The notes below the pieces were generated by a model. That model ran no database searches. It worked only from the letters and a program-made list of their open reading frames with translations, and was not told the origin of the DNA. A stretch of 57,828 nucleotides of DNA from Anaerolineae bacterium (GTDB lineage Bacteria; Chloroflexota; Anaerolineae; Aggregatilineales; Phototrophicaceae): the NCBI GenBank assembly GCA_023382675.1, contig JAHDWN010000032.1, forward strand, positions 12,358 through 70,185. The letters are read 5' to 3'. Made by a program: the position numbers and the translations under genes. This document shows, one piece after another, positions 1 to 57,828 of this stretch (within the stretch, counting starts at the first letter, position 1; each line of letters starts with the position of its first letter).

Positions 1-276
1 GGCAGCCAGGCGCTCAGCCGCAGCCTGTTCAGCAGCCTGTCGCCCGCGGCCAAGAGCGGCGAGTTCTTCGGCTTCTACGGTGTGATGGAGAAGTTCTCGG
101 CCATCATCGGCCCGCTGATCTTCGCCTTCGCCGCGACAGTCTTCGGCCAGAGCCGCCCGGCCATCGTCAGCCTGATCCTTTTCTTCATCGTCGGCGGCTG
201 GCTGCTGTCGCGCGTAAACATCGCCGAGGGGCAGCGCGTCGCTCGTGAGGAAGACGCGGCGCTGGCGGCGAGGTAA
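1..276 (+). CDS. MFS transporter, UMF1/Atg22-like, C-terminal part
   Basis: Only the last 91 codons are in the window; the frame is open from base 1 and stops at TAA 274-276. The visible part holds an amphipathic loop (QALSRSLFSSLSP, then GEFFGFY) followed by two hydrophobic segments (residues about 28-47 and 51-66 of the fragment) and a short charged tail. Q-A-LSRS followed by EFFG(F/L)Y is a recognised signature of the UMF1 branch of the major facilitator superfamily, related to fungal Atg22 vacuolar effluxers. It would sit in the cytoplasmic membrane. The substrate cannot be told from this fragment. Confidence 0.75.
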   Translation, partial: GSQALSRSLFSSLSPAAKSGEFFGFYGVMEKFSAIIGPLIFAFAATVFGQSRPAIVSLILFFIVGGWLLSRVNIAEGQRVAREEDAALAAR

Positions 277-280
277 GGGC

Positions 281-425
281 AGTCGGCTGTTGGCGGTTGG
301 GAATGGGGCGGCGCGAGGCGATTGTGGGAGGGGTTTGGCGTCGCCAAACCCCTACAGGTGATTTCGTGTGCCTACGGTCGTTCCTGGACATACTGCGGTT
401 GCCGCGCGTGTCAGCAAATGATCAA
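281..425. repeat. Intergenic region with GTAG-footed palindrome
   Basis: The arms GGGGTTTGGCG (330-340) and CGCCAAACCCC (342-352) form a perfect inverted repeat with a one-base centre. It is followed by CTAC, which reads GTAG at the 5' foot on the minus strand, the hallmark tetranucleotide of REP elements. Related copies lie at 7466-7494 and 24277-24295. Upstream, 285-306 is a TTGG-rich run with roughly 7-bp spacing. No gene is seen here. Confidence 0.6.
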
Positions 426-1001
426 TTACCCCGCCTCACCGGCGACGCGGATGTCGCTGACCGTGCCGGAGACGGTCAGATCCGGCGCGGCGATGCCCTC
501 GTCGATCTGCGCGCCCGCTTCAAAACCGAACTCGGCGGCGAACGTCTCGCCGGTGGCGCTGAAGGTGATGCCGCCGCTGGTGCTCAGGTAGGGCGCAGCG
601 CTGGCATCCGCCATGGACGCGAAGGCGGGAGCGGTATCCGGATCGCCGAGATCGACACGGCCGGGTTGCAGGAGTTCGAGCGGCAGGTCGAAGACGAGCA
701 CCTTGCCGCCTGTCAGCCCCAACGTCAGCGTCAGGTTACCATCGAGGGCGAAGGCGCTGACCGTCTCGACGGTGAACGTCCCTGCCTGCGCGCCGCTCAG
801 CATCACCGAGCCGAACGATGCGCCGCTCGGTGACGACGAGATGCCGGAAATCGAGCCTTGCATCCGTGGCGACGTTGCGGTGGCGCTCATCGTGAAAGGT
901 GTGGCTGTTGCCGCCGCGCCGCCGCCTATGCCCGCATCCCCGCCACAAGCGGCCAGTACAGCGCTGGCGGTCAGCAGCAAGATCAACATCCATCTTCGCA
1001 T
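426..1001 (-). CDS. Putative secreted lipoprotein, unknown function
   Basis: A 191-residue protein. The start is the ATG at 1001, which has AAGGA about 6 bases upstream and begins a classic lipoprotein signal: MRRW, a hydrophobic stretch, then the lipobox LAAC. The Cys should be lipidated and the protein anchored outside the membrane. The mature part is Gly/Ala/Ser/Thr-rich, with no further membrane segment and a predicted beta-rich pattern of alternating hydrophobic residues. The open frame extends further upstream, but that extension has no signal peptide and is not favoured. I do not recognise a domain. It stands alone between convergent or unrelated neighbours. Confidence 0.7.
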   Translation of the reverse strand: MRRWMLILLLTASAVLAACGGDAGIGGGAAATATPFTMSATATSPRMQGSISGISSSPSGASFGSVMLSGAQAGTFTVETVSAFALDGNLTLTLGLTGGKVLVFDLPLELLQPGRVDLGDPDTAPAFASMADASAAPYLSTSGGITFSATGETFAAEFGFEAGAQIDEGIAAPDLTVSGTVSDIRVAGEAG

Positions 1002-1115
1002 GGTGTTTCCTTTTCGTGATTGATGCAGCCGCACAACACTGCCAAACGCCCGGGCGCCTGTCAACGGCCAAAATCGCCTAGCGCAATCCAGGGGCTGATA
1101 GCTTGAACGCGCTTT

Positions 1116-1185
1116 CATCCCCACCCCTGAACCTTACCGGTTCTTCCCCTCCCCATCGCGATGGGGAGGGGGTAAAGGGGAGAGG
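1116..1185. repeat. Palindromic repeat type D, copy 1
   Basis: CCCCACCCCTGAACC is followed by GGTTC, making a small hairpin, and then a perfect 26-bp palindrome at 1146-1171 with half-site CCCCTCCCCATCG. Other copies lie at 26233-26302, 30167-30238 and, reversed, 31911-31985. It lies between the lipoprotein gene and the TspO-like gene and carries no reading frame. Confidence 0.7.
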
Positions 1186-1216
1186 ATACAACTGTTCACA
1201 TTGCGCTGAGATTGAA

Positions 1217-2005
1217 TTAGCGCCGCAGCTCGCGCGCCGAGGCCTGCCCCCAGCCAAACACGCTGACGATCACGACGGCGAGCGCCGCCAGCGCAGCGAC
1301 ACCGCCCGCCGTCCAGGCGACCGGCGTGATGTTCGGATAGCGCGCGATGATGCCAACAAACGCCCAGACGATCACTGCCACGTAGACGATGTCGCGGTTG
1401 AAGATAGCGACCGAGCCGGTGATCGCGCCTGCTACGACCAGCATGATCGCGCCCCAGGTGGCCTCGGCGATACCGAACAGGTCGCGCTGCCCGGCAGCAT
1501 AGAGCACATAGCTCGTGTTGGCGACCGTCGCCACCGCTGCCCAGGCGAAGTAGATGCTAAACGGCGCGAAGATCAGGATGCGATCCGCCGTCGATGGGGT
1601 TGCATCCACCCGGCGCAGGCGCACGTAGATGATGCCCAGCGTCAGCAGCAACCAGACAATCGGGATCATGCTCGGCGCGAATTGCTCGTACTGGAACAGC
1701 AGCAGCCAGCCGATGTTGCCCAGACAGCTCAGGAAGAACCACGGGCCGACCGCGCGCACGAACGGGTTGGTGCGCTGTGAGGGCAGCGCCTGATAGACAG
1801 CGAAGCCGATCCAGCTAAGAAAGATCAGCCCCCAGATGCTGAAGGTGATGTTCGCCGGGAAGAAGTAGATCGGCAGGCGGTTGGCGATGTCGGCGTTGGT
1901 CGCCGTGCCGATGGGGATGATCTGCGACAGCGAGTTGTAGATGATCGTGCCGATGGCGGCGACGATGTTGAGAACGATCAATAAAAGACTATTTTTCCGC
2001 AGCAT
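1217..2005 (-). CDS. TspO/MBR-like integral membrane protein
   Basis: A 262-residue membrane protein with about seven hydrophobic helices. The motif PANITFSIWGLIF (about residues 50-62) corresponds to the PxxxFxxWxxxY core of the TspO/MBR (tryptophan-rich sensory) family. The protein is longer than the usual 160 residues, as in the long bacterial branch that is predicted to add C-terminal helices. Family members bind tetrapyrroles or related ligands in the membrane. The start at 2005 is chosen because AAGGAG sits 7 bases upstream; an in-frame ATG at 2023 lacks this. It is apparently monocistronic. Confidence 0.72.
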   Translation of the reverse strand: MLRKNSLLLIVLNIVAAIGTIIYNSLSQIIPIGTATNADIANRLPIYFFPANITFSIWGLIFLSWIGFAVYQALPSQRTNPFVRAVGPWFFLSCLGNIGWLLLFQYEQFAPSMIPIVWLLLTLGIIYVRLRRVDATPSTADRILIFAPFSIYFAWAAVATVANTSYVLYAAGQRDLFGIAEATWGAIMLVVAGAITGSVAIFNRDIVYVAVIVWAFVGIIARYPNITPVAWTAGGVAALAALAVVIVSVFGWGQASARELRR

Positions 2006-2023
2006 GGCCTGTCTCCTTGTCAA

Positions 2024-2475
2024 ATGTGTGTAAGCCGACGCCTTTCATATCAGGCCAAGTCAAATAAATGATGAGTGACGGGTTATGAATTCTTGAGCGT
2101 TGCGCTAATTGTGACTTCTCCGACATGTCTCAACAAGATGAAAATGCATGGCGAATAAGGACAGAGATGCATCGTTTGTAGTAAGTTCGTTTTGCGCCGC
2201 CGTTGGCTAAAGCTGCGCGGGGGCAGCGATGCTGCCTACGGTCGACAGAGCCGACCCCCTGAGCACGGCCAGGACCAATCAAGCCCACTGAAGGGGCTAG
2301 AAAAGGCCAGGAGTGATTACAAAGCGCCTTTAGTGCGCTTGATGACCATTTAGCCGGGCGATTCAACGTCCGGCGGGCGCGAGCGCACTTCATGCCCATT
2401 TGAGCGTTCTTTTCCATCAGCCCTTTCCTGTCATAAAGCTGGCATCGTCCTGGGGATGCCATGGCATGACATGCG
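2024..2475. repeat. Intergenic region with family A long-form element
   Basis: About 450 bp without a gene. 2201-2298 is a long-form family A element with hairpin GGCAGC/GCTGCC (2222-2236), hairpin GGTCG/CGACC (2240-2256) and terminal hairpin AGCCC/GGGCT inside 2277-2298. An opposing copy follows on the minus strand: AGCGC/GCGCT hairpin at 2323-2343 and GCCGGGCG/CGTCCGGC at 2353-2374. This inverted-pair layout recurs at six other loci in the window. 2024-2200 shows no clear signal. Confidence 0.65.
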
Positions 2476-3429
2476 TTAGCCCGGCTCGCCCAGGCGCTCC
2501 AGCCAGGCGATGACATCGGCGTTGAACTGCTCCGGCGCTTCTTCCATCGCCAAGTGCCCGACGTTGTCGTAGATGATCAGCTCGTCGTTGGGCAGCGCTT
2601 CGGCAAGCTGTTCGCCGCTTGCCAGCCGCACCCAGGTGTCGTCGCGCCCCCAGATCAACAGCGCGGGCATGTCGAGTTCGCCCAGGCGATCTTTGGCGAA
2701 GTTGTTGCGCCCGGAGTCACGGATGAGCGCGGCAAACGCCTGGTCGTAGTTCGGCGTTTGCAGCACTTTGGTGTAGCCCGCGCGCACAGCCTCGGTCGCC
2801 AGCGCCGGATCATGATAGGCCGAGGCGAGGGTATCGCCGTAGCGTTCCGGCGTCAGCAAGACCCGCGCGCCGATCTGAATCCAGCGCGTGAAGGGCGCGA
2901 AGCCCGCCAGCGTGCCGACGAACGGCGGTGCGCCGCCGCCGAGCGCCGCATCGACGAACACCAGCCCATCGACGCGCTCCGGATACTTGAGCGCGACATG
3001 GGCGATGATGCCGCCGCCCGCGCTGTGACCGACGAGCACGGCGTGATCGATGCCGCGCGCATCCATGAAGGCGGCCAGGAAATCGGCCTGGCTCGGCGCG
3101 GACACGTCGAAATCGAGTGTCTTCTCGGTCAGGCCGAAGCCGGGGCGGTCTAGGGCGATGGTGTGGTAGCCGGCTTCCGCCAGGGCGTTCAGGTTGTCGC
3201 GCCAGCTAAAGGTCGAGCCGCCCAGCCCATGCACGAGCAGCACCGCCTGCCCGTCCTCCGGTCCGCGTTCGATGTAGTATGTGTCCAATCCTTCGACCTC
3301 GACGAACTGGCCGCCATCGCTCGCCAGCGTGCGCGGATCGACGCCGGTCTCCGGCAGGGGGATCAGAAACGGCAGGATGAAGAGGATGAAGAAGAGCAGC
3401 AGGAAGATGCGCAGAAGCCAGCGTCTCAT
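2476..3429 (-). CDS. Alpha/beta hydrolase, membrane-anchored
   Basis: A 317-residue protein starting at 3429 (AGGGA about 9 bases upstream). It opens with a strong hydrophobic segment (MRRWLLRIFLLLFFILFIL), so it is probably tethered to the membrane with its catalytic domain outside. The alpha/beta hydrolase fold is clear: oxyanion motif HGLGG, nucleophile elbow GHSAGG, acid in WGRDD and catalytic His in NVGHLAME near the C-terminus. Spacing fits an esterase, lipase or epoxide-hydrolase-like enzyme of about 280 residues. The substrate cannot be assigned. It is not co-transcribed with a recognisable pathway. Confidence 0.8.
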   Translation of the reverse strand: MRRWLLRIFLLLFFILFILPFLIPLPETGVDPRTLASDGGQFVEVEGLDTYYIERGPEDGQAVLLVHGLGGSTFSWRDNLNALAEAGYHTIALDRPGFGLTEKTLDFDVSAPSQADFLAAFMDARGIDHAVLVGHSAGGGIIAHVALKYPERVDGLVFVDAALGGGAPPFVGTLAGFAPFTRWIQIGARVLLTPERYGDTLASAYHDPALATEAVRAGYTKVLQTPNYDQAFAALIRDSGRNNFAKDRLGELDMPALLIWGRDDTWVRLASGEQLAEALPNDELIIYDNVGHLAMEEAPEQFNADVIAWLERLGEPG

Positions 3430-3797
3430 GGATGGGTGTCCCTCACTCGTGCTTCGGTGATGGCGTGATAGATATCGCCTATGAGTCTGCCGGATCGGAC
3501 ATCCGGACGCAAGCGGTTCGCGCGCAACCGAGGCATTCGGTTTCTGTGGAACGCCCGCCCATGAAATGGGGCGGGCTAGGGAAGCGTCCCCTGCGGGGAC
3601 TGTGCCAGCAATCATGATGCCTTTGAGCCTCCGCAGGGGGCGCACGTTCAGACGGGGAATTACATTCCCGGGCGGCGAATGACGCATTTGCCCCCAATTT
3701 CCGAATGCGCCCGCTTTCCGCGCGCTGCGGGATCTATCCCGCCCGACAGTCTCACTTCGATTCCGATGCCATTCTGTCTTCTCGGCGCCGCTGTTAT
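3430..3797. repeat. Intergenic region with degenerate family B hairpins
   Basis: GCCCGCC/GGCGGGC flanks a loop at 3553-3576. It is followed by GTCCCC/GGGGAC (3584-3600) and the phrase GCCAGCAATCATGATGC. Order and spacing resemble the family B hairpins around 34056-34185 and 48109-48290, with different stem bases. The rest, up to the photolyase stop codon, shows no gene. Confidence 0.5.
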
Positions 3798-5213
3798 TCA
3801 ATCCGACCGCACGCGCTGGAACGCCGCCAGCGTCCGCGCGCGCGCCATGGCGTGATCGACGATCGGCGGCGGGTAGTGACGCGGCGGCGCGTCCATCTCC
3901 CAGGGCGCGTGGATGTGCGCATCGGGTACGTCGCGCAGTTCTGGCACGAAATGGCGGATGTACGCGCCGTCCGGGTCGAACTTGCGCGACTGGCTGACGG
4001 GGTTGAAGATGCGGAAATACGGCTGCGCATCCGTGCCTGTGCCCGCCGCCCATTGCCAGCCGCCGTTGTTGGCCGCCGGGTCGCCGTCGATCAGTTGCTG
4101 CATGAAGTGCCGTTCGCCCGCGCGCCAGTCGATCAGCAGGTCTTTGGTCAGGAAGCTGGCGACGATCATGCGCGCGCGGTTGTGCATCCAGCCGGTCTGC
4201 GCGAGCTGGCGCATGGCCGCATCGACCACGGGATAGCCGGTCTGCCCCTCACGCCAGGCGGCCAGTTCGTCCGGCTCATCCCGCCATTCGAGCGCGTCGT
4301 AGGCCTGGCGGAAACTGCCGCGCGCGACGTGCGGAAAATGATGCAGGATGTGCGCGTAAAACTCGCGCCAGCACAGCTCGCTGATCCAGGTATCGACCGA
4401 GTCGCGGCCGGCTTTGCTCTGCGCCTGAGCATGCGCAGCGCGCGCCGCGTGATAGACCTGGCGCGGCGAGATCATGCCCAGGCGCAGGTAGGGCGACAGC
4501 GCCGACGTGCCTTGCGCCGCGTTTGCCCACGGATCGGCGTAGAGCCGGCCGCGTGCGCCGCCATAGGCATAGATGGCGCGCTCGGTGAAGCGTTCGAGCC
4601 GCCGCAGCGCCGCCGTCTCGCCCGCTGGCGGCGGCGTCACCTGGGTGGACAGGCCGAGGTCGGTCAGTGTCGGGATCGGCAGGCCGTCGATGTCTGCCAG
4701 ATCGTGGAAGCGCCCGCCCATGCCCGTGTCGATGTCCGGCTTGGGCAGCGCCAGCCACGCGCGCTTGAACGGCGTGAAAACGGTGTAGGGCGCGCCCGCC
4801 TGCGTCATGACCGCGCCGGGCGGGTGCAGCAGCAGGTCGTCGTAAGCGTGGGTGATGCCTGCCAGTGCGGTCTCGACCGCGGTGTCGCGGGCGCGGGCAT
4901 AGGGCGAATAATCGCAGTTGAAGTGGAGGGCTGCCGCGCCTGTCTCTCCCCTCAGGCGCGGCAGCACCTCACGCGGATCGCCTCGCAGCACAAGCAGACG
5001 TGACCCACGCCCCTTCAGGTCGGCGTCAAGCTGGTGCAGGCCATCCAGCAGAAACTGCATTCGGGCCGGGCTGTTCCGCTCGCTGCGGATGATGTTCTCG
5101 TCCAGGATGAACACGGGGATGACCGGCGCGCCGCTCGCAAGTGCGGCAGCGAGCGCCGTATTATCGCGCAGGCGCAGGTCACGCCGGAACCAGTGGATGA
5201 CGGGCGCGCTCAC
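3798..5213 (-). CDS. phrB: Deoxyribodipyrimidine photolyase, class I
   Basis: A 471-residue cryptochrome/photolyase-family protein that uses blue light and reduced FAD to split cyclobutane pyrimidine dimers. The N-terminal Rossmann-type antenna domain starts IHWFRRDLRLRDN. The C-terminal FAD domain carries TGWMHNRARM, FLTKDLL and the DPAANNGGWQW segment with WA.GTGTDAQPYFRIFNP, all diagnostic of class I CPD photolyases. It starts with GTG at 5213. That codon overlaps the stop of the upstream carotenoid gene as GTGA, so the two are translationally coupled. Pairing a carotenoid enzyme with photolyase suggests a light-protection operon, probably controlled at 6800-6836. Confidence 0.93.
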   Translation of the reverse strand: MSAPVIHWFRRDLRLRDNTALAAALASGAPVIPVFILDENIIRSERNSPARMQFLLDGLHQLDADLKGRGSRLLVLRGDPREVLPRLRGETGAAALHFNCDYSPYARARDTAVETALAGITHAYDDLLLHPPGAVMTQAGAPYTVFTPFKRAWLALPKPDIDTGMGGRFHDLADIDGLPIPTLTDLGLSTQVTPPPAGETAALRRLERFTERAIYAYGGARGRLYADPWANAAQGTSALSPYLRLGMISPRQVYHAARAAHAQAQSKAGRDSVDTWISELCWREFYAHILHHFPHVARGSFRQAYDALEWRDEPDELAAWREGQTGYPVVDAAMRQLAQTGWMHNRARMIVASFLTKDLLIDWRAGERHFMQQLIDGDPAANNGGWQWAAGTGTDAQPYFRIFNPVSQSRKFDPDGAYIRHFVPELRDVPDAHIHAPWEMDAPPRHYPPPIVDHAMARARTLAAFQRVRSD

Positions 5214-6787
5214 GCCAGTATCTCCTCGGCTTCGTCGGTTTGGATGGGGGTAGGCTCTGGCGGATACGCGCGCCCTAGCCCTCTGTGCGTCTGTGGTTCA
5301 GACTTTCCGACGCGCGCCAGCACGTCGTCGGCGACGCGCATCGCGCCGAGAGTTACACCCGCCGTCGATTGGCCGGGGAAGATCGAGTCGCCGACCAGCC
5401 GCACATTCGCCAGGCCGGTGCCCGGCGAGCGCGCCCGCCAGAGCGACTCCGCCGGAAAGCCGCCGACCATGCCCAGGTGGCGCCCGGTGTAGTAGTTGTA
5501 AGTCACCGGCGTGCCCGGTAGCGTCAGTGTGACAGATGCGCGGAAACCGGGGATAGCGCGCTCGACCTGCGCCAGCATCCTCTGGGTGTAGTCGGCCTTG
5601 CGCTCGGCGTAGGCTTGCTCGCTCTGCGCCAGCGCCGCCCACCACGGATCGACGGCGGTGTGCGTCGTGATCGTCACGGCGCGCTGTCCGCTCGGCGCGC
5701 GTGACGTATCCCAACGCGGCGACAGCGACAGGCAGACACTGCGCGTCTCGCCGAGCGCGCCGTCATACGATTCGATCACCTGATGATGATCGGGCAGGTC
5801 GGCAGGCAGTTGATCGGCACGCACGCCGAGGTGGAGCACGAACGCGCCCCAGCCATGCCTGCGCCCGGCGATCTCACGGCGCAGCGCGCGCGGGCTACTT
5901 GCGCCGAGCAGCGCGTCGAGCGACCACGGCGTCAGGTTGCCGATGACGAAATCCGCCGGGAACGTCTCACGTTTGCGCATCCGCTCAGCCGTGACGGCGA
6001 CGGCGCGCCCGCCCTCGGTGACGATCTCGACGGCACGCTGCTTGTAGAGCACGCGTCCGCTGTAAGCCTCAACCGCCTGCGCCAGCGTCTCGGCCAGGCC
6101 GCCGATGCCGCCCTCGACGTGATAGACGCCCTGGCGCGCCAGATCGAGCGCGGTCGCGCTGTAGATGGCGTTCGCGCCGTGGCTGGTCGTCTGCGCGGCG
6201 ATCAGGAGTTGAGCGTCGATGAAGCGCACGAATGCCGGATCATCCGCTAGCCCACGCCGGCGCAGCCAGTCGTGCGCGGTCATGATCGTGAAGGGCAGCA
6301 GGCGCAGATCGGCGGGGAAGTTGCGCAGGGCGGTCGCCGCCAGCCGGGATAACTCGCGCAGGTCGGCGGGCGGCCAGGGCAAGCCCTGATCGCTCATGCG
6401 CCAGCCCAAATCAGCCAGGGTCGATTGCTCGTCCCAGAAGCCAGCGCTGGCGGGGAAGTGAGCGATTACGTCGGCGTTGTCGCGCGTGAGGGCGATCTGG
6501 CGATCCGGCAGGTGGACGATCCAGGCGGGATCATGCGGGCGCACCGGCCAGGTCAGGCCGAGTCGCTCGGCCAGGCGCGCGTGTGGCCCGCCCGGCTGCA
6601 TCCCCCCGGCGACAGTCGCCCCGGCGTCGAAGCGGTAGCCCTTATGGAAGAAGGTACCGGCGCTGCCGCCGGGATACGTCTGCGTTTCGAGCACGGTCAC
6701 ATCGTGCCCGGCCTGCGCCAGCAGTGCCGCCGTCGTCAGGCCGCCGATGCCCGCGCCGATCACCACAATTCTAGTCTGCGTCGTCAT
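5210..6787 (-). CDS. CrtI/CrtD-type carotenoid desaturase-like oxidoreductase
   Basis: A 525-residue FAD-dependent amine-oxidase-fold protein. The N-terminal dinucleotide motif VIGAGIGGLTTAALLAQ ends in VLET, and FAD closure is seen near the C-terminus (VRLVGDSIFPGQSTAGVTLG). These belong to the phytoene desaturase / carotenoid isomerase / C-3',4'-desaturase (CrtD) family. The last 25 residues are a non-conserved extension. The exact reaction (desaturation or isomerisation) is undecided; CrtD-like seems most likely. No ribosome-binding site precedes the ATG at 6787, so the message may be leaderless. First gene of the two-gene unit with photolyase. Confidence 0.8.
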   Translation of the reverse strand: MTTQTRIVVIGAGIGGLTTAALLAQAGHDVTVLETQTYPGGSAGTFFHKGYRFDAGATVAGGMQPGGPHARLAERLGLTWPVRPHDPAWIVHLPDRQIALTRDNADVIAHFPASAGFWDEQSTLADLGWRMSDQGLPWPPADLRELSRLAATALRNFPADLRLLPFTIMTAHDWLRRRGLADDPAFVRFIDAQLLIAAQTTSHGANAIYSATALDLARQGVYHVEGGIGGLAETLAQAVEAYSGRVLYKQRAVEIVTEGGRAVAVTAERMRKRETFPADFVIGNLTPWSLDALLGASSPRALRREIAGRRHGWGAFVLHLGVRADQLPADLPDHHQVIESYDGALGETRSVCLSLSPRWDTSRAPSGQRAVTITTHTAVDPWWAALAQSEQAYAERKADYTQRMLAQVERAIPGFRASVTLTLPGTPVTYNYYTGRHLGMVGGFPAESLWRARSPGTGLANVRLVGDSIFPGQSTAGVTLGAMRVADDVLARVGKSEPQTHRGLGRAYPPEPTPIQTDEAEEILA

Positions 6788-6799
6788 GTGTTCGCGAAA

Positions 6800-6836
6800 T
6801 TCAATACAATGTGAACGACGCCCTTATTGTATTGAA
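6800..6836 (-). promoter_or_regulatory. Perfect 10-bp inverted repeat, candidate light-regulated operator
   Basis: TTCAATACAA at 6800-6809 and TTGTATTGAA at 6827-6836 are exact inverted repeats separated by 17 bp, 13 bp upstream of the carotenoid-desaturase start. The repeats are AT-rich in otherwise GC-rich DNA and include -10-like TACAAT. The position fits an operator overlapping the promoter of the carotenoid-photolyase operon. In other bacteria such operons are controlled by MerR-type, B12-dependent CarH/LitR photoreceptors; assigning one here is inference, and no such gene lies in the window. Confidence 0.55.
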
Positions 6837-6902
6837 CTCTGGGCAGCGGTGTGCGAAATCTAACCAGACACTAAATTGGATACGGCAAATTCTAACGTCT
6901 GT

Positions 6903-7297
6903 TTAAGGCTCCAATTCTTTGAGCGCGAATGCGACCGCTTCCTCCAGCGATAGCCTGCGGCCCGCAGCGCAGGCGGATTGAAATTCTGCGTCGCCAAGCT
7001 GCTGGCGCACACGGGACACGGTGCGTTCAACAAACGGTACATTGACGGGCTGCTGGCGAATGTTCATGGCCTCTTGCAGCGCTGCACTACGGCATCGTGG
7101 GTCGCTGCGTCCAACTGAAAGTATGGCTTCACCGCCTGCGCCCGCTGCGCAAACAAAGCGACCGACTCCGACCATTCAGACTGTCCACTGTCGATCAAGC
7201 TCAACGGCTGCACAGGATAGACCTGCTCGCCGGATATTCGCAGCGCTGTGCGAACTCCGGCGCGTGTGTAAAGCACGCGGGTCTGCGCCTTGCTCAC
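6903..7297 (-). pseudogene. Eroded remnant of an AfsR/LuxR-type signal-transduction ATPase
   Basis: Two overlapping fragments in different frames. The upstream piece (about 7064-7297) reads RISGEQVYPVQPLSL then ESVALFAQRAQAVKPYFQL, which matches the middle of the NB-ARC-like ATPase domain. There the intact family continues to CxxLDGLPLAIELAAAR. The downstream piece (about 6903-7090) reads QQLGDAEFQSACAAGRRLSLEEAVAFAL, the standard C-terminal end of the same large family (LGEaaFaaAwaeGRaLsLEqAv). The several hundred residues normally between them are missing and the frame shifts. No start codon context is convincing. This is decaying DNA, not a gene. Confidence 0.65.
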
Positions 7298-7547
7298 CCC
7301 ATGCGCCAGGCCATATCAGCAGGCAGCCAGCGGCGGCGTGGTCACGCCGGAATCAGGCGCGCACGCAGGCGACCATTCATTCAGCGCTGGTGCTGCTCAA
7401 CATTATCATGGCAGTGTGGAAACCGGTCTAGGCCAACACCAGAATGAGAAAGGAATGACGTTTTTGTAGGAGTTTGGCGGCGCTAAACCTCTACGCAAAT
7501 CGCCTGAGATTCCTCGGAGTTGATGGTAGATGCGCAATGCACAGAAC
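7298..7547. repeat. Intergenic region with GTAG palindrome
   Basis: An imperfect palindrome at 7466-7494 has GTAG at both ends when read on either strand (GTAGG...CTAC), with core GTTTGGCG/CGCTAAAC. It belongs with the palindromes at 330-352 and 24277-24295. No coding capacity is supported in the rest of the interval. Confidence 0.5.
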
Positions 7548-7579
7548 AAGGGTGAGAATCAGCCGACTCACCCTTTTTT
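7548..7579 (+). terminator. Strong intrinsic terminator, no obvious plus-strand gene upstream
   Basis: The stem AAGGGTGAG (7548-7556) pairs with CTCACCCTT (7567-7575) and runs into six Ts (7574-7579). It is directional for the plus strand, yet no plus-strand gene precedes it for more than 7 kb except the MFS fragment. It may end a small RNA or be left over from a deleted gene. Confidence 0.7.
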
Positions 7580-7628
7580 GTTTACCAAGTACATAGTACC
7601 TTTATCATACAGTTGATTTTGTAAATTT

Positions 7629-7657
7629 TTGTCAAAGAAACGCAATGATTATTTAAT
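7629..7657 (+). promoter_or_regulatory. Sigma70-type promoter of the secreted Gly/Asn-rich protein gene
   Basis: TTGTCA (7629-7634) and TTTAAT (7652-7657) are separated by 17 bp, each one mismatch from consensus, in an AT-rich stretch upstream of the gene at 7741. The leader would be about 75 bases, ending in the ribosome-binding site AGAGGGAG at 7728-7735. Confidence 0.6.
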
Positions 7658-7740
7658 TTTTCTGTAGAATGCAGGATGACTCAATGCGCGCGTTCCCGAC
7701 GTACCGACGGGAAGGCTGCCATTTATTAGAGGGAGACTAA

Positions 7741-8523
7741 ATGATGAGCAGAGTACGCAATCGTTCGCGAGCCGCAATGCTGGCAGTCCTGGCACTGTTC
7801 GCGGCTCTGGTGCTGCTGCTGCCCGGCATGGCGCTGGCACAGGATGATCCGGCGGTTGAAGAAGAGATGGTGGTCGGCGCGGTCGAGATTGCGCCGGATG
7901 GCACGATCACGGTCAATGGCATCGTGATCGACACCTCGGACGTAACGCTGCCGTCCCCACTCAACAACGGCGACCTGGTGATCGTCACCGGCGTGTTCGT
8001 GGATGAGACGACGCTGCGCGCCACCTCGTTCGTCCTGTTTGAGGACGATGAAGACGAGGTTGAGGAAGTGGACGATGAGGAAGTCGATCCAGACACCTGT
8101 GCAGACATGGAACATCCGTTAGCGCTGCGCATTGGCGATGCCTTCGAAGTTGACCCCGCCGACGTGATGGCGCTGCACTGCGACGGCAACGGCTTCGGCA
8201 ACATCGTGCGCGCGTATCTCCTGGCAGAGGCGGGCGAAGACGGCATGACCGCTGAGGATTTCCTGGCGCTCCACCACGGCGGCATGGGCTGGGGTAACAT
8301 CGTCCGCGACAGCGAAGTTGATCCTTCCGACCTGGCGCCGGGGCAAATCCGCAATCGCAATCAGGAAGAGAACACAGGCGATACCGCCCCCGGCAATAGC
8401 GGGAATGCCCCTGGCCGCAACAACAACCCGGGTCAGGGCAACGGCAATGGTAACGCTGGCGGCAATGGCAATGGCAACGGAAATAGCAATGCTGGCGGCA
8501 ACGGACGCGGCAGAGGCAACTAG
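7741..8523 (+). CDS. Secreted acidic protein with Gly/Asn-rich tail
   Basis: A 260-residue exported protein. A signal peptide (residues 1-33, ending ALAQ) precedes a small beta-rich domain (about 40-105) resembling DUF5666-type modules. An acidic linker of about twenty mostly Asp/Glu residues follows. Two helical segments each end in a G-x-GNIVR motif (GFGNIVRAY and GWGNIVRDS). The tail is low complexity, dominated by Gly and Asn. It has its own promoter and terminator-bounded leader. The function is unknown; the composition suggests a cell-surface or matrix protein. The stop codon directly abuts that of the convergent kinase gene. Confidence 0.8.
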   Translation: MMSRVRNRSRAAMLAVLALFAALVLLLPGMALAQDDPAVEEEMVVGAVEIAPDGTITVNGIVIDTSDVTLPSPLNNGDLVIVTGVFVDETTLRATSFVLFEDDEDEVEEVDDEEVDPDTCADMEHPLALRIGDAFEVDPADVMALHCDGNGFGNIVRAYLLAEAGEDGMTAEDFLALHHGGMGWGNIVRDSEVDPSDLAPGQIRNRNQEENTGDTAPGNSGNAPGRNNNPGQGNGNGNAGGNGNGNGNSNAGGNGRGRGN

Positions 8524-10242
8524 CTAGCTGCCCGAATCATTATTCACATTCGCTAAGGGGAGCCAGAGCGTGAAGGCATTGCCTGTTTGCGCCTGGCTCT
8601 CGATCGTGATCTGCCCGCCGTGCTCGTCCGCAATCCACTGCGCCACATTCAGCCCCACGTTGACGGCGTCGGTATTGTCCACGTCGGGATCGTCGCTGCG
8701 ATAGAACAGATCGAACATGTGCCCCATTTGTTCAGCGCTGAGCAGCGGGCCGTGATCCACCACCGTGATCCATATCATCTGATCTTCTGCGCCCAGTTCG
8801 ACCGTGACCTGCGCGCCGGGCCGACTGTGATCGATGGCGTTCCTGAGCAGCGCCTTCAGGGCTTCACAGATGATGTAGCCATTCCCCCTGATCATCAGCG
8901 GTTCATCGAGCGTGGGTACCACGATCTCGACAGCGCGCTCCTGGTATTTTTGCCGTGTGGTAACCACGCTGGTACCGACCAGCGTGCGTATATCGTGCAG
9001 GTAGTGCGGCGCAGCGGTCAGTTGGAGCGCCAGATTGAAATAATCCAGCTGCTCCACCAGCCGGTCAACGCCACCGCGCAGCAGTTCCAGGCGCTGAAGG
9101 GCGTCCGCGCTCCGCTGATCATGCAGCAGGCGCGCTGCCAGTTGCCGGCTCAACTCGACTTCTGAGATGTGATTTCGGAAAAAGTAGGCGATGATACGGC
9201 CAAAGCGCTGGGCAATGACCGACCGCGCCTGGTTGACGAGCAGCGATTCGATGTGCAGCACACTGTTTTCCTGCGTGAGCGAACGGCGCACAATCGACAT
9301 CAACCCTGTGTGCTGCCCCTGCGAATCATTCAGTGGGATGTTGATCAACGAGCAGGTGATCGTGCGGCCATCGGCAGTGCGATATTGGCTCGTGCTGTAG
9401 ACTGGCCCCGGTTGTTTCATCATCACCTCGAACCCCAGATGCTCGGCTGCGTGGGCATCTGAGGGGGCAAGGAATTCCAGCGCTTTATGACCGATCACTT
9501 CGTGAGCCGGGTAGCCGAACAGCCGCGTCGCCGCCGGATTCCAGGTCTTGACGACTCCATCAGCGTCCCATTCGATGATCGCGTCCGGCATCTGTTCGAT
9601 AAACCGTTGCAGCCGGTTGAATGTTTCGGCATTCCCACTGATCTGAGCGCGCCGGAGAGTGTCGATCCCGGCGCTGCGCTGCCGGTTCAGGTGGTCAAAA
9701 GCGACGGTCAGCGCCAGCATATACCCCTGGAATAAAGCTGAAACGGATGCAACCTCAGCCAGGCCGATATCCGGCAAGAAGAGGGGAATAGAGAGCGTCC
9801 AGAGCACGTTGTACAGCGTCGTGCGGACACCGGCGCGCCAGCCGAACATACTCGTGGTGAGGATAATCGCAGCGCTGGCATAGTTGAGCACACTCAGCAG
9901 CGCCCGTCCACCCAGGAAGACGACCACGAACACAGTCGTAGGCGCAAGCGTGATGATGAAGAGCAAACTTGCAAAGCGGTAATGGCCGCGCCGGGCCAGA
10001 AGGAACTCGACGTAAAATCCCGTCAGAGCGATGATCAGGCTGATCCAGGCCCAGTGCGCGGGCATGATACCGATCAAGTGCGTGGTGACTGCGCCGCAGA
10101 GAACCATGGTGGTAACGACAATCGCAGCAAGCAGGAATCCGGCCACCCGCTGCGCGCGCCGCCGATCATATTCGCTGGCGATGCTGGGCGCGGCGACGGT
10201 CACGCGGTTCCAGAGTGATGTGAGATACGCTGCCGAGAACAC
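8524..10242 (-). CDS. Membrane PAS-domain histidine kinase, non-canonical H-box
   Basis: A sensor protein of about 572 residues. Six hydrophobic helices fill the N-terminal third, then a PAS domain (RLQRFIEQMPDAIIEWDADG onward, with GYPAHEVIGH), a dimerisation region and a HATPase domain (N-box LKALLRNAIDHS, G-box DHGPLLS, late GLNVAQWIADEHGG). The usual HE-x-RTPL phosphoacceptor is not visible, so the phosphorylation site is unclear. A GTG start at 10242 with GGAAAGG seven bases upstream is preferred. A TTG at 10371 extends the frame by 43 residues but lacks a ribosome-binding site. No response regulator is adjacent, so it is an orphan. Confidence 0.8.
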   Translation of the reverse strand: MFSAAYLTSLWNRVTVAAPSIASEYDRRRAQRVAGFLLAAIVVTTMVLCGAVTTHLIGIMPAHWAWISLIIALTGFYVEFLLARRGHYRFASLLFIITLAPTTVFVVVFLGGRALLSVLNYASAAIILTTSMFGWRAGVRTTLYNVLWTLSIPLFLPDIGLAEVASVSALFQGYMLALTVAFDHLNRQRSAGIDTLRRAQISGNAETFNRLQRFIEQMPDAIIEWDADGVVKTWNPAATRLFGYPAHEVIGHKALEFLAPSDAHAAEHLGFEVMMKQPGPVYSTSQYRTADGRTITCSLINIPLNDSQGQHTGLMSIVRRSLTQENSVLHIESLLVNQARSVIAQRFGRIIAYFFRNHISEVELSRQLAARLLHDQRSADALQRLELLRGGVDRLVEQLDYFNLALQLTAAPHYLHDIRTLVGTSVVTTRQKYQERAVEIVVPTLDEPLMIRGNGYIICEALKALLRNAIDHSRPGAQVTVELGAEDQMIWITVVDHGPLLSAEQMGHMFDLFYRSDDPDVDNTDAVNVGLNVAQWIADEHGGQITIESQAQTGNAFTLWLPLANVNNDSGS

Positions 10243-10459
10243 CGCTGGCCTTTCCGTTCCAGGACAGATCGTAACGAGGGAACCATCCCGATTCGATTGT
10301 AGAACCTGAATGTGAGCCGTAAGAATTGCGGATTTGTGAAAAACGTGATATTTGGCGTAACAATCTGACAAGTGTATACGACACTTACGCTGACTTCATG
10401 CGCCTCTCATTGCCTTTCGGTACCCTGGTCAGGGAATGTAACCATAGCGCCAATTGGAC

Positions 10460-10942
10460 ATGATGACAACGCCAGACGCCCCTGCCAACGCCCACATTTT
10501 CGAACACGTCAGCCGCTTCGCCGGCGCGACCGCCGCCGAATGTCGCGCCTTTCACGCCGCGCCGGGGGCCTTTGCCCGGCTGACTCCCCCGCCGATCTTC
10601 GTCCAGGTACATCGCGACAACCTGCGCGATCTGGTCGCGGGCGATGTCGAGTTCACACTCTGGTTCGGGCCGATCCCGGTGCGTTGGCGCGCGCAGCACG
10701 CACCGGGCGTCAACGCCACCTCGTTTGTCGATTATCAGGCGTCCGGCCCGATGGCCTACTGGTATCACGAACACACGATCACTGACGTGCCCGGCGGCGT
10801 CGAGCTGCGCGACCGGCTGACCATTGCTCATAAGCCAGGGCTGAAGGGGGTGCTCACACGCCTGGCCTTTGACGGCCTGCCGCTGCGCCTGCTCTTCATC
10901 TACCGCCACCTGCGCACCCGCCTGGCGCTGCGCCGGGCATAG
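10460..10942 (+). CDS. SRPBCC-superfamily (START/cyclase-like) protein
   Basis: A 160-residue protein with the helix-grip pattern of the SRPBCC superfamily: an N-terminal strand (HIFEHVSRFAGA), a middle block FTLWFGPIPVRWRAQHAPG, the YWYHEHTITDVPGGVELRDRL strand-turn region and a long C-terminal helix. Members bind hydrophobic ligands or act as polyketide cyclases; the ligand here is unknown. Tandem ATG codons at 10460 and 10463 are equally possible starts, and there is no strong ribosome-binding site. It is divergent from the kinase gene. Confidence 0.7.
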   Translation: MMTTPDAPANAHIFEHVSRFAGATAAECRAFHAAPGAFARLTPPPIFVQVHRDNLRDLVAGDVEFTLWFGPIPVRWRAQHAPGVNATSFVDYQASGPMAYWYHEHTITDVPGGVELRDRLTIAHKPGLKGVLTRLAFDGLPLRLLFIYRHLRTRLALRRA

Positions 10943-11036
10943 CGTGTACCTCAACGCTGCGCACCGGCGGCCTCACACCTGAACGGGCGGGCCTGATACA
11001 ATAGGCGCTGTATACCCCAGATGGAAAGCGTACGCG

Positions 11037-11714
11037 ATGTTCAAATCACAAAAGCGCCCGATTGTCGTCCCGCAGGCAGAGCACGCGCGCTTTGCCGGTA
11101 TCCTCGCCAGCCTGTGGGGCAACGCCGATTTCGACCGCCCGACGCTTGATTTCCAGTCGTTCATCAAAGGCGTGACCTTTCACGACCGGGGCTACGGCCA
11201 GCTTGATTATTACCCGCTGGGCGAGGTTGACCGCGAGACGTGGCTCTCGATCCAGCGGCGCGGCATCCTGCTCACTGCCGACGACGCCATCTCGAACGTC
11301 GTCTCGCTCCTGCACATCAAACGGCTGCTGCAAAACAGCGGCACCGCGCAGCCGACCGATGATCTGATCGCGCTGGCGGACGAGCAGATCGCGGAGTCTG
11401 TCAGCAAGAGCGGCCTGGGGCGCGCGGCGTTCGACTGGGCGGATAAAATCACGCGGTGGTGCGACGATGTGGCCTTCGATTTCTCGTTAGAAACGCACGC
11501 CCACCAGTCGCCGCAGGTCTACGCACGCACCGGTTCGCAAGACCTGGTGACGGTGGATTACGACCTGCGCCCGGATGGGGTCATCGCCGTGCGTCCGTGG
11601 CCGTTCCTGGTCGAGTGGTATGCGGGGTTCATCATCGGCTACGAGATCGAAGGCTATCCCGACCGCCTGGAGCCGGTGCTGATGCCATTCCGCCTGACGC
11701 CGTGGGTGGACTAG
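11037..11714 (+). CDS. DUF3891 family protein
   Basis: A 225-residue soluble protein. Recognisable DUF3891 features are an N-terminal QAEHARFAG-x-LASLWG segment, the FHDRGY metal-binding-like motif, and later SLLHIKRL and THAHQSPQVYA. Conserved His and Asp residues suggest an HD-like, metal-dependent fold, but the activity of the family is not established. GGAAAG lies 10 bases ahead of the ATG, and a -10-like TACAAT sits near 10996. It stands alone. Confidence 0.75.
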   Translation: MFKSQKRPIVVPQAEHARFAGILASLWGNADFDRPTLDFQSFIKGVTFHDRGYGQLDYYPLGEVDRETWLSIQRRGILLTADDAISNVVSLLHIKRLLQNSGTAQPTDDLIALADEQIAESVSKSGLGRAAFDWADKITRWCDDVAFDFSLETHAHQSPQVYARTGSQDLVTVDYDLRPDGVIAVRPWPFLVEWYAGFIIGYEIEGYPDRLEPVLMPFRLTPWVD

Positions 11715-11719
11715 CGGTT

Positions 11720-11752
11720 GGCGCTTGGGTATTGGCTTTTGGCTATCGGCGT
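11720..11752. repeat. Heptameric TTGG microrepeat
   Basis: TTGGCGC, TTGGGTA, TTGGCTT, TTGGCTA and TCGGCGT follow one another as five 7-bp units. A reverse-complement version of the same kind is at 38092-38135. Confidence 0.5.
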
Positions 11753-12013
11753 TCAGCCGACGCTGCCGAGCAAGCCGTCGCCACCGGCCCAGATCAGCCC
11801 CAGGCCGGTGAGCAGCACGACCGGCCCGGCCAGGCCGCCCATGAAGCCCACGGCAGCGAGCTGTGCGCTCATCAGCGTTAGCTCCTGCGGCTGGCACGCC
11901 GCGCCCTGGATCAGCCGCCCCAGGGCAAACGTGACCCCTGGCTGGCCGATCCACAGGCCGACGGCGACGATGTGAATGATGGGCAAGATAAGCCGCAATT
12001 CAGCCACAGCCTC
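11753..12013 (-). pseudogene. Truncated membrane protein, possibly DUF2269-like
   Basis: The frame encodes ELRLILPIIHIVAVGLWIGQ, then two further hydrophobic stretches ending LLTGLGLIWAGG and a stop shortly after. An N-terminal helix with an H-I-V-x-x-x-x-W motif is typical of DUF2269-like proteins, normally about 150 residues. Here the C-terminal half is absent, no ATG lies at the proper place (only GTG/TTG candidates near 12000-12010), and the stop lies next to a heptamer repeat. Probably a remnant; a short expressed protein cannot be excluded. Confidence 0.4.
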
Positions 12014-12216
12014 AATCGCCCTTCTCGTGTCGGGCGTCTGCCGCGACGCCAGAGGAGCGTTTTTTTTTAATCGGAATGTGACTGGTCTGCACCGCTCGGT
12101 ACATGTGCGCGCGGCTCCGACTCCTTGGTTTCTCCAATAGGCGCACGCATTCGTGCGCAAAATGAAAGAAGCGCAGCCTGTGCCGCGCTTCTGTCGCTCA
12201 TCCTATGTGGTTTGTG

Positions 12217-12594
12217 TCAGGCGGTAAGCTGGCTGATAGAAAGGATGTTGCCTTCCGTGTCTTTGAACCAGGCGGAGCGCTCACCGCCAAGATCCGCGAT
12301 GCTGTTGATCGTTCTGAGGCCGGGGAAATCATATTCTTCGAAGACGACTCCGGCCTTTTTCAACCGCGCCACTTCCGCATCGACATCTTCGACCAGGAAC
12401 GACATGGCTGTGTTTTGCGCCGTCCCTGCGCTCGGCGTCGCATACATGAAGAACCAACTGCCCCCACATTGGTAAAGGATGCCACCTGCCAGCTCCCGCT
12501 GCGGACTCAGACCCAACTTGTCGCGATAGAACGCCACTGCCCGCCCCAGATCATGCGCGGGTAGTGTCGCCATCGCCGTCGCATTCGTCAACAT
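12217..12594 (-). CDS. VOC-family (glyoxalase-like) protein
   Basis: A 125-residue vicinal-oxygen-chelate protein with two beta-alpha-beta-beta-beta modules. Module 1 has TLPAHDLGRAVAFYRDKLGL. Module 2 has MSFLVEDVDAEVARLKKAGV and ends AWFKDTEGNILSISQ, with the conserved D-x-x-GN turn. Members bind a metal and act in glyoxal detoxification, dioxygenation or antibiotic resistance; which one is not clear. The start is supported by GGAGG six bases upstream of the ATG. Monocistronic. Confidence 0.85.
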   Translation of the reverse strand: MLTNATAMATLPAHDLGRAVAFYRDKLGLSPQRELAGGILYQCGGSWFFMYATPSAGTAQNTAMSFLVEDVDAEVARLKKAGVVFEEYDFPGLRTINSIADLGGERSAWFKDTEGNILSISQLTA

Positions 12595-12682
12595 CTCCCA
12601 CCTCCTTCACTGTCAGACTTTGCCGCACATCCATCATACTCGGATTTTCTTTCGCTGCTGCACTGGCCTCTGCAAGCTGTCG

Positions 12683-12688
12683 TATAAT
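12683..12688 (+). promoter_or_regulatory. -10 element of the GYD-domain gene
   Basis: An exact TATAAT lies 49 bp upstream of the start at 12737. The matching -35 position is poor. AAGGAG lies directly before the start codon. Confidence 0.45.
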
Positions 12689-12736
12689 AGAGGCATCGCC
12701 AACTTAATGCTGTTTGTTAGATAGACAAGGAGTCCG

Positions 12737-13024
12737 ATGATGTCGACTTACATTTTGCTGTCCACATTGACTGACGAGGGCGCTAAGACGATCAAGAATC
12801 ATCCGGGGCGCATCAAAGAAGTGAACGCCGAACTCGAGAAGCTCGGCGTCAAAGTCGTCGCCCAATATGCCACATTGGGCGCGTATGATTTCGTCAATAT
12901 CGTCGAGGCCGCCGACAACCTGACTGTGGCGCGGGTTTCCGCCGAGCTGTCCTCGCGCGGCACGGTGCGCATCACGACCTTGCCCGCCATGAGTGTCGAT
13001 GAGCTGGTGCGCTCACTGAGCTAG
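12737..13024 (+). CDS. GYD-domain protein
   Basis: A 95-residue protein of the GYD family (ferredoxin-like fold), named for the motif seen here as LGAYDFVNIVEA. The N-terminal strand TYILLSTLTDEGAKTIK and the C-terminal T-x-PAMSVDEL are also typical. Function is unknown; relatives are small stand-alone proteins of central-metabolism or stress regulons. The ribosome-binding site AAGGAG precedes ATG-ATG at 12737. The convergent tryptophanase gene ends ten bases downstream. Confidence 0.85.
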   Translation: MMSTYILLSTLTDEGAKTIKNHPGRIKEVNAELEKLGVKVVAQYATLGAYDFVNIVEAADNLTVARVSAELSSRGTVRITTLPAMSVDELVRSLS

Positions 13025-13033
13025 ATCCAGCCA

Positions 13034-14437
13034 TTACCCCACCGGCTCCATACGCACGGTGAAATGGCGCAGCGTGGGCGCTTGCCAGGCGATGCGATAG
13101 CCGGGCACGCGCTCGCGCTGTTCGTTAACGGCGATGGCAACCTCCGCCAGATAATCGACGTGGCTCTGGGTGTAAACACGGCGCGGGAAGGCCAGGCGCA
13201 CGAGTTCCATCGCTGCCGGTTTCTCGCTGCCATCCGGCTGCAGACCGAACATGACGGAGCCGATCTCGACGCCGCGTACGCCGCCGACGACGTAGAGCGC
13301 GTTGTTGAGCGCCCAGGCGGGATACTGCGTAACGGGCACGTGCGGCAGCATCGCCCGCGCGTCGATGTAGAGCGCGTGGCCGCCGGTCGGCTGCACAATC
13401 GGGATGCCGGCAGCGGTCAGCTTTTCGCCCAGGTAGGCAATCGAGCGGATACGATAGCGCAGGTAATCGGGTTCGAGCGCCTCGTACAGCCCCTGCGCGA
13501 CCGCCTCCAGATCATAGCCCGCCATGCCGCCGTAGGTCGGGAAGCCCTCGGTCAGGATTTCGAGATTGCGGCATTGCAGCGCCAGCGCGTCATCGTTGAG
13601 CGCCAGGAAGCCGCCGATGTTGGCCATGCCGTCCTTCTTGGCACTCATGGTGCAGCCATCGGCATAGCTGAACATTTCGCGCGCGATCTCAATCGGCAGC
13701 TTGTCGGCAAAACCCTCCTCGCGCTCGTGGATGAACCAGGCGTTCTCGGCAAAGCGGCAGGCATCCAGGATCAGCGGCAAGCCGTAGCTATGCGCGAGCT
13801 TGCTGGCCGCGCGGATGTTCGCCATGCTCACCGGCTGGCCGCCGCCGGAGTTGTTGGTCACGGTCAGCATGACGAACGGGATGTTATCGACGCCGACCGC
13901 CTCGATGGTCTCGCGCAGGCGGTCGAGATCGATGTTGCCCTTGAACGGGTGGATCGTCTGAGGCTGGCGGCCCTCGGCGATGACGAGGTCGCGGGCTTCC
14001 GCGCGCTGGACTTCGATGTTGGCGCGGGTCGTATCGAAGTGGGTATTGCTCGGCACGATCATGCCGGGGCGGAGCGCCGCCGCGAACAGGATGTGCTCCG
14101 CCGCGCGGCCCTGATGCGTCGGCATGACGTGCTTGAAGCCGGTGATGTCCTTGACGGCAGCCTCGAAGCGGTAGAACGACGCTGCGCCCGCATACGACTC
14201 GTCGCTGGCGATCATGCCCGCCCACTGGCGTGACGACATCGCGCCCGTGCCGCTGTCGGTCAGCAGGTCGATCAACACCTGCTCGGCGCGGAGCAGGAAC
14301 GGGTTGTGCCCGGCGGCGTCGAGCGCGGCGATGCGCTCGGCGGGCGTCGTGAAATGGATCGGCTCGACCGAGCGGATGCGGAACGGCTCGATGATCGTGC
14401 GAAACTGCGGCGGCTCGAAGGCAAACGATGCGCTCAT
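13034..14437 (-). CDS. tnaA: Tryptophanase (beta-eliminating PLP lyase)
   Basis: A 467-residue fold-type I PLP enzyme of the tryptophanase / tyrosine phenol-lyase family, colinear over its length. LLTDSGT, QWAGM, the PTHQGR cofactor loop and the Schiff-base Lys in SAKKDGM (Lys267/268) are all present. The discriminating site reads GVRGVEIG: Val390 and Ile392 replace the Met and Arg of tyrosine phenol-lyase, as in tryptophanases. The predicted reaction is L-tryptophan to indole, pyruvate and ammonia. It starts at the ATG at 14437 after AAAGAGG. No tnaC-like leader or permease gene is adjacent, so regulation is unknown. Confidence 0.88.
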   Translation of the reverse strand: MSASFAFEPPQFRTIIEPFRIRSVEPIHFTTPAERIAALDAAGHNPFLLRAEQVLIDLLTDSGTGAMSSRQWAGMIASDESYAGAASFYRFEAAVKDITGFKHVMPTHQGRAAEHILFAAALRPGMIVPSNTHFDTTRANIEVQRAEARDLVIAEGRQPQTIHPFKGNIDLDRLRETIEAVGVDNIPFVMLTVTNNSGGGQPVSMANIRAASKLAHSYGLPLILDACRFAENAWFIHEREEGFADKLPIEIAREMFSYADGCTMSAKKDGMANIGGFLALNDDALALQCRNLEILTEGFPTYGGMAGYDLEAVAQGLYEALEPDYLRYRIRSIAYLGEKLTAAGIPIVQPTGGHALYIDARAMLPHVPVTQYPAWALNNALYVVGGVRGVEIGSVMFGLQPDGSEKPAAMELVRLAFPRRVYTQSHVDYLAEVAIAVNEQRERVPGYRIAWQAPTLRHFTVRMEPVG

Positions 14438-14542
14438 GAAAAAGCCTCTTTATTCTTGTGGATACATGATGCGCGGGGATTGTAGCGCAGATGCGGGGCG
14501 GGGGAGTCGCGGGCATACATTCTGTGACGCCAACGGCATGTC

Positions 14543-14944
14543 CTACCAGATTGTCTGGATGTCCGATGAGGCGATTTTCGCATCCCGGCTGATGACCGGT
14601 ACATTCAAGTGCAACGCCGTTGCTGCGATGATTCGATCTGGCATGTCGGGTATCTGGACAACACTGATGCGTGACAGCGCACGGGCAACATCGACATTCA
14701 GAATTGCCTCGGTTAACAAGTTGTCAGGATCATTCAGATTGGCTGCGACGAGGCTCAAGCTTTCTGCAGCAATGCGTCTCTTTTCGATGAGGTAGACCAT
14801 CTCGACGAGCGAGATTGATGAGACGGCAACTTGGTTTCCTGAGTCATTGGCGCGGAAAATGAACTCTTTTGCACGCGAAGATAGTCGTGGGTCTCCGTAG
14901 AGATACCAGATGAGCGCATGAGTATCGATGACAGCCGCAAGCAT
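14543..14944 (-). CDS. PIN-domain toxin, VapC-like
   Basis: A 133-residue PIN-domain ribonuclease. Conserved acidic residues lie in AVIDTHALIW (Asp7), in ISLVEMVYL (Glu) and near the C-terminus in MPDRIIAATA and ISRDAKI. Known relatives cleave tRNA or rRNA when released from their antitoxin. Its start codon follows the stop of the upstream antitoxin gene with no gap (TAG-ATG), so the pair is translated together. The order antitoxin-toxin is usual for type II systems. Confidence 0.85.
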   Translation of the reverse strand: MLAAVIDTHALIWYLYGDPRLSSRAKEFIFRANDSGNQVAVSSISLVEMVYLIEKRRIAAESLSLVAANLNDPDNLLTEAILNVDVARALSRISVVQIPDMPDRIIAATALHLNVPVISRDAKIASSDIQTIW

Positions 14945-15190
14945 CTAAATATCCTCACGCGGGAAATTCTTCCACATTTCAGCACGGGCTTCGTCAATTT
15001 CCTCAGCCGAAGGCGCAGAGCCAAACTCCGCCAGTATGCCATACAATGAGCGGCGCTTTGGCGGTTCTTGTGACTGAACATCGTTTTCAAGCGTGGCCGC
15101 TAGGTGCTCAATCAATCGTACCCGTTCGAGCGCCGAAAGTGATTCGGTCAGTTTGATTACCTGCGCCAGCGCGGGCGTGGTTGCGCTCAC
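14945..15190 (-). CDS. Antitoxin partner of the PIN toxin
   Basis: An 81-residue protein starting with GTG at 15190 (GGAGA upstream). An N-terminal helix (VIKLTESLSALERVRLIEHLAATLE) is followed by a charged tail with SAEEIDEARAEMW, as in antitoxins whose C-terminus wraps around the PIN domain. TACAAT (15222-15227 on the minus strand), preceded by TG, looks like an extended -10 promoter just upstream. Identification rests mainly on pairing with the toxin gene. Confidence 0.7.
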   Translation of the reverse strand: MSATTPALAQVIKLTESLSALERVRLIEHLAATLENDVQSQEPPKRRSLYGILAEFGSAPSAEEIDEARAEMWKNFPREDI

Positions 15191-15359
15191 GGTCGTCTCC
15201 CTGCATGTCTATGCTGCGCTTATTGTAGCAAAAGAATGAGTGCCGGCGTTTAATGTCTCCTTAAACGCAAATTGCGCGGCTATTGCTTGCAATTCTGGCG
15301 ATGAGTTGGTCTACTTTGCGTCCCATTCATGCAAAACTTCATCTCAGAGGCAGCATTGT

Positions 15360-16355
15360 ATGATCAACATCTTCATTTCCTATCGTCACGATGATGTCCC
15401 GGAGACTGTACGCAGCCTAGACGACTATCTGTGTGCCCATTTTGATACGGACACCGTCAAGATCGACTATCGCTCGACCGAGCATGACATCAAACAGATG
15501 ATGGATCACGTGCGCACATCCGATGTGCTGCTGGTCGTGATCGGGCGCAACTGGATCAATATTCTGGAAGAAAGACAGAACGATCCCGGCAATGACGACC
15601 ACGTGCGCGATGAAATCTACACCGGTCTGACGACCGACGGCGTGCTCGTGATTCCGGTCATCGTTGACGATCTCAAGAAGCATCATCCCCCGGCACAGAT
15701 GCTGCCCGACGAGATCAAGGCACTCTCCTACAAGAAAGAACATCTCGTGCGCGACGACTCGGCCCACTTCGAGAGTGATATGGCGGCGCTGGTCGCCCGG
15801 ATCAAGGAGCGTCATGCCCGCCATGGCGGCGCACTGCGGGTTGCTGATAAGCTGCCTTCTGAGCTGTTGGAGAACCGGATCGCCAAGGCTAAGCAGCACG
15901 TTCGCATCATGTGCATCTGGTCATCACGCTGGTTCTCGCTGCGCGATTCCTTGCTCAAAGCCCTGCGCGATGGGGCGGTCGTCCAGATCCTGCTGCTTGA
16001 TCCGGCGAACGAGGCGCTCTGCCGGCAACGCGATCGTGACTTGAACGAAGGCGCGGGCTTCACCAAGAGCCATATTGAGCAGAATATTCGGGAGCTGGGG
16101 TCGATTGTCGAACGGGCTGCCTACCTGGGGCTGGATCGCTCGCGCTTTCAGATCAAGCTCTACAGCGCGACGCCGTCACGCGTGCTGTATATGGCCGATG
16201 AAATGGTGCTGATCGGCTCGCACCCGGTCGGCCAGCTTTCAGCCAGCGCGCCGCACACGATTGTCTATGGCGCGAACACCGACCTGTTCCAGAACATGCA
16301 GCAGCACTTCGATAACTTGTGGGAGTCGGATGCGGCGGTCTGGCACCAGACGTAG
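15360..16355 (+). CDS. TIR domain fused to PLD-like domain
   Basis: A 331-residue protein. Residues 1-150 form a TIR domain: IFISYRHDD, DVLLVVIGRNW and VRDEIYTGL. Glu85 of the last motif aligns with the catalytic Glu of NAD-cleaving TIR domains. Residues about 165-330 resemble phospholipase-D-like modules of the DUF5919 type (CIWSSRWFS, DGAVVQILLLDPAN, YMADEMVLIGSHP, HFDNLWES). The HxK motifs of active PLD enzymes are missing, so this part is more likely a sensor or binding domain. The start at 15360 gives the canonical IFISY opening. It sits between a toxin-antitoxin pair and a REP-associated transposase. A phage-defence or cell-death role is inferred. Confidence 0.75.
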   Translation: MINIFISYRHDDVPETVRSLDDYLCAHFDTDTVKIDYRSTEHDIKQMMDHVRTSDVLLVVIGRNWINILEERQNDPGNDDHVRDEIYTGLTTDGVLVIPVIVDDLKKHHPPAQMLPDEIKALSYKKEHLVRDDSAHFESDMAALVARIKERHARHGGALRVADKLPSELLENRIAKAKQHVRIMCIWSSRWFSLRDSLLKALRDGAVVQILLLDPANEALCRQRDRDLNEGAGFTKSHIEQNIRELGSIVERAAYLGLDRSRFQIKLYSATPSRVLYMADEMVLIGSHPVGQLSASAPHTIVYGANTDLFQNMQQHFDNLWESDAAVWHQT

Positions 16356-16402
16356 GACGGCGCTGCGCTGCGATCGGTTGGGGCGGTTGGGTGAGGTTGC
16401 GC

Positions 16403-16570
16403 GCCGACCGGTCAACCGGTCGGCTAGGGTTAATCAAGCATACTCAAGATGCTGTCATACTACGCATATTGACAGTGAATGTAAGAGCAGGTGGAGAACA
16501 ACGGTTAGCATTTTTCCGAAGCGCCTTCAGTGCGCTGGATGCCAGGTAGCCGACGGGTTGACCCGTCGGC
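16403..16570. repeat. Family A inverted pair (BIME-like), left flank of RAYT1
   Basis: The plus-oriented half has hairpin GCCGACCGGT/ACCGGTCGGC (16403-16424) and then AGCAT/ATGCT (within 16432-16453). The minus-oriented half has AGCGC/GCGCT (within 16521-16540) and then GCCGACGGGT/ACCCGTCGGC (16549-16570). GTAG at 16546-16549 forms the foot of the last hairpin. The spacer shares GCAGGTGGAGAACA with the right-flank copy at 17016-17182. The last hairpin ends 7 bp from the transposase stop codon. Confidence 0.8.
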
Positions 16571-16577
16571 GGACGAA

Positions 16578-16997
16578 TCATGCGCCGCCCGTGTCCATAT
16601 TCTCAAGCAGGGCGTACAGATGATTGTTCGCGTGGTGCTCGCGCTGCTTGACGATGTAGTTGATGACGAAGCCCGCCTGTTTCTCGCCAAAGGCGACAAC
16701 GCCGTAGCTCTTTTGCCACGCAAATGTAGTCTCCAGATCCGGGAATGCGCCGTTGACTTCGTGTGACGAGATGCCTTTGACACGTCGCGCCCATTCGGCA
16801 ACCGCTACGCGAGGTGAAATTTGCACCGCGACGTGAACGTGATCCGGCATCGCATAGATTGCGAGTATCGGGCTATGGAGTTCACGAGATTTCTGTTGAA
16901 TGATGTCCTGAATGAGCGCTTGGCGCTGCGCATCAATGACGGCGGCGCGATGCTTCGTCGCCCAGACAACGTGGTAATAGCATTTTGCAAAGGGCAT
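16578..16997 (-). mobile_element. IS200-like Y1 transposase (RAYT1)
   Basis: A 139-residue single-domain HUH transposase. The family opening CYYHVVWATKHR is present. The metal-binding HUH motif is MPDHVHVAVQI (His53, His55) and the nucleophile is Tyr114 in VINYIVKQREHH. Size and motif order fit TnpA of IS200/IS605 and REP-associated tyrosine transposases. No tnpB accompanies it. It lies between two copies of the same hairpin pair, whose GTAG feet point toward the gene from both sides. It could therefore mobilise or have spread the family A elements. The frame looks intact. Confidence 0.88.
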
Positions 16998-17015
16998 TGG
17001 ATTGTCCGCGTGCGC

Positions 17016-17182
17016 GCCGACCGGTCAACCGGTCGGCTACATCTAATCAAGCATACTCAAGATGCTTCAATTCTAGCCCTTTTGATGATGTTTGTCCGTG
17101 CAGGTGGAGAACATCTGTCGGCATTCTCCCCAGCGCCTTCAGTGCGCTTGATTTCCCCTAGCCGACGAGTTGACTCGTCGGC
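17016..17182. repeat. Family A inverted pair, right flank of RAYT1
   Basis: The plus half has GCCGACCGGT/ACCGGTCGGC (17016-17037) and AGCAT/ATGCT (within 17045-17066). The minus half has AGCGC/GCGCT (within 17132-17153) and GCCGACGAGT/ACTCGTCGGC (17161-17182). CTAC at 17037-17040 reads GTAG on the minus strand. Compared with the left copy, the last stem changed GGGT/ACCC to GAGT/ACTC with pairing kept. Confidence 0.8.
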
Positions 17183-17232
17183 GGGCTCGCGCACAGGCTG
17201 GCTTGAAAGGCCTTATGTTGGCGTGGTAACCA

Positions 17233-17787
17233 CTACTCCCGAAAAACGTCACGTACCGGCAGACGAAAGCCCGGCAGCACGTCGCCGCCGTCGAGTGTGT
17301 CGTCGATTGTCCGCACGCGCACCGGCTTTCCCGGCTCATGCACGACGATCTCCATTGTGTCGGGATAGACCACCCACAGCAGCGTCCCGGCGGTGATATA
17401 GTTGCCGATTTTGATTGACAAACGCCGTGGGGAATCGGTCGGCGAAACCACCTCTACTGCCAGGTCGGGCGGGTTGGGATTGTAACCTTCTTTGACCAGT
17501 TCTGGTTGTCTCGCCTTGGAGATATACGCTACGTCGGGAGCATAACGTTCACCGGACACCATGTAACCACCAGCCTCCCCGGTCACGTGACCGGACTGGT
17601 TTGTCTCGCGCAGATGCAGTTTGATGTGAAAACTCAAGGTGGAGGCGATGGCTGATGAATAAGGATTGGACGGCACTTCGACAATCTCCCCACCGATGTA
17701 TTCAAACAACCGATCCGCGTTTTCAGGCAGTCGGGTAATGGTGTCAAACTCCTCGACCGAGATAACCGTTCGTGTGGGCAGCGCCAT
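17233..17787 (-). CDS. Uma2-family (DUF820) restriction-like endonuclease
   Basis: A 184-residue protein with the PD-(D/E)XK-type Uma2 fold: YIGGEIVEVP (first acidic residue), ERYAPDVAYI, LAVEVVSPTDSPRRLSIKIGNY (E-x-V...K core) and LWVVYPDTMEIVVHEP. The family is expanded in cyanobacteria and Chloroflexota. Its biological role is unclear; recruitment by mobile elements and a nuclease activity have been proposed. The ATG at 17787 has AAGGG eight bases upstream; an ATG two codons earlier is too close to it. Confidence 0.85.
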   Translation of the reverse strand: MALPTRTVISVEEFDTITRLPENADRLFEYIGGEIVEVPSNPYSSAIASTLSFHIKLHLRETNQSGHVTGEAGGYMVSGERYAPDVAYISKARQPELVKEGYNPNPPDLAVEVVSPTDSPRRLSIKIGNYITAGTLLWVVYPDTMEIVVHEPGKPVRVRTIDDTLDGGDVLPGFRLPVRDVFRE

Positions 17788-17854
17788 CGTCATATCCCTT
17801 CGTCGCCTTCAGTATAGCAGGAATCGGAATCGTTGCTCAATCGACGGACAGCCC

Positions 17855-18430
17855 TCACCTCTTCCCCAAATACTCCCGCCTGAGCAGCCCGTACTGCTTG
17901 ATGTCGACGAAGCGGCCATGCTCGAAGATGCTCTCGCGCCAGGTGCCTTCGTGCGTGAAGCCAACCTTCTCCAGCACGCGCTCGGAGGCGAGGTTGCCCG
18001 CCGTGCAGTCGGCCTGGACGCGGTGCAGATCGAGGTTGTCGAAGCACCAGCGCACGAGCGTGTGCGTCGCCTCGGTGACGTAGCCGCGTCCCCAGTACGC
18101 CCGGTTGAGATCGTAGCCGATGTCGACGCGGCGGTGCTCGCGCGACCAGAAGTGGAAGCCGATGGTGCCGATCAGCCGGTCATCGCCGCCCTTGAGCGTG
18201 ATCGCCCAGCGCGCCGCCGCACGATTCAGAAAATGGCCGCTCATCCAGTCAATGAAAGCGACCGCCTCGTCGAGCGTCCCGCACGGCGGCTCCAGGATGA
18301 TGTACTGCTGTACGTCGGGATGAGCGAACAGGTCGATCAGCGCCTGGGCGTCCGCGTGGGTGATGGCGCGCAGGCGCAGGCGCTCGGTTTCGAGGATCGG
18401 GAGATGCGAGAAGTCGAACAAGACGGCCAT
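17855..18430 (-). CDS. GNAT acetyltransferase, RimJ/RimL type
   Basis: A 191-residue acetyltransferase: LETERLRLRAITHADAQAL (strand 1 and helix 1), IGTIGFHFW, the acetyl-CoA loop region YWGRGYVTEA and NLASERVLEKVGF. This is the pattern of N-acetyltransferases acting on ribosomal protein N-termini or on small amines. GGAG lies seven bases ahead of the ATG. The specific substrate is not deducible. Confidence 0.85.
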   Translation of the reverse strand: MAVLFDFSHLPILETERLRLRAITHADAQALIDLFAHPDVQQYIILEPPCGTLDEAVAFIDWMSGHFLNRAAARWAITLKGGDDRLIGTIGFHFWSREHRRVDIGYDLNRAYWGRGYVTEATHTLVRWCFDNLDLHRVQADCTAGNLASERVLEKVGFTHEGTWRESIFEHGRFVDIKQYGLLRREYLGKR

Positions 18431-18483
18431 GGGGTTGCTCCTGGGTGATGGGCTTAGTCCCGCACGTGATACCCATTTTAGCG

Positions 18484-18906
18484 AGTGAGGGAGCTTTTTA
18501 CAGGTTTGGACGGGTCATAGAAGGGCTGGCGGCAGCCTTGATAGGGTCTGATCACCTCTGAGCGTGGCTATGGAAGTGCTCCGCAGGTGGAACTATTGCG
18601 CGCGTTGGGCGTGATTGCAGCCCGCTTGAGCGGGCGCGGCCCTAGCCAGGGTATTTATGCCCTGGCGGTGTATGAAGACGGGCGAGACAGGTCTCGCCCG
18701 TACCAAGGTCGTCATCATCTGTCGTTCAAAAACCCAGCGCCCTCACTCTTGAACCCAGAACTGAGTGCCGAGCACCTTCTTCCCGTACTGTGAACCCAGT
18801 ACCCAGCACAGTACCGAGTACGGAGTACCCACATCCCGCACCGTGAACCCAGTACTCCGAACTCAGAACCCAGTACTGAGCACTGAGTACCGAGCACCGA
18901 GCACCA
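18484..18906. repeat. Three-hairpin cluster and heptamer repeat, no gene
   Basis: GCCCGC/GCGGGC (18620-18635), GCCAGGG/CCCTGGC (18645-18666) and an 11-bp perfect stem ACGGGCGAGAC/GTCTCGCCCGT (18678-18701) follow each other. 18743-18905 is then a drifting 7-bp repeat of the form GAGYACY, on which short frames are open in several phases. Such frames are treated as artefacts. Confidence 0.65.
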
Positions 18907-18912
18907 ACCGTC

Positions 18913-20820
18913 CTATTCCTCCAGCGTGCTCGTGTCGCCTTCGGGCAGGCCCTGCGCACGGGCACGCAGCACGCGGCGCATGATCTTGCCGCTGCGGGTC
19001 TTGGGCAGCACGTCCACGAACTCGATCTTGGCGGGCACGGCGATCGGGCCGATCTCGTGGCGGATGTGATCCTTGAGCGCGTCTTTGAGTTCCTCGCTCT
19101 TTTCGGCCCCGGCGCGCAGGATGCAGTAGGCGTAGATGATGTTGCCCTTGATCTCGTCCGGGATGCCGATGACGGCGGACTCGGCGACCGCCGGGTGGCT
19201 GACCAGGCCGCTCTCGACCTCCGCTGTGCCCAGACGATAGCCGCTGACCTTGATCACGTCGTCGTTGCGCCCGATGATCCAGATGTAGCCGTCGTCGTCC
19301 TTGCGCGCCGTGTCGCCGGTCAGATACCAGCCCTGCTTGTCATAAGCGCTCCAGTACTGATTGACGTAGCGCTCAGGATCGCCGTAGACCGTGCGCAGCA
19401 TTCCCGGCCACGGCTGCTGAACGACGAGCACGCCGTCTACGCCCGCAGGCACAGGATTCCCGTGCTCATCGACCACATCGACCTTGATGCCGGGGAAGGG
19501 GCGGGTCGCTGTGCCGGGCTTGAGCGGCATGCTCGGCACCGGCGTGATCATGAAGCCGCCGGTTTCGGTCTGCCACCAGGTGTCCATGATCGGGCAGCGC
19601 TCTTTGCCGATGATGCGGTGATACCAGCGCCACGCCTCCGGATTGATCGGCTCGCCGACGGTGCCCAGGATGCGCAGGCTGCTCAGGTCGCGGCGGTTCG
19701 GCCAGTTGTCGCCGAAGCGCATCAGGCCGCGGATAGCTGTCGGCGCGGTGTAGAGGATGCTGACGCCGTAATCCTCCACGATCCGCCACCAGCGGTCGGG
19801 ATAGGGATGGTTCGGCGCGCCCTCGTAGAGGATGCTGGTCGCGCCCAGGATCAGCGGCGCGTAGACGATGTAGCTGTGCCCGGTGATCCAGCCCGGATCG
19901 GCGGCGCACCAGTAGCGATCCTCGTCGGTGATGTCGAACACGCACGAGAGCGTCGTCGAGGTGTAGACCGCGTAGCCGCCGTGGGTATGCAGCACGCCCT
20001 TGGGCTTGCCGGTCGTGCCGCTGGTGTAGAGGATGAACAGCGGGTCTTCCGCGTCCATGACTTCGGTCTCGCAGTAAGGGCTGGCAATCGGCAGGCCCAT
20101 CAGGTCGTGATACCAGTAGTCGCGTCCTTGTTCCATGGTGACTTCATGGCCGGTGCGCTTGACCACGATCACCGTCTCGACGATCGGTGAGCGGCGCACG
20201 GCCTCATCGACCACATCCTTGAGGCGGACGATATTGCCGCGCAGCCACGCGCCATCAGCCGTGACGAGCACCTTGCTCTGCGCATCCTCGATGCGGTCGG
20301 CCAGCGCCTGCTCACTGAAGCCGCCGTAGACGACGCTGTGGACCGCGCCAATCTTGGCGCAGGCCAGCATCGCGATCATGATCTCCGGGATGCGCCCCAT
20401 GTAGATGGTCACGCGGTCGCCTTTGCGCACGCCCATGCTGCGCAGAACGTTGGCGAACTTGTTCGTCTCTTTCCACAGCCGCCAGTACGAGAGCGTGCAT
20501 TTGTCGCCCGGCTCACCCTCCCAGATCAAGGCGAGCTTGTTCTTGCGCCAGGTCTTGACGTGCCGGTCGAGCGCGTTGGCGGCGATGTTGATCTTGCCGC
20601 CGACGAACCACTTGTAGAACGGCGCTCTGCTCTCGTCCAGCACCTTCTGCCAGGGCGTATACCAATCGAGATTGCTCGCCATCTTGCCCCAAAATGCTTC
20701 CAGATCGCGCTCGGCCTCGGCGTACATCGCCTCGTAGTCCGGCACACGCGCGCTCTTGATGATCTCCTCACTGGGGTAATACCACTCGTTCGTCGCAGGA
20801 TTAATTGTTTGGTCGGTCAT
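18913..20820 (-). CDS. acs: Acetyl-CoA synthetase (AMP-forming)
   Basis: A 635-residue ANL-superfamily ligase making acetyl-CoA from acetate, ATP and CoA through acetyl-adenylate. It is full length with the expected signatures: [20 protein letters not shown], the P-loop [48 protein letters not shown] and the C-terminal [11 protein letters not shown]. The Lys of that last motif is the regulatory acetylation site in known Acs enzymes. The start at 20820 is preferred because GAGGGAG lies 11 bases upstream; an ATG at 20841 gives seven extra residues without a ribosome-binding site. Monocistronic. Confidence 0.95.
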
Positions 20821-21081
20821 GATAAAAACGCTCTCCCTCATTCTCGGCGCGGACAGAGTTTAAGTGCGGGCGCGAATTATACCGCGCCAGACGCTTAAGC
20901 AAAGTCAAATCGAGTAAAGGTTGGCTTGAGTTTCGGGCGAATTTGTGCGGATGTTGTGCCGATTAATTCTTCGATTCTTTTAGCGGGACTAAACTTAAAA
21001 ATGGAGAAGATCGGTCAAGTCAAATCAACGCTAAGCGAATTATCGATTCTGGCCTGTAATCATCACGTTGAGGACTTATCC

Positions 21082-24000
21082 ATGAATGTCAATCGGAAAC
21101 GAGCGAGAGAGCAATTAAGCATTGGTCAGGGTCTTGTGGAATATGCCTTGCTGCTCGCCTTCATCGGCCTGGCTGTCATTGGCATCACGCAAGTTCTGGA
21201 AGAGGCCACGGCCAACAAATTTGAAGATGTTAATTGTTTCTTGCAGCCTGGTGGCTTGTGCCCGCCGATTTGGGAGCCGGGCAGTTCCGCTGATCCGGGC
21301 GGAACCGGCATCCGGGGTGAAGCGCCCGGCACGATTGGTGGTACCGGTGGCACAGGTGGCACCGGCGGTACGGGTGGCACTGGCGGTACGGGTGGCACTG
21401 GCGGCACGGGTGGCACTGGTGGTACTGGCGGTACGGGCGGCACTGGCGGCACAGGTGGCACCGGCGGCACCGGCGGTACGGGTGGTACCGGCGGTACGGG
21501 TGGCACAGGCGCGACCTACGTGACAGGTGCGCTGTTGCGCCAGCAGTTCGACGGGATTGCCGGTAGCACGGTTGGTGATCTGACCGGGCACAGCGATTTC
21601 CCGGCAACGCCGACTGTCTGCGAAGTAGCGACCAGCTTTGAAGCGCCATCCAATATCGCTGACGACTACGGTGAGTGGATGCGTGGGTATCTGATTCCGC
21701 CGGCCAGCGGCGACTACACTTTCTGGATCGCCAGTGATGGCAACAGCGAGCTGTGGTTGAGCACGGATGCGAGCGAGAGCAACAAACAGCGCATCGCCAG
21801 GGTGCCCGATTGGACGAACCCTCGTGAATGGACGAAATACCCGGAACAGCAATCAGTGGCGATCACGCTGACGGCCGGGGTGGCCTACTATATTGAGGCG
21901 TTGATGAAAGAGGCCAGTGGCGACGACAATCTCGCGGTCGCGTGGCAAGGGCCAGGCGTGAGCAGTCGCGACGTCATTGCTGGTGACTATCTGTCAGCCG
22001 GCGGTCTGTACTGCACGATAGGTGGCCCCGAAGATCCGGGTGGCACGGGTGGTACGGGCGGCACGGGCGATCCGGGCGGCACGGGCGATCCGGGTGGCAC
22101 GGGTGGCACGGGCGGTACTGGCGGTACAGGCGGCACTGGCGGTACGGGCGGCACAGGTGGTTACACGACCGGCTCCCTGCTGCGCGAACAGTACGATGGA
22201 ATTGGCGGCAGCACGATTGACGATCTGACCGGGCACAGCAGTTTCCCGTTGTCACCGACCGTCTGCGCTACGGTCTCCAGCTTTGAAGCGCCGACCGACA
22301 TTGCCGACAACTACGGCGTGCGGCTGCGCGGCTATCTGGTGCCCACGGTCAGCGGCAGCTACACCTTCTGGATTGCCGGCGACGACCAGAGCGAACTGTG
22401 GCTGAGCACGGATACCGATTCGGCCAACAAACAGCGCATCGCCAGCGTGCCCGATTGGACGAACCCGCGTGAGTGGACGAAATACAGCGAACAGCAGTCG
22501 GTGTCGATCACGCTGACAGCCGGGGTCGGCTATTACATCGAAGCGCTGATGAAAGAGTCCGGCGGCGGCGACAATCTCGCTGTTGCCTGGCAAGGCCCAG
22601 GCATGAGCAGCCGTGAAGTCATCCCCGGCAGCAATCTGGCCCACGATGGTATGTCCTGTTCGGGCGGTGGTGGTACGGGTGGCACTGGGACGGTTTACAC
22701 GACCGGCGCGCTGCTGCGCGAAGAATACGACGGCATCCGCGGCACCAGCGTCAGCGATCTGACCGGGCATGCCAGTTTCCCGGACTCGCCGACCGTATGC
22801 GCCACGGTGTCCAGCTTTGAAGCGCCGACCGACATCGCCGAAAACTACGGGCAGCGCGTTCGCGGGTATCTGGTGCCGTCGCTCAGCGGCAGCTACACCT
22901 TCTGGATTGCAGGCGACGACAACAGCGAACTGTGGCTGAGCGCGGACGCAAATTCAGCCAACAAGCAATTGATCGCGCGCGTCCCCGGTTGGACTAATCC
23001 GCGTCAGTGGACGAAGTACGGCGAGCAGCAATCGGTGTCGATCATGCTGACTGCCGGGCAGGGCTACTACATCGAAGCGTTGATGAAAGAGTCCGGCGGC
23101 GGCGACAACCTCGCTGTTGCGTGGCAAGGCCCAGGCATGAGCAGCCGTGAAGTCATCCCCGGCGTCAACCTGTCACACGATGATATGACCTGTTCGGCGG
23201 GTGGCACGGGCGGCGGCACGCCGATCATCCCGTACAACACCGGCGTGATCCTGCGTGAACAGTACAACGGAATCACCGGCAGCAACGTCAGTGATCTGAC
23301 GAGCAGCAGCCGCTTCCCAGCGTCGCCGAACGTGTGCGCTTCGGAGACGAGTTTCGAAGCGCCCTCCGGCATCGCCGACAATTACGGGCAGCGGATGCGT
23401 GGCTTGCTGATCCCCATCACCAGTGGTACGTATACCTTCTGGATCGCTGCGGACAATACGGCTGAGCTGTGGCTGAGCAGCGATACCAACTCGGCCAACA
23501 AGCAGTTGATCGCACGTGTCCCCGGCTGGACATCCTCCCGCCAGTGGACGAAATACACAGAACAGCAGTCGACTACGATCACGCTGACGGCCGGCCGGGC
23601 ATACTATATCGAGGCGCTGATGAAAGAAGGTACCGGCGGCGATAACCTCGCGGTTGCGTGGCAAGGACCAGGCATGAGCGGCCCAACGGTCATTCCCGGT
23701 GCCAGTCTGTCCAGCGATGGTATGACGTGTACCGCCGTGACCACCACGATCTATACCACGGGGCAGATCGCCCGCCAGGTCTGGTGGTCGATCAGTGGCT
23801 CCGCCGTGTCCAATCTGACTGGCAACAGCCGCTACCCGGATTCGCCCGACGAGTGCTCGCTGTCGACAAGCTTCGAAGCGCCGAGCAACATCGGTAATAG
23901 CTACGGCGAACGGATGCGCGGCTTCCTGATCCCATCGGTCAGCGGCAGCTACACCTTCTGGATCGCCAGCAACAACGATGGTGAACTCTGGTTGAGCATC

Positions 24001-24255
24001 GATGAAAACCCGGCCAACCGGCAGCGCATCGCCTACGTCTCTGGTTATACGAACGTCCGGGAGTGGAACAAGTATAGCTCCCAGCGATCAGCATCGATCA
24101 CGCTGAATGCGGGCCAGGCCTATTACATCGAGGCGCTCTTGAAGGAGGGTACCAATACCGACAACCTGGCGGTGGCGTGGCAGGGGCCTGGCATGAGCGG
24201 CCCAACGGTCATCCCTGGCAGCAATCTATCGGCGACAGGCATCGCCTGTCCGTAA
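21082..24255 (+). CDS. Type IVb pilin-like protein with five PA14 domains
   Basis: A 1057-residue exported protein. The start at 21082 has GAGGA seven bases upstream. Residues 1-40 look like a Flp/TadE-type prepilin: a basic leader, then G15-QGLVEYALLLAFIGLAV, with Glu20 at +5 and Tyr at +6 of the predicted processed helix. A Gly-Gly-Thr linker of 19 nine-base units (21337-21507) follows. Five PA14 domains come next, at about residues 146-315, 360-528, 538-706, 717-884 and 890-1057, each ending in DNLAVAWQGPG. PA14 modules bind carbohydrates. Linkers shorten along the protein. The role as a pilus- or surface-displayed adhesin is inferred; no tad genes are nearby. Confidence 0.82.
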   Translation: MNVNRKRAREQLSIGQGLVEYALLLAFIGLAVIGITQVLEEATANKFEDVNCFLQPGGLCPPIWEPGSSADPGGTGIRGEAPGTIGGTGGTGGTGGTGGTGGTGGTGGTGGTGGTGGTGGTGGTGGTGGTGGTGGTGGTGGTGATYVTGALLRQQFDGIAGSTVGDLTGHSDFPATPTVCEVATSFEAPSNIADDYGEWMRGYLIPPASGDYTFWIASDGNSELWLSTDASESNKQRIARVPDWTNPREWTKYPEQQSVAITLTAGVAYYIEALMKEASGDDNLAVAWQGPGVSSRDVIAGDYLSAGGLYCTIGGPEDPGGTGGTGGTGDPGGTGDPGGTGGTGGTGGTGGTGGTGGTGGYTTGSLLREQYDGIGGSTIDDLTGHSSFPLSPTVCATVSSFEAPTDIADNYGVRLRGYLVPTVSGSYTFWIAGDDQSELWLSTDTDSANKQRIASVPDWTNPREWTKYSEQQSVSITLTAGVGYYIEALMKESGGGDNLAVAWQGPGMSSREVIPGSNLAHDGMSCSGGGGTGGTGTVYTTGALLREEYDGIRGTSVSDLTGHASFPDSPTVCATVSSFEAPTDIAENYGQRVRGYLVPSLSGSYTFWIAGDDNSELWLSADANSANKQLIARVPGWTNPRQWTKYGEQQSVSIMLTAGQGYYIEALMKESGGGDNLAVAWQGPGMSSREVIPGVNLSHDDMTCSAGGTGGGTPIIPYNTGVILREQYNGITGSNVSDLTSSSRFPASPNVCASETSFEAPSGIADNYGQRMRGLLIPITSGTYTFWIAADNTAELWLSSDTNSANKQLIARVPGWTSSRQWTKYTEQQSTTITLTAGRAYYIEALMKEGTGGDNLAVAWQGPGMSGPTVIPGASLSSDGMTCTAVTTTIYTTGQIARQVWWSISGSAVSNLTGNSRYPDSPDECSLSTSFEAPSNIGNSYGERMRGFLIPSVSGSYTFWIASNNDGELWLSIDENPANRQRIAYVSGYTNVREWNKYSSQRSASITLNAGQAYYIEALLKEGTNTDNLAVAWQGPGMSGPTVIPGSNLSATGIACP
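21337..21507 (+). repeat. 19-unit 9-bp coding minisatellite (Gly-Gly-Thr)
   Basis: Nineteen consecutive units of the type GGYGGYACN encode Gly-Gly-Thr between the pilin-like helix and the first PA14 domain. Third positions vary among units while the encoded residues do not. A second, shorter tract interrupted by Asp-Pro is at about 22036-22160. Confidence 0.9.
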
Positions 24256-24276
24256 GCTTCTCACACACAATGGAGC

Positions 24277-24330
24277 GGTTTGGCGTCGCCAAACCATCAG
24301 AAGCGGGTCACATGGCCCGCTTTTGATTTT
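24277..24330 (+). terminator. GTTTGGCG palindrome followed by intrinsic terminator
   Basis: GGTTTGGCG/CGCCAAACC (24277-24295) is a family copy without its GTAG foot. It is followed by AAGCGGG (24301-24307) pairing with CCCGCTT (24316-24322) and a T-rich tract to 24330. It ends the PA14 gene transcript. Confidence 0.75.
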
Positions 24331-24419
24331 GGCAGTTGCCGGGCCGTTGGTACGTGCGTTTGGGCCGCGCTTGGGGTAGAGTCCAGACAATGTCGGCACA
24401 GTTGGCGAGGTGCGGGAGG

Positions 24420-25550
24420 ATGGGTGGCTCGATTCAACTTCTGACCGTGCGCGGTATTTCGATTCGGATGCACCTGACGTTTCCGCTGATCCTGATCTGG
24501 GCGATGCTTCAGTTCGGCGCGTTCAGCGGCCTGGGCTGGTCAGGCGCGCTGTTCGGCGCGCTGGCAACGCTGCTGCTGTTTGCCATCGTCGTGCTGCACG
24601 AACTGGGGCACAGCGTCGCCGCGCAGCATTACGGTGTGCCGGTCAACGAGATTGTCCTGCTGCCGATTGGCGGCGTCGCGCAGCTCAAGTACATCCCGGA
24701 AAAGCCGATCCAGGAATTCGTGATCGCCATCGCTGGCCCGGCGGTCAACATTGTGCTGGCGGTCATCCTGTACGTGCTCAACCGCGTCTTCGGCGTCGGC
24801 GGTACGCTCCAGGACCCCACGACGATGATCTTCGGCTTCGGCCAACTGAATGTCGATTCGATGTTCAACTATATTTTCACCGTCAACCTGTTCCTGGCGG
24901 GCTTCAACCTGATTCCGGCCTTCCCGATGGACGGCGGGCGTGTGCTGCGGGCGCTGCTGGCCTCGCGCATGGAGTATGGCCGCGCAACGGCGGTCGCGGT
25001 CAGCATCGGGCAGAGCCTCGCCTGGCTGATCGGTCTCTGGGGCTTCCTGAACGGCGGCTTCTTCCTGATTTTGATCGCGATTTTCATCTACATGGGCGCG
25101 GGCTATGAAGGCCAGTCGGTCGAGCTGCGCCGGGTGCTCGGCAAGCTCACCGTCCGGCAGGCGTATTCACGCCAGGCGCAGACACTCGCGCCGAACGCCA
25201 GCCTGCGCGACGCCATCGACCGCACGCTGCAATCGCTCCAGGCGGACTTCCCGATTTGCGATGGCGAGCGGCTCGTCGGCCTGCTGACCAACAAGCAGCT
25301 TGTCCAGGCGCTCGACCGCCATCCGCCAGAGACGCCGGTCTCCGCAATCATGACAAGGGACGTGCAGCCGGCCACACCGGGGGACTCGCTGTTCGACGTA
25401 CAGCAGCGCATGACCGAGCAGCAGCTCGACGCCGTGCCCGTGGTCGAGGGCGGGCGCTTTGTCGGCCTGCTGACCCTGCGCGATGTCGGTGAGGTCTTCC
25501 GCATCGCTTCGACGCGCCCGGATCTGTTGACCGAGACGGCGCGCACGTAA
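24420..25550 (+). CDS. Site-2 protease (M50) with CBS domains
   Basis: A 376-residue membrane metalloprotease. HELGH (His60, Glu61, His64) supplies the zinc ligands. The second conserved site is FNLIPAFPMDGGRVLRALL. Five or six hydrophobic helices fill the first 240 residues, followed by a paired CBS module (residues about 250-370: VSAIMTRDVQPATPGDSL and VPVVEGGRFVGLLTLRDV). Such enzymes cut membrane-bound regulators, and CBS domains usually sense adenosine nucleotides. The start at 24420 gives the usual short N-terminus; earlier in-frame starts add unlike sequence. No anti-sigma factor gene is adjacent. Confidence 0.88.
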   Translation: MGGSIQLLTVRGISIRMHLTFPLILIWAMLQFGAFSGLGWSGALFGALATLLLFAIVVLHELGHSVAAQHYGVPVNEIVLLPIGGVAQLKYIPEKPIQEFVIAIAGPAVNIVLAVILYVLNRVFGVGGTLQDPTTMIFGFGQLNVDSMFNYIFTVNLFLAGFNLIPAFPMDGGRVLRALLASRMEYGRATAVAVSIGQSLAWLIGLWGFLNGGFFLILIAIFIYMGAGYEGQSVELRRVLGKLTVRQAYSRQAQTLAPNASLRDAIDRTLQSLQADFPICDGERLVGLLTNKQLVQALDRHPPETPVSAIMTRDVQPATPGDSLFDVQQRMTEQQLDAVPVVEGGRFVGLLTLRDVGEVFRIASTRPDLLTETART

Positions 25551-25745
25551 TCGCGGCGGGGGCGCGTCTGATGCAGCGTACCAGGGGCGCATCATGATGC
25601 GCCCCTACGAAACTCCGTTGATGGATTTGCTGTCATTTGTAGGGGCAATCCGGTGGATTGCCCGGGCGACCCAGCGGGTCGCCCCTACGACAAGATTGTC
25701 CTTTGTGGTATGCTATGAGCCACTGAGAACCACATAGGATCAATT
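25551..25745. repeat. Two GTAG-class palindromic elements
   Basis: A perfect 24-bp palindrome with half-site AGGGGCGCATCA (25583-25606) is followed by CTAC. A two-hairpin element at 25639-25688 is bounded by GTAG and CTAC; its hairpins are GGGCAATCC/GGATTGCCC and GGGCGACCC/GGGTCGCCC. Both fit the REP format. Confidence 0.65.
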
Positions 25746-26201
25746 ATGGTCGAAATCACCCTGCGCGAGGTTACGCGCGACAACTGGCGACCTCTCGTCT
25801 TGCTCTCGCGCGCGCTGCCGCAAGATCAACAGCGTTATGTGGCGCACAATGCGATCTCGATGCTCGACGCGCACTATAGCGACGGCGCGTACACTCAGTT
25901 CGGCGTCTACGCGGGAGAGCAGCCGGTCGGCTACGTGCTCTACGGTCACGACAATGATTCGGCGCAGTGGTGGATCATCCGGGTGATGATCGCGCACGGC
26001 GAGCAGGGCAAAGGCTACGGGCGCGCCGCCATGCAGCAGGTGATCGAGCGGCTGCGGGCGACGCCCGGCTGCGACGCCATCTACATCAGCTTCGTGCCGG
26101 AAAATCAGGCCGCGCGGGCGCTCTACAGCAGCCTCGGCTTCGAGGACACCGGCGAAGTCGAGGATGGTGAGGCCGTCTACCGGCTGGCGCTAACGCCGTA
26201 G
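25746..26201 (+). CDS. GNAT acetyltransferase, BltD/spermidine-acetyltransferase-like
   Basis: A 151-residue acetyltransferase whose whole length parallels Bacillus BltD: ITLREVTRDNWRPLVLL, a helix ending VAHNAISMLDAHY, VYAGEQPVGYVLYG, the acetyl-CoA loop GEQGKGYGRAAM and the C-terminal YISFVPENQAARALYSSLGF. BltD-type enzymes acetylate spermidine and spermine and so control polyamine pools. Substrate transfer by similarity is probable but unproven. Translation starts at the ATG at 25746, with no strong ribosome-binding site. The gene follows the REP elements directly. Confidence 0.8.
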   Translation: MVEITLREVTRDNWRPLVLLSRALPQDQQRYVAHNAISMLDAHYSDGAYTQFGVYAGEQPVGYVLYGHDNDSAQWWIIRVMIAHGEQGKGYGRAAMQQVIERLRATPGCDAIYISFVPENQAARALYSSLGFEDTGEVEDGEAVYRLALTP

Positions 26202-26232
26202 TGCAATCTCGCAAGGGATGACCTGAATATGT

Positions 26233-26302
26233 CCTCATCCCCACCCCTGAACCTGACGGTTCTTCCCCTCCCCATCGCGATGGGGAAGGGAACGAGGGGC
26301 GG
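26233..26302. repeat. Palindromic repeat type D, copy 2
   Basis: CCCCACCCCTGAACC, then GGTTC, then a palindrome centred on CCCCATCG/CGATGGGG, as at 1116-1185. One arm has an extra A, so the palindrome is slightly imperfect. Confidence 0.7.
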
Positions 26303-26342
26303 GGAGTCGTGCCAAAACGCGACTCCGAGCTCGCCGTAAGCC

Positions 26343-27011
26343 TCAATCCGCGACGAAACCGACCTGCCTGTGCATTGAATTGCAGAACGGCTTGTCCGTG
26401 CTGTGTCCACAGCGGCAGAGCCAGGTTTCCTCCCCGGCGAAGATGACCTCGCCCGCGTCGTTCAGGATCGTCATGCTGCCACGGATGTAAAGCGGCCCGT
26501 TCGCCTCCGGCTCGATGTGCAGCTTGCCGCCGGTGACGGTCAGCGCCTGGCCGGGTTTGGCGGGGGGATCAGCCGCCTGGAAGCCGCTCTTGAGATGGGC
26601 GTTATCGCAGAACGGCTTGTTATCGGATGCACCGCAGCGGCAGAGCGTCACGCGCGTCTCGTCCGCGATCTCGACGTGCGCGCCGGAGATGTGCAGGTCG
26701 CCCCGGATCTCGATTGGCCCATCGACCCACAGGCGGATCGTGTTCGCGGTCGGTGTCGGCTCGCCCGCGCCGCCATCTTTGCGTTCGTAGTGGAGCGCGC
26801 CGGATGGGCACAGGTGGATGACCTCGGCGATCTGGTCGGCGGGTGCGCCGTTAGGGTCGATCCAGGGCGTGCGGCGGTTGTCGAAGACGGCGCGCAGGTG
26901 GTGCACGCATTCCTCGGCGTGGATGCAGCGCCGCGCGTTGTAGGCGATGTCGATGGTGTCGCTGCGGTAACGCCTGTCCATTGCGCTTCCGGTGTACTTC
27001 TTGTCGGCCAT
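26343..27011 (-). CDS. Twin CDGSH iron-sulfur protein with divergent ferredoxin domain
   Basis: A 222-residue predicted three-cluster protein. Residues 20-77 form a Fer4_19-type module (Cys29, Cys35, Cys68). Two CDGSH-type domains follow: CRCGASDNKPFCDNAH (ligands Cys124, Cys126, Cys135, His139) and CRCGHSTDKPFCNSMH (Cys199, Cys201, Cys210, His214). CDGSH domains carry a labile [2Fe-2S] cluster with three Cys and one His ligand and act in redox sensing or electron transfer. GGAG is placed five bases before the ATG. No partner is obvious nearby. Confidence 0.9.
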   Translation of the reverse strand: MADKKYTGSAMDRRYRSDTIDIAYNARRCIHAEECVHHLRAVFDNRRTPWIDPNGAPADQIAEVIHLCPSGALHYERKDGGAGEPTPTANTIRLWVDGPIEIRGDLHISGAHVEIADETRVTLCRCGASDNKPFCDNAHLKSGFQAADPPAKPGQALTVTGGKLHIEPEANGPLYIRGSMTILNDAGEVIFAGEETWLCRCGHSTDKPFCNSMHRQVGFVAD

Positions 27012-27315
27012 AGCGTGCTCCTGGGAACAGCAGGTTAGCGAATTAGCGTGTTAGTAGATTAGCAAATTCGCGCCGCTGGGGCGACGTATTTCGTGCGATG
27101 ATGCTAGGGCGCGCTGGCGGCAGGCGTGGGTGTCGCGGTCACGGCTGCGATGGCGCACGCAGCGTCGGCAACGTCACACGGCGAGGGTGAGGTGCAGTGC
27201 GGCGCATTCTGATTCGTTTCTCCATCAGGGTCTGTGGGCAAATTGAGCATATTTGCGCTTTTGCCTATCTGAAACGGCCAGACCAGCATGATCGATTTTG
27301 ATTTTGTCAAGGACT
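27012..27315. repeat. Octamer repeat and unassigned spacer
   Basis: 27033-27066 holds four TTAGNNNN units (TTAGCGAA, TTAGCGTG, TTAGTAGA, TTAGCAAA). 27104-27300 has a short open minus-strand frame with low-complexity Ala/Thr/Pro ending. It lacks a start context and is not claimed as a gene. Confidence 0.45.
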
Positions 27316-28863
27316 TCACTGACAACCTTTGCACACACTCCACGTCGGCCAGGACAAGAAGTAGGCAGTCAGCCGGCTGTCTGCGCCGGGAGCAACGATC
27401 TCAACCCGCATTACGTCGCTCTGATTCTCGTCGTCCACCATGAATATGAGACCGTATTGAGTGTAGACCATGACAATGGCGTCCCGGTGGGTGATGGATG
27501 TTGGCGCGCCATATGCCCGCACCACGTCCGCGACGGTGACGTTGCGCAACTCTACCGATATGCTATGGACAATGGCATCGACTAATCCGAGTCCCACCTT
27601 GACGCTGATGGCATTTGGGTCTTCTCTGACGTAAGGTTCGTGATTCAGCGGGCCGAAGCTGTAAACCGTGATAACGCCGCCGTAACCCAATTCTCCGACG
27701 GTGTAGGGCGCGTTCTTCTCACTCAGCAGCGCTTGCAGTGCCGCCTCAGTGCTGAGGCCGGGGATCAGGCCGTAATAGCAGCCGACGCCGCAGGCCAGGA
27801 GATGCAGCGGATCATTTGGGTTCTCGGTCTGGGCAGCGCTGGCGTCGGGTGTGGCAATGGCAGGCGTGGGAGTGGGCATGGTCAGTTCAAACGTTCGCAG
27901 GGGTATATCACCGCCAACGCTCACGGCGCGGCCATCGGGACGCCATGCTATCGAGTTCACACGGCCCGGCGTACGCTGCTCGAAGATGACCCGCTGCGTC
28001 ACAATGTCCACGATACTGAAACCAAAATAGTCCGCCAGGGCAACGAACTGGCCGGTTGGATCAAGCGCCCAGTCTTCACTGCCACCCGCGAATGAGAGTG
28101 TTGTTTGCAGTGTATACGTCTGCGCATCCCACACTGCGTAGCCAACACTGCTGAGATACGTGAATATCCGGTTTCCGGTCGGACTCCAATGGACGCTCCA
28201 AGCGAAATCAGGATTGACCTCATTGTATGGGGGAAACGCAGCAATCTCTTCGCCTGTTGCCGCGTTCCAGACAATAGCTTGGTCAAAATTTCTAGCAATC
28301 CCCGCTATTCGATCCCCGGTCGGGCTCCATGTGAGCGAAGTGATGTAGCGGCTTTCCCTTCGGGTCTCGGCGACAAGTTGGCCGTTAGCCGCATTCCAGA
28401 TCTGAACCTTTGCCGCAAAATCGGGCATGGAGTTTCCATGTGCCGTAGCGATGAGGCTGCCGTCCGGGCTGTAGGCAATGTCTTGCAGCCAACCCGCCGT
28501 CTCCAGGGTCAAAACAAGCGCCCCAGTTTGGACATCCCAGATTTCGACCTCCGGCTCAGAACCCGCGACTGCTAACGCTAACTGAGTGGGAATTTGGGGG
28601 TTCCAGGATACCGGCACAGAATCGTCGACTGGGTGTTGCCAAACTGGCTGATTGCTTTGACCATCGAAGACGCTCACGAAATCATCGTACGTGACCACAG
28701 CAAGGAGCGTGCCCATGTGATTCCAGCTTATGTGTCTGATGTGTGAATCTGTCTGAGCAGCTACCGGGACTTCCGTTTGGGCAGATACGATGTGGGAAAG
28801 TGCAAGCGATAAGAGTGTGAGCACCACGGCGCTACTTGCTGTGAGGAGTCTGCGCTTGAACAT
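27316..28863 (-). CDS. Secreted WD40-repeat protein with extra C-terminal domain
   Basis: A 515-residue protein. A signal peptide (residues 1-28, ending VSA) precedes six or seven WD40-like blades (about 38-330). Examples are ISWNHMGTLLAVVTYD, IAYSPDGSLIATAHG, LTWSPTGDRIAGIA and IAWRPDGRAVSVGG, alternating with VEIWDVQTGALV and VQIWNAANGQLV. A Thr/Pro/Ala linker (about 332-350) leads to an unrecognised domain of about 160 residues with a Cys-rich start (LLACGVGCYYG) and a CKGC end. It is exported and probably a scaffold for protein contacts; the partner is unknown. Confidence 0.8.
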   Translation of the reverse strand: MFKRRLLTASSAVVLTLLSLALSHIVSAQTEVPVAAQTDSHIRHISWNHMGTLLAVVTYDDFVSVFDGQSNQPVWQHPVDDSVPVSWNPQIPTQLALAVAGSEPEVEIWDVQTGALVLTLETAGWLQDIAYSPDGSLIATAHGNSMPDFAAKVQIWNAANGQLVAETRRESRYITSLTWSPTGDRIAGIARNFDQAIVWNAATGEEIAAFPPYNEVNPDFAWSVHWSPTGNRIFTYLSSVGYAVWDAQTYTLQTTLSFAGGSEDWALDPTGQFVALADYFGFSIVDIVTQRVIFEQRTPGRVNSIAWRPDGRAVSVGGDIPLRTFELTMPTPTPAIATPDASAAQTENPNDPLHLLACGVGCYYGLIPGLSTEAALQALLSEKNAPYTVGELGYGGVITVYSFGPLNHEPYVREDPNAISVKVGLGLVDAIVHSISVELRNVTVADVVRAYGAPTSITHRDAIVMVYTQYGLIFMVDDENQSDVMRVEIVAPGADSRLTAYFLSWPTWSVCKGCQ

Positions 28864-29024
28864 AAGTCACCATCCAGGACGCGTTACAGACGGAGTCGAT
28901 TGTTCATACCCTCAGTCTACGCCTGGATCGTCCTGCGTGGGTGTGGCGGTGGCGAGGCAGCGCTCTACCGTCAGGTCGCCGCCGATTTTGCTTATGCGGT
29001 TGGTTTTGCGATACAGCGCACGAC

Positions 29025-29975
29025 TCACCAGCTCCCGCTCGCGCCGCCGCCTTTGGAACTGCCGCCGCCGAATCTGCCACGACTGGACGAAGACGAGGAC
29101 GATCCGCTCGAATGGGATGAGCCCCACGAGGAACTGTTTGAGCGGTCATCATCGTCATCGCTGCTGGATACACCGCCGAGCCAGCCCAACAAGCCGCCGC
29201 CGTCGTCGGTCTGGTGTTGCGCTTCCCACGCCTGCGGATCGCGCTCATAGTCCGCGCGTAGCTGGTCTTCGTCTGTCAAGGCGTTCAGGTTGTAGGGCGC
29301 GGGCGGCGGCGCATCGGCCGAGAAGTTGTTGATCCAGCGGATGAAGCGGGGGATGAGGATCACCAGCGCCAGCAGCACGGCGATCCCGACGAGGATCGCT
29401 TGCGGGTCGGCCAACGGCGAAGACTGCGTCGTCCCCTGCGTCCCGACGGGGAGATCGGCGGGCAGCGGTGGCAGCACGCCCGTGAATTCATTGATCAGCC
29501 CGCGCACGCCGTTGACGATGCCACCCTCGTAATCGCCGCGCCGGAAGGCGGGCAGGATGTTCTCGTCGAGGATGTCCTGGGCGTCGGCGTTGGCCGCCGT
29601 GTCATAGCCCGCGCCGAGTTCGACCCGCACCTTGCGCTCATCCGCGGCGACCAGCAGCAGCACACCGTTGTCGCGCGCCGCGTCGCCAATGCCCCAGGTG
29701 TTGAAGAGTCCGGTCGCGAAGCGTTCGAACGTGCTCGCGTTCGTGGTGTAGTCGTTGATCGAGCGGATCGTCACGACGCTGATCTCGACGCCGTGATCGG
29801 CCTCGGCGCTGGCGAGCTGCTCGCGCAGATACGCCTCGACATCAGCGCTGACGAGATCGGCATAGTCGTTGACGTAATTATCCTCTGGCTGTGGATAACC
29901 TGCCTGCGCGCTCGCCAGCGCAGCGGACAGCAGTACCAACACGAGCAGGCAAACTCTCACCAGTTGCGCGCGCAT
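29025..29975 (-). CDS. YgcG/TPM-domain membrane protein
   Basis: A 316-residue protein. A signal peptide (1-25) is followed by a TPM domain (about 28-165: NYVNDYADLVSADVEAYL, ISVVTIRSIND, WGIGDAARDNGVLLLVA, VRVELGAGYD). One transmembrane helix (about 195-212) leads to a cytoplasmic tail that ends in Asp, Ser and Gly runs and GGGASGSW. This order and the GGxSGxW end are diagnostic of the YgcG group. The TPM domain has acid-phosphatase activity in a plant chloroplast relative; the bacterial role is unsettled. The ribosome-binding site GGGGTGA precedes the ATG. Confidence 0.88.
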   Translation of the reverse strand: MRAQLVRVCLLVLVLLSAALASAQAGYPQPEDNYVNDYADLVSADVEAYLREQLASAEADHGVEISVVTIRSINDYTTNASTFERFATGLFNTWGIGDAARDNGVLLLVAADERKVRVELGAGYDTAANADAQDILDENILPAFRRGDYEGGIVNGVRGLINEFTGVLPPLPADLPVGTQGTTQSSPLADPQAILVGIAVLLALVILIPRFIRWINNFSADAPPPAPYNLNALTDEDQLRADYERDPQAWEAQHQTDDGGGLLGWLGGVSSSDDDDDRSNSSSWGSSHSSGSSSSSSSRGRFGGGSSKGGGASGSW

Positions 29976-30166
29976 AGACTCACCCCTTTGCAGACCCGGA
30001 CGCGATCATGCTCTGTCCATCATAGCAGCGATCCGATTTTTGCGTTGGCGCTCGACCTCACGTTTTCGCGGCACTGCCGGGCAAACATTCCGGCGAGAAA
30101 TCGGGCGCGCCGTGGTATGTTCAAGAAGACGTATCTATTGCTGGCGTACATGGCTCGAAAGCAACT

Positions 30167-30238
30167 TCATCCCCACCCCTGAACCTGCGGTTCGTCCCCT
30201 CCCCATCGCGATGGGGAGAGGAATAAGGGGAGGGGACT
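30167..30238. repeat. Palindromic repeat type D, copy 3
   Basis: CCCCACCCCTGAACC, GGTTC, then CCCCTCCCCATCG with its complement, as at 1116-1185. Located between the TPM gene and the GT-C-like gene. 29976-30166 shows no other signal. Confidence 0.7.
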
Positions 30239-30292
30239 TATTCAAACACAGTGCTTCGATCATGTCGCGCCAATACTCGTGAGCGAATCACC

Positions 30293-31864
30293 ATGCGAAT
30301 GACGCTCCTTCTTCGCCGCCTCCTCTATGCGCAGTCCGGCCTGCTCGGCTGGCTCATGCACGACGGCAAGCCGCAGCGACGACTCGCCGGGCTGCTGCTG
30401 CTGGCCGGGATCACCGCGGCGCTGCTGCTGCATCTGGCCGCCGGGTTTCACTTGCCGACGCCCTGGGACGACGAGATCCACTTCCTTGTGCCCGCGTGGA
30501 ACCTGGCGCATGGCTTCGGGCTGGTCGCGCCGCAGCTCAACGCGCCGCAGGGGCTGTTCTGGATGCCGGATGGCTACGCGCTGTTCATGGGGCTGATCTA
30601 TGCGCTCGCCCCCGCCTCGCTGGAGGTCGCGCGTTGGTTCAGCTTTGCCCTGGTCGTGGTCGTGGCTGTGGGCCTGCACCTGTTCCTGCGCGAGCTGCAT
30701 GTGCCACCTGTGATCGCCGCGTTGATGCTGGCAATCTGGCTGGTAGCGCCGCGCGCGGTGGTGCTCGGCAACGTGGCGCGCATGGAGGCGCTGCTGCTGG
30801 CGCTGTTCGTGACCGCGCTGCTCCTCGCGGCGTCCGAACGCTGGGCGGTGGCGCTGGCGGTCGCGGCGCTCGGCACACTGGTACACCCGATTGGCATCCC
30901 GCTGTTCGGGATCATCGCCGTGGCTGCTGTGGCTTTCCGCAAGCGCCTGCTGCCGCATAGGGCGCTCGAATGGGCGCTGGTGATCGCCGTCGCGGCCATC
31001 CTGTTCGCCGAGGCCGCGCGCTTGATTGGCTTCCTGGATCTGGCGCGCGAGCAGTTAGCCTTTCAGTGGGGACGTAAATCGGAGCGCGCGGTCGGGCTGG
31101 CGGGCACGGGTGTGATCATCCTGGGGCTGAATGTGTTTTTCGCCGCGGCCTGCTGGTGGTTGTGGCGACGCCGCCGCAAAATGCCACTGCGCGACCGGCT
31201 GCCGCTGCTGGCGGTCTGGTTTCTCGCCGCCGGGTATTTCGCCATTCTGCTGCCCCTGGGCAACGAGATCTGGTACGAGGTCTACAGCATCGAACTGGCG
31301 AACGTACTCATGCTGGGTGGGCTGCTGGCGCTGCTGCGCTTTCTCGCTTCCAAGGAGGCGGCGCAGACCTACCGCAACGCCACGCTCAACCTGCTGGCGC
31401 TGGTCGCCATCGGTTTCGCCGCCGTGATCGGCAGTGTCAGCGCGGCGCGGATTGCGGAGGCGGTGGCGACGGGCGAACCGGCGTACTCGTTTTCAGGCAT
31501 GACGCTGGCGGATTCCGACCGCGCCGAGTGGTTCGCATTCGTGGCGCAGGCGGAAGCCGAACTGACGCGGATCGATCAAGCGCTGGACGCCCCGGCGCTG
31601 GTACAGCTTGACCGCATGAGCAATATCGATCTGCTGCTGGTAGATCATCAATGGCAGCATCTGCGGCTGGTGCAGACGACGCCGGTCACGCCGATGGACG
31701 AGAACGCGCCCGTCAGCTTCGCGCTGTACACTGTGTATCCACCGCTGTGGCGGCAGCAGCAGGTCGAAGACAGGCTGCCGGACGCAGCTGAACTGGCGCG
31801 GGTCGTCTCTGACGATGGCGAGTTCGAACTGCGCATCTTCGATCTGCGCTCGCCGCCGGGCTGA
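30293..31864 (+). CDS. GT-C-fold membrane glycosyltransferase-like protein
   Basis: A 523-residue multi-spanning protein. The first long loop after helix 1 has PTPWDDEIHFLVPAW (Asp59, Asp60, Glu61), the position of the catalytic acidic pair in GT39/ArnT/PMT-like GT-C enzymes that use polyprenyl-phosphate sugars. About ten further helices follow (for example VARWFSFALVVVVAVGLHLF), and the last 130 residues are soluble. The start at 30293 is the first ATG of the conserved-looking basic N-terminus. Donor and acceptor are unknown and no glycan cluster surrounds it. Confidence 0.65.
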   Translation: MRMTLLLRRLLYAQSGLLGWLMHDGKPQRRLAGLLLLAGITAALLLHLAAGFHLPTPWDDEIHFLVPAWNLAHGFGLVAPQLNAPQGLFWMPDGYALFMGLIYALAPASLEVARWFSFALVVVVAVGLHLFLRELHVPPVIAALMLAIWLVAPRAVVLGNVARMEALLLALFVTALLLAASERWAVALAVAALGTLVHPIGIPLFGIIAVAAVAFRKRLLPHRALEWALVIAVAAILFAEAARLIGFLDLAREQLAFQWGRKSERAVGLAGTGVIILGLNVFFAAACWWLWRRRRKMPLRDRLPLLAVWFLAAGYFAILLPLGNEIWYEVYSIELANVLMLGGLLALLRFLASKEAAQTYRNATLNLLALVAIGFAAVIGSVSAARIAEAVATGEPAYSFSGMTLADSDRAEWFAFVAQAEAELTRIDQALDAPALVQLDRMSNIDLLLVDHQWQHLRLVQTTPVTPMDENAPVSFALYTVYPPLWRQQQVEDRLPDAAELARVVSDDGEFELRIFDLRSPPG

Positions 31865-31910
31865 TCGCAGCCTGCGCTAGCGCAATATCAGGGCGCTGTA
31901 ATTGAACGTT

Positions 31911-31985
31911 TCCTCTCCCCTTAATCCCCTCCTCATCGCAATGGGGAGGGGAAGAACCGTAAGGTTCAGGGGTGGGGATAATTGC
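31911..31985. repeat. Palindromic repeat type D, copy 4, reversed
   Basis: The inverse orientation of the other three copies: CCCCTCCTCATCG, its partner, then GAACCGTAAGGTTCAGGGG and TGGGG. One arm has two substitutions. Confidence 0.65.
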
Positions 31986-32015
31986 GCAATTCAAGTAATT
32001 TACCCTGAACGTGCG

Positions 32016-33818
32016 CTAGACGCTCACCGGCAGCCCGGCCAGCGCCATGATGCGCAGGGCGTTGGTCGTCGGCGAGACGCCGGGACGCAGATGATAATCG
32101 AAGGTCAGTTCGCCGGACGCAACGCTATCTGAGAAGTGGTAGTTGATCAGGCCGGGCAGGCTGGCGAGTTCGAGATCGTGCGTCGTCACCAGGCCCAGCC
32201 CGTGCTCGCCGATCAGCGACGCGATGTAGGAGCGGCTGCCTTCGAGGCGTTCGCGGTTGTTCGTCCCCTTGAAAATCTCGTCGATCAGGAAGAACAGCGG
32301 CAGCGGATCGTCCGTGCGCAGCGCGTCGAGCAAACGCTTGAGGCGGCGCACTTCGGCGTAGAAGTACGAGTAGCCTTCGACCAGCGAGTCGCTGATCTGG
32401 ATGCACGAGAACAGCCGGAACAGATCGCTGCTGAGGGACTCGGCGCAGACGACCGCGCCGATCCGCACCAGCACCAGATTGACGCCAACCGTGCGCAGGA
32501 AGACGCTCTTGCCGGACATATTCGAGCCGGTGATGAGTACGACCTGACCCAGCCCGCTGATCTGGAAGTCATTGCAGACACGCTGCTCATGCTCGATCAG
32601 CGGGTGGCCGAGCTGCTGCGCTGCGAAGCTGCCGGAGTTGAGCGCGATCATGGGGGTGTGATAGTCCGGGTTGAGATGCGCGAACGTGCGCAGCGCCGCC
32701 AGCGCCTCCAACTCGTGCCAGATGCCGAGCCAGAGCGGGACGAGGCGCGAGAGCTTGCGCCGCTCGACCGTCAGCCGGTAGGCGAAGTAGATGTCCCAGG
32801 GCATCATCGCATTGACCATGCCCCAAAGGATAGCGTTGGATTGCAGGGCGCCCGCGCCGATGATCCAGCGCAGACTGCGTAGTTGGCGCGCGGGGCGCTC
32901 TTCGCTCTGGAAGGGCGCGATCAACGCGGCCAGCGCCGGTTTGCCCGCCGTCCGTGTCCGCTCGAAGAAACCGAAGATGCCGCTCAGACTGTCGAACACG
33001 TCGCGCAGTCCCATCGCCAGATTCCAGAACGACATGACTGCACGCACTTTCGTCAGCGAGAGACCGGCATAGACGGCGAAACTGATGACGTAGTACGGCG
33101 GGATCAGCCCACGTGTGCTGAGTATGAACAGGGCGCCGGTGACGATGCAGAGCGACGCCAGCAGCACGACGAACCAGCCGGGGATGCGCTGCTCAGGCTC
33201 TAACGCCATCCAGTCGAGCAGGGGCTGGGTATCGAGCCGGGGTTCGCCGACGGCTGCCCCGCGCCCGACGTGCGCCAGCCGGTCGCAGAACTGCGGCGCT
33301 AGCTCCGCGATCAGGCGCTGGCGGGCGACGATCCGATCCGCGTCCGCCAGCGGGTCGAGCAGCCAGCCGCGCAGTTGGTCGCTTCCCTGGCGGGACGAGG
33401 CCGTATCGAGCAGGTGATGCAGCGACTGCTCACCGGTCAGATCCAGGTCGATGGCGAACGGATGATTCGCATCCGCATCGTAGCGCGGCGGGCGCGGGAT
33501 GTGCTCCCAGTCGATGCGGGCGCGGGCGATATGTGTCTGCTTGATGCGCATCCAGGCGTGCTGGCGGCGCAGGTTGCGGCGCACGCGCCGGTGGATGACG
33601 ACGAGAGCGATGAAGGCGATCACGCTGACCAGCAGCGCCACAAACAGCGCTTCCAGCGAGCTGCCTCTGGGTGCCATGATGGCAGCGACGCCCAAGACGA
33701 CGACGGCCAGCCGCGCGTTGCTCAGCCGTCGGTCGATGCGTGAGAGCCGGTCGGCGCGCGCCGCCACCCGGTCGATGTTACGCTCATACAGCGCGATACG
33801 TTGTGCTCGTGTCGGCAC
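32016..33818 (-). CDS. MutS-like ATPase with membrane helices
   Basis: About 600 residues. The C-terminal 200 residues are a MutS-type ABC ATPase: Walker A ITGSNMSGKSVFLRTVG, an SDSLVEGYSYFYAEVRRL signature region, Walker B FFLIDEIFKGTN and THDLELA. The middle has the MutS core/lever pattern (LTGEQSLHHLLDTASSRQGSDQLRGWLLDPL). Unlike repair MutS, it lacks the mismatch-recognition domain. Two hydrophobic helices lie near residues 45-80 and two or three more at about 215-265, so it is membrane-associated. GTG at 33818 is preferred; a TTG at 33848 with GGAAG upstream is also possible. The family's function is not known. Confidence 0.75.
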   Translation of the reverse strand: MPTRAQRIALYERNIDRVAARADRLSRIDRRLSNARLAVVVLGVAAIMAPRGSSLEALFVALLVSVIAFIALVVIHRRVRRNLRRQHAWMRIKQTHIARARIDWEHIPRPPRYDADANHPFAIDLDLTGEQSLHHLLDTASSRQGSDQLRGWLLDPLADADRIVARQRLIAELAPQFCDRLAHVGRGAAVGEPRLDTQPLLDWMALEPEQRIPGWFVVLLASLCIVTGALFILSTRGLIPPYYVISFAVYAGLSLTKVRAVMSFWNLAMGLRDVFDSLSGIFGFFERTRTAGKPALAALIAPFQSEERPARQLRSLRWIIGAGALQSNAILWGMVNAMMPWDIYFAYRLTVERRKLSRLVPLWLGIWHELEALAALRTFAHLNPDYHTPMIALNSGSFAAQQLGHPLIEHEQRVCNDFQISGLGQVVLITGSNMSGKSVFLRTVGVNLVLVRIGAVVCAESLSSDLFRLFSCIQISDSLVEGYSYFYAEVRRLKRLLDALRTDDPLPLFFLIDEIFKGTNNRERLEGSRSYIASLIGEHGLGLVTTHDLELASLPGLINYHFSDSVASGELTFDYHLRPGVSPTTNALRIMALAGLPVSV

Positions 33819-33944
33819 GTGGTTAGGCCTGTTCTTGCTGCAATGCAATCTTCCGGCAAAGATGGTATCACAATTCGCGCGGGCGATCTTCGCGTAGCCC
33901 GTCCGGCGCAGGGCTGCTGCAAAGTCCTGAAGGACTGCTCGTTA

Positions 33945-33994
33945 GCCCTCATCCCCCAGCCCCTTCTCCCGAACGCTGCGCTGGGAGAAGGGAA
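33945..33994. repeat. Short inverted repeat of the CCCTTCTCCC type
   Basis: CCCTTCTCCC and GGGAGAAGGG flank a 15-bp centre. This phrase recurs in many GC-rich genomes. No gene lies between 33849 and 34055. Confidence 0.4.
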
Positions 33995-34055
33995 AAAACG
34001 ACTTTCAAGTCCCTCTTCTGAAAATACACCGAGGCGAGATTGTCTAGAAAGCACC

Positions 34056-34185
34056 GCCCGACCGTCGAACGGTCGGGCTGGCAGGGTAGGAAGCCACCTG
34101 GAAGGTGGCTGGTCAAACGGTCGCCCTCTGGCAGCCTGCTTCCAGCAGGCTTTGCCCGGTTAGCCAGTGGCTTCGAGCCACTGGC
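34056..34185. repeat. Cluster of four family B hairpins
   Basis: GCCCGACCGT/ACGGTCGGGC (34056-34078), AGCCACC/GGTGGCT (34092-34110), AGCCTGCT/AGCAGGCT (34133-34151) and GCCAGTGGCT/AGCCACTGGC (34163-34185) follow in series. The first is identical to 48109-48131. The second differs from 48147-48165 by a paired change (ACC/GGT versus ATC/GAT). The fourth has the same TCG loop as 48800-48822. 34186-34482 has no gene. Confidence 0.75.
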
Positions 34186-34482
34186 GGGCGTCGCTTACTA
34201 TTTTCATCCCCTTTCATGCATTCTTTTGCACAGCAACTCTCATGGCCGCGCAGCGGCGATCGGGAGAGGGAGATAGGGTGAGGGCAAGCTGCAACATACC
34301 GACTTTGCAACACCCCTACCGTCTTGCGCACCCACCCTGCCCTTCACCTGATTGCCCGCCTCTCTCAGTGCCAGTACAATCCGTTCGTTGTCCGCCGGCG
34401 CGTTCGGCGGTGAAAGGGTTGAACTCCGCCCGCGGATACGGAGTAGTGAACGTGACAAGTAATTGATAGGGAGGAACGCGGG

Positions 34483-34890
34483 ATGGCGCAGGGCACAGGC
34501 ACAAAAGACGATCCATGGGTGCTGAAGACGCCGCCGGGAACATCTGACTACACGTTGTACAAGGACGAATCGCAGGACCCGCCGGTGTTGGTCTGCACGG
34601 TTGGCAAGACGACGCTGCTCTACAATCTGCGCTGCATCGAGGACCTGCACGCGATGCTCAAGGCGCATGGCGACTGGATGGAACTTGGCGGCGCCGATGA
34701 GCAGAAAGAGGCCAAAGCGGGCACGGTCGAGGCGTGGGGACGCTCACCCGACAATCCTGTCGGTGGCTGGTATGGCCTCAAGAAGGGGCTGCGTGGGCGC
34801 TTCGGCATGTACATCCCGCCGCTGCTCGAAGCCCTCGGCCTGGCCGAACTCGAACACAACCCGCGTAACAACCGGATGCGCGCGAGGTAG
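34483..34890 (+). CDS. Conserved small protein, DUF6855-like
   Basis: A 135-residue soluble protein with strong ribosome-binding site GGGAGG ten bases before the ATG. Conserved-looking blocks are GTKDDPWVLKTPPGTSDYTLY, AHGDWMELGGADEQKEAK, VEAWGRSPDNPVGGWYGLKK and GLRGRFGMYIPPLLEALGL. I recall these from a widespread family of unknown function (DUF6855-type), but cannot confirm the name here. There is no signal peptide or membrane helix. Single gene. Confidence 0.65.
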   Translation: MAQGTGTKDDPWVLKTPPGTSDYTLYKDESQDPPVLVCTVGKTTLLYNLRCIEDLHAMLKAHGDWMELGGADEQKEAKAGTVEAWGRSPDNPVGGWYGLKKGLRGRFGMYIPPLLEALGLAELEHNPRNNRMRAR

Positions 34891-35047
34891 CACGGCGCTT
34901 AATGGCATGTCGCTGGATGATGACAGCTGGGGTCACGGCGTTACAATAGGCGCAAGAACCGCGACCGGGCATATGTAGATGCTCACACCACGGAGACTGA
35001 TTGCAGCCTCGCCAGCGGTGACTTGCGACTACGCTAAAGAGGTGACT

Positions 35048-35557
35048 ATGCGCGTCCCGATCCTCGATCTGGTCTACACCGATGTTCAGCTTGACGTACG
35101 CCAGCCGTATACCGATCCCTTGCGGCGCTTCAATGCCCTGGCGGGGACACTCTTCCTCGGCATGTTACACGCGGTTCCGTTCGGCGCGCTGGGGCTGCTC
35201 TTCGACCTGCGCCCGGCGCTGGAACTGCGCAACGACGGCAATACCGGGCTGATCGTGGCGCATGACGTGACGAGCATCCGCCTGGCTGACCGTCAGCCGG
35301 CGTCGCATGGCGCGCCGGAAACGATGCACGTCGGCAGCTCCCGCGTCGAGATCGTGCCGGACGGGCTGCGCGTGCGCATCAGCGAGAAGAGCAATCACTG
35401 CGACGTAATTGCGCAGCGGGTTGCATTTTACTGCGGCTTTGTCGATAACATCGGCGTGGCGGGCGGCAATTTGCACGGCTACCGCTCGTCGATGCCGGGC
35501 TGGACCTCCGACCTGGGCGTGCTGGCGGCCAGCTTCGCGCCGGGGGAATCAGGGTAA
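35048..35557 (+). CDS. Hypothetical protein
   Basis: A 169-residue soluble protein starting at the ATG at 35048, with AGAGGTG just upstream. An earlier in-frame ATG at 34979 lacks a ribosome-binding site. The middle is hydrophobic (LAGTLFLGMLHAVPFGALGLLF), too polar-flanked to be a sure membrane helix; the rest alternates strand-like segments. No family is recognised. It is followed directly by heptamer repeats. Confidence 0.6.
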   Translation: MRVPILDLVYTDVQLDVRQPYTDPLRRFNALAGTLFLGMLHAVPFGALGLLFDLRPALELRNDGNTGLIVAHDVTSIRLADRQPASHGAPETMHVGSSRVEIVPDGLRVRISEKSNHCDVIAQRVAFYCGFVDNIGVAGGNLHGYRSSMPGWTSDLGVLAASFAPGESG

Positions 35558-35561
35558 GGGG

Positions 35562-35616
35562 TGCTCAGTGCTCAGTACTCGGTACTCAGTTGTGAGTTCT
35601 GGGTTCCGAGTTCTAA
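35562..35616. repeat. Heptamer microrepeat RGTNCTS
   Basis: Seven to eight consecutive 7-bp units: GGTGCTC, AGTGCTC, AGTACTC, GGTACTC, AGTTGTG, AGTTCTG, GGTTCCG, AGTTCTA. Confidence 0.6.
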
Positions 35617-35675
35617 TGGAGTATCCGGTTAGGTTTGAACGGATCAGACTGATAGGTAGGGTTGGCACGGCGTTC

Positions 35676-35860
35676 GCCGACGGGTCAACCTGCGCGGGGC
35701 AGCTTTGCTGCCTTCGTCGGCGTATTACGCCGATCCCTGGTCACGGCTAGCAGGCATCAAGCACACTCAAGGTGCTATTCAGAATATACCCAAGACAACA
35801 GCCTAACGAAGCATCTTGAGTATGCTTGATTAGACCTAGCCGACCGATTGATCGGTCGGC
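35676..35860. repeat. Family A long-form inverted pair
   Basis: The plus half has GCCGACGGGTCAACC interrupted by an insert with GGCAGC/GCTGCC and TCGGCG/CGCCGA (35717-35733), then terminal AGCAC/GTGCT (within 35756-35776). The minus half has AGCAT/ATGCT (within 35810-35831) and GCCGACCGAT/ATCGGTCGGC (35839-35860). The two halves use different, internally matched stems. A further hairpin GGGCGA/TCGCCC is at 36006-36025. Confidence 0.75.
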
Positions 35861-36064
35861 GACGAAAGCAATCTAGCCCAACTACTGTCCAAGACATCCA
35901 TCCTGTCATATCTATCTGTTTGATCCATGAGTTCAGGATTCAAGACGTGATGGCGACATGCGCCTGCGCATTTCCTGGGCAAGCAATCCAAAGGGCACGC
36001 TGTACGGGCGAGATATATGTCGCCCACAACAGAATCCCAATATGCTCTTGTACTGCTCGCCGCT

Positions 36065-36601
36065 CTATTTGAACTCCGCCTTGAGGTCAGGATCGCGGTA
36101 GAAGAAATAGGCGAGATAAGCGCTCACCAGCACCCAGACGAGATTGAAGATACCGCCGCCGGTCAGCAGGCCGATCAGCGAGGTGAAGGCGTTGACCAGA
36201 AAAGCGAGGACCGCGGCGTTGCGCCCCCACGCTAGGCGCTGGAACAGGCCAATCGCGGCCAGAATCAGCAGGGGGGCGGCGATCAGGCTCAAGATGCCCC
36301 AGATGATAGCGATGCCGCTGAAGGCCCCGGCTTCTGAGAGGGCGCGGGCAGCTTCATTCAGGTCCTGTTGATTCGCCCCGCTGTTTTCGGCAGCAGACTG
36401 CAATGCCGCCGAGCCGAAAATGCTCCCAAATCCGGCGAGCGCGCCGCCCGCGAACAGGGCGATGCCCCCGCACACGCTGAAGATGCCCGCCACCAGCATG
36501 TAGATGGCGACGTAACGCACCAATTGTGCGCGGTCGAAAGTGCGCATCCTTTCATTGACAGGCTTCAGCAGTTCGTCAAGACGCTCCAGGAAATCGTTCA
36601 T
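36065..36601 (-). CDS. Small integral membrane protein
   Basis: A 178-residue protein with four hydrophobic helices. The N-terminal amphipathic segment MNDFLERLDELLKPVNERMR precedes VAIYMLVAGIFSVCGGIALFAGG and, after a polar loop, AIIWGILSLIAAPLLILAAIG, NAAVLAFLVNAFTSLIGLLTG and FNLVWVLVSAYLAYFFY. The start at 36601 excludes a 32-residue upstream extension without membrane character. No family is recognised. It is divergent from the aldo/keto reductase gene. Confidence 0.7.
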   Translation of the reverse strand: MNDFLERLDELLKPVNERMRTFDRAQLVRYVAIYMLVAGIFSVCGGIALFAGGALAGFGSIFGSAALQSAAENSGANQQDLNEAARALSEAGAFSGIAIIWGILSLIAAPLLILAAIGLFQRLAWGRNAAVLAFLVNAFTSLIGLLTGGGIFNLVWVLVSAYLAYFFYRDPDLKAEFK

Positions 36602-36759
36602 GGTTTTTTGTGCTCCGCACGGGTATGAATGTCGCGTAATATTCACTCTAAGCACCATTGTTTCTGGCGTCAATAAGCGACATCGGTTTTGAACCATATC
36701 TGCGCGGACGAGTCATACTAGTGTCGGAATACGGTAAGTCTGAAGAAAGAGACGATTGG

Positions 36760-37815
36760 ATGACGATGCGTTACAAACTGATGGGCAGAAGCGGCCTGCG
36801 CGTGAGCGAGTTGTGCCTGGGGACAATGACTTTTGGCGAGACGTGGGGTTGGGGTGCGTCGAAAGACGAGAGCCGGGCGCAGTTCGACCTGTTTGCTGAC
36901 CACGGCGGCAATTTCATCGACACGTCGGTCAATTACACCGACGGCACCGCCGAGGAATTCCTGGGCGAGTTTCTGCGTGGACGGCGCGATCAATTCGTGG
37001 TCGCAACCAAGTACACGCTGACCAAACCCGACGCGCGCGACCCCAACAGCGGCGGCAACAGCCGCAAAAACATGCGCCAGTCGGTCGAGCGCAGCCTGCG
37101 CCGTCTGCAAACGGACTATCTCGACATCCTCTACCTGCATATGTGGGATCATTTCACGCCCTTGGAAGAGATTATGCGCGGGCTGGATGATCTCGTGCGC
37201 AGCGGCAAGGTCAACTACATCGCGATCTCGGATACGCCCGCCTACATCGTCTCTGCTGCCAACATGCTCAGTGAACTGCGCGGCTGGGCGCGCTTTATCG
37301 GCCTGCAAATCCCTTACGCGCTCAACGATCGCGGGCCGGAGCGTGAACTGCTGCCGGTGGCGAAGTACTGGGATATGGCGCTGCTGCCCTGGGGCATCAT
37401 CGGCGGCGGCGTGCTGACCGGCAAGTACTCGGAAGAGTCGGATGAGCCGTCGCGTTATGACCGCAAGGAAACGGCGGCGCGCATCCAGAAGCGTGAACAG
37501 ACCAGGAACATCATCGAGGCCGTGCGGCAGATCGCGGAGGAGGTCGGGCGCTCGCGGGCGCAGGTGGCGATCCAGTGGGTGCGCCAGCAGCAGGACAAGG
37601 CGCAGATCATCCCGATCATCGGCGCGCGCACGCGGGCGCAGCTCGAAGACAACCTCGGCGTGCTCGACTGGTCGCTGACGGACGCGCAGTTCAAGCGGCT
37701 GGACGATGTGAGCGCGATCTCGATGGATTTTCCGCACGGCTTCCTCGACGGCAATGAATACATCTACGGCGCGACCTTCGACCTGATCGACGATCATCGC
37801 GGGCGGCGGCGGTAA
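36760..37815 (+). CDS. Aldo/keto reductase
   Basis: A 351-residue (alpha/beta)8 NADPH-dependent oxidoreductase. The tetrad residues lie in FIDTSVNYTDG (Asp, Tyr), VATKYTL (Lys) and YLHMWD (His). The C-terminal coenzyme site is IIPIIGARTRAQLEDNLG. It belongs to the YajO/Gfo-like branch that opens MRYKLMGRSGLRVSELCLGTM. The physiological carbonyl substrate is unknown. The ATG at 36760 is chosen; ATG 36766 is two codons later and equally possible. Confidence 0.9.
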   Translation: MTMRYKLMGRSGLRVSELCLGTMTFGETWGWGASKDESRAQFDLFADHGGNFIDTSVNYTDGTAEEFLGEFLRGRRDQFVVATKYTLTKPDARDPNSGGNSRKNMRQSVERSLRRLQTDYLDILYLHMWDHFTPLEEIMRGLDDLVRSGKVNYIAISDTPAYIVSAANMLSELRGWARFIGLQIPYALNDRGPERELLPVAKYWDMALLPWGIIGGGVLTGKYSEESDEPSRYDRKETAARIQKREQTRNIIEAVRQIAEEVGRSRAQVAIQWVRQQQDKAQIIPIIGARTRAQLEDNLGVLDWSLTDAQFKRLDDVSAISMDFPHGFLDGNEYIYGATFDLIDDHRGRRR

Positions 37816-37817
37816 AA

Positions 37818-38051
37818 GGGGTGCTCAGTGCTCCGTTGGGTTCACAGTGCCCGGTGCGAAATATGCGTACTAGGTGCTAGGTACTCAGTACTCGGTTCTG
37901 AGTTCATATTTGGGTGCTCAGTGCTCGGTCTCTGGGGTCAGTGGGCGAGAAGATAGCGCCTTCAGTGCGCTTGATTTTGCCTAGCCGACCGACTTCAGCC
38001 GTCGGCGGACTCAGTTCTGGATTCACGGTGCGAAACATGGGTACTTGGCTC
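37818..38051. repeat. Heptamer repeats and a single family A unit
   Basis: 37818-37935 is made of RGTRCTN heptamers, partly degraded. 37955-37976 holds AGCGC/GCGCT and 37984-38006 GCCGAC/GTCGGC, a minus-oriented family A unit without its partner. 38092-38135 is a separate heptamer tract (TTTTGGC, TTTTGGG, TATTGGC, AGTTGGC on the minus strand). Confidence 0.6.
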
Positions 38052-38151
38052 TGAGGACAACCAACAAGGCACAGTGTTTGTCTGTCCGAATAGCCAAAAG
38101 CCAACTGCCAATACCCAAAAGCCAAAAGCTCAATCATGCGAGGCAATGACG

Positions 38152-38505
38152 ATGCAAGATCTGAGTGCATACCGAGTGCTGCTGCTGGAGACGTTCAAGC
38201 GCGATGGCAGCGGGGTGATCACGCCGGTCTGGTTCATCCAGGAAGGTGAGGTAATCTATGTCAGCACGCCGTCAGTGACCTGGAAGGCCAGGCGCTTGCG
38301 AGCAAACCCAAAGGCGCGGATCGCGGGTGCAGATGCCGCTGAGCAAGCGGCAACGGACTGGTTTGACGTCACCGGGCGCTTCGTTGAGGGCGCGGAGGCT
38401 CAGCGTATCTATGATGCTATCGACAAGCGTTATGGCGGCTACATGTCGCGCTTTGATGCTGAACATCAGTTTACGCGTGTTATTATCGCGCTCGATCCGG
38501 CGTGA
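38152..38505 (+). CDS. PPOX-class flavin/F420-type oxidoreductase-like protein
   Basis: A 117-residue split-barrel protein of the pyridoxamine-5'-phosphate oxidase superfamily: RVLLLETFKRDGSGVITPVWF and EVIYVSTPSVTWKARRLRANPKARIAG, then the VTGRFVEG strand. This is the opening typical of the short PPOX class that uses FMN or F420. GAGG lies eight bases ahead of the ATG at 38152; ATG 38146 is another option. It is closely followed by the DinB-like gene, so the two may be co-transcribed. Confidence 0.8.
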   Translation: MQDLSAYRVLLLETFKRDGSGVITPVWFIQEGEVIYVSTPSVTWKARRLRANPKARIAGADAAEQAATDWFDVTGRFVEGAEAQRIYDAIDKRYGGYMSRFDAEHQFTRVIIALDPA

Positions 38506-38535
38506 AACGACATCCATAGTTGCAGATGAACAGCC

Positions 38536-39021
38536 ATGTCCCAAGACATGATCACCCCGGCTGAAATCGAGACGTACCTGGCGACGCTGGCCGCCGTGCC
38601 GGGGCAGATCGCGGCGCTGGCGGCTGGCCTGGATGCGGAGCAGGTGCGCTGGAAGCCAGACAAGCGCGACTGGTCGCTGGCGGAGAATCTGGCGCATCTG
38701 CGCGGCTGTGCGGAGGTCTGGGGACACACCGTCTATGCGATGCTGTTGGACGACAACCCCACGCTGCCGCTGTTCTCCCCGCGCGACTGGGCCAAGACGA
38801 TGCGCATGACGACGCTGGAATTCGGCGCGTCGCTGCAAGCCTACACCCTCCAGCGCGAGCAGCTGCTGCTGGTGCTGCGACCGCTGCCGGAAAAAGCGTG
38901 GGCGCGCTCGGCGGACATCGGCGGGAGACAGCACACGATCTTCAGCCAGGCGCGGCGGATGGCGCTGCACGAGCTTGAGCACATCGAGCAAATGACCGCG
39001 CTGGTCGAGCAGATGCCCTGA
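38536..39021 (+). CDS. DinB-superfamily protein
   Basis: A 161-residue four-helix-bundle protein. Metal-ligand His residues are in LAENLAHLRGCAEVWG and in the C-terminal MALHELEHIEQM. The first helix ends VRWKPDKRDWSLAEN, the usual DinB/YfiT lead-in. Members include thiol transferases and many proteins of unknown role. It lies 30 bp behind the PPOX gene on the same strand. Confidence 0.8.
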   Translation: MSQDMITPAEIETYLATLAAVPGQIAALAAGLDAEQVRWKPDKRDWSLAENLAHLRGCAEVWGHTVYAMLLDDNPTLPLFSPRDWAKTMRMTTLEFGASLQAYTLQREQLLLVLRPLPEKAWARSADIGGRQHTIFSQARRMALHELEHIEQMTALVEQMP

Positions 39022-39122
39022 CACAGCGCCAGATCACTCGCGCTCAGCGGCGAACCAGGCGATACTGGAAGCCTGCGGATGGTCGTGCGAACCGGTTATA
39101 GATGTAAGCCAGGGGGAACGCG

Positions 39123-40052
39123 ATGATCAAAAACGTCTACGTCAGCTACACGCGGGAATTGGCGCAGTATGTGAAGGTCGCTAAGGAAGCAGTCGAAGGG
39201 CTGGGCCTGGAACCGCTGATTTTTGAAGAGTACGGCAAGAATTACCCCAATCTATCTCCCAACGAGATGATGCGCGAGCATCTGGGAATTGCCGACGCAT
39301 TTGTCGGGATCTATGCGCGCCGCTACGGCGGCATTCCCTCGAAAGATTTCGAAGGCCAGCCCAACACGGAGGAAAAATCCTACATTGACCTGGAGTATTC
39401 CACTGCCTGCGCCCTGGGTATCCCCCGGCTGATCTTCCTGCTGCGCGATGATGTCGAATGGCCGGTGGAATGGGTTGAAGCTGAACCGAAGGCGTCGAAG
39501 CTGCGCGCGTTCATCACTCGCATCATGGATAACGAGCTCGTCACTTTCTACGACTCGTACAATGCGTTGATGATCAGTCTGCTCATGCGGTTGGGCAATC
39601 TGATCCGGATCACGCCAATGTTCGGTCATCCGTCGCCCGACGCGCAGTACCGGCGCGACATCTTCATGGTCATGCCGTTTGCCGAGACGTTCCGTCCCGT
39701 CTATGACGATCACATCAAGAAAGTGATCGAGGCGCGAGGATTATCCGTCAAACGAGGCGACGACTTCTTCGCCAATCACGCCATCATCCAGGATATATGG
39801 GCGGCGATTGCGCGCTGCCGCCTGGTCGTTGGCGACTGCACTGGGCAGAACCCGAACGTGTTCTACGAACTTGGGATTGCACACACCCTGGGCAAACCGA
39901 CGGTGCTCATTTCACAGAAGATCGAGGACGTGCCGTTCGACGTGCGCCATCTGCGGCTGCTCAAGTATGAGAATACGCCGGCGGGCCTGGCGTCGCTGGA
40001 AGCAGAACTCGATGCCTGCCTGGAGACTGTGCTGAGGCTGCCGCCGCGCTGA
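39123..40052 (+). CDS. DUF4062 domain fused to deoxyribosyltransferase-like domain
   Basis: A 309-residue protein. Residues 1-130 resemble DUF4062, with opening VYVSYTRELAQYVKVA, IADAFVGIYARRYGG and SYIDLEYSTACALGIPRLIFLL. Residues about 178-290 resemble the nucleoside 2-deoxyribosyltransferase/TIR-like superfamily (DIFMVMPFAETFRPVYDDHI, LVVGDCTGQNPNVFYELGIAH). Glu249 is at the place of the catalytic Glu of deoxyribosyltransferases. Both parts occur in nucleotide-sensing and conflict systems. A role in nucleotide signalling or defence is inferred. AGGGGG lies six bases before the ATG. Confidence 0.75.
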   Translation: MIKNVYVSYTRELAQYVKVAKEAVEGLGLEPLIFEEYGKNYPNLSPNEMMREHLGIADAFVGIYARRYGGIPSKDFEGQPNTEEKSYIDLEYSTACALGIPRLIFLLRDDVEWPVEWVEAEPKASKLRAFITRIMDNELVTFYDSYNALMISLLMRLGNLIRITPMFGHPSPDAQYRRDIFMVMPFAETFRPVYDDHIKKVIEARGLSVKRGDDFFANHAIIQDIWAAIARCRLVVGDCTGQNPNVFYELGIAHTLGKPTVLISQKIEDVPFDVRHLRLLKYENTPAGLASLEAELDACLETVLRLPPR

Positions 40053-40246
40053 CGCATGTCGGCAGCGCCTCGGACACACACTCTTGCGAGTATCTTGCAC
40101 ACGCTCGCCGCGTGATGTTCGTCACTGCGTGCGGCCAGGGACTCTGCATATGATGATCATGAATGGCGCATCGCTCTCTTGAGCGAGGCTTTGTTTCGTT
40201 TGCAACAGACGCGCCCCCGTACAGCTTATGCCCCAAGGAGGCGATC

Positions 40247-41164
40247 ATGCCCGACCCGGTCGTGACCGTTCACGATTTCACCAAGCGCTACGGCGATTTC
40301 ACCGCCGTGGATGACATCAGCTTCGAAGTCCACCAAGGCGAAGTCTTCGCCCTGCTCGGCCCGAACGGCGCGGGCAAGACGACCACGCTCGAATGTCTGG
40401 AAGGGCTGCGCAAGCCCGACGGCGGCGTCTTAAGCGTCATGGGCGTCGATCCAACCCGCGAGCCGCGCAGGCTGCGCAACCTGATCGGCGTGCAGCTCCA
40501 GACCTCCGGGATGCCGGACAACATCACCGTCCGCGAAGCCATGAACCTGTTCAGCGCCTATCATCGCGTCGCGCCGCGCCTCGATCTGCTCGACCGCGTC
40601 GGGCTGGATGGCAAGCTATCGACGCAGTACGAAGCGCTCTCAGCCGGGCAGAAGCGCCGCCTGCAACTGGCGCTCGCCGTCGCCCATAATCCGCCGGTCG
40701 TCATCCTGGACGAGCCGACCGCCGGGCTGGATGTGCAGTCGCGTGTCGAGCTGCATTCGCTGATCAGCGAACTGCAAGGGCAGGGCGTGACGATCATCCT
40801 CTCCAGCCACGATATGGCCGAGGTCGAAAAGCTCGCCAACCGGATCGCCATCCTGCTGCATGGCAGGATCGTCGCCGCCGGCAGCCCGCGCGAACTGACC
40901 ACGCATGGCGCTGGCCTGACCAAGATCTCAATCCAGACCGAGCGCGCGACCGTCTCCGAACTGACGACGCTGCCCGGCGTCACGCAGCGGAGTGCGCGCG
41001 ACGGCTACGACATCTACTACAGCACCGACCCGGCGGCGACCGTGCTCACGCTGCTGGAACACGTAAAGAAGTATGGCGACACGCTCATCGATCTGCGTGT
41101 CGAACGACCGTCGCTTGAAGAACGCTTCCTGGAGATCACCGGCGGCAAGGAGGCCATATCATGA
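40247..41164 (+). CDS. ABC transporter ATP-binding protein
   Basis: A 305-residue ATPase of the ABC-2 (drug/antibiotic export) type. Walker A is GPNGAGKTTTLE, the signature LSAGQKRRLQLALAVAH and Walker B VVILDEPTAGLD, with the H-loop at SSHDMAEVE. The last 80 residues form the usual C-terminal regulatory extension. AAGGAGG lies six bases before the ATG at 40247. Its stop overlaps the permease start as ATGA. Confidence 0.95.
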   Translation: MPDPVVTVHDFTKRYGDFTAVDDISFEVHQGEVFALLGPNGAGKTTTLECLEGLRKPDGGVLSVMGVDPTREPRRLRNLIGVQLQTSGMPDNITVREAMNLFSAYHRVAPRLDLLDRVGLDGKLSTQYEALSAGQKRRLQLALAVAHNPPVVILDEPTAGLDVQSRVELHSLISELQGQGVTIILSSHDMAEVEKLANRIAILLHGRIVAAGSPRELTTHGAGLTKISIQTERATVSELTTLPGVTQRSARDGYDIYYSTDPAATVLTLLEHVKKYGDTLIDLRVERPSLEERFLEITGGKEAIS

Positions 41165-41985
41165 CCGCGTTTGCGCATCACTTCTCATTCGAGTTCCGCG
41201 CGGGCTTACGCAATCGTGCCCTCGTGCTGCTGAATATCCTGTTACCGCTCGGCTTCTTCCTGCTCGGCGGTGCGCTCATGACCGGCGTCAATCCGACTTT
41301 CTACCAGACGCTGATCCCGGCGATGGTCTTCTTCGCGGTCCTTGTGAGCACCATGCTCGGTATGCCGGATGTGTTGGTGGCTGCACGCAACGCGGGCATC
41401 TTCCGCAGCTTCCACATCCACGGCATCCCTGAGCTGTCGATCCTGGCGATGCCGGCACTATCGACGCTGTTCCGCGTCGTCATCGTCGCGCTGATCATGG
41501 TGCTGCTGGCGCCGCCGCTGTTCGGCGCGGAAATGCCGGTCAATATCTGGGCGTTCATGCTCAGTTTCCTGCTGCTGGTGTTCGCCTGTCTCGGCCTGGG
41601 ACTGCTGTTGGGCGTCGTCTCGCCAAACGCGAATGCGACGGTGATGATGGCGCAGGGGATCTTCGTGCCGTCAATGCTGATCGGCGGCCTGATGATGCCG
41701 ACATCGTTGCTGCCGGATGCGCTGCGGAGCGTGTCGTGGCTGCTGCCGACCACGCACGCGATGAACATCGCCAACGCGCTCGCTTATGGCCGCGAGGCTG
41801 CGCTCAGCCCGTACATCTCGGCGCTGGCGCTCCTGGCGGGCGGCGTACTCGCGATCGGGCTGGCGGCGTACCTGTTCAGTTGGGATCAGCAGCACGAGAC
41901 GCGGCGTGGCAGCCCGTGGCTAGGGTTGCTGGCGCTGCTGCCGTATGTGCTGGTCGTGCTGGCGCAGGCTGTGGGCGGCGGGTAG
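41161..41985 (+). CDS. ABC-2 type permease
   Basis: A 274-residue permease with six predicted helices. After the amphipathic N-terminus (FAHHFSFEFRAGLRNRALVLLN) come PLGFFLLGGALMTG and the conserved region GIFVPSMLIGGLMMPTSLLPD, typical of ABC-2 membrane subunits. It couples to the ATPase gene by a 4-bp overlap. The substrate is unknown; exporters of this type move drugs, lipids or peptides. Confidence 0.9.
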   Translation: MTAFAHHFSFEFRAGLRNRALVLLNILLPLGFFLLGGALMTGVNPTFYQTLIPAMVFFAVLVSTMLGMPDVLVAARNAGIFRSFHIHGIPELSILAMPALSTLFRVVIVALIMVLLAPPLFGAEMPVNIWAFMLSFLLLVFACLGLGLLLGVVSPNANATVMMAQGIFVPSMLIGGLMMPTSLLPDALRSVSWLLPTTHAMNIANALAYGREAALSPYISALALLAGGVLAIGLAAYLFSWDQQHETRRGSPWLGLLALLPYVLVVLAQAVGGG

Positions 41986-42048
41986 CGCTTGGTTGAGCGG
42001 CACGGCGAAATCTTTCGTGCAATGGCGGCCAAAAGCGTGGTCGCCAAC

Positions 42049-42411
42049 CTAACCTTCTGCAGAATCATCCTCACCCGGGGAGACTTTGAGCAGTATCTCT
42101 TCGATGGCAGCCCGTAGATTTGCCAGGTCTTCGACAGCATCCCAAACAAAACGCAGCGCGATGATTTCGTAATTGTGCGCCAAGAAATCGCGAAAGTTGA
42201 TCAGCTTTCGCCAGTCGATGTGCGGGTGCGCTGTGCGTAGTTCATCCGGCAGTCGTTTGCAGATTTCTCCGATCACCTCGTATGAGCGGATGACGGCTTT
42301 TTGCGTTTTCACGTCCTGCATGAAAGCTGCTTCGCCATCCGTGGTAAAGGTACGAATATCATCGAGTTCCTGAAGGATATCGCGTAAGTAGTCAACATTT
42401 GACTTGCTCAT
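42049..42411 (-). CDS. hepT: HepT-like HEPN toxin
   Basis: A 120-residue helical protein with the HEPN RNase motif R-x4-H-x-Y: Arg74, His79 and Tyr81 in NFRDFLAHNYE. In characterised MntA-HepT systems the Tyr is AMPylated by the partner, which silences the toxin. The preceding helices carry DILQELDDIRTF and VIRSYEVIGEICKRL, typical for HepT. The start overlaps the MntA stop by 4 bp, so synthesis is coupled. Confidence 0.9.
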   Translation of the reverse strand: MSKSNVDYLRDILQELDDIRTFTTDGEAAFMQDVKTQKAVIRSYEVIGEICKRLPDELRTAHPHIDWRKLINFRDFLAHNYEIIALRFVWDAVEDLANLRAAIEEILLKVSPGEDDSAEG

Positions 42412-42725
42412 AACGGGACTGCATCCTTGCGCACCTGTGCTATGAAGCGCCGGTGACGTGGATGATCATCATCGGTAATCAGACTCACATCACAGCCGAG
42501 CAGGTCTTTCAGATCAAGCCACAAGCCGACCAGATCGAACATGCTGACGCCTGGGCGCGCGGAGACGAGCAGATCGATGTCGCTGTTCGGCGTGGCTTCT
42601 TGGCGTGCCACACTGCCAAAGACCCGGACGTTATACACCCCGTAGCGTTCGGCCAGGCGCAGGATGTCGTCGCGGCGAGCGCGCAAATCGTCCAGGTTGG
42701 GCACATTCCTGATCTGATCGGCCAT
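42408..42725 (-). CDS. mntA: MntA-like minimal nucleotidyltransferase antitoxin
   Basis: A 105-residue protein with the polymerase-beta-type motif G-S-x10-D-x-D: Gly37-Ser38, Asp49 and Asp51 in VFGSVARQEATPNSDIDLLV. The C-terminal acidic region has CDVSLITDDD. Its predicted job is to transfer AMP to HepT and neutralise it. The order antitoxin-toxin and the ATGA overlap match known pairs. Confidence 0.9.
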   Translation of the reverse strand: MADQIRNVPNLDDLRARRDDILRLAERYGVYNVRVFGSVARQEATPNSDIDLLVSARPGVSMFDLVGLWLDLKDLLGCDVSLITDDDHPRHRRFIAQVRKDAVPL

Positions 42726-42794
42726 TGTTTCAGAACCCCGAATAGTTGTTTCAATTATAGTCGCAATTGACCTTACTCTTGACCATCCGGCGAC

Positions 42795-43592
42795 CTACCA
42801 CCGGTACGCTTCACCGAGGAGCGCCGGGTCGATGCCGTCCACCGCGGCGATGGCGATCCGGATGGCGTGATCCTCGGCCTTGACCTTGGCCTCGTGTGAG
42901 ACATTTTCCGCCTCGACACGCGCGGCGATCACGCCGCAGATGCAGGCCGCGCCCAGCCCGTAGACGTTCGCCATTTTGAACAGCGTGCCCGCTTCCATCT
43001 CGAAGTTGAGCACGCGCAGATGCTGGTACTCGTCAATCGCGCCGACGCGCTCGCGCAGCAGCTGCTTGTTGTACGAGGTGTCGGTGCGCTCCTGGCCTTC
43101 GTAGAAGGTGTCAACCGAGGCGGTGATGCCGACGTGCCAATCCGCGCCGATCGCACGCGCGGCGTTGACGAGCGCCAGCGTCCAGAACGGATTGGCCGCA
43201 GAGGGGTACTCGGCGGGGGCGATGTCGTGCGCCGCGCCCTGGCGGCAGAGCGCCGCGCGGGTGATGACCACGCTGCCAGAGAGCACGTGCGGCTGGATCG
43301 ACCCGCAGGTGCCGATGCGGATGATGTGGCGGATACCGACCTGCGCCAGTTCGTTGGCGACGATGCTCAACGACGGCGCGCCCATGCCGCTGGTGGCCGA
43401 GACGATGCGCCTGCCGCCCGGCGTCGTCCCGATGTAGCTGTTCAGCCCGCGCACGACCGAGAGCGGCTTTTCCAGCGTCAGATACTGGGTGGCGATCTTC
43501 TCCGCGCGCACCGGATCGCCGCTCAGGAGGGCGATGTCGATGCCCGCGATGTCGTCCGCGCCGAAGCCGATGTGATACTTGATGTCGCTCAT
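42795..43592 (-). CDS. udp: Uridine phosphorylase-like nucleoside phosphorylase
   Basis: A 265-residue PNP/UDP-family phosphorylase catalysing uridine plus phosphate to uracil plus ribose-1-phosphate. Diagnostic segments are LLSGDPVRAEKIA, MGAPSLSIVANEL, IRIGTCGSIQ, ASVDTFYEGQ and LNFEMEAGTLFKMA (Glu and Met of the ribose site). The ATG at 43592 is favoured; a GTG three codons earlier is weaker. It is the last gene before a REP locus and not part of a visible pyrimidine operon. Confidence 0.88.
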   Translation of the reverse strand: MSDIKYHIGFGADDIAGIDIALLSGDPVRAEKIATQYLTLEKPLSVVRGLNSYIGTTPGGRRIVSATSGMGAPSLSIVANELAQVGIRHIIRIGTCGSIQPHVLSGSVVITRAALCRQGAAHDIAPAEYPSAANPFWTLALVNAARAIGADWHVGITASVDTFYEGQERTDTSYNKQLLRERVGAIDEYQHLRVLNFEMEAGTLFKMANVYGLGAACICGVIAARVEAENVSHEAKVKAEDHAIRIAIAAVDGIDPALLGEAYRW

Positions 43593-43725
43593 GATCTTCA
43601 CTCGTGAATCAGGTTGTTAAGCGCTGTGAGCGTAACGACGTTTCGAGTCCTGCGCAAGAATGTGCGATGCGAGAGGGGTGAAGGATACGAACCGCGAAGA
43701 CACGGAGGAGATCTGTAGAAAGGCC

Positions 43726-43900
43726 GCCGACGGGTCAACCCGTCGGCTAGGAGAAATCAAGCGCGCTAAAGGCGCTAGAGAATTTGCCGATCATGTCAGT
43801 CGTATCTATGTTTTCTATAAGTCAATCCTTGGCGTGCCGTTCTTGAGCCGCCCTCGGCGGCTTGATGCTACATAGCCGACTGGCTTCAGCCGTCGTCGGC
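43726..43900. repeat. Family A inverted pair
   Basis: The plus half has GCCGACGGGT/ACCCGTCGGC (43726-43747) and AGCGC/GCGCT (within 43755-43776). The minus half has AGCCGCC/GGCGGCT (43846-43861) and an extended hairpin GCCGAC/GTCGGC with inner GGCT/AGCC (43875-43900). The terminal stem here is two base pairs longer than in other copies. Confidence 0.75.
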
Positions 43901-43924
43901 GACTGCTCATCACTTTTTCTAGCG

Positions 43925-43983
43925 TCGTGAACCGTGTACTGTGAACCCAAAACTGAGCACCGAGTACCGAGCACCGAGTACCA
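43925..43983. repeat. Heptamer microrepeat
   Basis: GAGCACC, GAGTACC, GAGCACC and GAGTACC follow one another near 43953-43981, preceded by more diverged units. It ends just before the feo promoter. Confidence 0.55.
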
Positions 43984-43995
43984 AATTTTCCCCAC

Positions 43996-44024
43996 TTGCC
44001 AATATTACGAGAACGCGGTAAAAT
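43996..44024 (+). promoter_or_regulatory. feo operon promoter
   Basis: TTGCCA (43996-44001) and TAAAAT (44019-44024) are spaced by exactly 17 bp. The predicted start near 44031 falls inside the DtxR-like box. Confidence 0.65.
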
Positions 44025-44029
44025 CTGTT

Positions 44030-44048
44030 TTAGATTAGTCTAAACTAG
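44030..44048 (+). promoter_or_regulatory. DtxR/IdeR-type iron box
   Basis: TTAGATTAGTCTAAACTAG matches the DtxR/IdeR consensus TTAGGTTAGGCTAACCTAA at 15 of 19 positions and is itself nearly palindromic. It overlaps the predicted transcription start, so Fe(II)-bound repressor would block the feo genes. The gene right behind it encodes a DtxR-like protein, suggesting autoregulation. Confidence 0.7.
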
Positions 44049-44065
44049 CCCATAGGAAATCCACA

Positions 44066-45091
44066 ATGCCTGATCCAGTTGTGGCCTTAACAGCCTTCAT
44101 TGTCGTGCTGGTATTGCTCATCGCGCTGTTCGCGCCGGAGCGCGGGCTGGTCTGGCGCTGGCGCGAGATGGGGCGGCTGAACGAGCGCGTCTACATCGAA
44201 GATACGCTCAAACACATCTACAAATGCCAGATGAACGGACGCTCGCCGACGATTGAGAGCATCGCCGGGGCAGTGGACATCAACGCTGACCAGGCGGCGC
44301 ACCTGATCGCGGTCATGACCGAGCGCGAGCTGGTCGTCATGACTGACGATCACCTGAAGCTGACGCCCGGCGGGGTCAACGCCGCGCTGCACGTCATCCG
44401 CGCGCACCGGCTGTGGGAACGCTTCCTGGCCGACGAAACCGGCCTGGAAGAGTCCGGCTGGCACCGGCTGGCGGATCGTTACGAACACGGGCGCAGTCCG
44501 GAAGAGCTGGGCGAGCTTGAACGCCAGCTCGGTTATCCGACGCACGACCCGCACGGCGACCCGATCCCGTCATCATCCGGCCAGTTCGTGCCGCATGGTG
44601 GGCAGCCGCTGCCGTCGATGCCGATCAACGTGCCGCTGCGCATCGTCCACCTGGAAGACGAGCCGGACGTGATCTACGCCCAGATCGTCGCCGAGGGCCT
44701 CGCGCCCGGCCAGCAGATTCGTATCATCTCGCAGACGCCACAGGCGATCCGCTTCTGGGCGGATGGCGACGAGCACGTGCTTGCGCCGGTCGTGGCCGGG
44801 AATATCTCGGTCGTGGTCGAGCAGGCGGCGGAAAAACCGCAGCCGGTCGCGCGCCTGAGCGATCTCAAACAAGGGGAGTCGGCGGTCGTGAGCGGCATCG
44901 CGCCCGCCTGCCGTGGAGCCGAACGGCGGCGTTTCCTTGACCTGGGCATCCTGAGCGGCACCAGGGTCAATGCCGAGTTCCTCAGCCCCAGCGGCGACCC
45001 GATGGCCTATCGCATTCGTGAAACCTTGATCGCCCTGCGCCGTGAGCAGGCCGATCTGATCTACATCCGCCGAGAGGAGGCAGCATCATGA
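44066..45091 (+). CDS. Membrane-anchored DtxR-like regulator fused to FeoA domain
   Basis: A 341-residue protein. One N-terminal membrane helix (residues 5-23) is followed by a winged-helix DNA-binding segment (about 40-105) and a DtxR dimer/metal domain. The latter has His114, Glu118, His133, Asp137, Glu140 and His141 in HRLWE and WHRLADRYEH, matching the metal ligands of DtxR/MntR. A middle SH3-like region (about 188-250) precedes a clear FeoA domain (261-335: LKQGESAVVSGI, RRRFLDLGILSGT, GDPMAYRI). FeoA stimulates FeoB. The fusion could sense Fe(II), bind DNA and serve the transporter. It is coupled to feoB by ATGA. Confidence 0.85.
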   Translation: MPDPVVALTAFIVVLVLLIALFAPERGLVWRWREMGRLNERVYIEDTLKHIYKCQMNGRSPTIESIAGAVDINADQAAHLIAVMTERELVVMTDDHLKLTPGGVNAALHVIRAHRLWERFLADETGLEESGWHRLADRYEHGRSPEELGELERQLGYPTHDPHGDPIPSSSGQFVPHGGQPLPSMPINVPLRIVHLEDEPDVIYAQIVAEGLAPGQQIRIISQTPQAIRFWADGDEHVLAPVVAGNISVVVEQAAEKPQPVARLSDLKQGESAVVSGIAPACRGAERRRFLDLGILSGTRVNAEFLSPSGDPMAYRIRETLIALRREQADLIYIRREEAAS

Positions 45092-45948
45092 GCAACCAAC
45101 CTATCGCCAATCCACTACAACCCCAATCGGTGGCCGAAGCCTGCGCGACCTGCCCGGCGCACAGCCGCGCCAATCTGCTCCGGTTGGGCGTCGATATGAC
45201 CGACTGGGATTACGTCGTCGCGCTGGCGGGCAACCCGAACACGGGCAAGAGCACCGTCTTTAACGCGCTGACCGGCCTGCGCCAGCACACCGGCAACTGG
45301 CCGGGAAAGACCGTCACACGCGCCGAGGGCGGCTTCCAGTTCGGCGGCCAGCGCTACAAGATCGTCGATCTGCCGGGGACGTACTCGCTGCTGGCGACCA
45401 GTGTCGATGAAGAGGTCGCACGCGATTTCATCCTCTTCGGCCAGCCGGACGTGACCGTGATCGTCGTCGACGCGACGCGGCTGGAACGCAATCTCAATCT
45501 CGTGCTGCAAGTGCTGGAGATCACCGAGCGCGCGGTCGTCTGCCTCAATCTGATCGACGAGGCGAAGCGGCACAAGCTCGAGGTCGATGAGCGGCGGCTG
45601 GCGCGCGATCTGGGTGTGCCGGTCGTGCCGACGGCGGCGCGCCAGCGTCAGGGGCTGCAAGAACTGCTCCAGGCAATTGACGACGTGGCGACGGGGCGCA
45701 CGGTTTGCCGCCCGCACCGGCTCAAGGTGCAGTCGGACAAGCTCTCCTACGCGCTCGACCGGCTGGCGCGCGAGATCCAGGCGGCGTATCCGCAGCTTTC
45801 GAACGCGCGCTGGGTGGCGCTGCGCCTGCTCGACGGCGACGAGGCAATTGCCGACGCGCTCCGTCGCGGCGACCTCGGCGATCTCAACCGGGCGGTGGCG
45901 GCGGAACATGCCCAGAACATTATCCCACTGGTGGAGGTGGCGTCATGA
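45088..45948 (+). CDS. feoB: FeoB GTPase half
   Basis: A 286-residue cytosolic G-domain of the ferrous-iron transporter, separated from its membrane part. G1 is [11 protein letters not shown]2 [11 protein letters not shown]3 DLPGTYSL and G4 NLID, followed by the helical insertion domain (residues about 190-275). A short N-terminal extension carries CATCPAH, a Cys pair not usual in FeoB. Start and stop each overlap a neighbour by 4 bp. Split FeoB proteins are known in other bacteria. Confidence 0.92.
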
Positions 45949-47375
45949 GCGCGCAAACCGAACAACGCGAGAACATCATCAAACTGGCCGATCAACTGCG
46001 CTGGGAGGTTGGGCAAGGCTTCCATGAGCAACTGATGGAAGACCTGTACACCGATGCCGCGCGGCTGGCCGACCGTGCCGTCACGCGGCCTGACAGCAAA
46101 GAACGCTTCGATCTCGACCGCACGATTGACCGGCTGGTGACGAGCCGCGTGTGGGGCTTCCCCATGATGATCCTGCTGTTCGCGCTCGTCTTCTGGATCA
46201 CGATCACGGGCGCGAATGTGCCGTCGGGCTTCCTGTCGTCGATCTTGATCGACCAGCTCCACCCGATCCTGAAGGGCGCGGCGGCGTCGATTGGGATGTC
46301 AGCCTTTCTGTCCGGCCTGCTGTTCGACGGCATGTATCTGGCGACGGCGTGGGTGATCAGCGTCATGCTGCCGCCGATGGCGATCTTCTTCCCGCTGTTC
46401 ACGCTGCTGGAAGATTTCGGCTATCTGCCGCGCGTGGCCTTCAACCTGGACAACATCTTCAAGAAATCCGGCGCGCACGGCAAGCAGGCGCTGAGCATGA
46501 TGATGGGCTTCGGCTGCAACGCCGCCGGGGTGGTGGCGACGCGCGTGATCGACAGCCCACGCGAACGGCTGATCGCGATCATCACCAACAACTTCGCGCT
46601 CTGCAACGGGCGCTGGCCGACGCAGATTCTGATCGCGACGGTCTTCATCGGTGCGCTCGTGCCACCGGCACTGGCCGGGTTGGTCTCGGCGCTGGCAGTG
46701 GTCGGCATCGCTGTGCTCGGCGTGCTGCTGACGTTCGCTGCGTCGTGGACGCTGTCGCACACGATCCTGCGCGGCGAAGTTTCGACCTTCAGCCTGGAAC
46801 TGCCGCCCTACCGCCCGCCGCGTGTCTGGCAGACGATCTACACGTCGATGATCGACCGGACGATGTACGTGCTCTGGCGCGCGGTCGTCTTCGCGCTGCC
46901 CGCCGGGGCGATCATCTGGCTGAGCGCGAACGTCTCCATCGGCGGCGTCAGCGTGGCCGAGCACCTGATCAACTTCCTCAACCCGGTCGGCATCCTGATC
47001 GGCCTCAACGGTGTGATCCTGCTGGCCTACATCGTCGCCATCCCGGCCAACGAGATCGTCATCCCGACCGTGCTGATGCTGACGGTGCTCGTCACGGGCA
47101 CGAGCAGCCAGGGCGCAGGCGCAGGCGTCATGTTCGAGATCGATTCGAACACCACGCTGCTGAACTTGCTGCACGCGGGCGGCTGGACGCTGCTGACGGC
47201 GATCAACCTGATGCTGTTCAGCCTGATCCACAATCCATGCAGCACGACGATCTACACGATCTACAAAGAGACGGGCAGCCTGAAGTGGACGGCGGTCGCG
47301 GCGCTGTCGCCGCTCGCGCTCGGCCTGATCGTGACGTTCGTGGTCGCGCAGGTCTGGCGGCTGTTCGGGGGGTAA
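45945..47375 (+). CDS. feoB: FeoB membrane permease half
   Basis: A 476-residue integral membrane part of FeoB. Two nucleoside-recognition (Gate) domains are present: [25 protein letters not shown] followed by [25 protein letters not shown] with the conserved Cys, and later [13 protein letters not shown] and [17 protein letters not shown] with another conserved Cys. About nine helices follow a soluble linker. Together with the GTPase half it would import Fe(II). It is the last gene of the operon and ends in a terminator. Confidence 0.92.
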
Positions 47376-47411
47376 TCCCGCGGCAGCGACATCCATCGCG
47401 AAATAACGTGG

Positions 47412-47437
47412 GGGCGCATCACCGATGCGCCCTTTTT
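47412..47437 (+). terminator. Terminator of the feo operon
   Basis: GGGCGCATC (47412-47420) pairs with GATGCGCCC (47424-47432) across an ACC loop, followed by five Ts. The stem is the same as the palindrome at 25583-25606. Confidence 0.85.
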
Positions 47438-47516
47438 GCTGGAAGATGGCTGGTGCGGCTGAAAGGTGTCAGTTATTATTTGCGAAATCGGCGACTTTCA
47501 ATTGGCCCTACCTAAT

Positions 47517-48089
47517 ATGCCGGAAAACAGCCCAAAGAAAAACACCCCAGACGTCGATGTGCGCATGATCCATCACGATCTGGCGGGCGCGCCGCGTCAT
47601 GCGCTGCCGGAAGGCTATCACATGCGCTTCTATCGTGACGGCGACGTGGCGCCCTGGGTGCGCATCCAGCGCGCGGCGGATGCGTTATCGCAGGCAACGG
47701 CGGAGACCTTCGCGCAGTATATGCCGGGCGACGTCGCCCATCTCGCCCGGCGTGTCATGTTCCTGGTCGATCCGTCTGGCGCGGACATCGGCACGATCAC
47801 GGCCTGGAACGGCGACGCCTTCGACGGGCGCGACATCGGCCTGGTGCATTGGGTGGCGATTGCTGCCTCGGCGCAGGGGCGCGGGCTGGCGAAGCCGATG
47901 CTCAGTGCCGTACTCGGCGTGCTGCGCGATCTTGGCTACAACGACGCCTGGCTGGATACGAATACACGGCGCATCCCGGCGCTCAATCTGTATCTGGCGT
48001 TCGGGTTTGCGCCGCATCCCCGCAGCGAAGCCGAGCGAGCGGCCTGGCGCGCCATCGCGCCGCTGCTCAAGTACCCGGTGGGGGTGTGA
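47517..48089 (+). CDS. GNAT-type acetyltransferase
   Basis: About 190 residues. The N-terminal part has LPEGYHMRFYRDGDVAPWVRIQ. The acetyl-CoA loop region is ASAQGRGLAKPMLSAVLGVL, followed by YNDAWLDTNTRRIPALNLYLAFGF, the standard GNAT C-terminal motif. Substrate unknown. The start is uncertain: ATG 47517 or the internal ATG 47565 are possible, and neither has a good ribosome-binding site. The gene lies directly behind the feo terminator and ahead of the second hairpin locus. Confidence 0.75.
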   Translation: MPENSPKKNTPDVDVRMIHHDLAGAPRHALPEGYHMRFYRDGDVAPWVRIQRAADALSQATAETFAQYMPGDVAHLARRVMFLVDPSGADIGTITAWNGDAFDGRDIGLVHWVAIAASAQGRGLAKPMLSAVLGVLRDLGYNDAWLDTNTRRIPALNLYLAFGFAPHPRSEAERAAWRAIAPLLKYPVGV

Positions 48090-48108
48090 TCGGGGTCGCC
48101 AGTACGAC

Positions 48109-48280
48109 GCCCGACCGTCGAACGGTCGGGCTGGTGGAAATTGGGAAGCCATCTGGAAGATGGCTGGTTCCAACCAAGCATGATGCGGTCAAAACGGAAA
48201 AAATAAGCCGCATACCATGAGGCTTACCGGAAGTGCCAGCAAGATGCTTCGAAGCGAAGCTCCCCGCAGGGTGCATCTTG
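48109..48280. repeat. Family B hairpins, left of RAYT2
   Basis: GCCCGACCGT/ACGGTCGGGC (48109-48131), AGCCATC/GATGGCT (48147-48165), then GCAAGATGC at 48239-48247 pairing with GCATCTTGC near 48273-48281 and enclosing CTTCG/CGAAG. Feet read CTGG/CCAG instead of the CTAG/GTAG of family A. Confidence 0.75.
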
Positions 48281-48294
48281 CGGTCCGTCATGGG

Positions 48295-48711
48295 CTAATG
48301 CTCGTCATCCACACGTTCCAAATGTGCATTGGTCGTGCCTTGGGCATGGTGCTCCTGCTGGCGCGTGATGTAGTCGATCACCTGATTCAGTTGTCGCGAT
48401 CCAACCGTGAGCACGCCGTAGCTGCCTTGCCAGCGGAAGCGGGCACTGTCATCGGGAAAGGCTGTGTTGACGGCGCGTGACGATGCACCTTTGATCTCGC
48501 CGACCCATTTTGCAATCGCGATGGCGGGTGGGATCGCCGCCGCAACATGCACGTGATCCGGCATCCCATTCACCGCCAACGCCTCGCCGCCGAGATCGCC
48601 TGCCTTTGCACGGATCGCCTCGTAAATGATCTGCGCGTAGGGCGGTGTGATGAGCTCGGCTCGATACTTCGTCGCCCAGATGACGTGGTAATAGCAGATC
48701 CAGTAGGGCAT
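48295..48711 (-). mobile_element. IS200-like Y1 transposase (RAYT2)
   Basis: A 138-residue HUH transposase, paralogous to the one at 16578-16997, with the same motif positions: MPDHVHVAAAI (His53, His55) and Tyr114 in VIDYITRQQEHH. The two differ at most other positions, so duplication is old. The frame is intact and no tnpB is present. It is flanked on both sides by family B hairpins that face each other, in contrast to family A around RAYT1. This suggests separate transposase-repeat pairs. Confidence 0.88.
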
Positions 48712-48767
48712 TGCATCTTCTCACAGTCGTCGCGGGTGTGCATTCTTTGTCAAGTATGAAACCAGCC

Positions 48768-48822
48768 AGCCATCTTCCAGATGGCTTCCAAAATTGCCAG
48801 CAAGATGCTTCGAGCATCTTGC
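48768..48822. repeat. Family B hairpins, right of RAYT2
   Basis: AGCCATC/GATGGCT at 48768-48786 is the inverse of 48147-48165. A 10-bp stem GCAAGATGCT/AGCATCTTGC with TCG loop follows at 48800-48822. It has the same layout as 34163-34185 with different paired bases. Confidence 0.75.
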
Positions 48823-48935
48823 GCGTACTGGCGAGTGGGCCGGTTTTGCTCTCCCATCGGCGTTGATAGTATCATAGGCGAGTTCAACTTTCGGATTGAT
48901 GTGTCTGTCTCGCTATCCTCGCCGGTGGTCAGCCC

Positions 48936-49325
48936 ATGCGCGTGTTCATTAGCTACAGCCGCAAAGACGTGAATGCTGCGAACACCATAGCAGATGTGCT
49001 GCGCGCACGAGGTGTGGATGTCTTCATCGATTTTCAACGCTTGACCGCGCTCGACAATTTCCCTGAACGTCTCGCCCTTGAGATCGACGCGTGTGATGTG
49101 TTGGTGCTACTTCTCAGTGAACATGCAGCCGCATCGAAATGGGTCGTGCGTGAAGTGCAGTACGCCGATCATAAGTCCAAACCAATTGTCATCGCTCGCC
49201 TCGACTCGGTATCGCTGCCCCACGCCCTGTTCTTCCTCGCCTATCAGGATTACATTGATTGCACAGATTTCCTTGCCGATGATGTGTTTCAAGCGAAAAC
49301 TGTTTCGGTCGTTGAACTTGCCTAA
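48936..49325 (+). CDS. TIR-domain protein
   Basis: A 129-residue TIR domain: MRVFISYSRKDVNAA, VDVFIDFQRL, CDVLVLLLSEHAAASKWVVREV (Glu73 at the NADase catalytic position) and KPIVIARLD. It stops at TAA 49323-49325. The next frame (+1 relative) continues without pause into an FGE-like domain, so the gene may be the front half of a TIR-FGE fusion broken by one frameshift, or a coupled pair. The TIR domain would cleave NAD in defence or act as an adaptor. Confidence 0.75.
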   Translation: MRVFISYSRKDVNAANTIADVLRARGVDVFIDFQRLTALDNFPERLALEIDACDVLVLLLSEHAAASKWVVREVQYADHKSKPIVIARLDSVSLPHALFFLAYQDYIDCTDFLADDVFQAKTVSVVELA

Positions 49326-49356
49326 TGATGCTCCAAATGCCCCGCCGCCAAACACG

Positions 49357-50124
49357 ATGCTACCCTCTGTCACAATCCCTGCCGACGATGTGCTCTCCAT
49401 CTTGCCACCTCCGTTCGCATGGTGTCCGATCCCCGCCGGGCAGGTCACGATCGAAGGCAAAACCTATGACGTGCCCGCTTTCGAGATGGCGAAGTACCCC
49501 GTCACAAACGCTCAATTCCGGGTCTTCATTGATGCGGACGACGGCTATCGTTATCCTGTGTGGTGGGAGTTTTCCGAGGAAGCGAAGGCCTGGCACAACA
49601 GAAACACACGGCCCCTGCCGACAGCCTTTGATGGTGAAGATCATCCGCGCGCAAACGTCTCGTGGTATGAGGCGATTGCCTTCTGTTGCTGGTTGGCTGC
49701 ACGCCTACGTATCGAGCCTGAGCAACCCGCGATTTCATTGCCGACAGAGCTTCAATGGCAGTTGGCAGCCGTTGGCGATACTGGTTGGGATTATCCCTGG
49801 GGGCCAGTTTTTGATCTATTGCGCTGCAACAGCAGTGTGGGAGGCAAAAGCAATGGGACTTCACCAGTCTCTGCGTACGAAACTAAAGGAGACAGCCCAT
49901 TTGGTGTCGTCGATATGACCGGCAATATCTGGGAATGGTGCCGAAATCTCCGCGACGATATTGCTTCAGACAATTTGCAAGGCCAAAAGCCACGTATGCT
50001 TCGTGGCGGATCATGGAGGAACAACAATTCACAGATTTTGCGGGCTGCCTATCGCGGCGACGGCGCTCCTTATTCCATGGGCTATGATTGGGGATTTCGA
50101 GTTGCCCGCACTATATGGAGCTGA
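49357..50124 (+). CDS. FGE/SUMF1-like domain protein
   Basis: A 255-residue formylglycine-generating-enzyme fold: FAWCPIPAGQVTIEGK, FEMAKYPVTNAQFRVFIDADDG, ANVSWYEAIAFCCWLA, LPTELQWQLAA, FGVVDMTGNIWEWC and RMLRGGSWRNN, ending GFRVAR. The Cys pair that follows GGSW in active FGE is absent (GGSWRNNNSQILRAAYR), so catalysis of the classical reaction is unlikely. The open frame extends upstream through the TIR gene in another phase. The ATG at 49357 lacks a ribosome-binding site, so expression may depend on the upstream gene. Confidence 0.75.
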   Translation: MLPSVTIPADDVLSILPPPFAWCPIPAGQVTIEGKTYDVPAFEMAKYPVTNAQFRVFIDADDGYRYPVWWEFSEEAKAWHNRNTRPLPTAFDGEDHPRANVSWYEAIAFCCWLAARLRIEPEQPAISLPTELQWQLAAVGDTGWDYPWGPVFDLLRCNSSVGGKSNGTSPVSAYETKGDSPFGVVDMTGNIWEWCRNLRDDIASDNLQGQKPRMLRGGSWRNNNSQILRAAYRGDGAPYSMGYDWGFRVARTIWS

Positions 50125-50239
50125 AGCGTAATCTCCTTCACGCACTCCGCACCCATTCCCCAAAATCAGACTATAATGCTCCTATCACACCATCATCGCA
50201 GCCCATTGCCCGGTCTCAGCCCATGCGAAAGGCGTTGTG

Positions 50240-51415
50240 ATGTTTGTACGCAATCCCATTCACTGCATAATTCCGCCGCATATGCTGCGCGAGATCGCCG
50301 AGCGCGGCACGCCCGCCCAGCGCGCCCAGGCGCTCCAGAACTTCAGCGTTTCGGCACAGATCCGCGGCCAGCGCACCGAACTGACCGGGATGCCGTCGGT
50401 CGCGCAGACACAGGCCGCCGCCGGAAAAGAGCGCATCGTCTACGACGCACAGCACGGCACGACGCTCCCCGGCGCGAAGGTGCGCGGCGAGGGCGATCCG
50501 CCGGTGACTGATGTCGCGGTCAACGAAGCCTACGACGGATCGGGCGCGACCTACGATCTATTCAAAGATGTTTACGGGCGCAATTCGATTGACGGCCAGG
50601 GGATGCGCCTCGATTCGACGGTGCATTACAGCACGAGCTTCGACAACGCCTTCTGGGACGGCCAGCAGATGGTCTACGGCGACGGCGACGAAGACCTGCC
50701 AGCGGCCGAGCGCATCTTCAACCGCTTCACCGCGGCCATCGACGTGATCGGGCACGAGCTGGCGCACGGCGTGACGCAGCACGAGGGCGGGATGCTCTAC
50801 TATCTTCAGCCCGGTGCGCTCAACGAATCGATGAGTGACGTGTTCGGCTCGCTGGTCAAGCAGCGCACGCTCGGCCAGACAGCGGCAGACGCGGATTGGA
50901 TCATCGGCGCGGGCCTGTTCACGGCCAACGTCAACGCGCAGGGCATTCGCTCGATGAAAGCGCCCGGCACAGCCTATGACGACCCGGTGCTCGGCAAAGA
51001 TCCGCAGCCCGGCCACATGCGCGACTACCAGATTTACCCCTACGACAACGGCGGCGTCCACATCAACTCCGGCATTCCCAACCACGCCTTTTACGTCGTG
51101 GCGCGGGAAATCGGCGGCAACGCCTGGGAGAAGGCCGGGCAGATCTGGTATCGCGCCCTGCGCGATAAGCTCCAGTTCTGGTCGGATTTCCAGCACGCGG
51201 CGAACGTGACCTACAGCGCGGCGGGCGAACTCTACGGCGCTGGCAGCCTGGAGCAGCAGGCCGTCGTCACCGGTTGGCGCGAGGTTGGCATCACCGTCGA
51301 GACGGGCTTCGGCTGGCGGCAGATCCTCGCCTGGCTGATCGACCTGCTGACGGCGCTGCGCGGTGGCAGTAGCGTCGCACAGACGGCAGCACCGACGACG
51401 CGGGGCGGGCGATGA
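50240..51415 (+). CDS. M4 (thermolysin-family) metalloprotease, protealysin-like
   Basis: A 391-residue zinc protease. HELAH (His172, Glu173, His176) and NESMSD (Glu196) are the zinc ligands; the propeptide-like N-terminus starts MFVRNPIHCIIPPHML. The region GGVHINSGIPNHAFY is the family substrate-site motif. There is no signal peptide, as in protealysins. AAAGG lies seven bases ahead of the ATG. The stop overlaps the next gene by ATGA, which encodes its likely inhibitor. Confidence 0.92.
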   Translation: MFVRNPIHCIIPPHMLREIAERGTPAQRAQALQNFSVSAQIRGQRTELTGMPSVAQTQAAAGKERIVYDAQHGTTLPGAKVRGEGDPPVTDVAVNEAYDGSGATYDLFKDVYGRNSIDGQGMRLDSTVHYSTSFDNAFWDGQQMVYGDGDEDLPAAERIFNRFTAAIDVIGHELAHGVTQHEGGMLYYLQPGALNESMSDVFGSLVKQRTLGQTAADADWIIGAGLFTANVNAQGIRSMKAPGTAYDDPVLGKDPQPGHMRDYQIYPYDNGGVHINSGIPNHAFYVVAREIGGNAWEKAGQIWYRALRDKLQFWSDFQHAANVTYSAAGELYGAGSLEQQAVVTGWREVGITVETGFGWRQILAWLIDLLTALRGGSSVAQTAAPTTRGGR

Positions 51416-51723
51416 AGATCGCGTTCGAGCGCAGCGGCGGTTTTGCGGGGCTGCGTATCACCGTGACCATCGATACGGACACGCTGCCGCCGCATGAGGC
51501 CGCGCAACTGGAGAGTCTGGTCGAGGATGCAAAGTTCTTCGATCTTCCGGCGCGGCTGCGCTCATCCACAGGCGGCGCGGATCAGTTTCAGTATGTCGTG
51601 ACCGTCGCGGATGGCGAGCGCCGCCATACCGTGCGGACGACCGACAGCGCCGCGCCGGAGACGCTGCAACCGCTGCTGCGCCGGCTGGTCATTCTGGCGC
51701 GGACTTCGCGGCGGGATGGGTGA
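51412..51723 (+). CDS. Emfourin-like protease inhibitor
   Basis: A 103-residue protein coupled to the M4 protease gene. Its opening IAFERSGGFAGLRITVTIDTDTLPPHEAAQL and the central YVVTVADGERRHTVRTTD are characteristic of emfourin, the inhibitor encoded next to protealysin. It would hold the cytoplasmic protease in check. Confidence 0.85.
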   Translation: MKIAFERSGGFAGLRITVTIDTDTLPPHEAAQLESLVEDAKFFDLPARLRSSTGGADQFQYVVTVADGERRHTVRTTDSAAPETLQPLLRRLVILARTSRRDG

Positions 51724-51994
51724 GGGCGGCAGGCAGGCACGCCCATCCGCGCGATTAGTGATCCTCCTCATCTTGAGATTCGGCAAAGAATCTGCTATCT
51801 AGTGCAGCTTCGTGTCATCGTGGCTGGCTCTGCTCCGGATTCCAGCGTGCCTGCCCTGTGCGCTGCATCAGGCAAGCGCCCTGGTCTTACGGGCGGGAAT
51901 GCAGCCGGGTGCAGGTGACACGCGCTGGTTGTTGGAGCAACGCTGTAACGTGAGACCGGGGACACATGGAAGTGGTGAGTGAGGGATGCAGAAG
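51724..51994. other. Intergenic spacer
   Basis: AGATTC/GAATCT (51775-51792) is the only clear hairpin and has no T-run. No gene or repeat family is recognised. Confidence 0.4.
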
Positions 51995-52861
51995 ATGGTG
52001 TTGCTAGAGAACAAGGTTGCAGTCATTACCGGAGGCACACGCGGGCTGGGTCTGGGAATTGCGCAGACCTATGCAGCGGCGGGCGCTGCCGTCGTCATCG
52101 CCGGTCGTTCGAAGTCAACGCTGGACACTGCGATAGCGGAGCTAGAGGCAAACGGCGCGCGGGCGGCTGGAACGACGTGTGACGTGAGCGATCTAGAGCA
52201 AGTCGAGGCGTTAGGCGCGTTCGCGGTTGAGACCTTCGGCAAGATCGACATCTGGGTCAACAACGCGGGTTTATCTGCGCCCTATGGCCCAACCACAGCC
52301 ATCCCAGCGAGCGCCTTCATGCGGGTGGTCAATACCAATATCGTCGGCGTCTATAACGGATCGATGGTGGCGCTGCGCCATATGCTGCCCAACCGCAGCG
52401 GCAAACTAATCAATCTCGTGGGCCGCGGCTCAAATGACAGGGACGGCGTGAAATTTCAAAATGCCTACGCGTCGAGCAAGGCTTGGGGGCGTAGTTTCAC
52501 CCTGTCGCTGGCGCGCGAGAACGAAGACAGCGGCGTCGGGATCTTCGCCTTCAACCCTGGCCTGGTTGACACCGACATGCTGCGCCAGGTCGAAGTCGTG
52601 CCGGGCTTCGAGGAGCGCGTCAAGCCGCTGGAAACGGTCATGCGGCTCTGGGCGAACGAACCCGATCTACCTGCACAGAAAGCGCTCTGGCTGGCCTCCA
52701 GCGCAACCGACGGCAAAAGCGGTCTGCTGGTGAATGTCCTGACCGGGCAGCGTGTGATGGGCGGCCTGCTCCGCGAGGCGCTGCGGCGCATCACCGGGAA
52801 ACCTGCGCCCGATATGTCGCTCGACATTCGCACACTGGCTCCGGAACGTCAGCAAAGCTAG
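51995..52861 (+). CDS. Short-chain dehydrogenase/reductase
   Basis: A 288-residue Rossmann-fold oxidoreductase. The cofactor motif is TGGTRGLG, with the basic AGRSKSTL suggesting NADP preference, NNAG is conserved, and the catalytic Tyr-x-x-x-Lys is in AYASSKAWG. The catalytic Ser region reads INLVGRGSN, which differs from the usual V-x-SS. The start at 51995 has GAGGG nine bases upstream; ATG 51986 is too close. Substrate not known. Confidence 0.85.
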   Translation: MVLLENKVAVITGGTRGLGLGIAQTYAAAGAAVVIAGRSKSTLDTAIAELEANGARAAGTTCDVSDLEQVEALGAFAVETFGKIDIWVNNAGLSAPYGPTTAIPASAFMRVVNTNIVGVYNGSMVALRHMLPNRSGKLINLVGRGSNDRDGVKFQNAYASSKAWGRSFTLSLARENEDSGVGIFAFNPGLVDTDMLRQVEVVPGFEERVKPLETVMRLWANEPDLPAQKALWLASSATDGKSGLLVNVLTGQRVMGGLLREALRRITGKPAPDMSLDIRTLAPERQQS

Positions 52862-52986
52862 TCGCGCAGATGCCCGCCTGGTGGCTGACTGCCAAGGAGT
52901 CCAGGGCAACACATTCTTGCAGCACGGCTTACCGGGCGCAACCATAGCCAGGGACTTGAGGCGCGGTGCTGAGTGCAAAACCACCA

Positions 52987-53201
52987 CCGACGGGTCAACC
53001 TGCGCGGGGGCAGCTTTGCTGCCTTCAGTCGGCGAAGCTCGCCGACCCCTGAGCACAGCTAGCCGCAATCAAGCGCACTGAAGGCGCTTTCGGGACTCAG
53101 ATCACCAGGAGCTGATTCCAAGCGCGAACCAAGAATCAAAATTGGAAGTGAAGCATCTTGAGTATGCTTGATTATCTTTAGCCAGTCGTTGACTGGTTGG
53201 C
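52987..53201. repeat. Family A long-form inverted pair
   Basis: The plus half has GGCAGC/GCTGCC, GTCGGCGA/TCGCCGAC (53028-53046) and terminal AGCGC/GCGCT (within 53067-53088). The minus half has AGCAT/ATGCT (within 53152-53173) and CCAGTC/GACTGG (53182-53196). 52862-53316 carries no gene. Confidence 0.75.
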
Positions 53202-53316
53202 GATCAGCCAGCCAGATCACCCTCACCAGATTCGTTCCCATCCGCCGCATTCCGCGCTACACTATCCGGCTAACATTTCACCCGTTCAGCAGTGACCCCA
53301 TCAGGAGCGAAGCCTC

Positions 53317-54567
<1,251 letters not shown>

Positions 54568-54594
54568 AGCGGATCAAGACTTCGGAGGTCAAAC

Positions 54595-55149
54595 ATGCTC
54601 CCGGAAGGGATTGTCATGTGGCAGGGCTTGCATGAGCCGAGCATGGAACTGCTGCGTGTGACCCGGCATGGCGACATCACCCAGGTGGAGTCGTCGTTTG
54701 CCGGGGTCTATGAGGGCGCGCCGCTGCAGGCCGGGTATACCGTCGAACTGAATGCGCACGGCGGCATCCAGTCGGTGCGCTGGGGCGACCGCTGGCTGGC
54801 GCGGCGTGATGGACGATGGTATCTGGGTTATCTGCCCCTGGGCGCGGATTTTGATCTGTGCTGCACGATCGACATCCGGCAAACACCGTTCACGAACACG
54901 CTGGCGATCAAAGAACTGGAACTGGCCGTTGGCGAGACGAAAACGATCTGGGTGATCTTTCTCTATCTCAACGGCGGCGGCTTTGTGCCCCAGCAGCAGC
55001 AGTACACCCGGCTGTCTGAGCGGCGCTACCGCTTCGACAACCTCGACGGCGGTTTCGTTGCTGACATCGAGGTCGATGCAAACGATTTTGTAGTCGATTA
55101 TCCTGAGCTGTTCCAGCAGGTGTACCCGTTGTCGCTGCACCATGAATGA
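54595..55149 (+). CDS. Putative glycolipid-binding (DUF1200-type) protein
   Basis: A 184-residue protein matching the Glycolipid_bind fold: YTVELNAHGGIQSV, RRDGRWYL, CTIDIRQTPFTNTLAIKEL, QQQYTRLSERRYRFDN and FVVDYPELFQQV. The D-x-x-x-TPFTNTL and VDYP-x-LF motifs are the family hallmarks. It lies 27 bp after argG and 15 bp before argH. Its link to arginine synthesis is not known; simple co-transcription is possible. Confidence 0.8.
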   Translation: MLPEGIVMWQGLHEPSMELLRVTRHGDITQVESSFAGVYEGAPLQAGYTVELNAHGGIQSVRWGDRWLARRDGRWYLGYLPLGADFDLCCTIDIRQTPFTNTLAIKELELAVGETKTIWVIFLYLNGGGFVPQQQQYTRLSERRYRFDNLDGGFVADIEVDANDFVVDYPELFQQVYPLSLHHE

Positions 55150-55164
55150 AATGGAGTACAACCA

Positions 55165-56544
55165 ATGACCCTATGGGGTGGGGCGTTCAAGCTGCCGCCG
55201 GACGAGAGCCTGCGGCGGCTCAACGACAGCATCGGCTACGACCGGCGCATGTACGCGCAGGACATCGCGGGCAGCATTGCCTATGCCGGGGCGCTCGTGC
55301 GCGCGGGGGTGATCAGCTACGAGGAAGCCGACGCCATCGTGCGCGGGCTGGAGCAGGTGCTCGAAGAGTTCAAGGCGGACATGTTCGTCTATAAAGAGGG
55401 CGACGAGGACATCCACACCGCCGTCGAGCGCCGCCTGACCGAGCTGATCGGCGAACCGGCGGGCAAGCTGCACACCGGACGCAGCCGCAATGATCAGGTC
55501 GCGACCGACTTCCGGCTGTGGGTGATGAATGCGCTCGACCGGCTGGATGCGCAGCTGGCCGCGCTGCAAACGGCGCTGATCGACCGCGCCGACGAGCACG
55601 CCGAGACGCTCATGCCCGGCTACACGCACTTTCAGCCAGCCCAGCCGATTGTGGCCGGGCACTGGCTGCTGAGCTACGTCTGGATGCTGGCGCGCGACCG
55701 GGCGCGGCTGGCGGATGCGCGGGCGCGGACGGCCGTGTCACCGCTGGGAAGCGGCCCACTGGCCGGGCATCCGTTCGGCATCGACCGGGCGACGCTGTCA
55801 CAAGAATTGGGTTTCGCTTCGTGTAGTCAGAACAGCCTCGACGCGGTCAGTGACCGAGATTTCGCCGCCGAAGCGCTGTTCGCCTGTGCGCTGCTTGGCA
55901 TCCATCTCAGCCGCCTGGGCGAGGACATCATCCTCTACAGCAACCCGGCGCTCAGCTTCATCACGCTCGACGACCGTTACAGCACGGGCAGCAGCATAAT
56001 GCCGCAGAAGCGCAACGCCGACCCGATGGAGATCGCGCGCGGCAAGGCAGGACGGTTGATCGGCAATCTGACCGGGCTGCTGACGATGCTCAAAGGGCTG
56101 CCGAGCACCTACAACAAAGACCTGCAGGATGACAAGCAGCCAACTTTCGAGGCGTTCGATACGCTCGACCTGCTGCTGCCGGTGATCACAGCCATCGTCG
56201 CGACGCTGCAATTCAACACCGGCAAGATGCAGGCCGCGCTCGGCGATGACCTGCTGGCGACCGACCTGGCCGAGTATCTGGTGCGCAAGGGGATGCCGTT
56301 CCGCCAGGCGCATCACGTCGTCGGCACGGTCGTGCGCGAGGCCGCTGACACCGGTGTCAAGCTGTCAGCACTGCCGCTCGAACGCCTGCGCGAGCTGTCG
56401 CCGTTGTTTGGCGCGGACGTGGCGGCGGTCTTCAGCTTCGAGCGCTCCGTCGCCTCACGCGACGCCATCGGCGGGACCGCGCCGGACGCCGTCCGCAGGC
56501 AGATCGAAACAGCGCGCGCCTGGATAGCGAATCACAAAGGGTAA
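55165..56544 (+). CDS. argH: Argininosuccinate lyase
   Basis: A 459-residue enzyme of the fumarase/aspartase superfamily releasing arginine and fumarate. Signatures are KLHTGRSRNDQVATD, MPGYTHFQPAQP and the catalytic loop GSSIMPQKRNADP. It is the third gene of the probable arginine operon. Length is normal. Confidence 0.96.
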   Translation: MTLWGGAFKLPPDESLRRLNDSIGYDRRMYAQDIAGSIAYAGALVRAGVISYEEADAIVRGLEQVLEEFKADMFVYKEGDEDIHTAVERRLTELIGEPAGKLHTGRSRNDQVATDFRLWVMNALDRLDAQLAALQTALIDRADEHAETLMPGYTHFQPAQPIVAGHWLLSYVWMLARDRARLADARARTAVSPLGSGPLAGHPFGIDRATLSQELGFASCSQNSLDAVSDRDFAAEALFACALLGIHLSRLGEDIILYSNPALSFITLDDRYSTGSSIMPQKRNADPMEIARGKAGRLIGNLTGLLTMLKGLPSTYNKDLQDDKQPTFEAFDTLDLLLPVITAIVATLQFNTGKMQAALGDDLLATDLAEYLVRKGMPFRQAHHVVGTVVREAADTGVKLSALPLERLRELSPLFGADVAAVFSFERSVASRDAIGGTAPDAVRRQIETARAWIANHKG

Positions 56545-56546
56545 AG

Positions 56547-56617
56547 CGGGTGCTCGGTGCTCGGTACTCGGTGCTCGGATAGGTGATGAGGTGCGAGGTG
56601 ATGAGTGACGAGGAATG
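56547..56617. repeat. Two adjacent heptamer tracts
   Basis: GGTGCTC, GGTGCTC, GGTACTC and GGTGCTC (56549-56578) are followed by a GAGGTGN-type tract (56580-56617). Different sequences with the same 7-bp period meet here. Confidence 0.55.
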
Positions 56618-56788
56618 AGTTTTGAACTATGCCGCACCCGGCGCATTCGACGAAACTTCGGCTGGTCGTCGGCGGGATTTGGGCACAGTGTCCAAACCTG
56701 GCTTTCCTAGATTTGCATAATATCGTGCTCGTGACATTCGTCACTAGACCTCACCAGACATCTGGAATACGCTGCGTAACAAACGACA

Positions 56789-57025
56789 TATAATGAATCG
56801 GCTTTGCCGAGTTTTGTCGTCGCGCCGTTCGGCGTGGGAAACACATCGAGTCTTTCATTGACGATCATGGGCGCTATCCCGGACGAGGGATGGCGCTCAT
56901 TTTGTTTCCGGTGGATCGGCACGCTGCCGCAGTGGGGGGATGGGCGGCGTGTTTTGAGCGGGTGTTGGTTCCTGTACAGCACAAACGGAGCCAGACCCTC
57001 GCCCGCGCAAGTAGTCTCCGTTTTT
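56789..57025 (+). promoter_or_regulatory. Long leader with two terminator-like hairpins before the glycosidase gene
   Basis: TATAAT at 56789-56794 would start a leader of about 240 bases. Hairpin 1: GGGCGCTATCCC (56869-56880) with GGGATGGCGCTC (56887-56898), then ATTTTGTTT. Hairpin 2: AAACGGAG (56983-56990) with CTCCGTTT (57016-57023), then Ts. No known riboswitch is recognised. An attenuator or a small RNA ending at hairpin 1 is possible. Confidence 0.4.
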
Positions 57026-57042
57026 ACTAAAAGGAAAAGATC

Positions 57043-57828
57043 ATGAAATGCCGATTGGTGTTTGCTGCAAGCATCCTGCTGCTGGCGCTCGCCGTGCCGC
57101 TGGCGGCGCAGGAGGAAACGGACATCTCGGTGAATCTGATGCCGTATGAGGGCAACCCGATCCTCACCATCGATGAGGGAGCGGATTGGGAACGCGGTGG
57201 CATATGGCGACCGCGTGTAATCGCTCACGATGGGCTGCTGCACATGTTCTACCTGGGGTTTTTAGAGTACCAAGCTGCGGGAAGCGTCTGCTACGCAACC
57301 TCCGAAGATGGTGTGAACTGGACCAAACACGCGGACAACCCGGTCTTTATACCTGACGAGACCGTGGCTCCAAACGGCGTACAGGGATTCTCGGTGTTTC
57401 ATGATGGGGAAAACTGGACACTGTACTTCATACCCTGGCGCGAGGGCTACCTATTTTACAATCTAGCGGATCACTTTTTGATGGCAACCGCGCCATCACC
57501 GACGGGCCCCTGGTCGATTGCTGAAGAACCCGTATTGAGCACTGAAAGCGCGCTTGAGTGGGACTACGGTGGGATCTGGCCACTGTCACTGCTGCATACC
57601 GCGGACGAATATGTCTTGTACTTCGAGACTATTACATATCCATACAATATCGGTATGGCAACGTCGCCTGACGGGATTGCCTGGACGAAATATGACGATC
57701 CTGCCACGGCAAGCGGGCGCTATGAGTTGACCGATCCTATCTTCCGACAGAATACTGACACGTCAGCCTGGGACAGCGGCTATGTGACCAACCCTGTTGT
57801 GCGACAAACGACCGACGGGTGGGAGATG
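57043..57828 (+). CDS. Secreted five-bladed beta-propeller glycosidase-like protein, N-terminal part
   Basis: 262 codons, open to the window end. A signal peptide (1-22, ending AAQ) follows the ribosome-binding site AAGGAAAAG. The mature part shows repeated propeller blades with the pattern of GH43/GH32/GH130-like enzymes: NPILTID, WRPRVIAHDGLLHMFYLG, VCYATSEDGVNWTKHADNPV, WTLYFIPW, MATAPSPTGPWS and MATSPDGIAWTKYDD. The exact family cannot be fixed without the C-terminus. Confidence 0.75.
   Translation, partial: MKCRLVFAASILLLALAVPLAAQEETDISVNLMPYEGNPILTIDEGADWERGGIWRPRVIAHDGLLHMFYLGFLEYQAAGSVCYATSEDGVNWTKHADNPVFIPDETVAPNGVQGFSVFHDGENWTLYFIPWREGYLFYNLADHFLMATAPSPTGPWSIAEEPVLSTESALEWDYGGIWPLSLLHTADEYVLYFETITYPYNIGMATSPDGIAWTKYDDPATASGRYELTDPIFRQNTDTSAWDSGYVTNPVVRQTTDGWEM

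Follow-up and report, generated by a model that had tools for sequence, protein, structure and literature searches.

The paired palindromic repeats of this Anaerolineae DNA, together with a Y1 transposase gene lying among them, appear to be of the REP/REPIN–transposase kind, in a new variant form. We put at about three in four the probability that the repeats are REP/REPIN-like non-autonomous elements, which the IS200-type Y1 transposase encoded at 16578-16997 probably cuts and spreads in trans. REP repeats, with their transposases, already exemplify the domestication of a bacterial transposase; if Anaerolineae do have a second such lineage, of IS200 type and with paired hairpins of its own, this would suggest that the arrangement can arise more than once.

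Architecture and copy number of the two-hairpin units

The window (the whole stretch of 57,828 nucleotides that was analysed) contained 13 two-hairpin units, each about 54 nt long, at seven loci; twelve of them form six inverted pairs, and the unit at 37955 stands alone (Table 1). The original prediction had counted eleven elements, which were present at the positions given and with the arms listed. A search with the pattern ATCAAGCNNACTSAAGNNGCT, allowing up to three mismatches, gave 12 matches in the window compared with 0.23 ± 0.47 in 100 shuffles; the 13th unit (43850-43901) has a different loop.

Table 1. Hairpin units, paired elements and Y1 transposase genes in the window
Feature	Position	Strand	Details
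Full-length paired element, subfamily A2	2130..2420		Long head left; small hairpin 2278-2298; right unit ~2323-2374; right end TCCATCAG at 2413-2420; left end from similarity only
Inverted pair of two-hairpin units, 3′ side of Y1-1	16398..16572		Heads 16403-16424 and 16549-16570; small hairpins 16433-16453 and 16520-16540
Y1-1, Y1 transposase gene, IS200-type	16578..16997	-	139 aa; HUH and tyrosine present
Inverted pair of two-hairpin units, 5′ side of Y1-1	17011..17184		
Full-length paired element, subfamily A1	35613..35931		Ends CTAATGGA...TCCATGAG, imperfect terminal inverted repeats; long head left
Single two-hairpin unit	37955..38006	-	
Inverted pair	43724..43901		Right unit 43850-43901: small-hairpin arms AGCCGCC/GGCGGCT, loop CTC
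Different hairpins, 3′ of Y1-2	48109..48284		Head GCCCGACCGT/ACGGTCGGGC; small hairpin GCCATCTGGAAGATGGC at 48148-48164; GCAAGATGC...GCATCTTGC
Y1-2, second Y1 transposase gene	48295..48711	-	138 aa; own hairpin version
Hairpins, 5′ of Y1-2	48768..48822		GCCATCTTCCAGATGGC at 48769-48785; GCAAGATGCTTCGAGCATCTTGC
Inverted pair, long head left	52984..53203		

The common unit starts with a head hairpin (GCC...GGC, 10 bp, 2-nt loop), followed mostly by TA, about 10 more nucleotides and a small hairpin, AGCnn-A-CT-nA-AG-nnGCT, that carries an unpaired A; two such units face to face, with a short middle between them, make a paired element. Lead and foot were conserved outside the arms. Of the 96 fixed-length heads, 83 had TA next to them, mostly as CTA, and the GTAG-giving tetranucleotides CGTA and TGTA occurred three times each among the 12 tetranucleotides listed at the head foot. 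GTAG was visible by eye in some relatives. Among 164 units of the window's genome (G000) and a same-genus genome (G002, very likely Anaerolineae bacterium SJ143), the S position of the small hairpin was G in 94, A in 37 and C in 33, under a search pattern favouring C or G there, and the base before CT was A in 142, G in 19, T in 2 and C in 1, under a pattern favouring A. The loop ACTSAAG, originally described as constant, is therefore not strictly so. Heads classed as bulged numbered 42, of which 38 scored on the 3′ arm and 4 on the 5′ arm, although by eye these 4 and 2 of the 38 were perfect heads that had been read one base off. The bulge, the paired layout, the long-head variant and the transposase gene had not been part of the original prediction.

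In the window's genome, at least 85 copies were found with up to one mismatch, and a reversed-pattern control gave none. Copy number was very uneven between species of the one genus, with 92 copies in G002, 5 in G013, 1 in G006 and none in the other 11 genomes. The loci examined gave 38 pairings (with locus L039 counted twice and L006 mis-set) and 30 matches without a partner by the script's cut. The repeats are thus high-copy palindromes, mostly in inverted pairs.

Aligned copies of the full-length elements (11 of A1, 7 of A2 and 6 of A3) lost their likeness near CTNATGGA...TCCATNAG, and CTNATGGA forms imperfect terminal inverted repeats, which to our knowledge are not typical of Y1 elements. 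Such ends would suit miniature elements (MITEs) of about 300 bp mobilised by a conventional DDE transposase recognising CTNATGGA, with the hairpins as cargo. We regard this as very unlikely, since visual inspection of the element ends examined showed no target duplication, CTNATGGA ends were not seen beside the pairs flanking Y1-1, and element presence follows the Y1 gene. We also considered the long-head module as a separate mobile repeat; its core had 16 exact matches in G000, every one at the head of a known element, so it does not look like one. Folded as one branched hairpin, the long head gave z scores of -2.06 and -1.09 against shuffles and two copies folded differently, and we therefore make no claim for this fold.

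Covariation of the stems and the case for DNA hairpins

Stem pairing was assessed in three sets of units. In 167 units (95 from G000, 69 from G002 and 3 from G013), the two stem pairs left free by the search pattern were Watson-Crick in 326 of 334 cells, with 8 unpaired and no G-T cells, compared with 226.9 ± 5.4 in shuffles, none of 5000 of which reached 326. Heads of fixed 22-nt length (96 heads, 27 of them distinct; 87 of the 183 units have other heads and were set aside) were Watson-Crick in 924 of 960 cells, with 6 G-T cells (shuffles, 734.6 ± 11.9). When 58 distinct units were aligned, 97.3% of 986 cells paired and 7 of the 986 were wobbles; 123 cells had changed on both sides (shuffles, 38.0; 0 of 500 as high) and 7 on one side, and the covariation score was 0.340 against 0.137 for shuffled alignments (0 of 500 as high). 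Two other measures of this alignment did not stand out, namely the pairs with a two-sided change (8 against 6.4; 37 of 500 shuffles) and the further pair types (17 against 18.5; 487 of 500 shuffles). RNAalifold predicted 12 pairs, all within the 17 assigned here. Four orthologous units of G000 and G002, comprising 68 base pairs, differed by two two-sided changes that kept pairing and by no one-sided change, and 20 of 80 unpaired columns had changed. These results support the conclusion that pairing is kept while the arm sequence changes, both within genomes and between orthologous copies. The arms thus change together as had been predicted, and by these counts there was no sign of genome copies whose changes are compensated no more often than by chance.

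The further claim that pairing itself is selected is likely, but covariation alone does not prove it, because templated correction in palindromes also changes both arms. The same facts could reflect passive palindromes in which replication template switching copies arm changes from one arm to the other: two-sided changes far exceed one-sided and wobble intermediates, both stem changes between orthologues are complete double changes, and the commonest heads are perfect 10-bp palindromes. Template switching should, however, erase bulges, and the unpaired base is kept both in the small hairpin (with the pattern's preference for A noted above) and on the 3′ arm of bulged heads; nor would it account for the conserved lead and foot, or for units that surround and track Y1 genes. 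Some of the covariation may come from templated correction of palindromes, but the persistence of unpaired bulge bases argues that this is not the whole story, and we consider it improbable as a replacement for selection on pairing. Template switching could work alongside the transposase-based explanation.

The original prediction had left open whether the pairing acts in DNA or RNA. If the hairpins acted in RNA, by terminating transcription, stabilising mRNA 3′ ends or forming a structured non-coding RNA, the covarying stems would be explained, and going by their coordinates all seven loci of the window lie between the larger candidate genes examined (some of these open reading frames being without a family match). 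An RNA helix tolerates G-U, however, and wobble pairs were nearly absent (0/334, 6/960 and 7/986 cells); no Rfam family reached its gathering score in the window; and a terminator would not be expected to show inverted-pair symmetry, an association with Y1 genes or very uneven copy number within a genus. We therefore find an RNA role scarcely credible. Hairpins acting in DNA are favoured because wobble pairs are nearly absent, the units lie mostly in inverted pairs, Rfam gave no match, and the units lie around, and track, a transposase of single-stranded DNA. Whether wobble pairs are nearly absent is thus a simple criterion by which sequence could tell DNA from RNA hairpins.

Y1 transposase genes and their association with the units

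Y1-1 lies between two inverted pairs in both G000 and G002, where its orthologue, 83% identical, occupies the same place. Comparison of the two genomes (NG86) gave dN 0.093 and dS 1.54 for Y1-1, and dN 0.179 and dS 1.65 for Y1-3; judged from these substitution rates, the Y1-1 gene is under purifying selection. The same location in two genomes and purifying selection are as expected of a REPtron, and Y1-1 is bordered by repeat copies and not itself multiplied; together with the units it is arranged as a REPtron. G000 carried its three small Y1 genes in one copy each; they were 47-51% identical to Y1-1 or to each other's type. The Y1-2 hairpin GCCATCTNNNAGATGGC had 11 copies in G000, and the other Y1 genes of the genus had other hairpin versions beside them. 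Such a family would allow several Y1–hairpin pairs to be compared within one genome, to learn how an enzyme distinguishes its own hairpin from others.

A scan of genome contigs returned 9 relatives, one of them close, and a protein search returned 42. The HUH histidines H53 and H55 and the tyrosine Y114 were invariant in 15 family proteins, as were Y114 and Q118 of a Y....Q signature in a spacing-like arrangement; in 39 wider homologues H53 and H55 were invariant and Y114 nearly so. Three proteins scored 90.2, 90.7 and 90.8 bits with NF033573 (IS200/IS605 transposase), above its cut-off of 55 bits, and 29.9, 26.9 and 25.5 bits with the NCBIfam model NF047646 (REP-associated tyrosine transposase), below its cut-off of 80 bits. 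The fold of the Y1 protein was closest to that of IS608/ISDra2 TnpA. The Y1 proteins are therefore IS200-type by sequence and fold, and not RAYTs; a RAYT identity was rejected on the NF047646 scores and on a foot other than GT[AG]G. An IS200/IS605 insertion sequence was likewise rejected for Y1-1, a single gene copy flanked by whole inverted pairs and not by one left and one right end.

We then surveyed 98 family genomes, taking an E value of up to 1e-20 as a close Y1 homologue. Of the 24 genomes with such a homologue, 23 had units, as did 21 of the 74 that lacked one (Fisher p 2.4e-9); the unit counts for G000 and G002 in this survey are lower bounds, since at most 59 candidates were scored per genome. 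Five genomes were rich in units without a close homologue (G071, 56; G031, 37; G086, 37; G034, 29; G121, 23); in G071, G086, G034 and G121 the only Y1-like domain lay in a frame of 641-887 aa, and G031 had no Y1 match despite its 37 units. G008 carried a Y1 homologue and no unit. Around 34 Y1 loci, stems of at least 8 occurred at 3.55 per kb within 300 nt and at 0.61 per kb at 800-1400 nt, a ratio that overstates the contrast with other intergenic DNA because the distant control is probably mostly coding sequence, and the stem criterion also misses bulged heads. Three of the 22 Y1 loci printed had no such stem near the gene.

Five loci were compared between G000 and syntenic places of G002. 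The elements at 2130, 35613, 37955 and 43724 were absent from G002, and the element at 52984..53203 was common to both, its G002 orthologue being without the inserted module. At 2130-2420 the element was missing in G002, yet the neighbouring bases matched inexactly, and at 35613 the whole syntenic intergenic stretch differed; among the five loci there was no precise empty site, with no exact ends and no target duplication. Because of this, and because some genomes carry units without a cognate Y1 gene, we can only infer that the Y1 transposase mobilises the units.

On the transposase-based reading, the two-hairpin units, mostly as inverted pairs, would be expected to fold in single-stranded DNA, and a transposase dimer would read the bulged hairpins on the exposed strands, cut beside them and rejoin the ends, so that the pair is copied or moved. 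The small hairpin and the head would have opposite polarity, the former carrying its bulge on the 5′ arm and the latter on the 3′ arm; each strand of an inverted pair would therefore present one hairpin like a left end and one like a right end, and both strands would be potential substrates. More tentatively, and with the odds against it, an IS200-type transposase might, independently of RAYTs, have become the partner that spreads REP repeats, its two-hairpin unit being bipolar and open to processing on either strand whatever the direction of the replication fork.

Comparison with known systems

RAYT experiments are described, in the accessible parts of the literature, for E. coli, Stenotrophomonas and Marinomonas. 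Among the literature matches listed, from a search lying mostly outside subscription journals, we found no description of the Anaerolineae elements. The IS200/IS605 elements IS608 and ISDra2 share the enzyme family and fold, and the available text on their enzymes reports that they read hairpins with an unpaired or mismatched base (PMC8266576); in contrast to those elements, no multiplying insertion sequence was seen here, and whole inverted pairs flank Y1-1. TIRtrons are described, in the text available, as tyrosine transposase (TIRYT) genes bordered by inverted repeats, some double-palindromic and some genome-repeated, many of them carrying a GGGGWSAS motif (PMC3733652), and 20 of 26 TIRYTs fall in subclass 2.1 of the 2018 paper, according to its accessible part (PMC6006769). 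On these descriptions, the elements resemble TIRtrons in a Y1-type gene bordered by inverted repeats, in their two palindromes and in genome-wide repetition.

TnpA_Y1 class 3, as far as the accessible text describes it, combines an IS200-like Y....Q signature with REPtron-like surroundings and high-copy hairpins, and has a CnGA foot, a 155-aa profile and hosts principally among Planctomycetes, Acidobacteria and Proteobacteria (PMC6006769). The system described here shares the signature, surroundings and high-copy hairpins of that description, but its head foot is mostly CTA and its proteins have 136-139 aa. CnGA was not among the 12 commonest head-foot tetranucleotides, although the foot given for class 3 in that text may refer to another hairpin or side.

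From the REP/BIME/REPIN systems with TnpA_REP (RAYT), and from the REPtrons of E. coli, Pseudomonas and Stenotrophomonas, the Anaerolineae system differs in its proteins, which are IS200-like and lie below the RAYT model cut-off although HUH and the tyrosine are present. It differs also in having two hairpins per unit, where a REP unit has a single hairpin, 21-65 nt long, and a 5′ tetranucleotide, in a foot that is mostly CTA/NTA and not GTAG, and in its host, a member of the Anaerolineae. It resembles them in its short many-copy palindromes, mostly in inverted pairs, in the bulged stems of many copies, and in a Y1 gene that occurs once per type, bordered by repeats, with each Y1 type having its own hairpin version.

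Family A units and their distribution

The original prediction of eleven covarying two-hairpin elements was examined by reading the window sequence directly at all seven of its loci, and such elements were present at each. The count itself did not hold, as a degenerate small-hairpin pattern with its four variable stem positions left free matched 12 times with up to three mismatches (0.23 expected), and an additional unit with a different loop was found beyond these matches (see table). Twelve of the 13 units formed six inverted pairs, and the remaining one stood alone. Using up to one mismatch, we detected 85 matches in the source genome, G000 (6.4 Mb, 110 contigs; window at G000:C32:12358-70185), 92 in G002, 5 in G013, 1 in G006, and none in the remaining 11 same-genus genomes searched. 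Any match at this threshold was present in 8 of 61 genomes, and the covariance model R1 found units in 44 of 98 family genomes.

The common unit, 54 nt long, comprised a head hairpin (e.g., GCCGACGGGT-CA-ACCCGTCGGC) directly followed by TA in 83 of 96 cases, a spacer of about ten nucleotides ending in AATC (110/164) or CATC (46/164) plus one base, and a small hairpin, AGCnn-A-CT-nA-AG-nnGCT. The seven bases ACTSAAG, initially described as the loop, indeed stayed unpaired in energy folds, but are better read as an unpaired A, CT/AG pairs, and a two-base loop; because the folds leave all seven bases open, the two inner pairs are our reading rather than a tool prediction. They occurred in 159 of 164 units, a set collected with a pattern favoring CT/AG. 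In bulged heads, the extra base lay on the 3′ arm in 38 of the 42 classified (23 of 65 heads were unclassified), but by eye the four exceptions, together with 2 of those 38, were perfect heads read one base off. The bulge was likewise on the 3′ arm at six family loci picked by eye. Since the small hairpin carries its unpaired A on the 5′ arm, the two hairpins of a unit would be opposite in polarity, if the bulge sets polarity.

In copies of the three subfamilies A1 (11 copies), A2 (7), and A3 (6), the alignment extended past the heads toward imperfect terminal repeats, CTNATGGA...TCCATNAG, about 300 bp from end to end in A1 and A2; A3 copies contained a single unit only. Not every copy retained both repeats, and they were not seen next to the pairs flanking the Y1-1 transposase gene in the sequence read at that locus. 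In a long-head variant, a module of ~57 nt replaced the 3′ arm of the head; all 16 exact copies of its core in G000 were at heads of known elements, and the module was missing from the G002 orthologue of the element at 52984. Short-word runs of the GTACTGAG/CACCGAG type immediately adjoined family A elements at several places, and similar runs lay near a number of G000 elements outside the window.

Features in the window and related loci
Feature	Coordinates	Strand	Remarks
Unit with different loop	43850-43901
Y1-1	16578-16997	minus	between two inverted pairs of family A units
TIR-domain protein (PF13676)	15240-16355		adjoins Y1-1 locus
Y1-2	48295-48711	minus
Region including Y1-2	~47439-50170		~2.7 kb; 0.23 kb at syntenic G002:C54:79455-79689
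G002 family A unit	C54:79500-79552		inside syntenic counterpart of Y1-2 region
L067 (G000:C45)	2-3082		Y1-like domain at C-terminal end of long frame (1138 aa)
Degenerate GTACTGAG/CACCGAG-type runs	18840-18921, 35560-35616, 37820-37940, 43924-43998
Dispersed palindromic repeat CCCCTCCCCATCGCGATGGGGAGGGG	1109-1223, 26237-26318, 30188-30249, 31874-31987		both orientations
1109-aa reading frame	20926-24255		9-nt tandem repeats; five copies of ~300-nt repeat, spacing ~520-645 nt

Stem pairing and its possible causes

The prediction that both arms change together was borne out. Across 167 units with at most two mismatches to the pattern (95 from G000, 69 from G002, and 3 from G013), the two pattern-free pairs were Watson-Crick in 326 of 334 cells and unpaired in 8, compared with 226.9 ± 5.4 Watson-Crick cells in shuffles. 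Among the heads, 924 of 960 cells were Watson-Crick and 6 were wobble, against 734.6 ± 11.9 Watson-Crick cells in shuffles; this count covers the 96 units, out of 183, with a head of fixed length and position, and excludes 22 long heads as well as 65 others. In 58 distinct units, 97.3% of cells were paired, with 123 two-sided changes, 7 one-sided changes, and 27 unpaired cells; column pair 7-18 was unpaired in 11 units, mostly through an A-C mismatch common to one subfamily. The covariation score (0.340), like the counts of paired cells and of two-sided changes, exceeded all 500 shuffles and the slid controls, the latter comparison being biased toward the structure, which was drawn from the same units. 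Against shuffles, neither the tally of pairs showing a two-sided change (37/500) nor that of further pair types (487/500) was remarkable.

Because copies are related, comparison between G000 and G002 is a cleaner test than within-genome counts. In the four units around Y1-1, 2 of 68 pairs differed, both two-sided and none one-sided, and 20 of 80 unpaired columns had changed. Pairing is thus kept, as the proposed selection in DNA or RNA would have it. Templated correction may have made part of the two-sided changes, although the persistence of bulges argues against it as the sole cause, and a role of the hairpins in RNA is disfavored by the lack of wobble pairs.

Y1 transposases and associated hairpins

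Four Y1 matches were found in G000, namely three small genes, two of them in the window, and the Y1-like domain of L067. The G002 orthologue of Y1-1 (83% identity) also lies between orthologous pairs. Y1-3, on G000 contig C33, has a related yet distinct hairpin version on its flanks. The hairpins beside Y1-2 are quite different again; their small hairpin occurred 11 times in G000 and 4 times in G002, and was absent from six other genomes searched. Across 34 family Y1 loci, we counted 72 stems of at least 8 within 300 nt, compared with 23 in a distant control (800-1400 nt from the gene) that is probably mostly coding, so that the contrast with intergenic DNA is overstated. Such stems were absent near the gene in 3 among the 22 Y1 loci listed, and some genus Y1 genes (e.g., L092 and L105) had no clear paired hairpins on both sides.

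Units were associated with Y1 genes, occurring in 23 of the 24 genomes where a close Y1 homologue was present (E up to 1e-20) and in 21 of 74 others. Twelve Y1-negative genomes, some with incomplete assemblies, had at least three units. In five of these (G065, G006, G007, G019, and G004), searching with the family recovered a small Y1 gene of more distant relationship; G071, G034, G086, G121, G074, and G072 had only Y1-like domains in long frames, and G031 had no Y1 match. Loss of the Y1 gene following unit spread is a candidate cause that would explain units in such genomes. Long frames similar to L067 were found in several family genomes; no HUH motif was visible in the part of the L067 frame read, and its Y1 domain is possibly domesticated and non-catalytic.

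The three small G000 proteins scored above the IS200 model cut-off and below the RAYT one. A profile of 15 family members matched IS200-type PDB chains at 3.4e-22 to 3.5e-18, and TnpA_REP was absent from its 11 matches within E 10. The structures closest to the AlphaFold2 model of Y1-1 (mean pLDDT 89.7) were those of IS608, ISDra2, and other transposases of the IS200 type; 4er8, in which TnpA_REP is bound to REP, ranked lower. The catalytic H, H, and Y were invariant in 15 of 15 family proteins, and Y1-1 is under purifying selection between G000 and G002 (dN 0.093, dS 1.54; 0.112 and 0.985 by a second method).

Proposed mobilization and known systems

We propose that a cognate Y1 protein would mobilize folded single-stranded units in trans; we infer binding, cutting, and spread of the units by this protein, as well as strand symmetry. 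According to PMC8266576, IS608 recognizes an unpaired hairpin base and ISDra2 a mismatched one, and TnpA_REP cleaves at CT dinucleotides, which family A element ends starting with CT would fit. In the literature searched on REP/RAYT, TIRYT, and Anaerolineae palindromic repeats, we found no description of a two-hairpin unit with an IS200-type partner. GTAG repeats occur in Chloroflexi, as stated in PMC3733652. In the literature searched, the systems closest to this one are RAYT-containing REPtrons, class 3 of PMC6006769, and the TIRtrons of PMC3733652, and the two-hairpin unit with its IS200-type partner is a variant of this REPtron/class 3/TIRtron kind.
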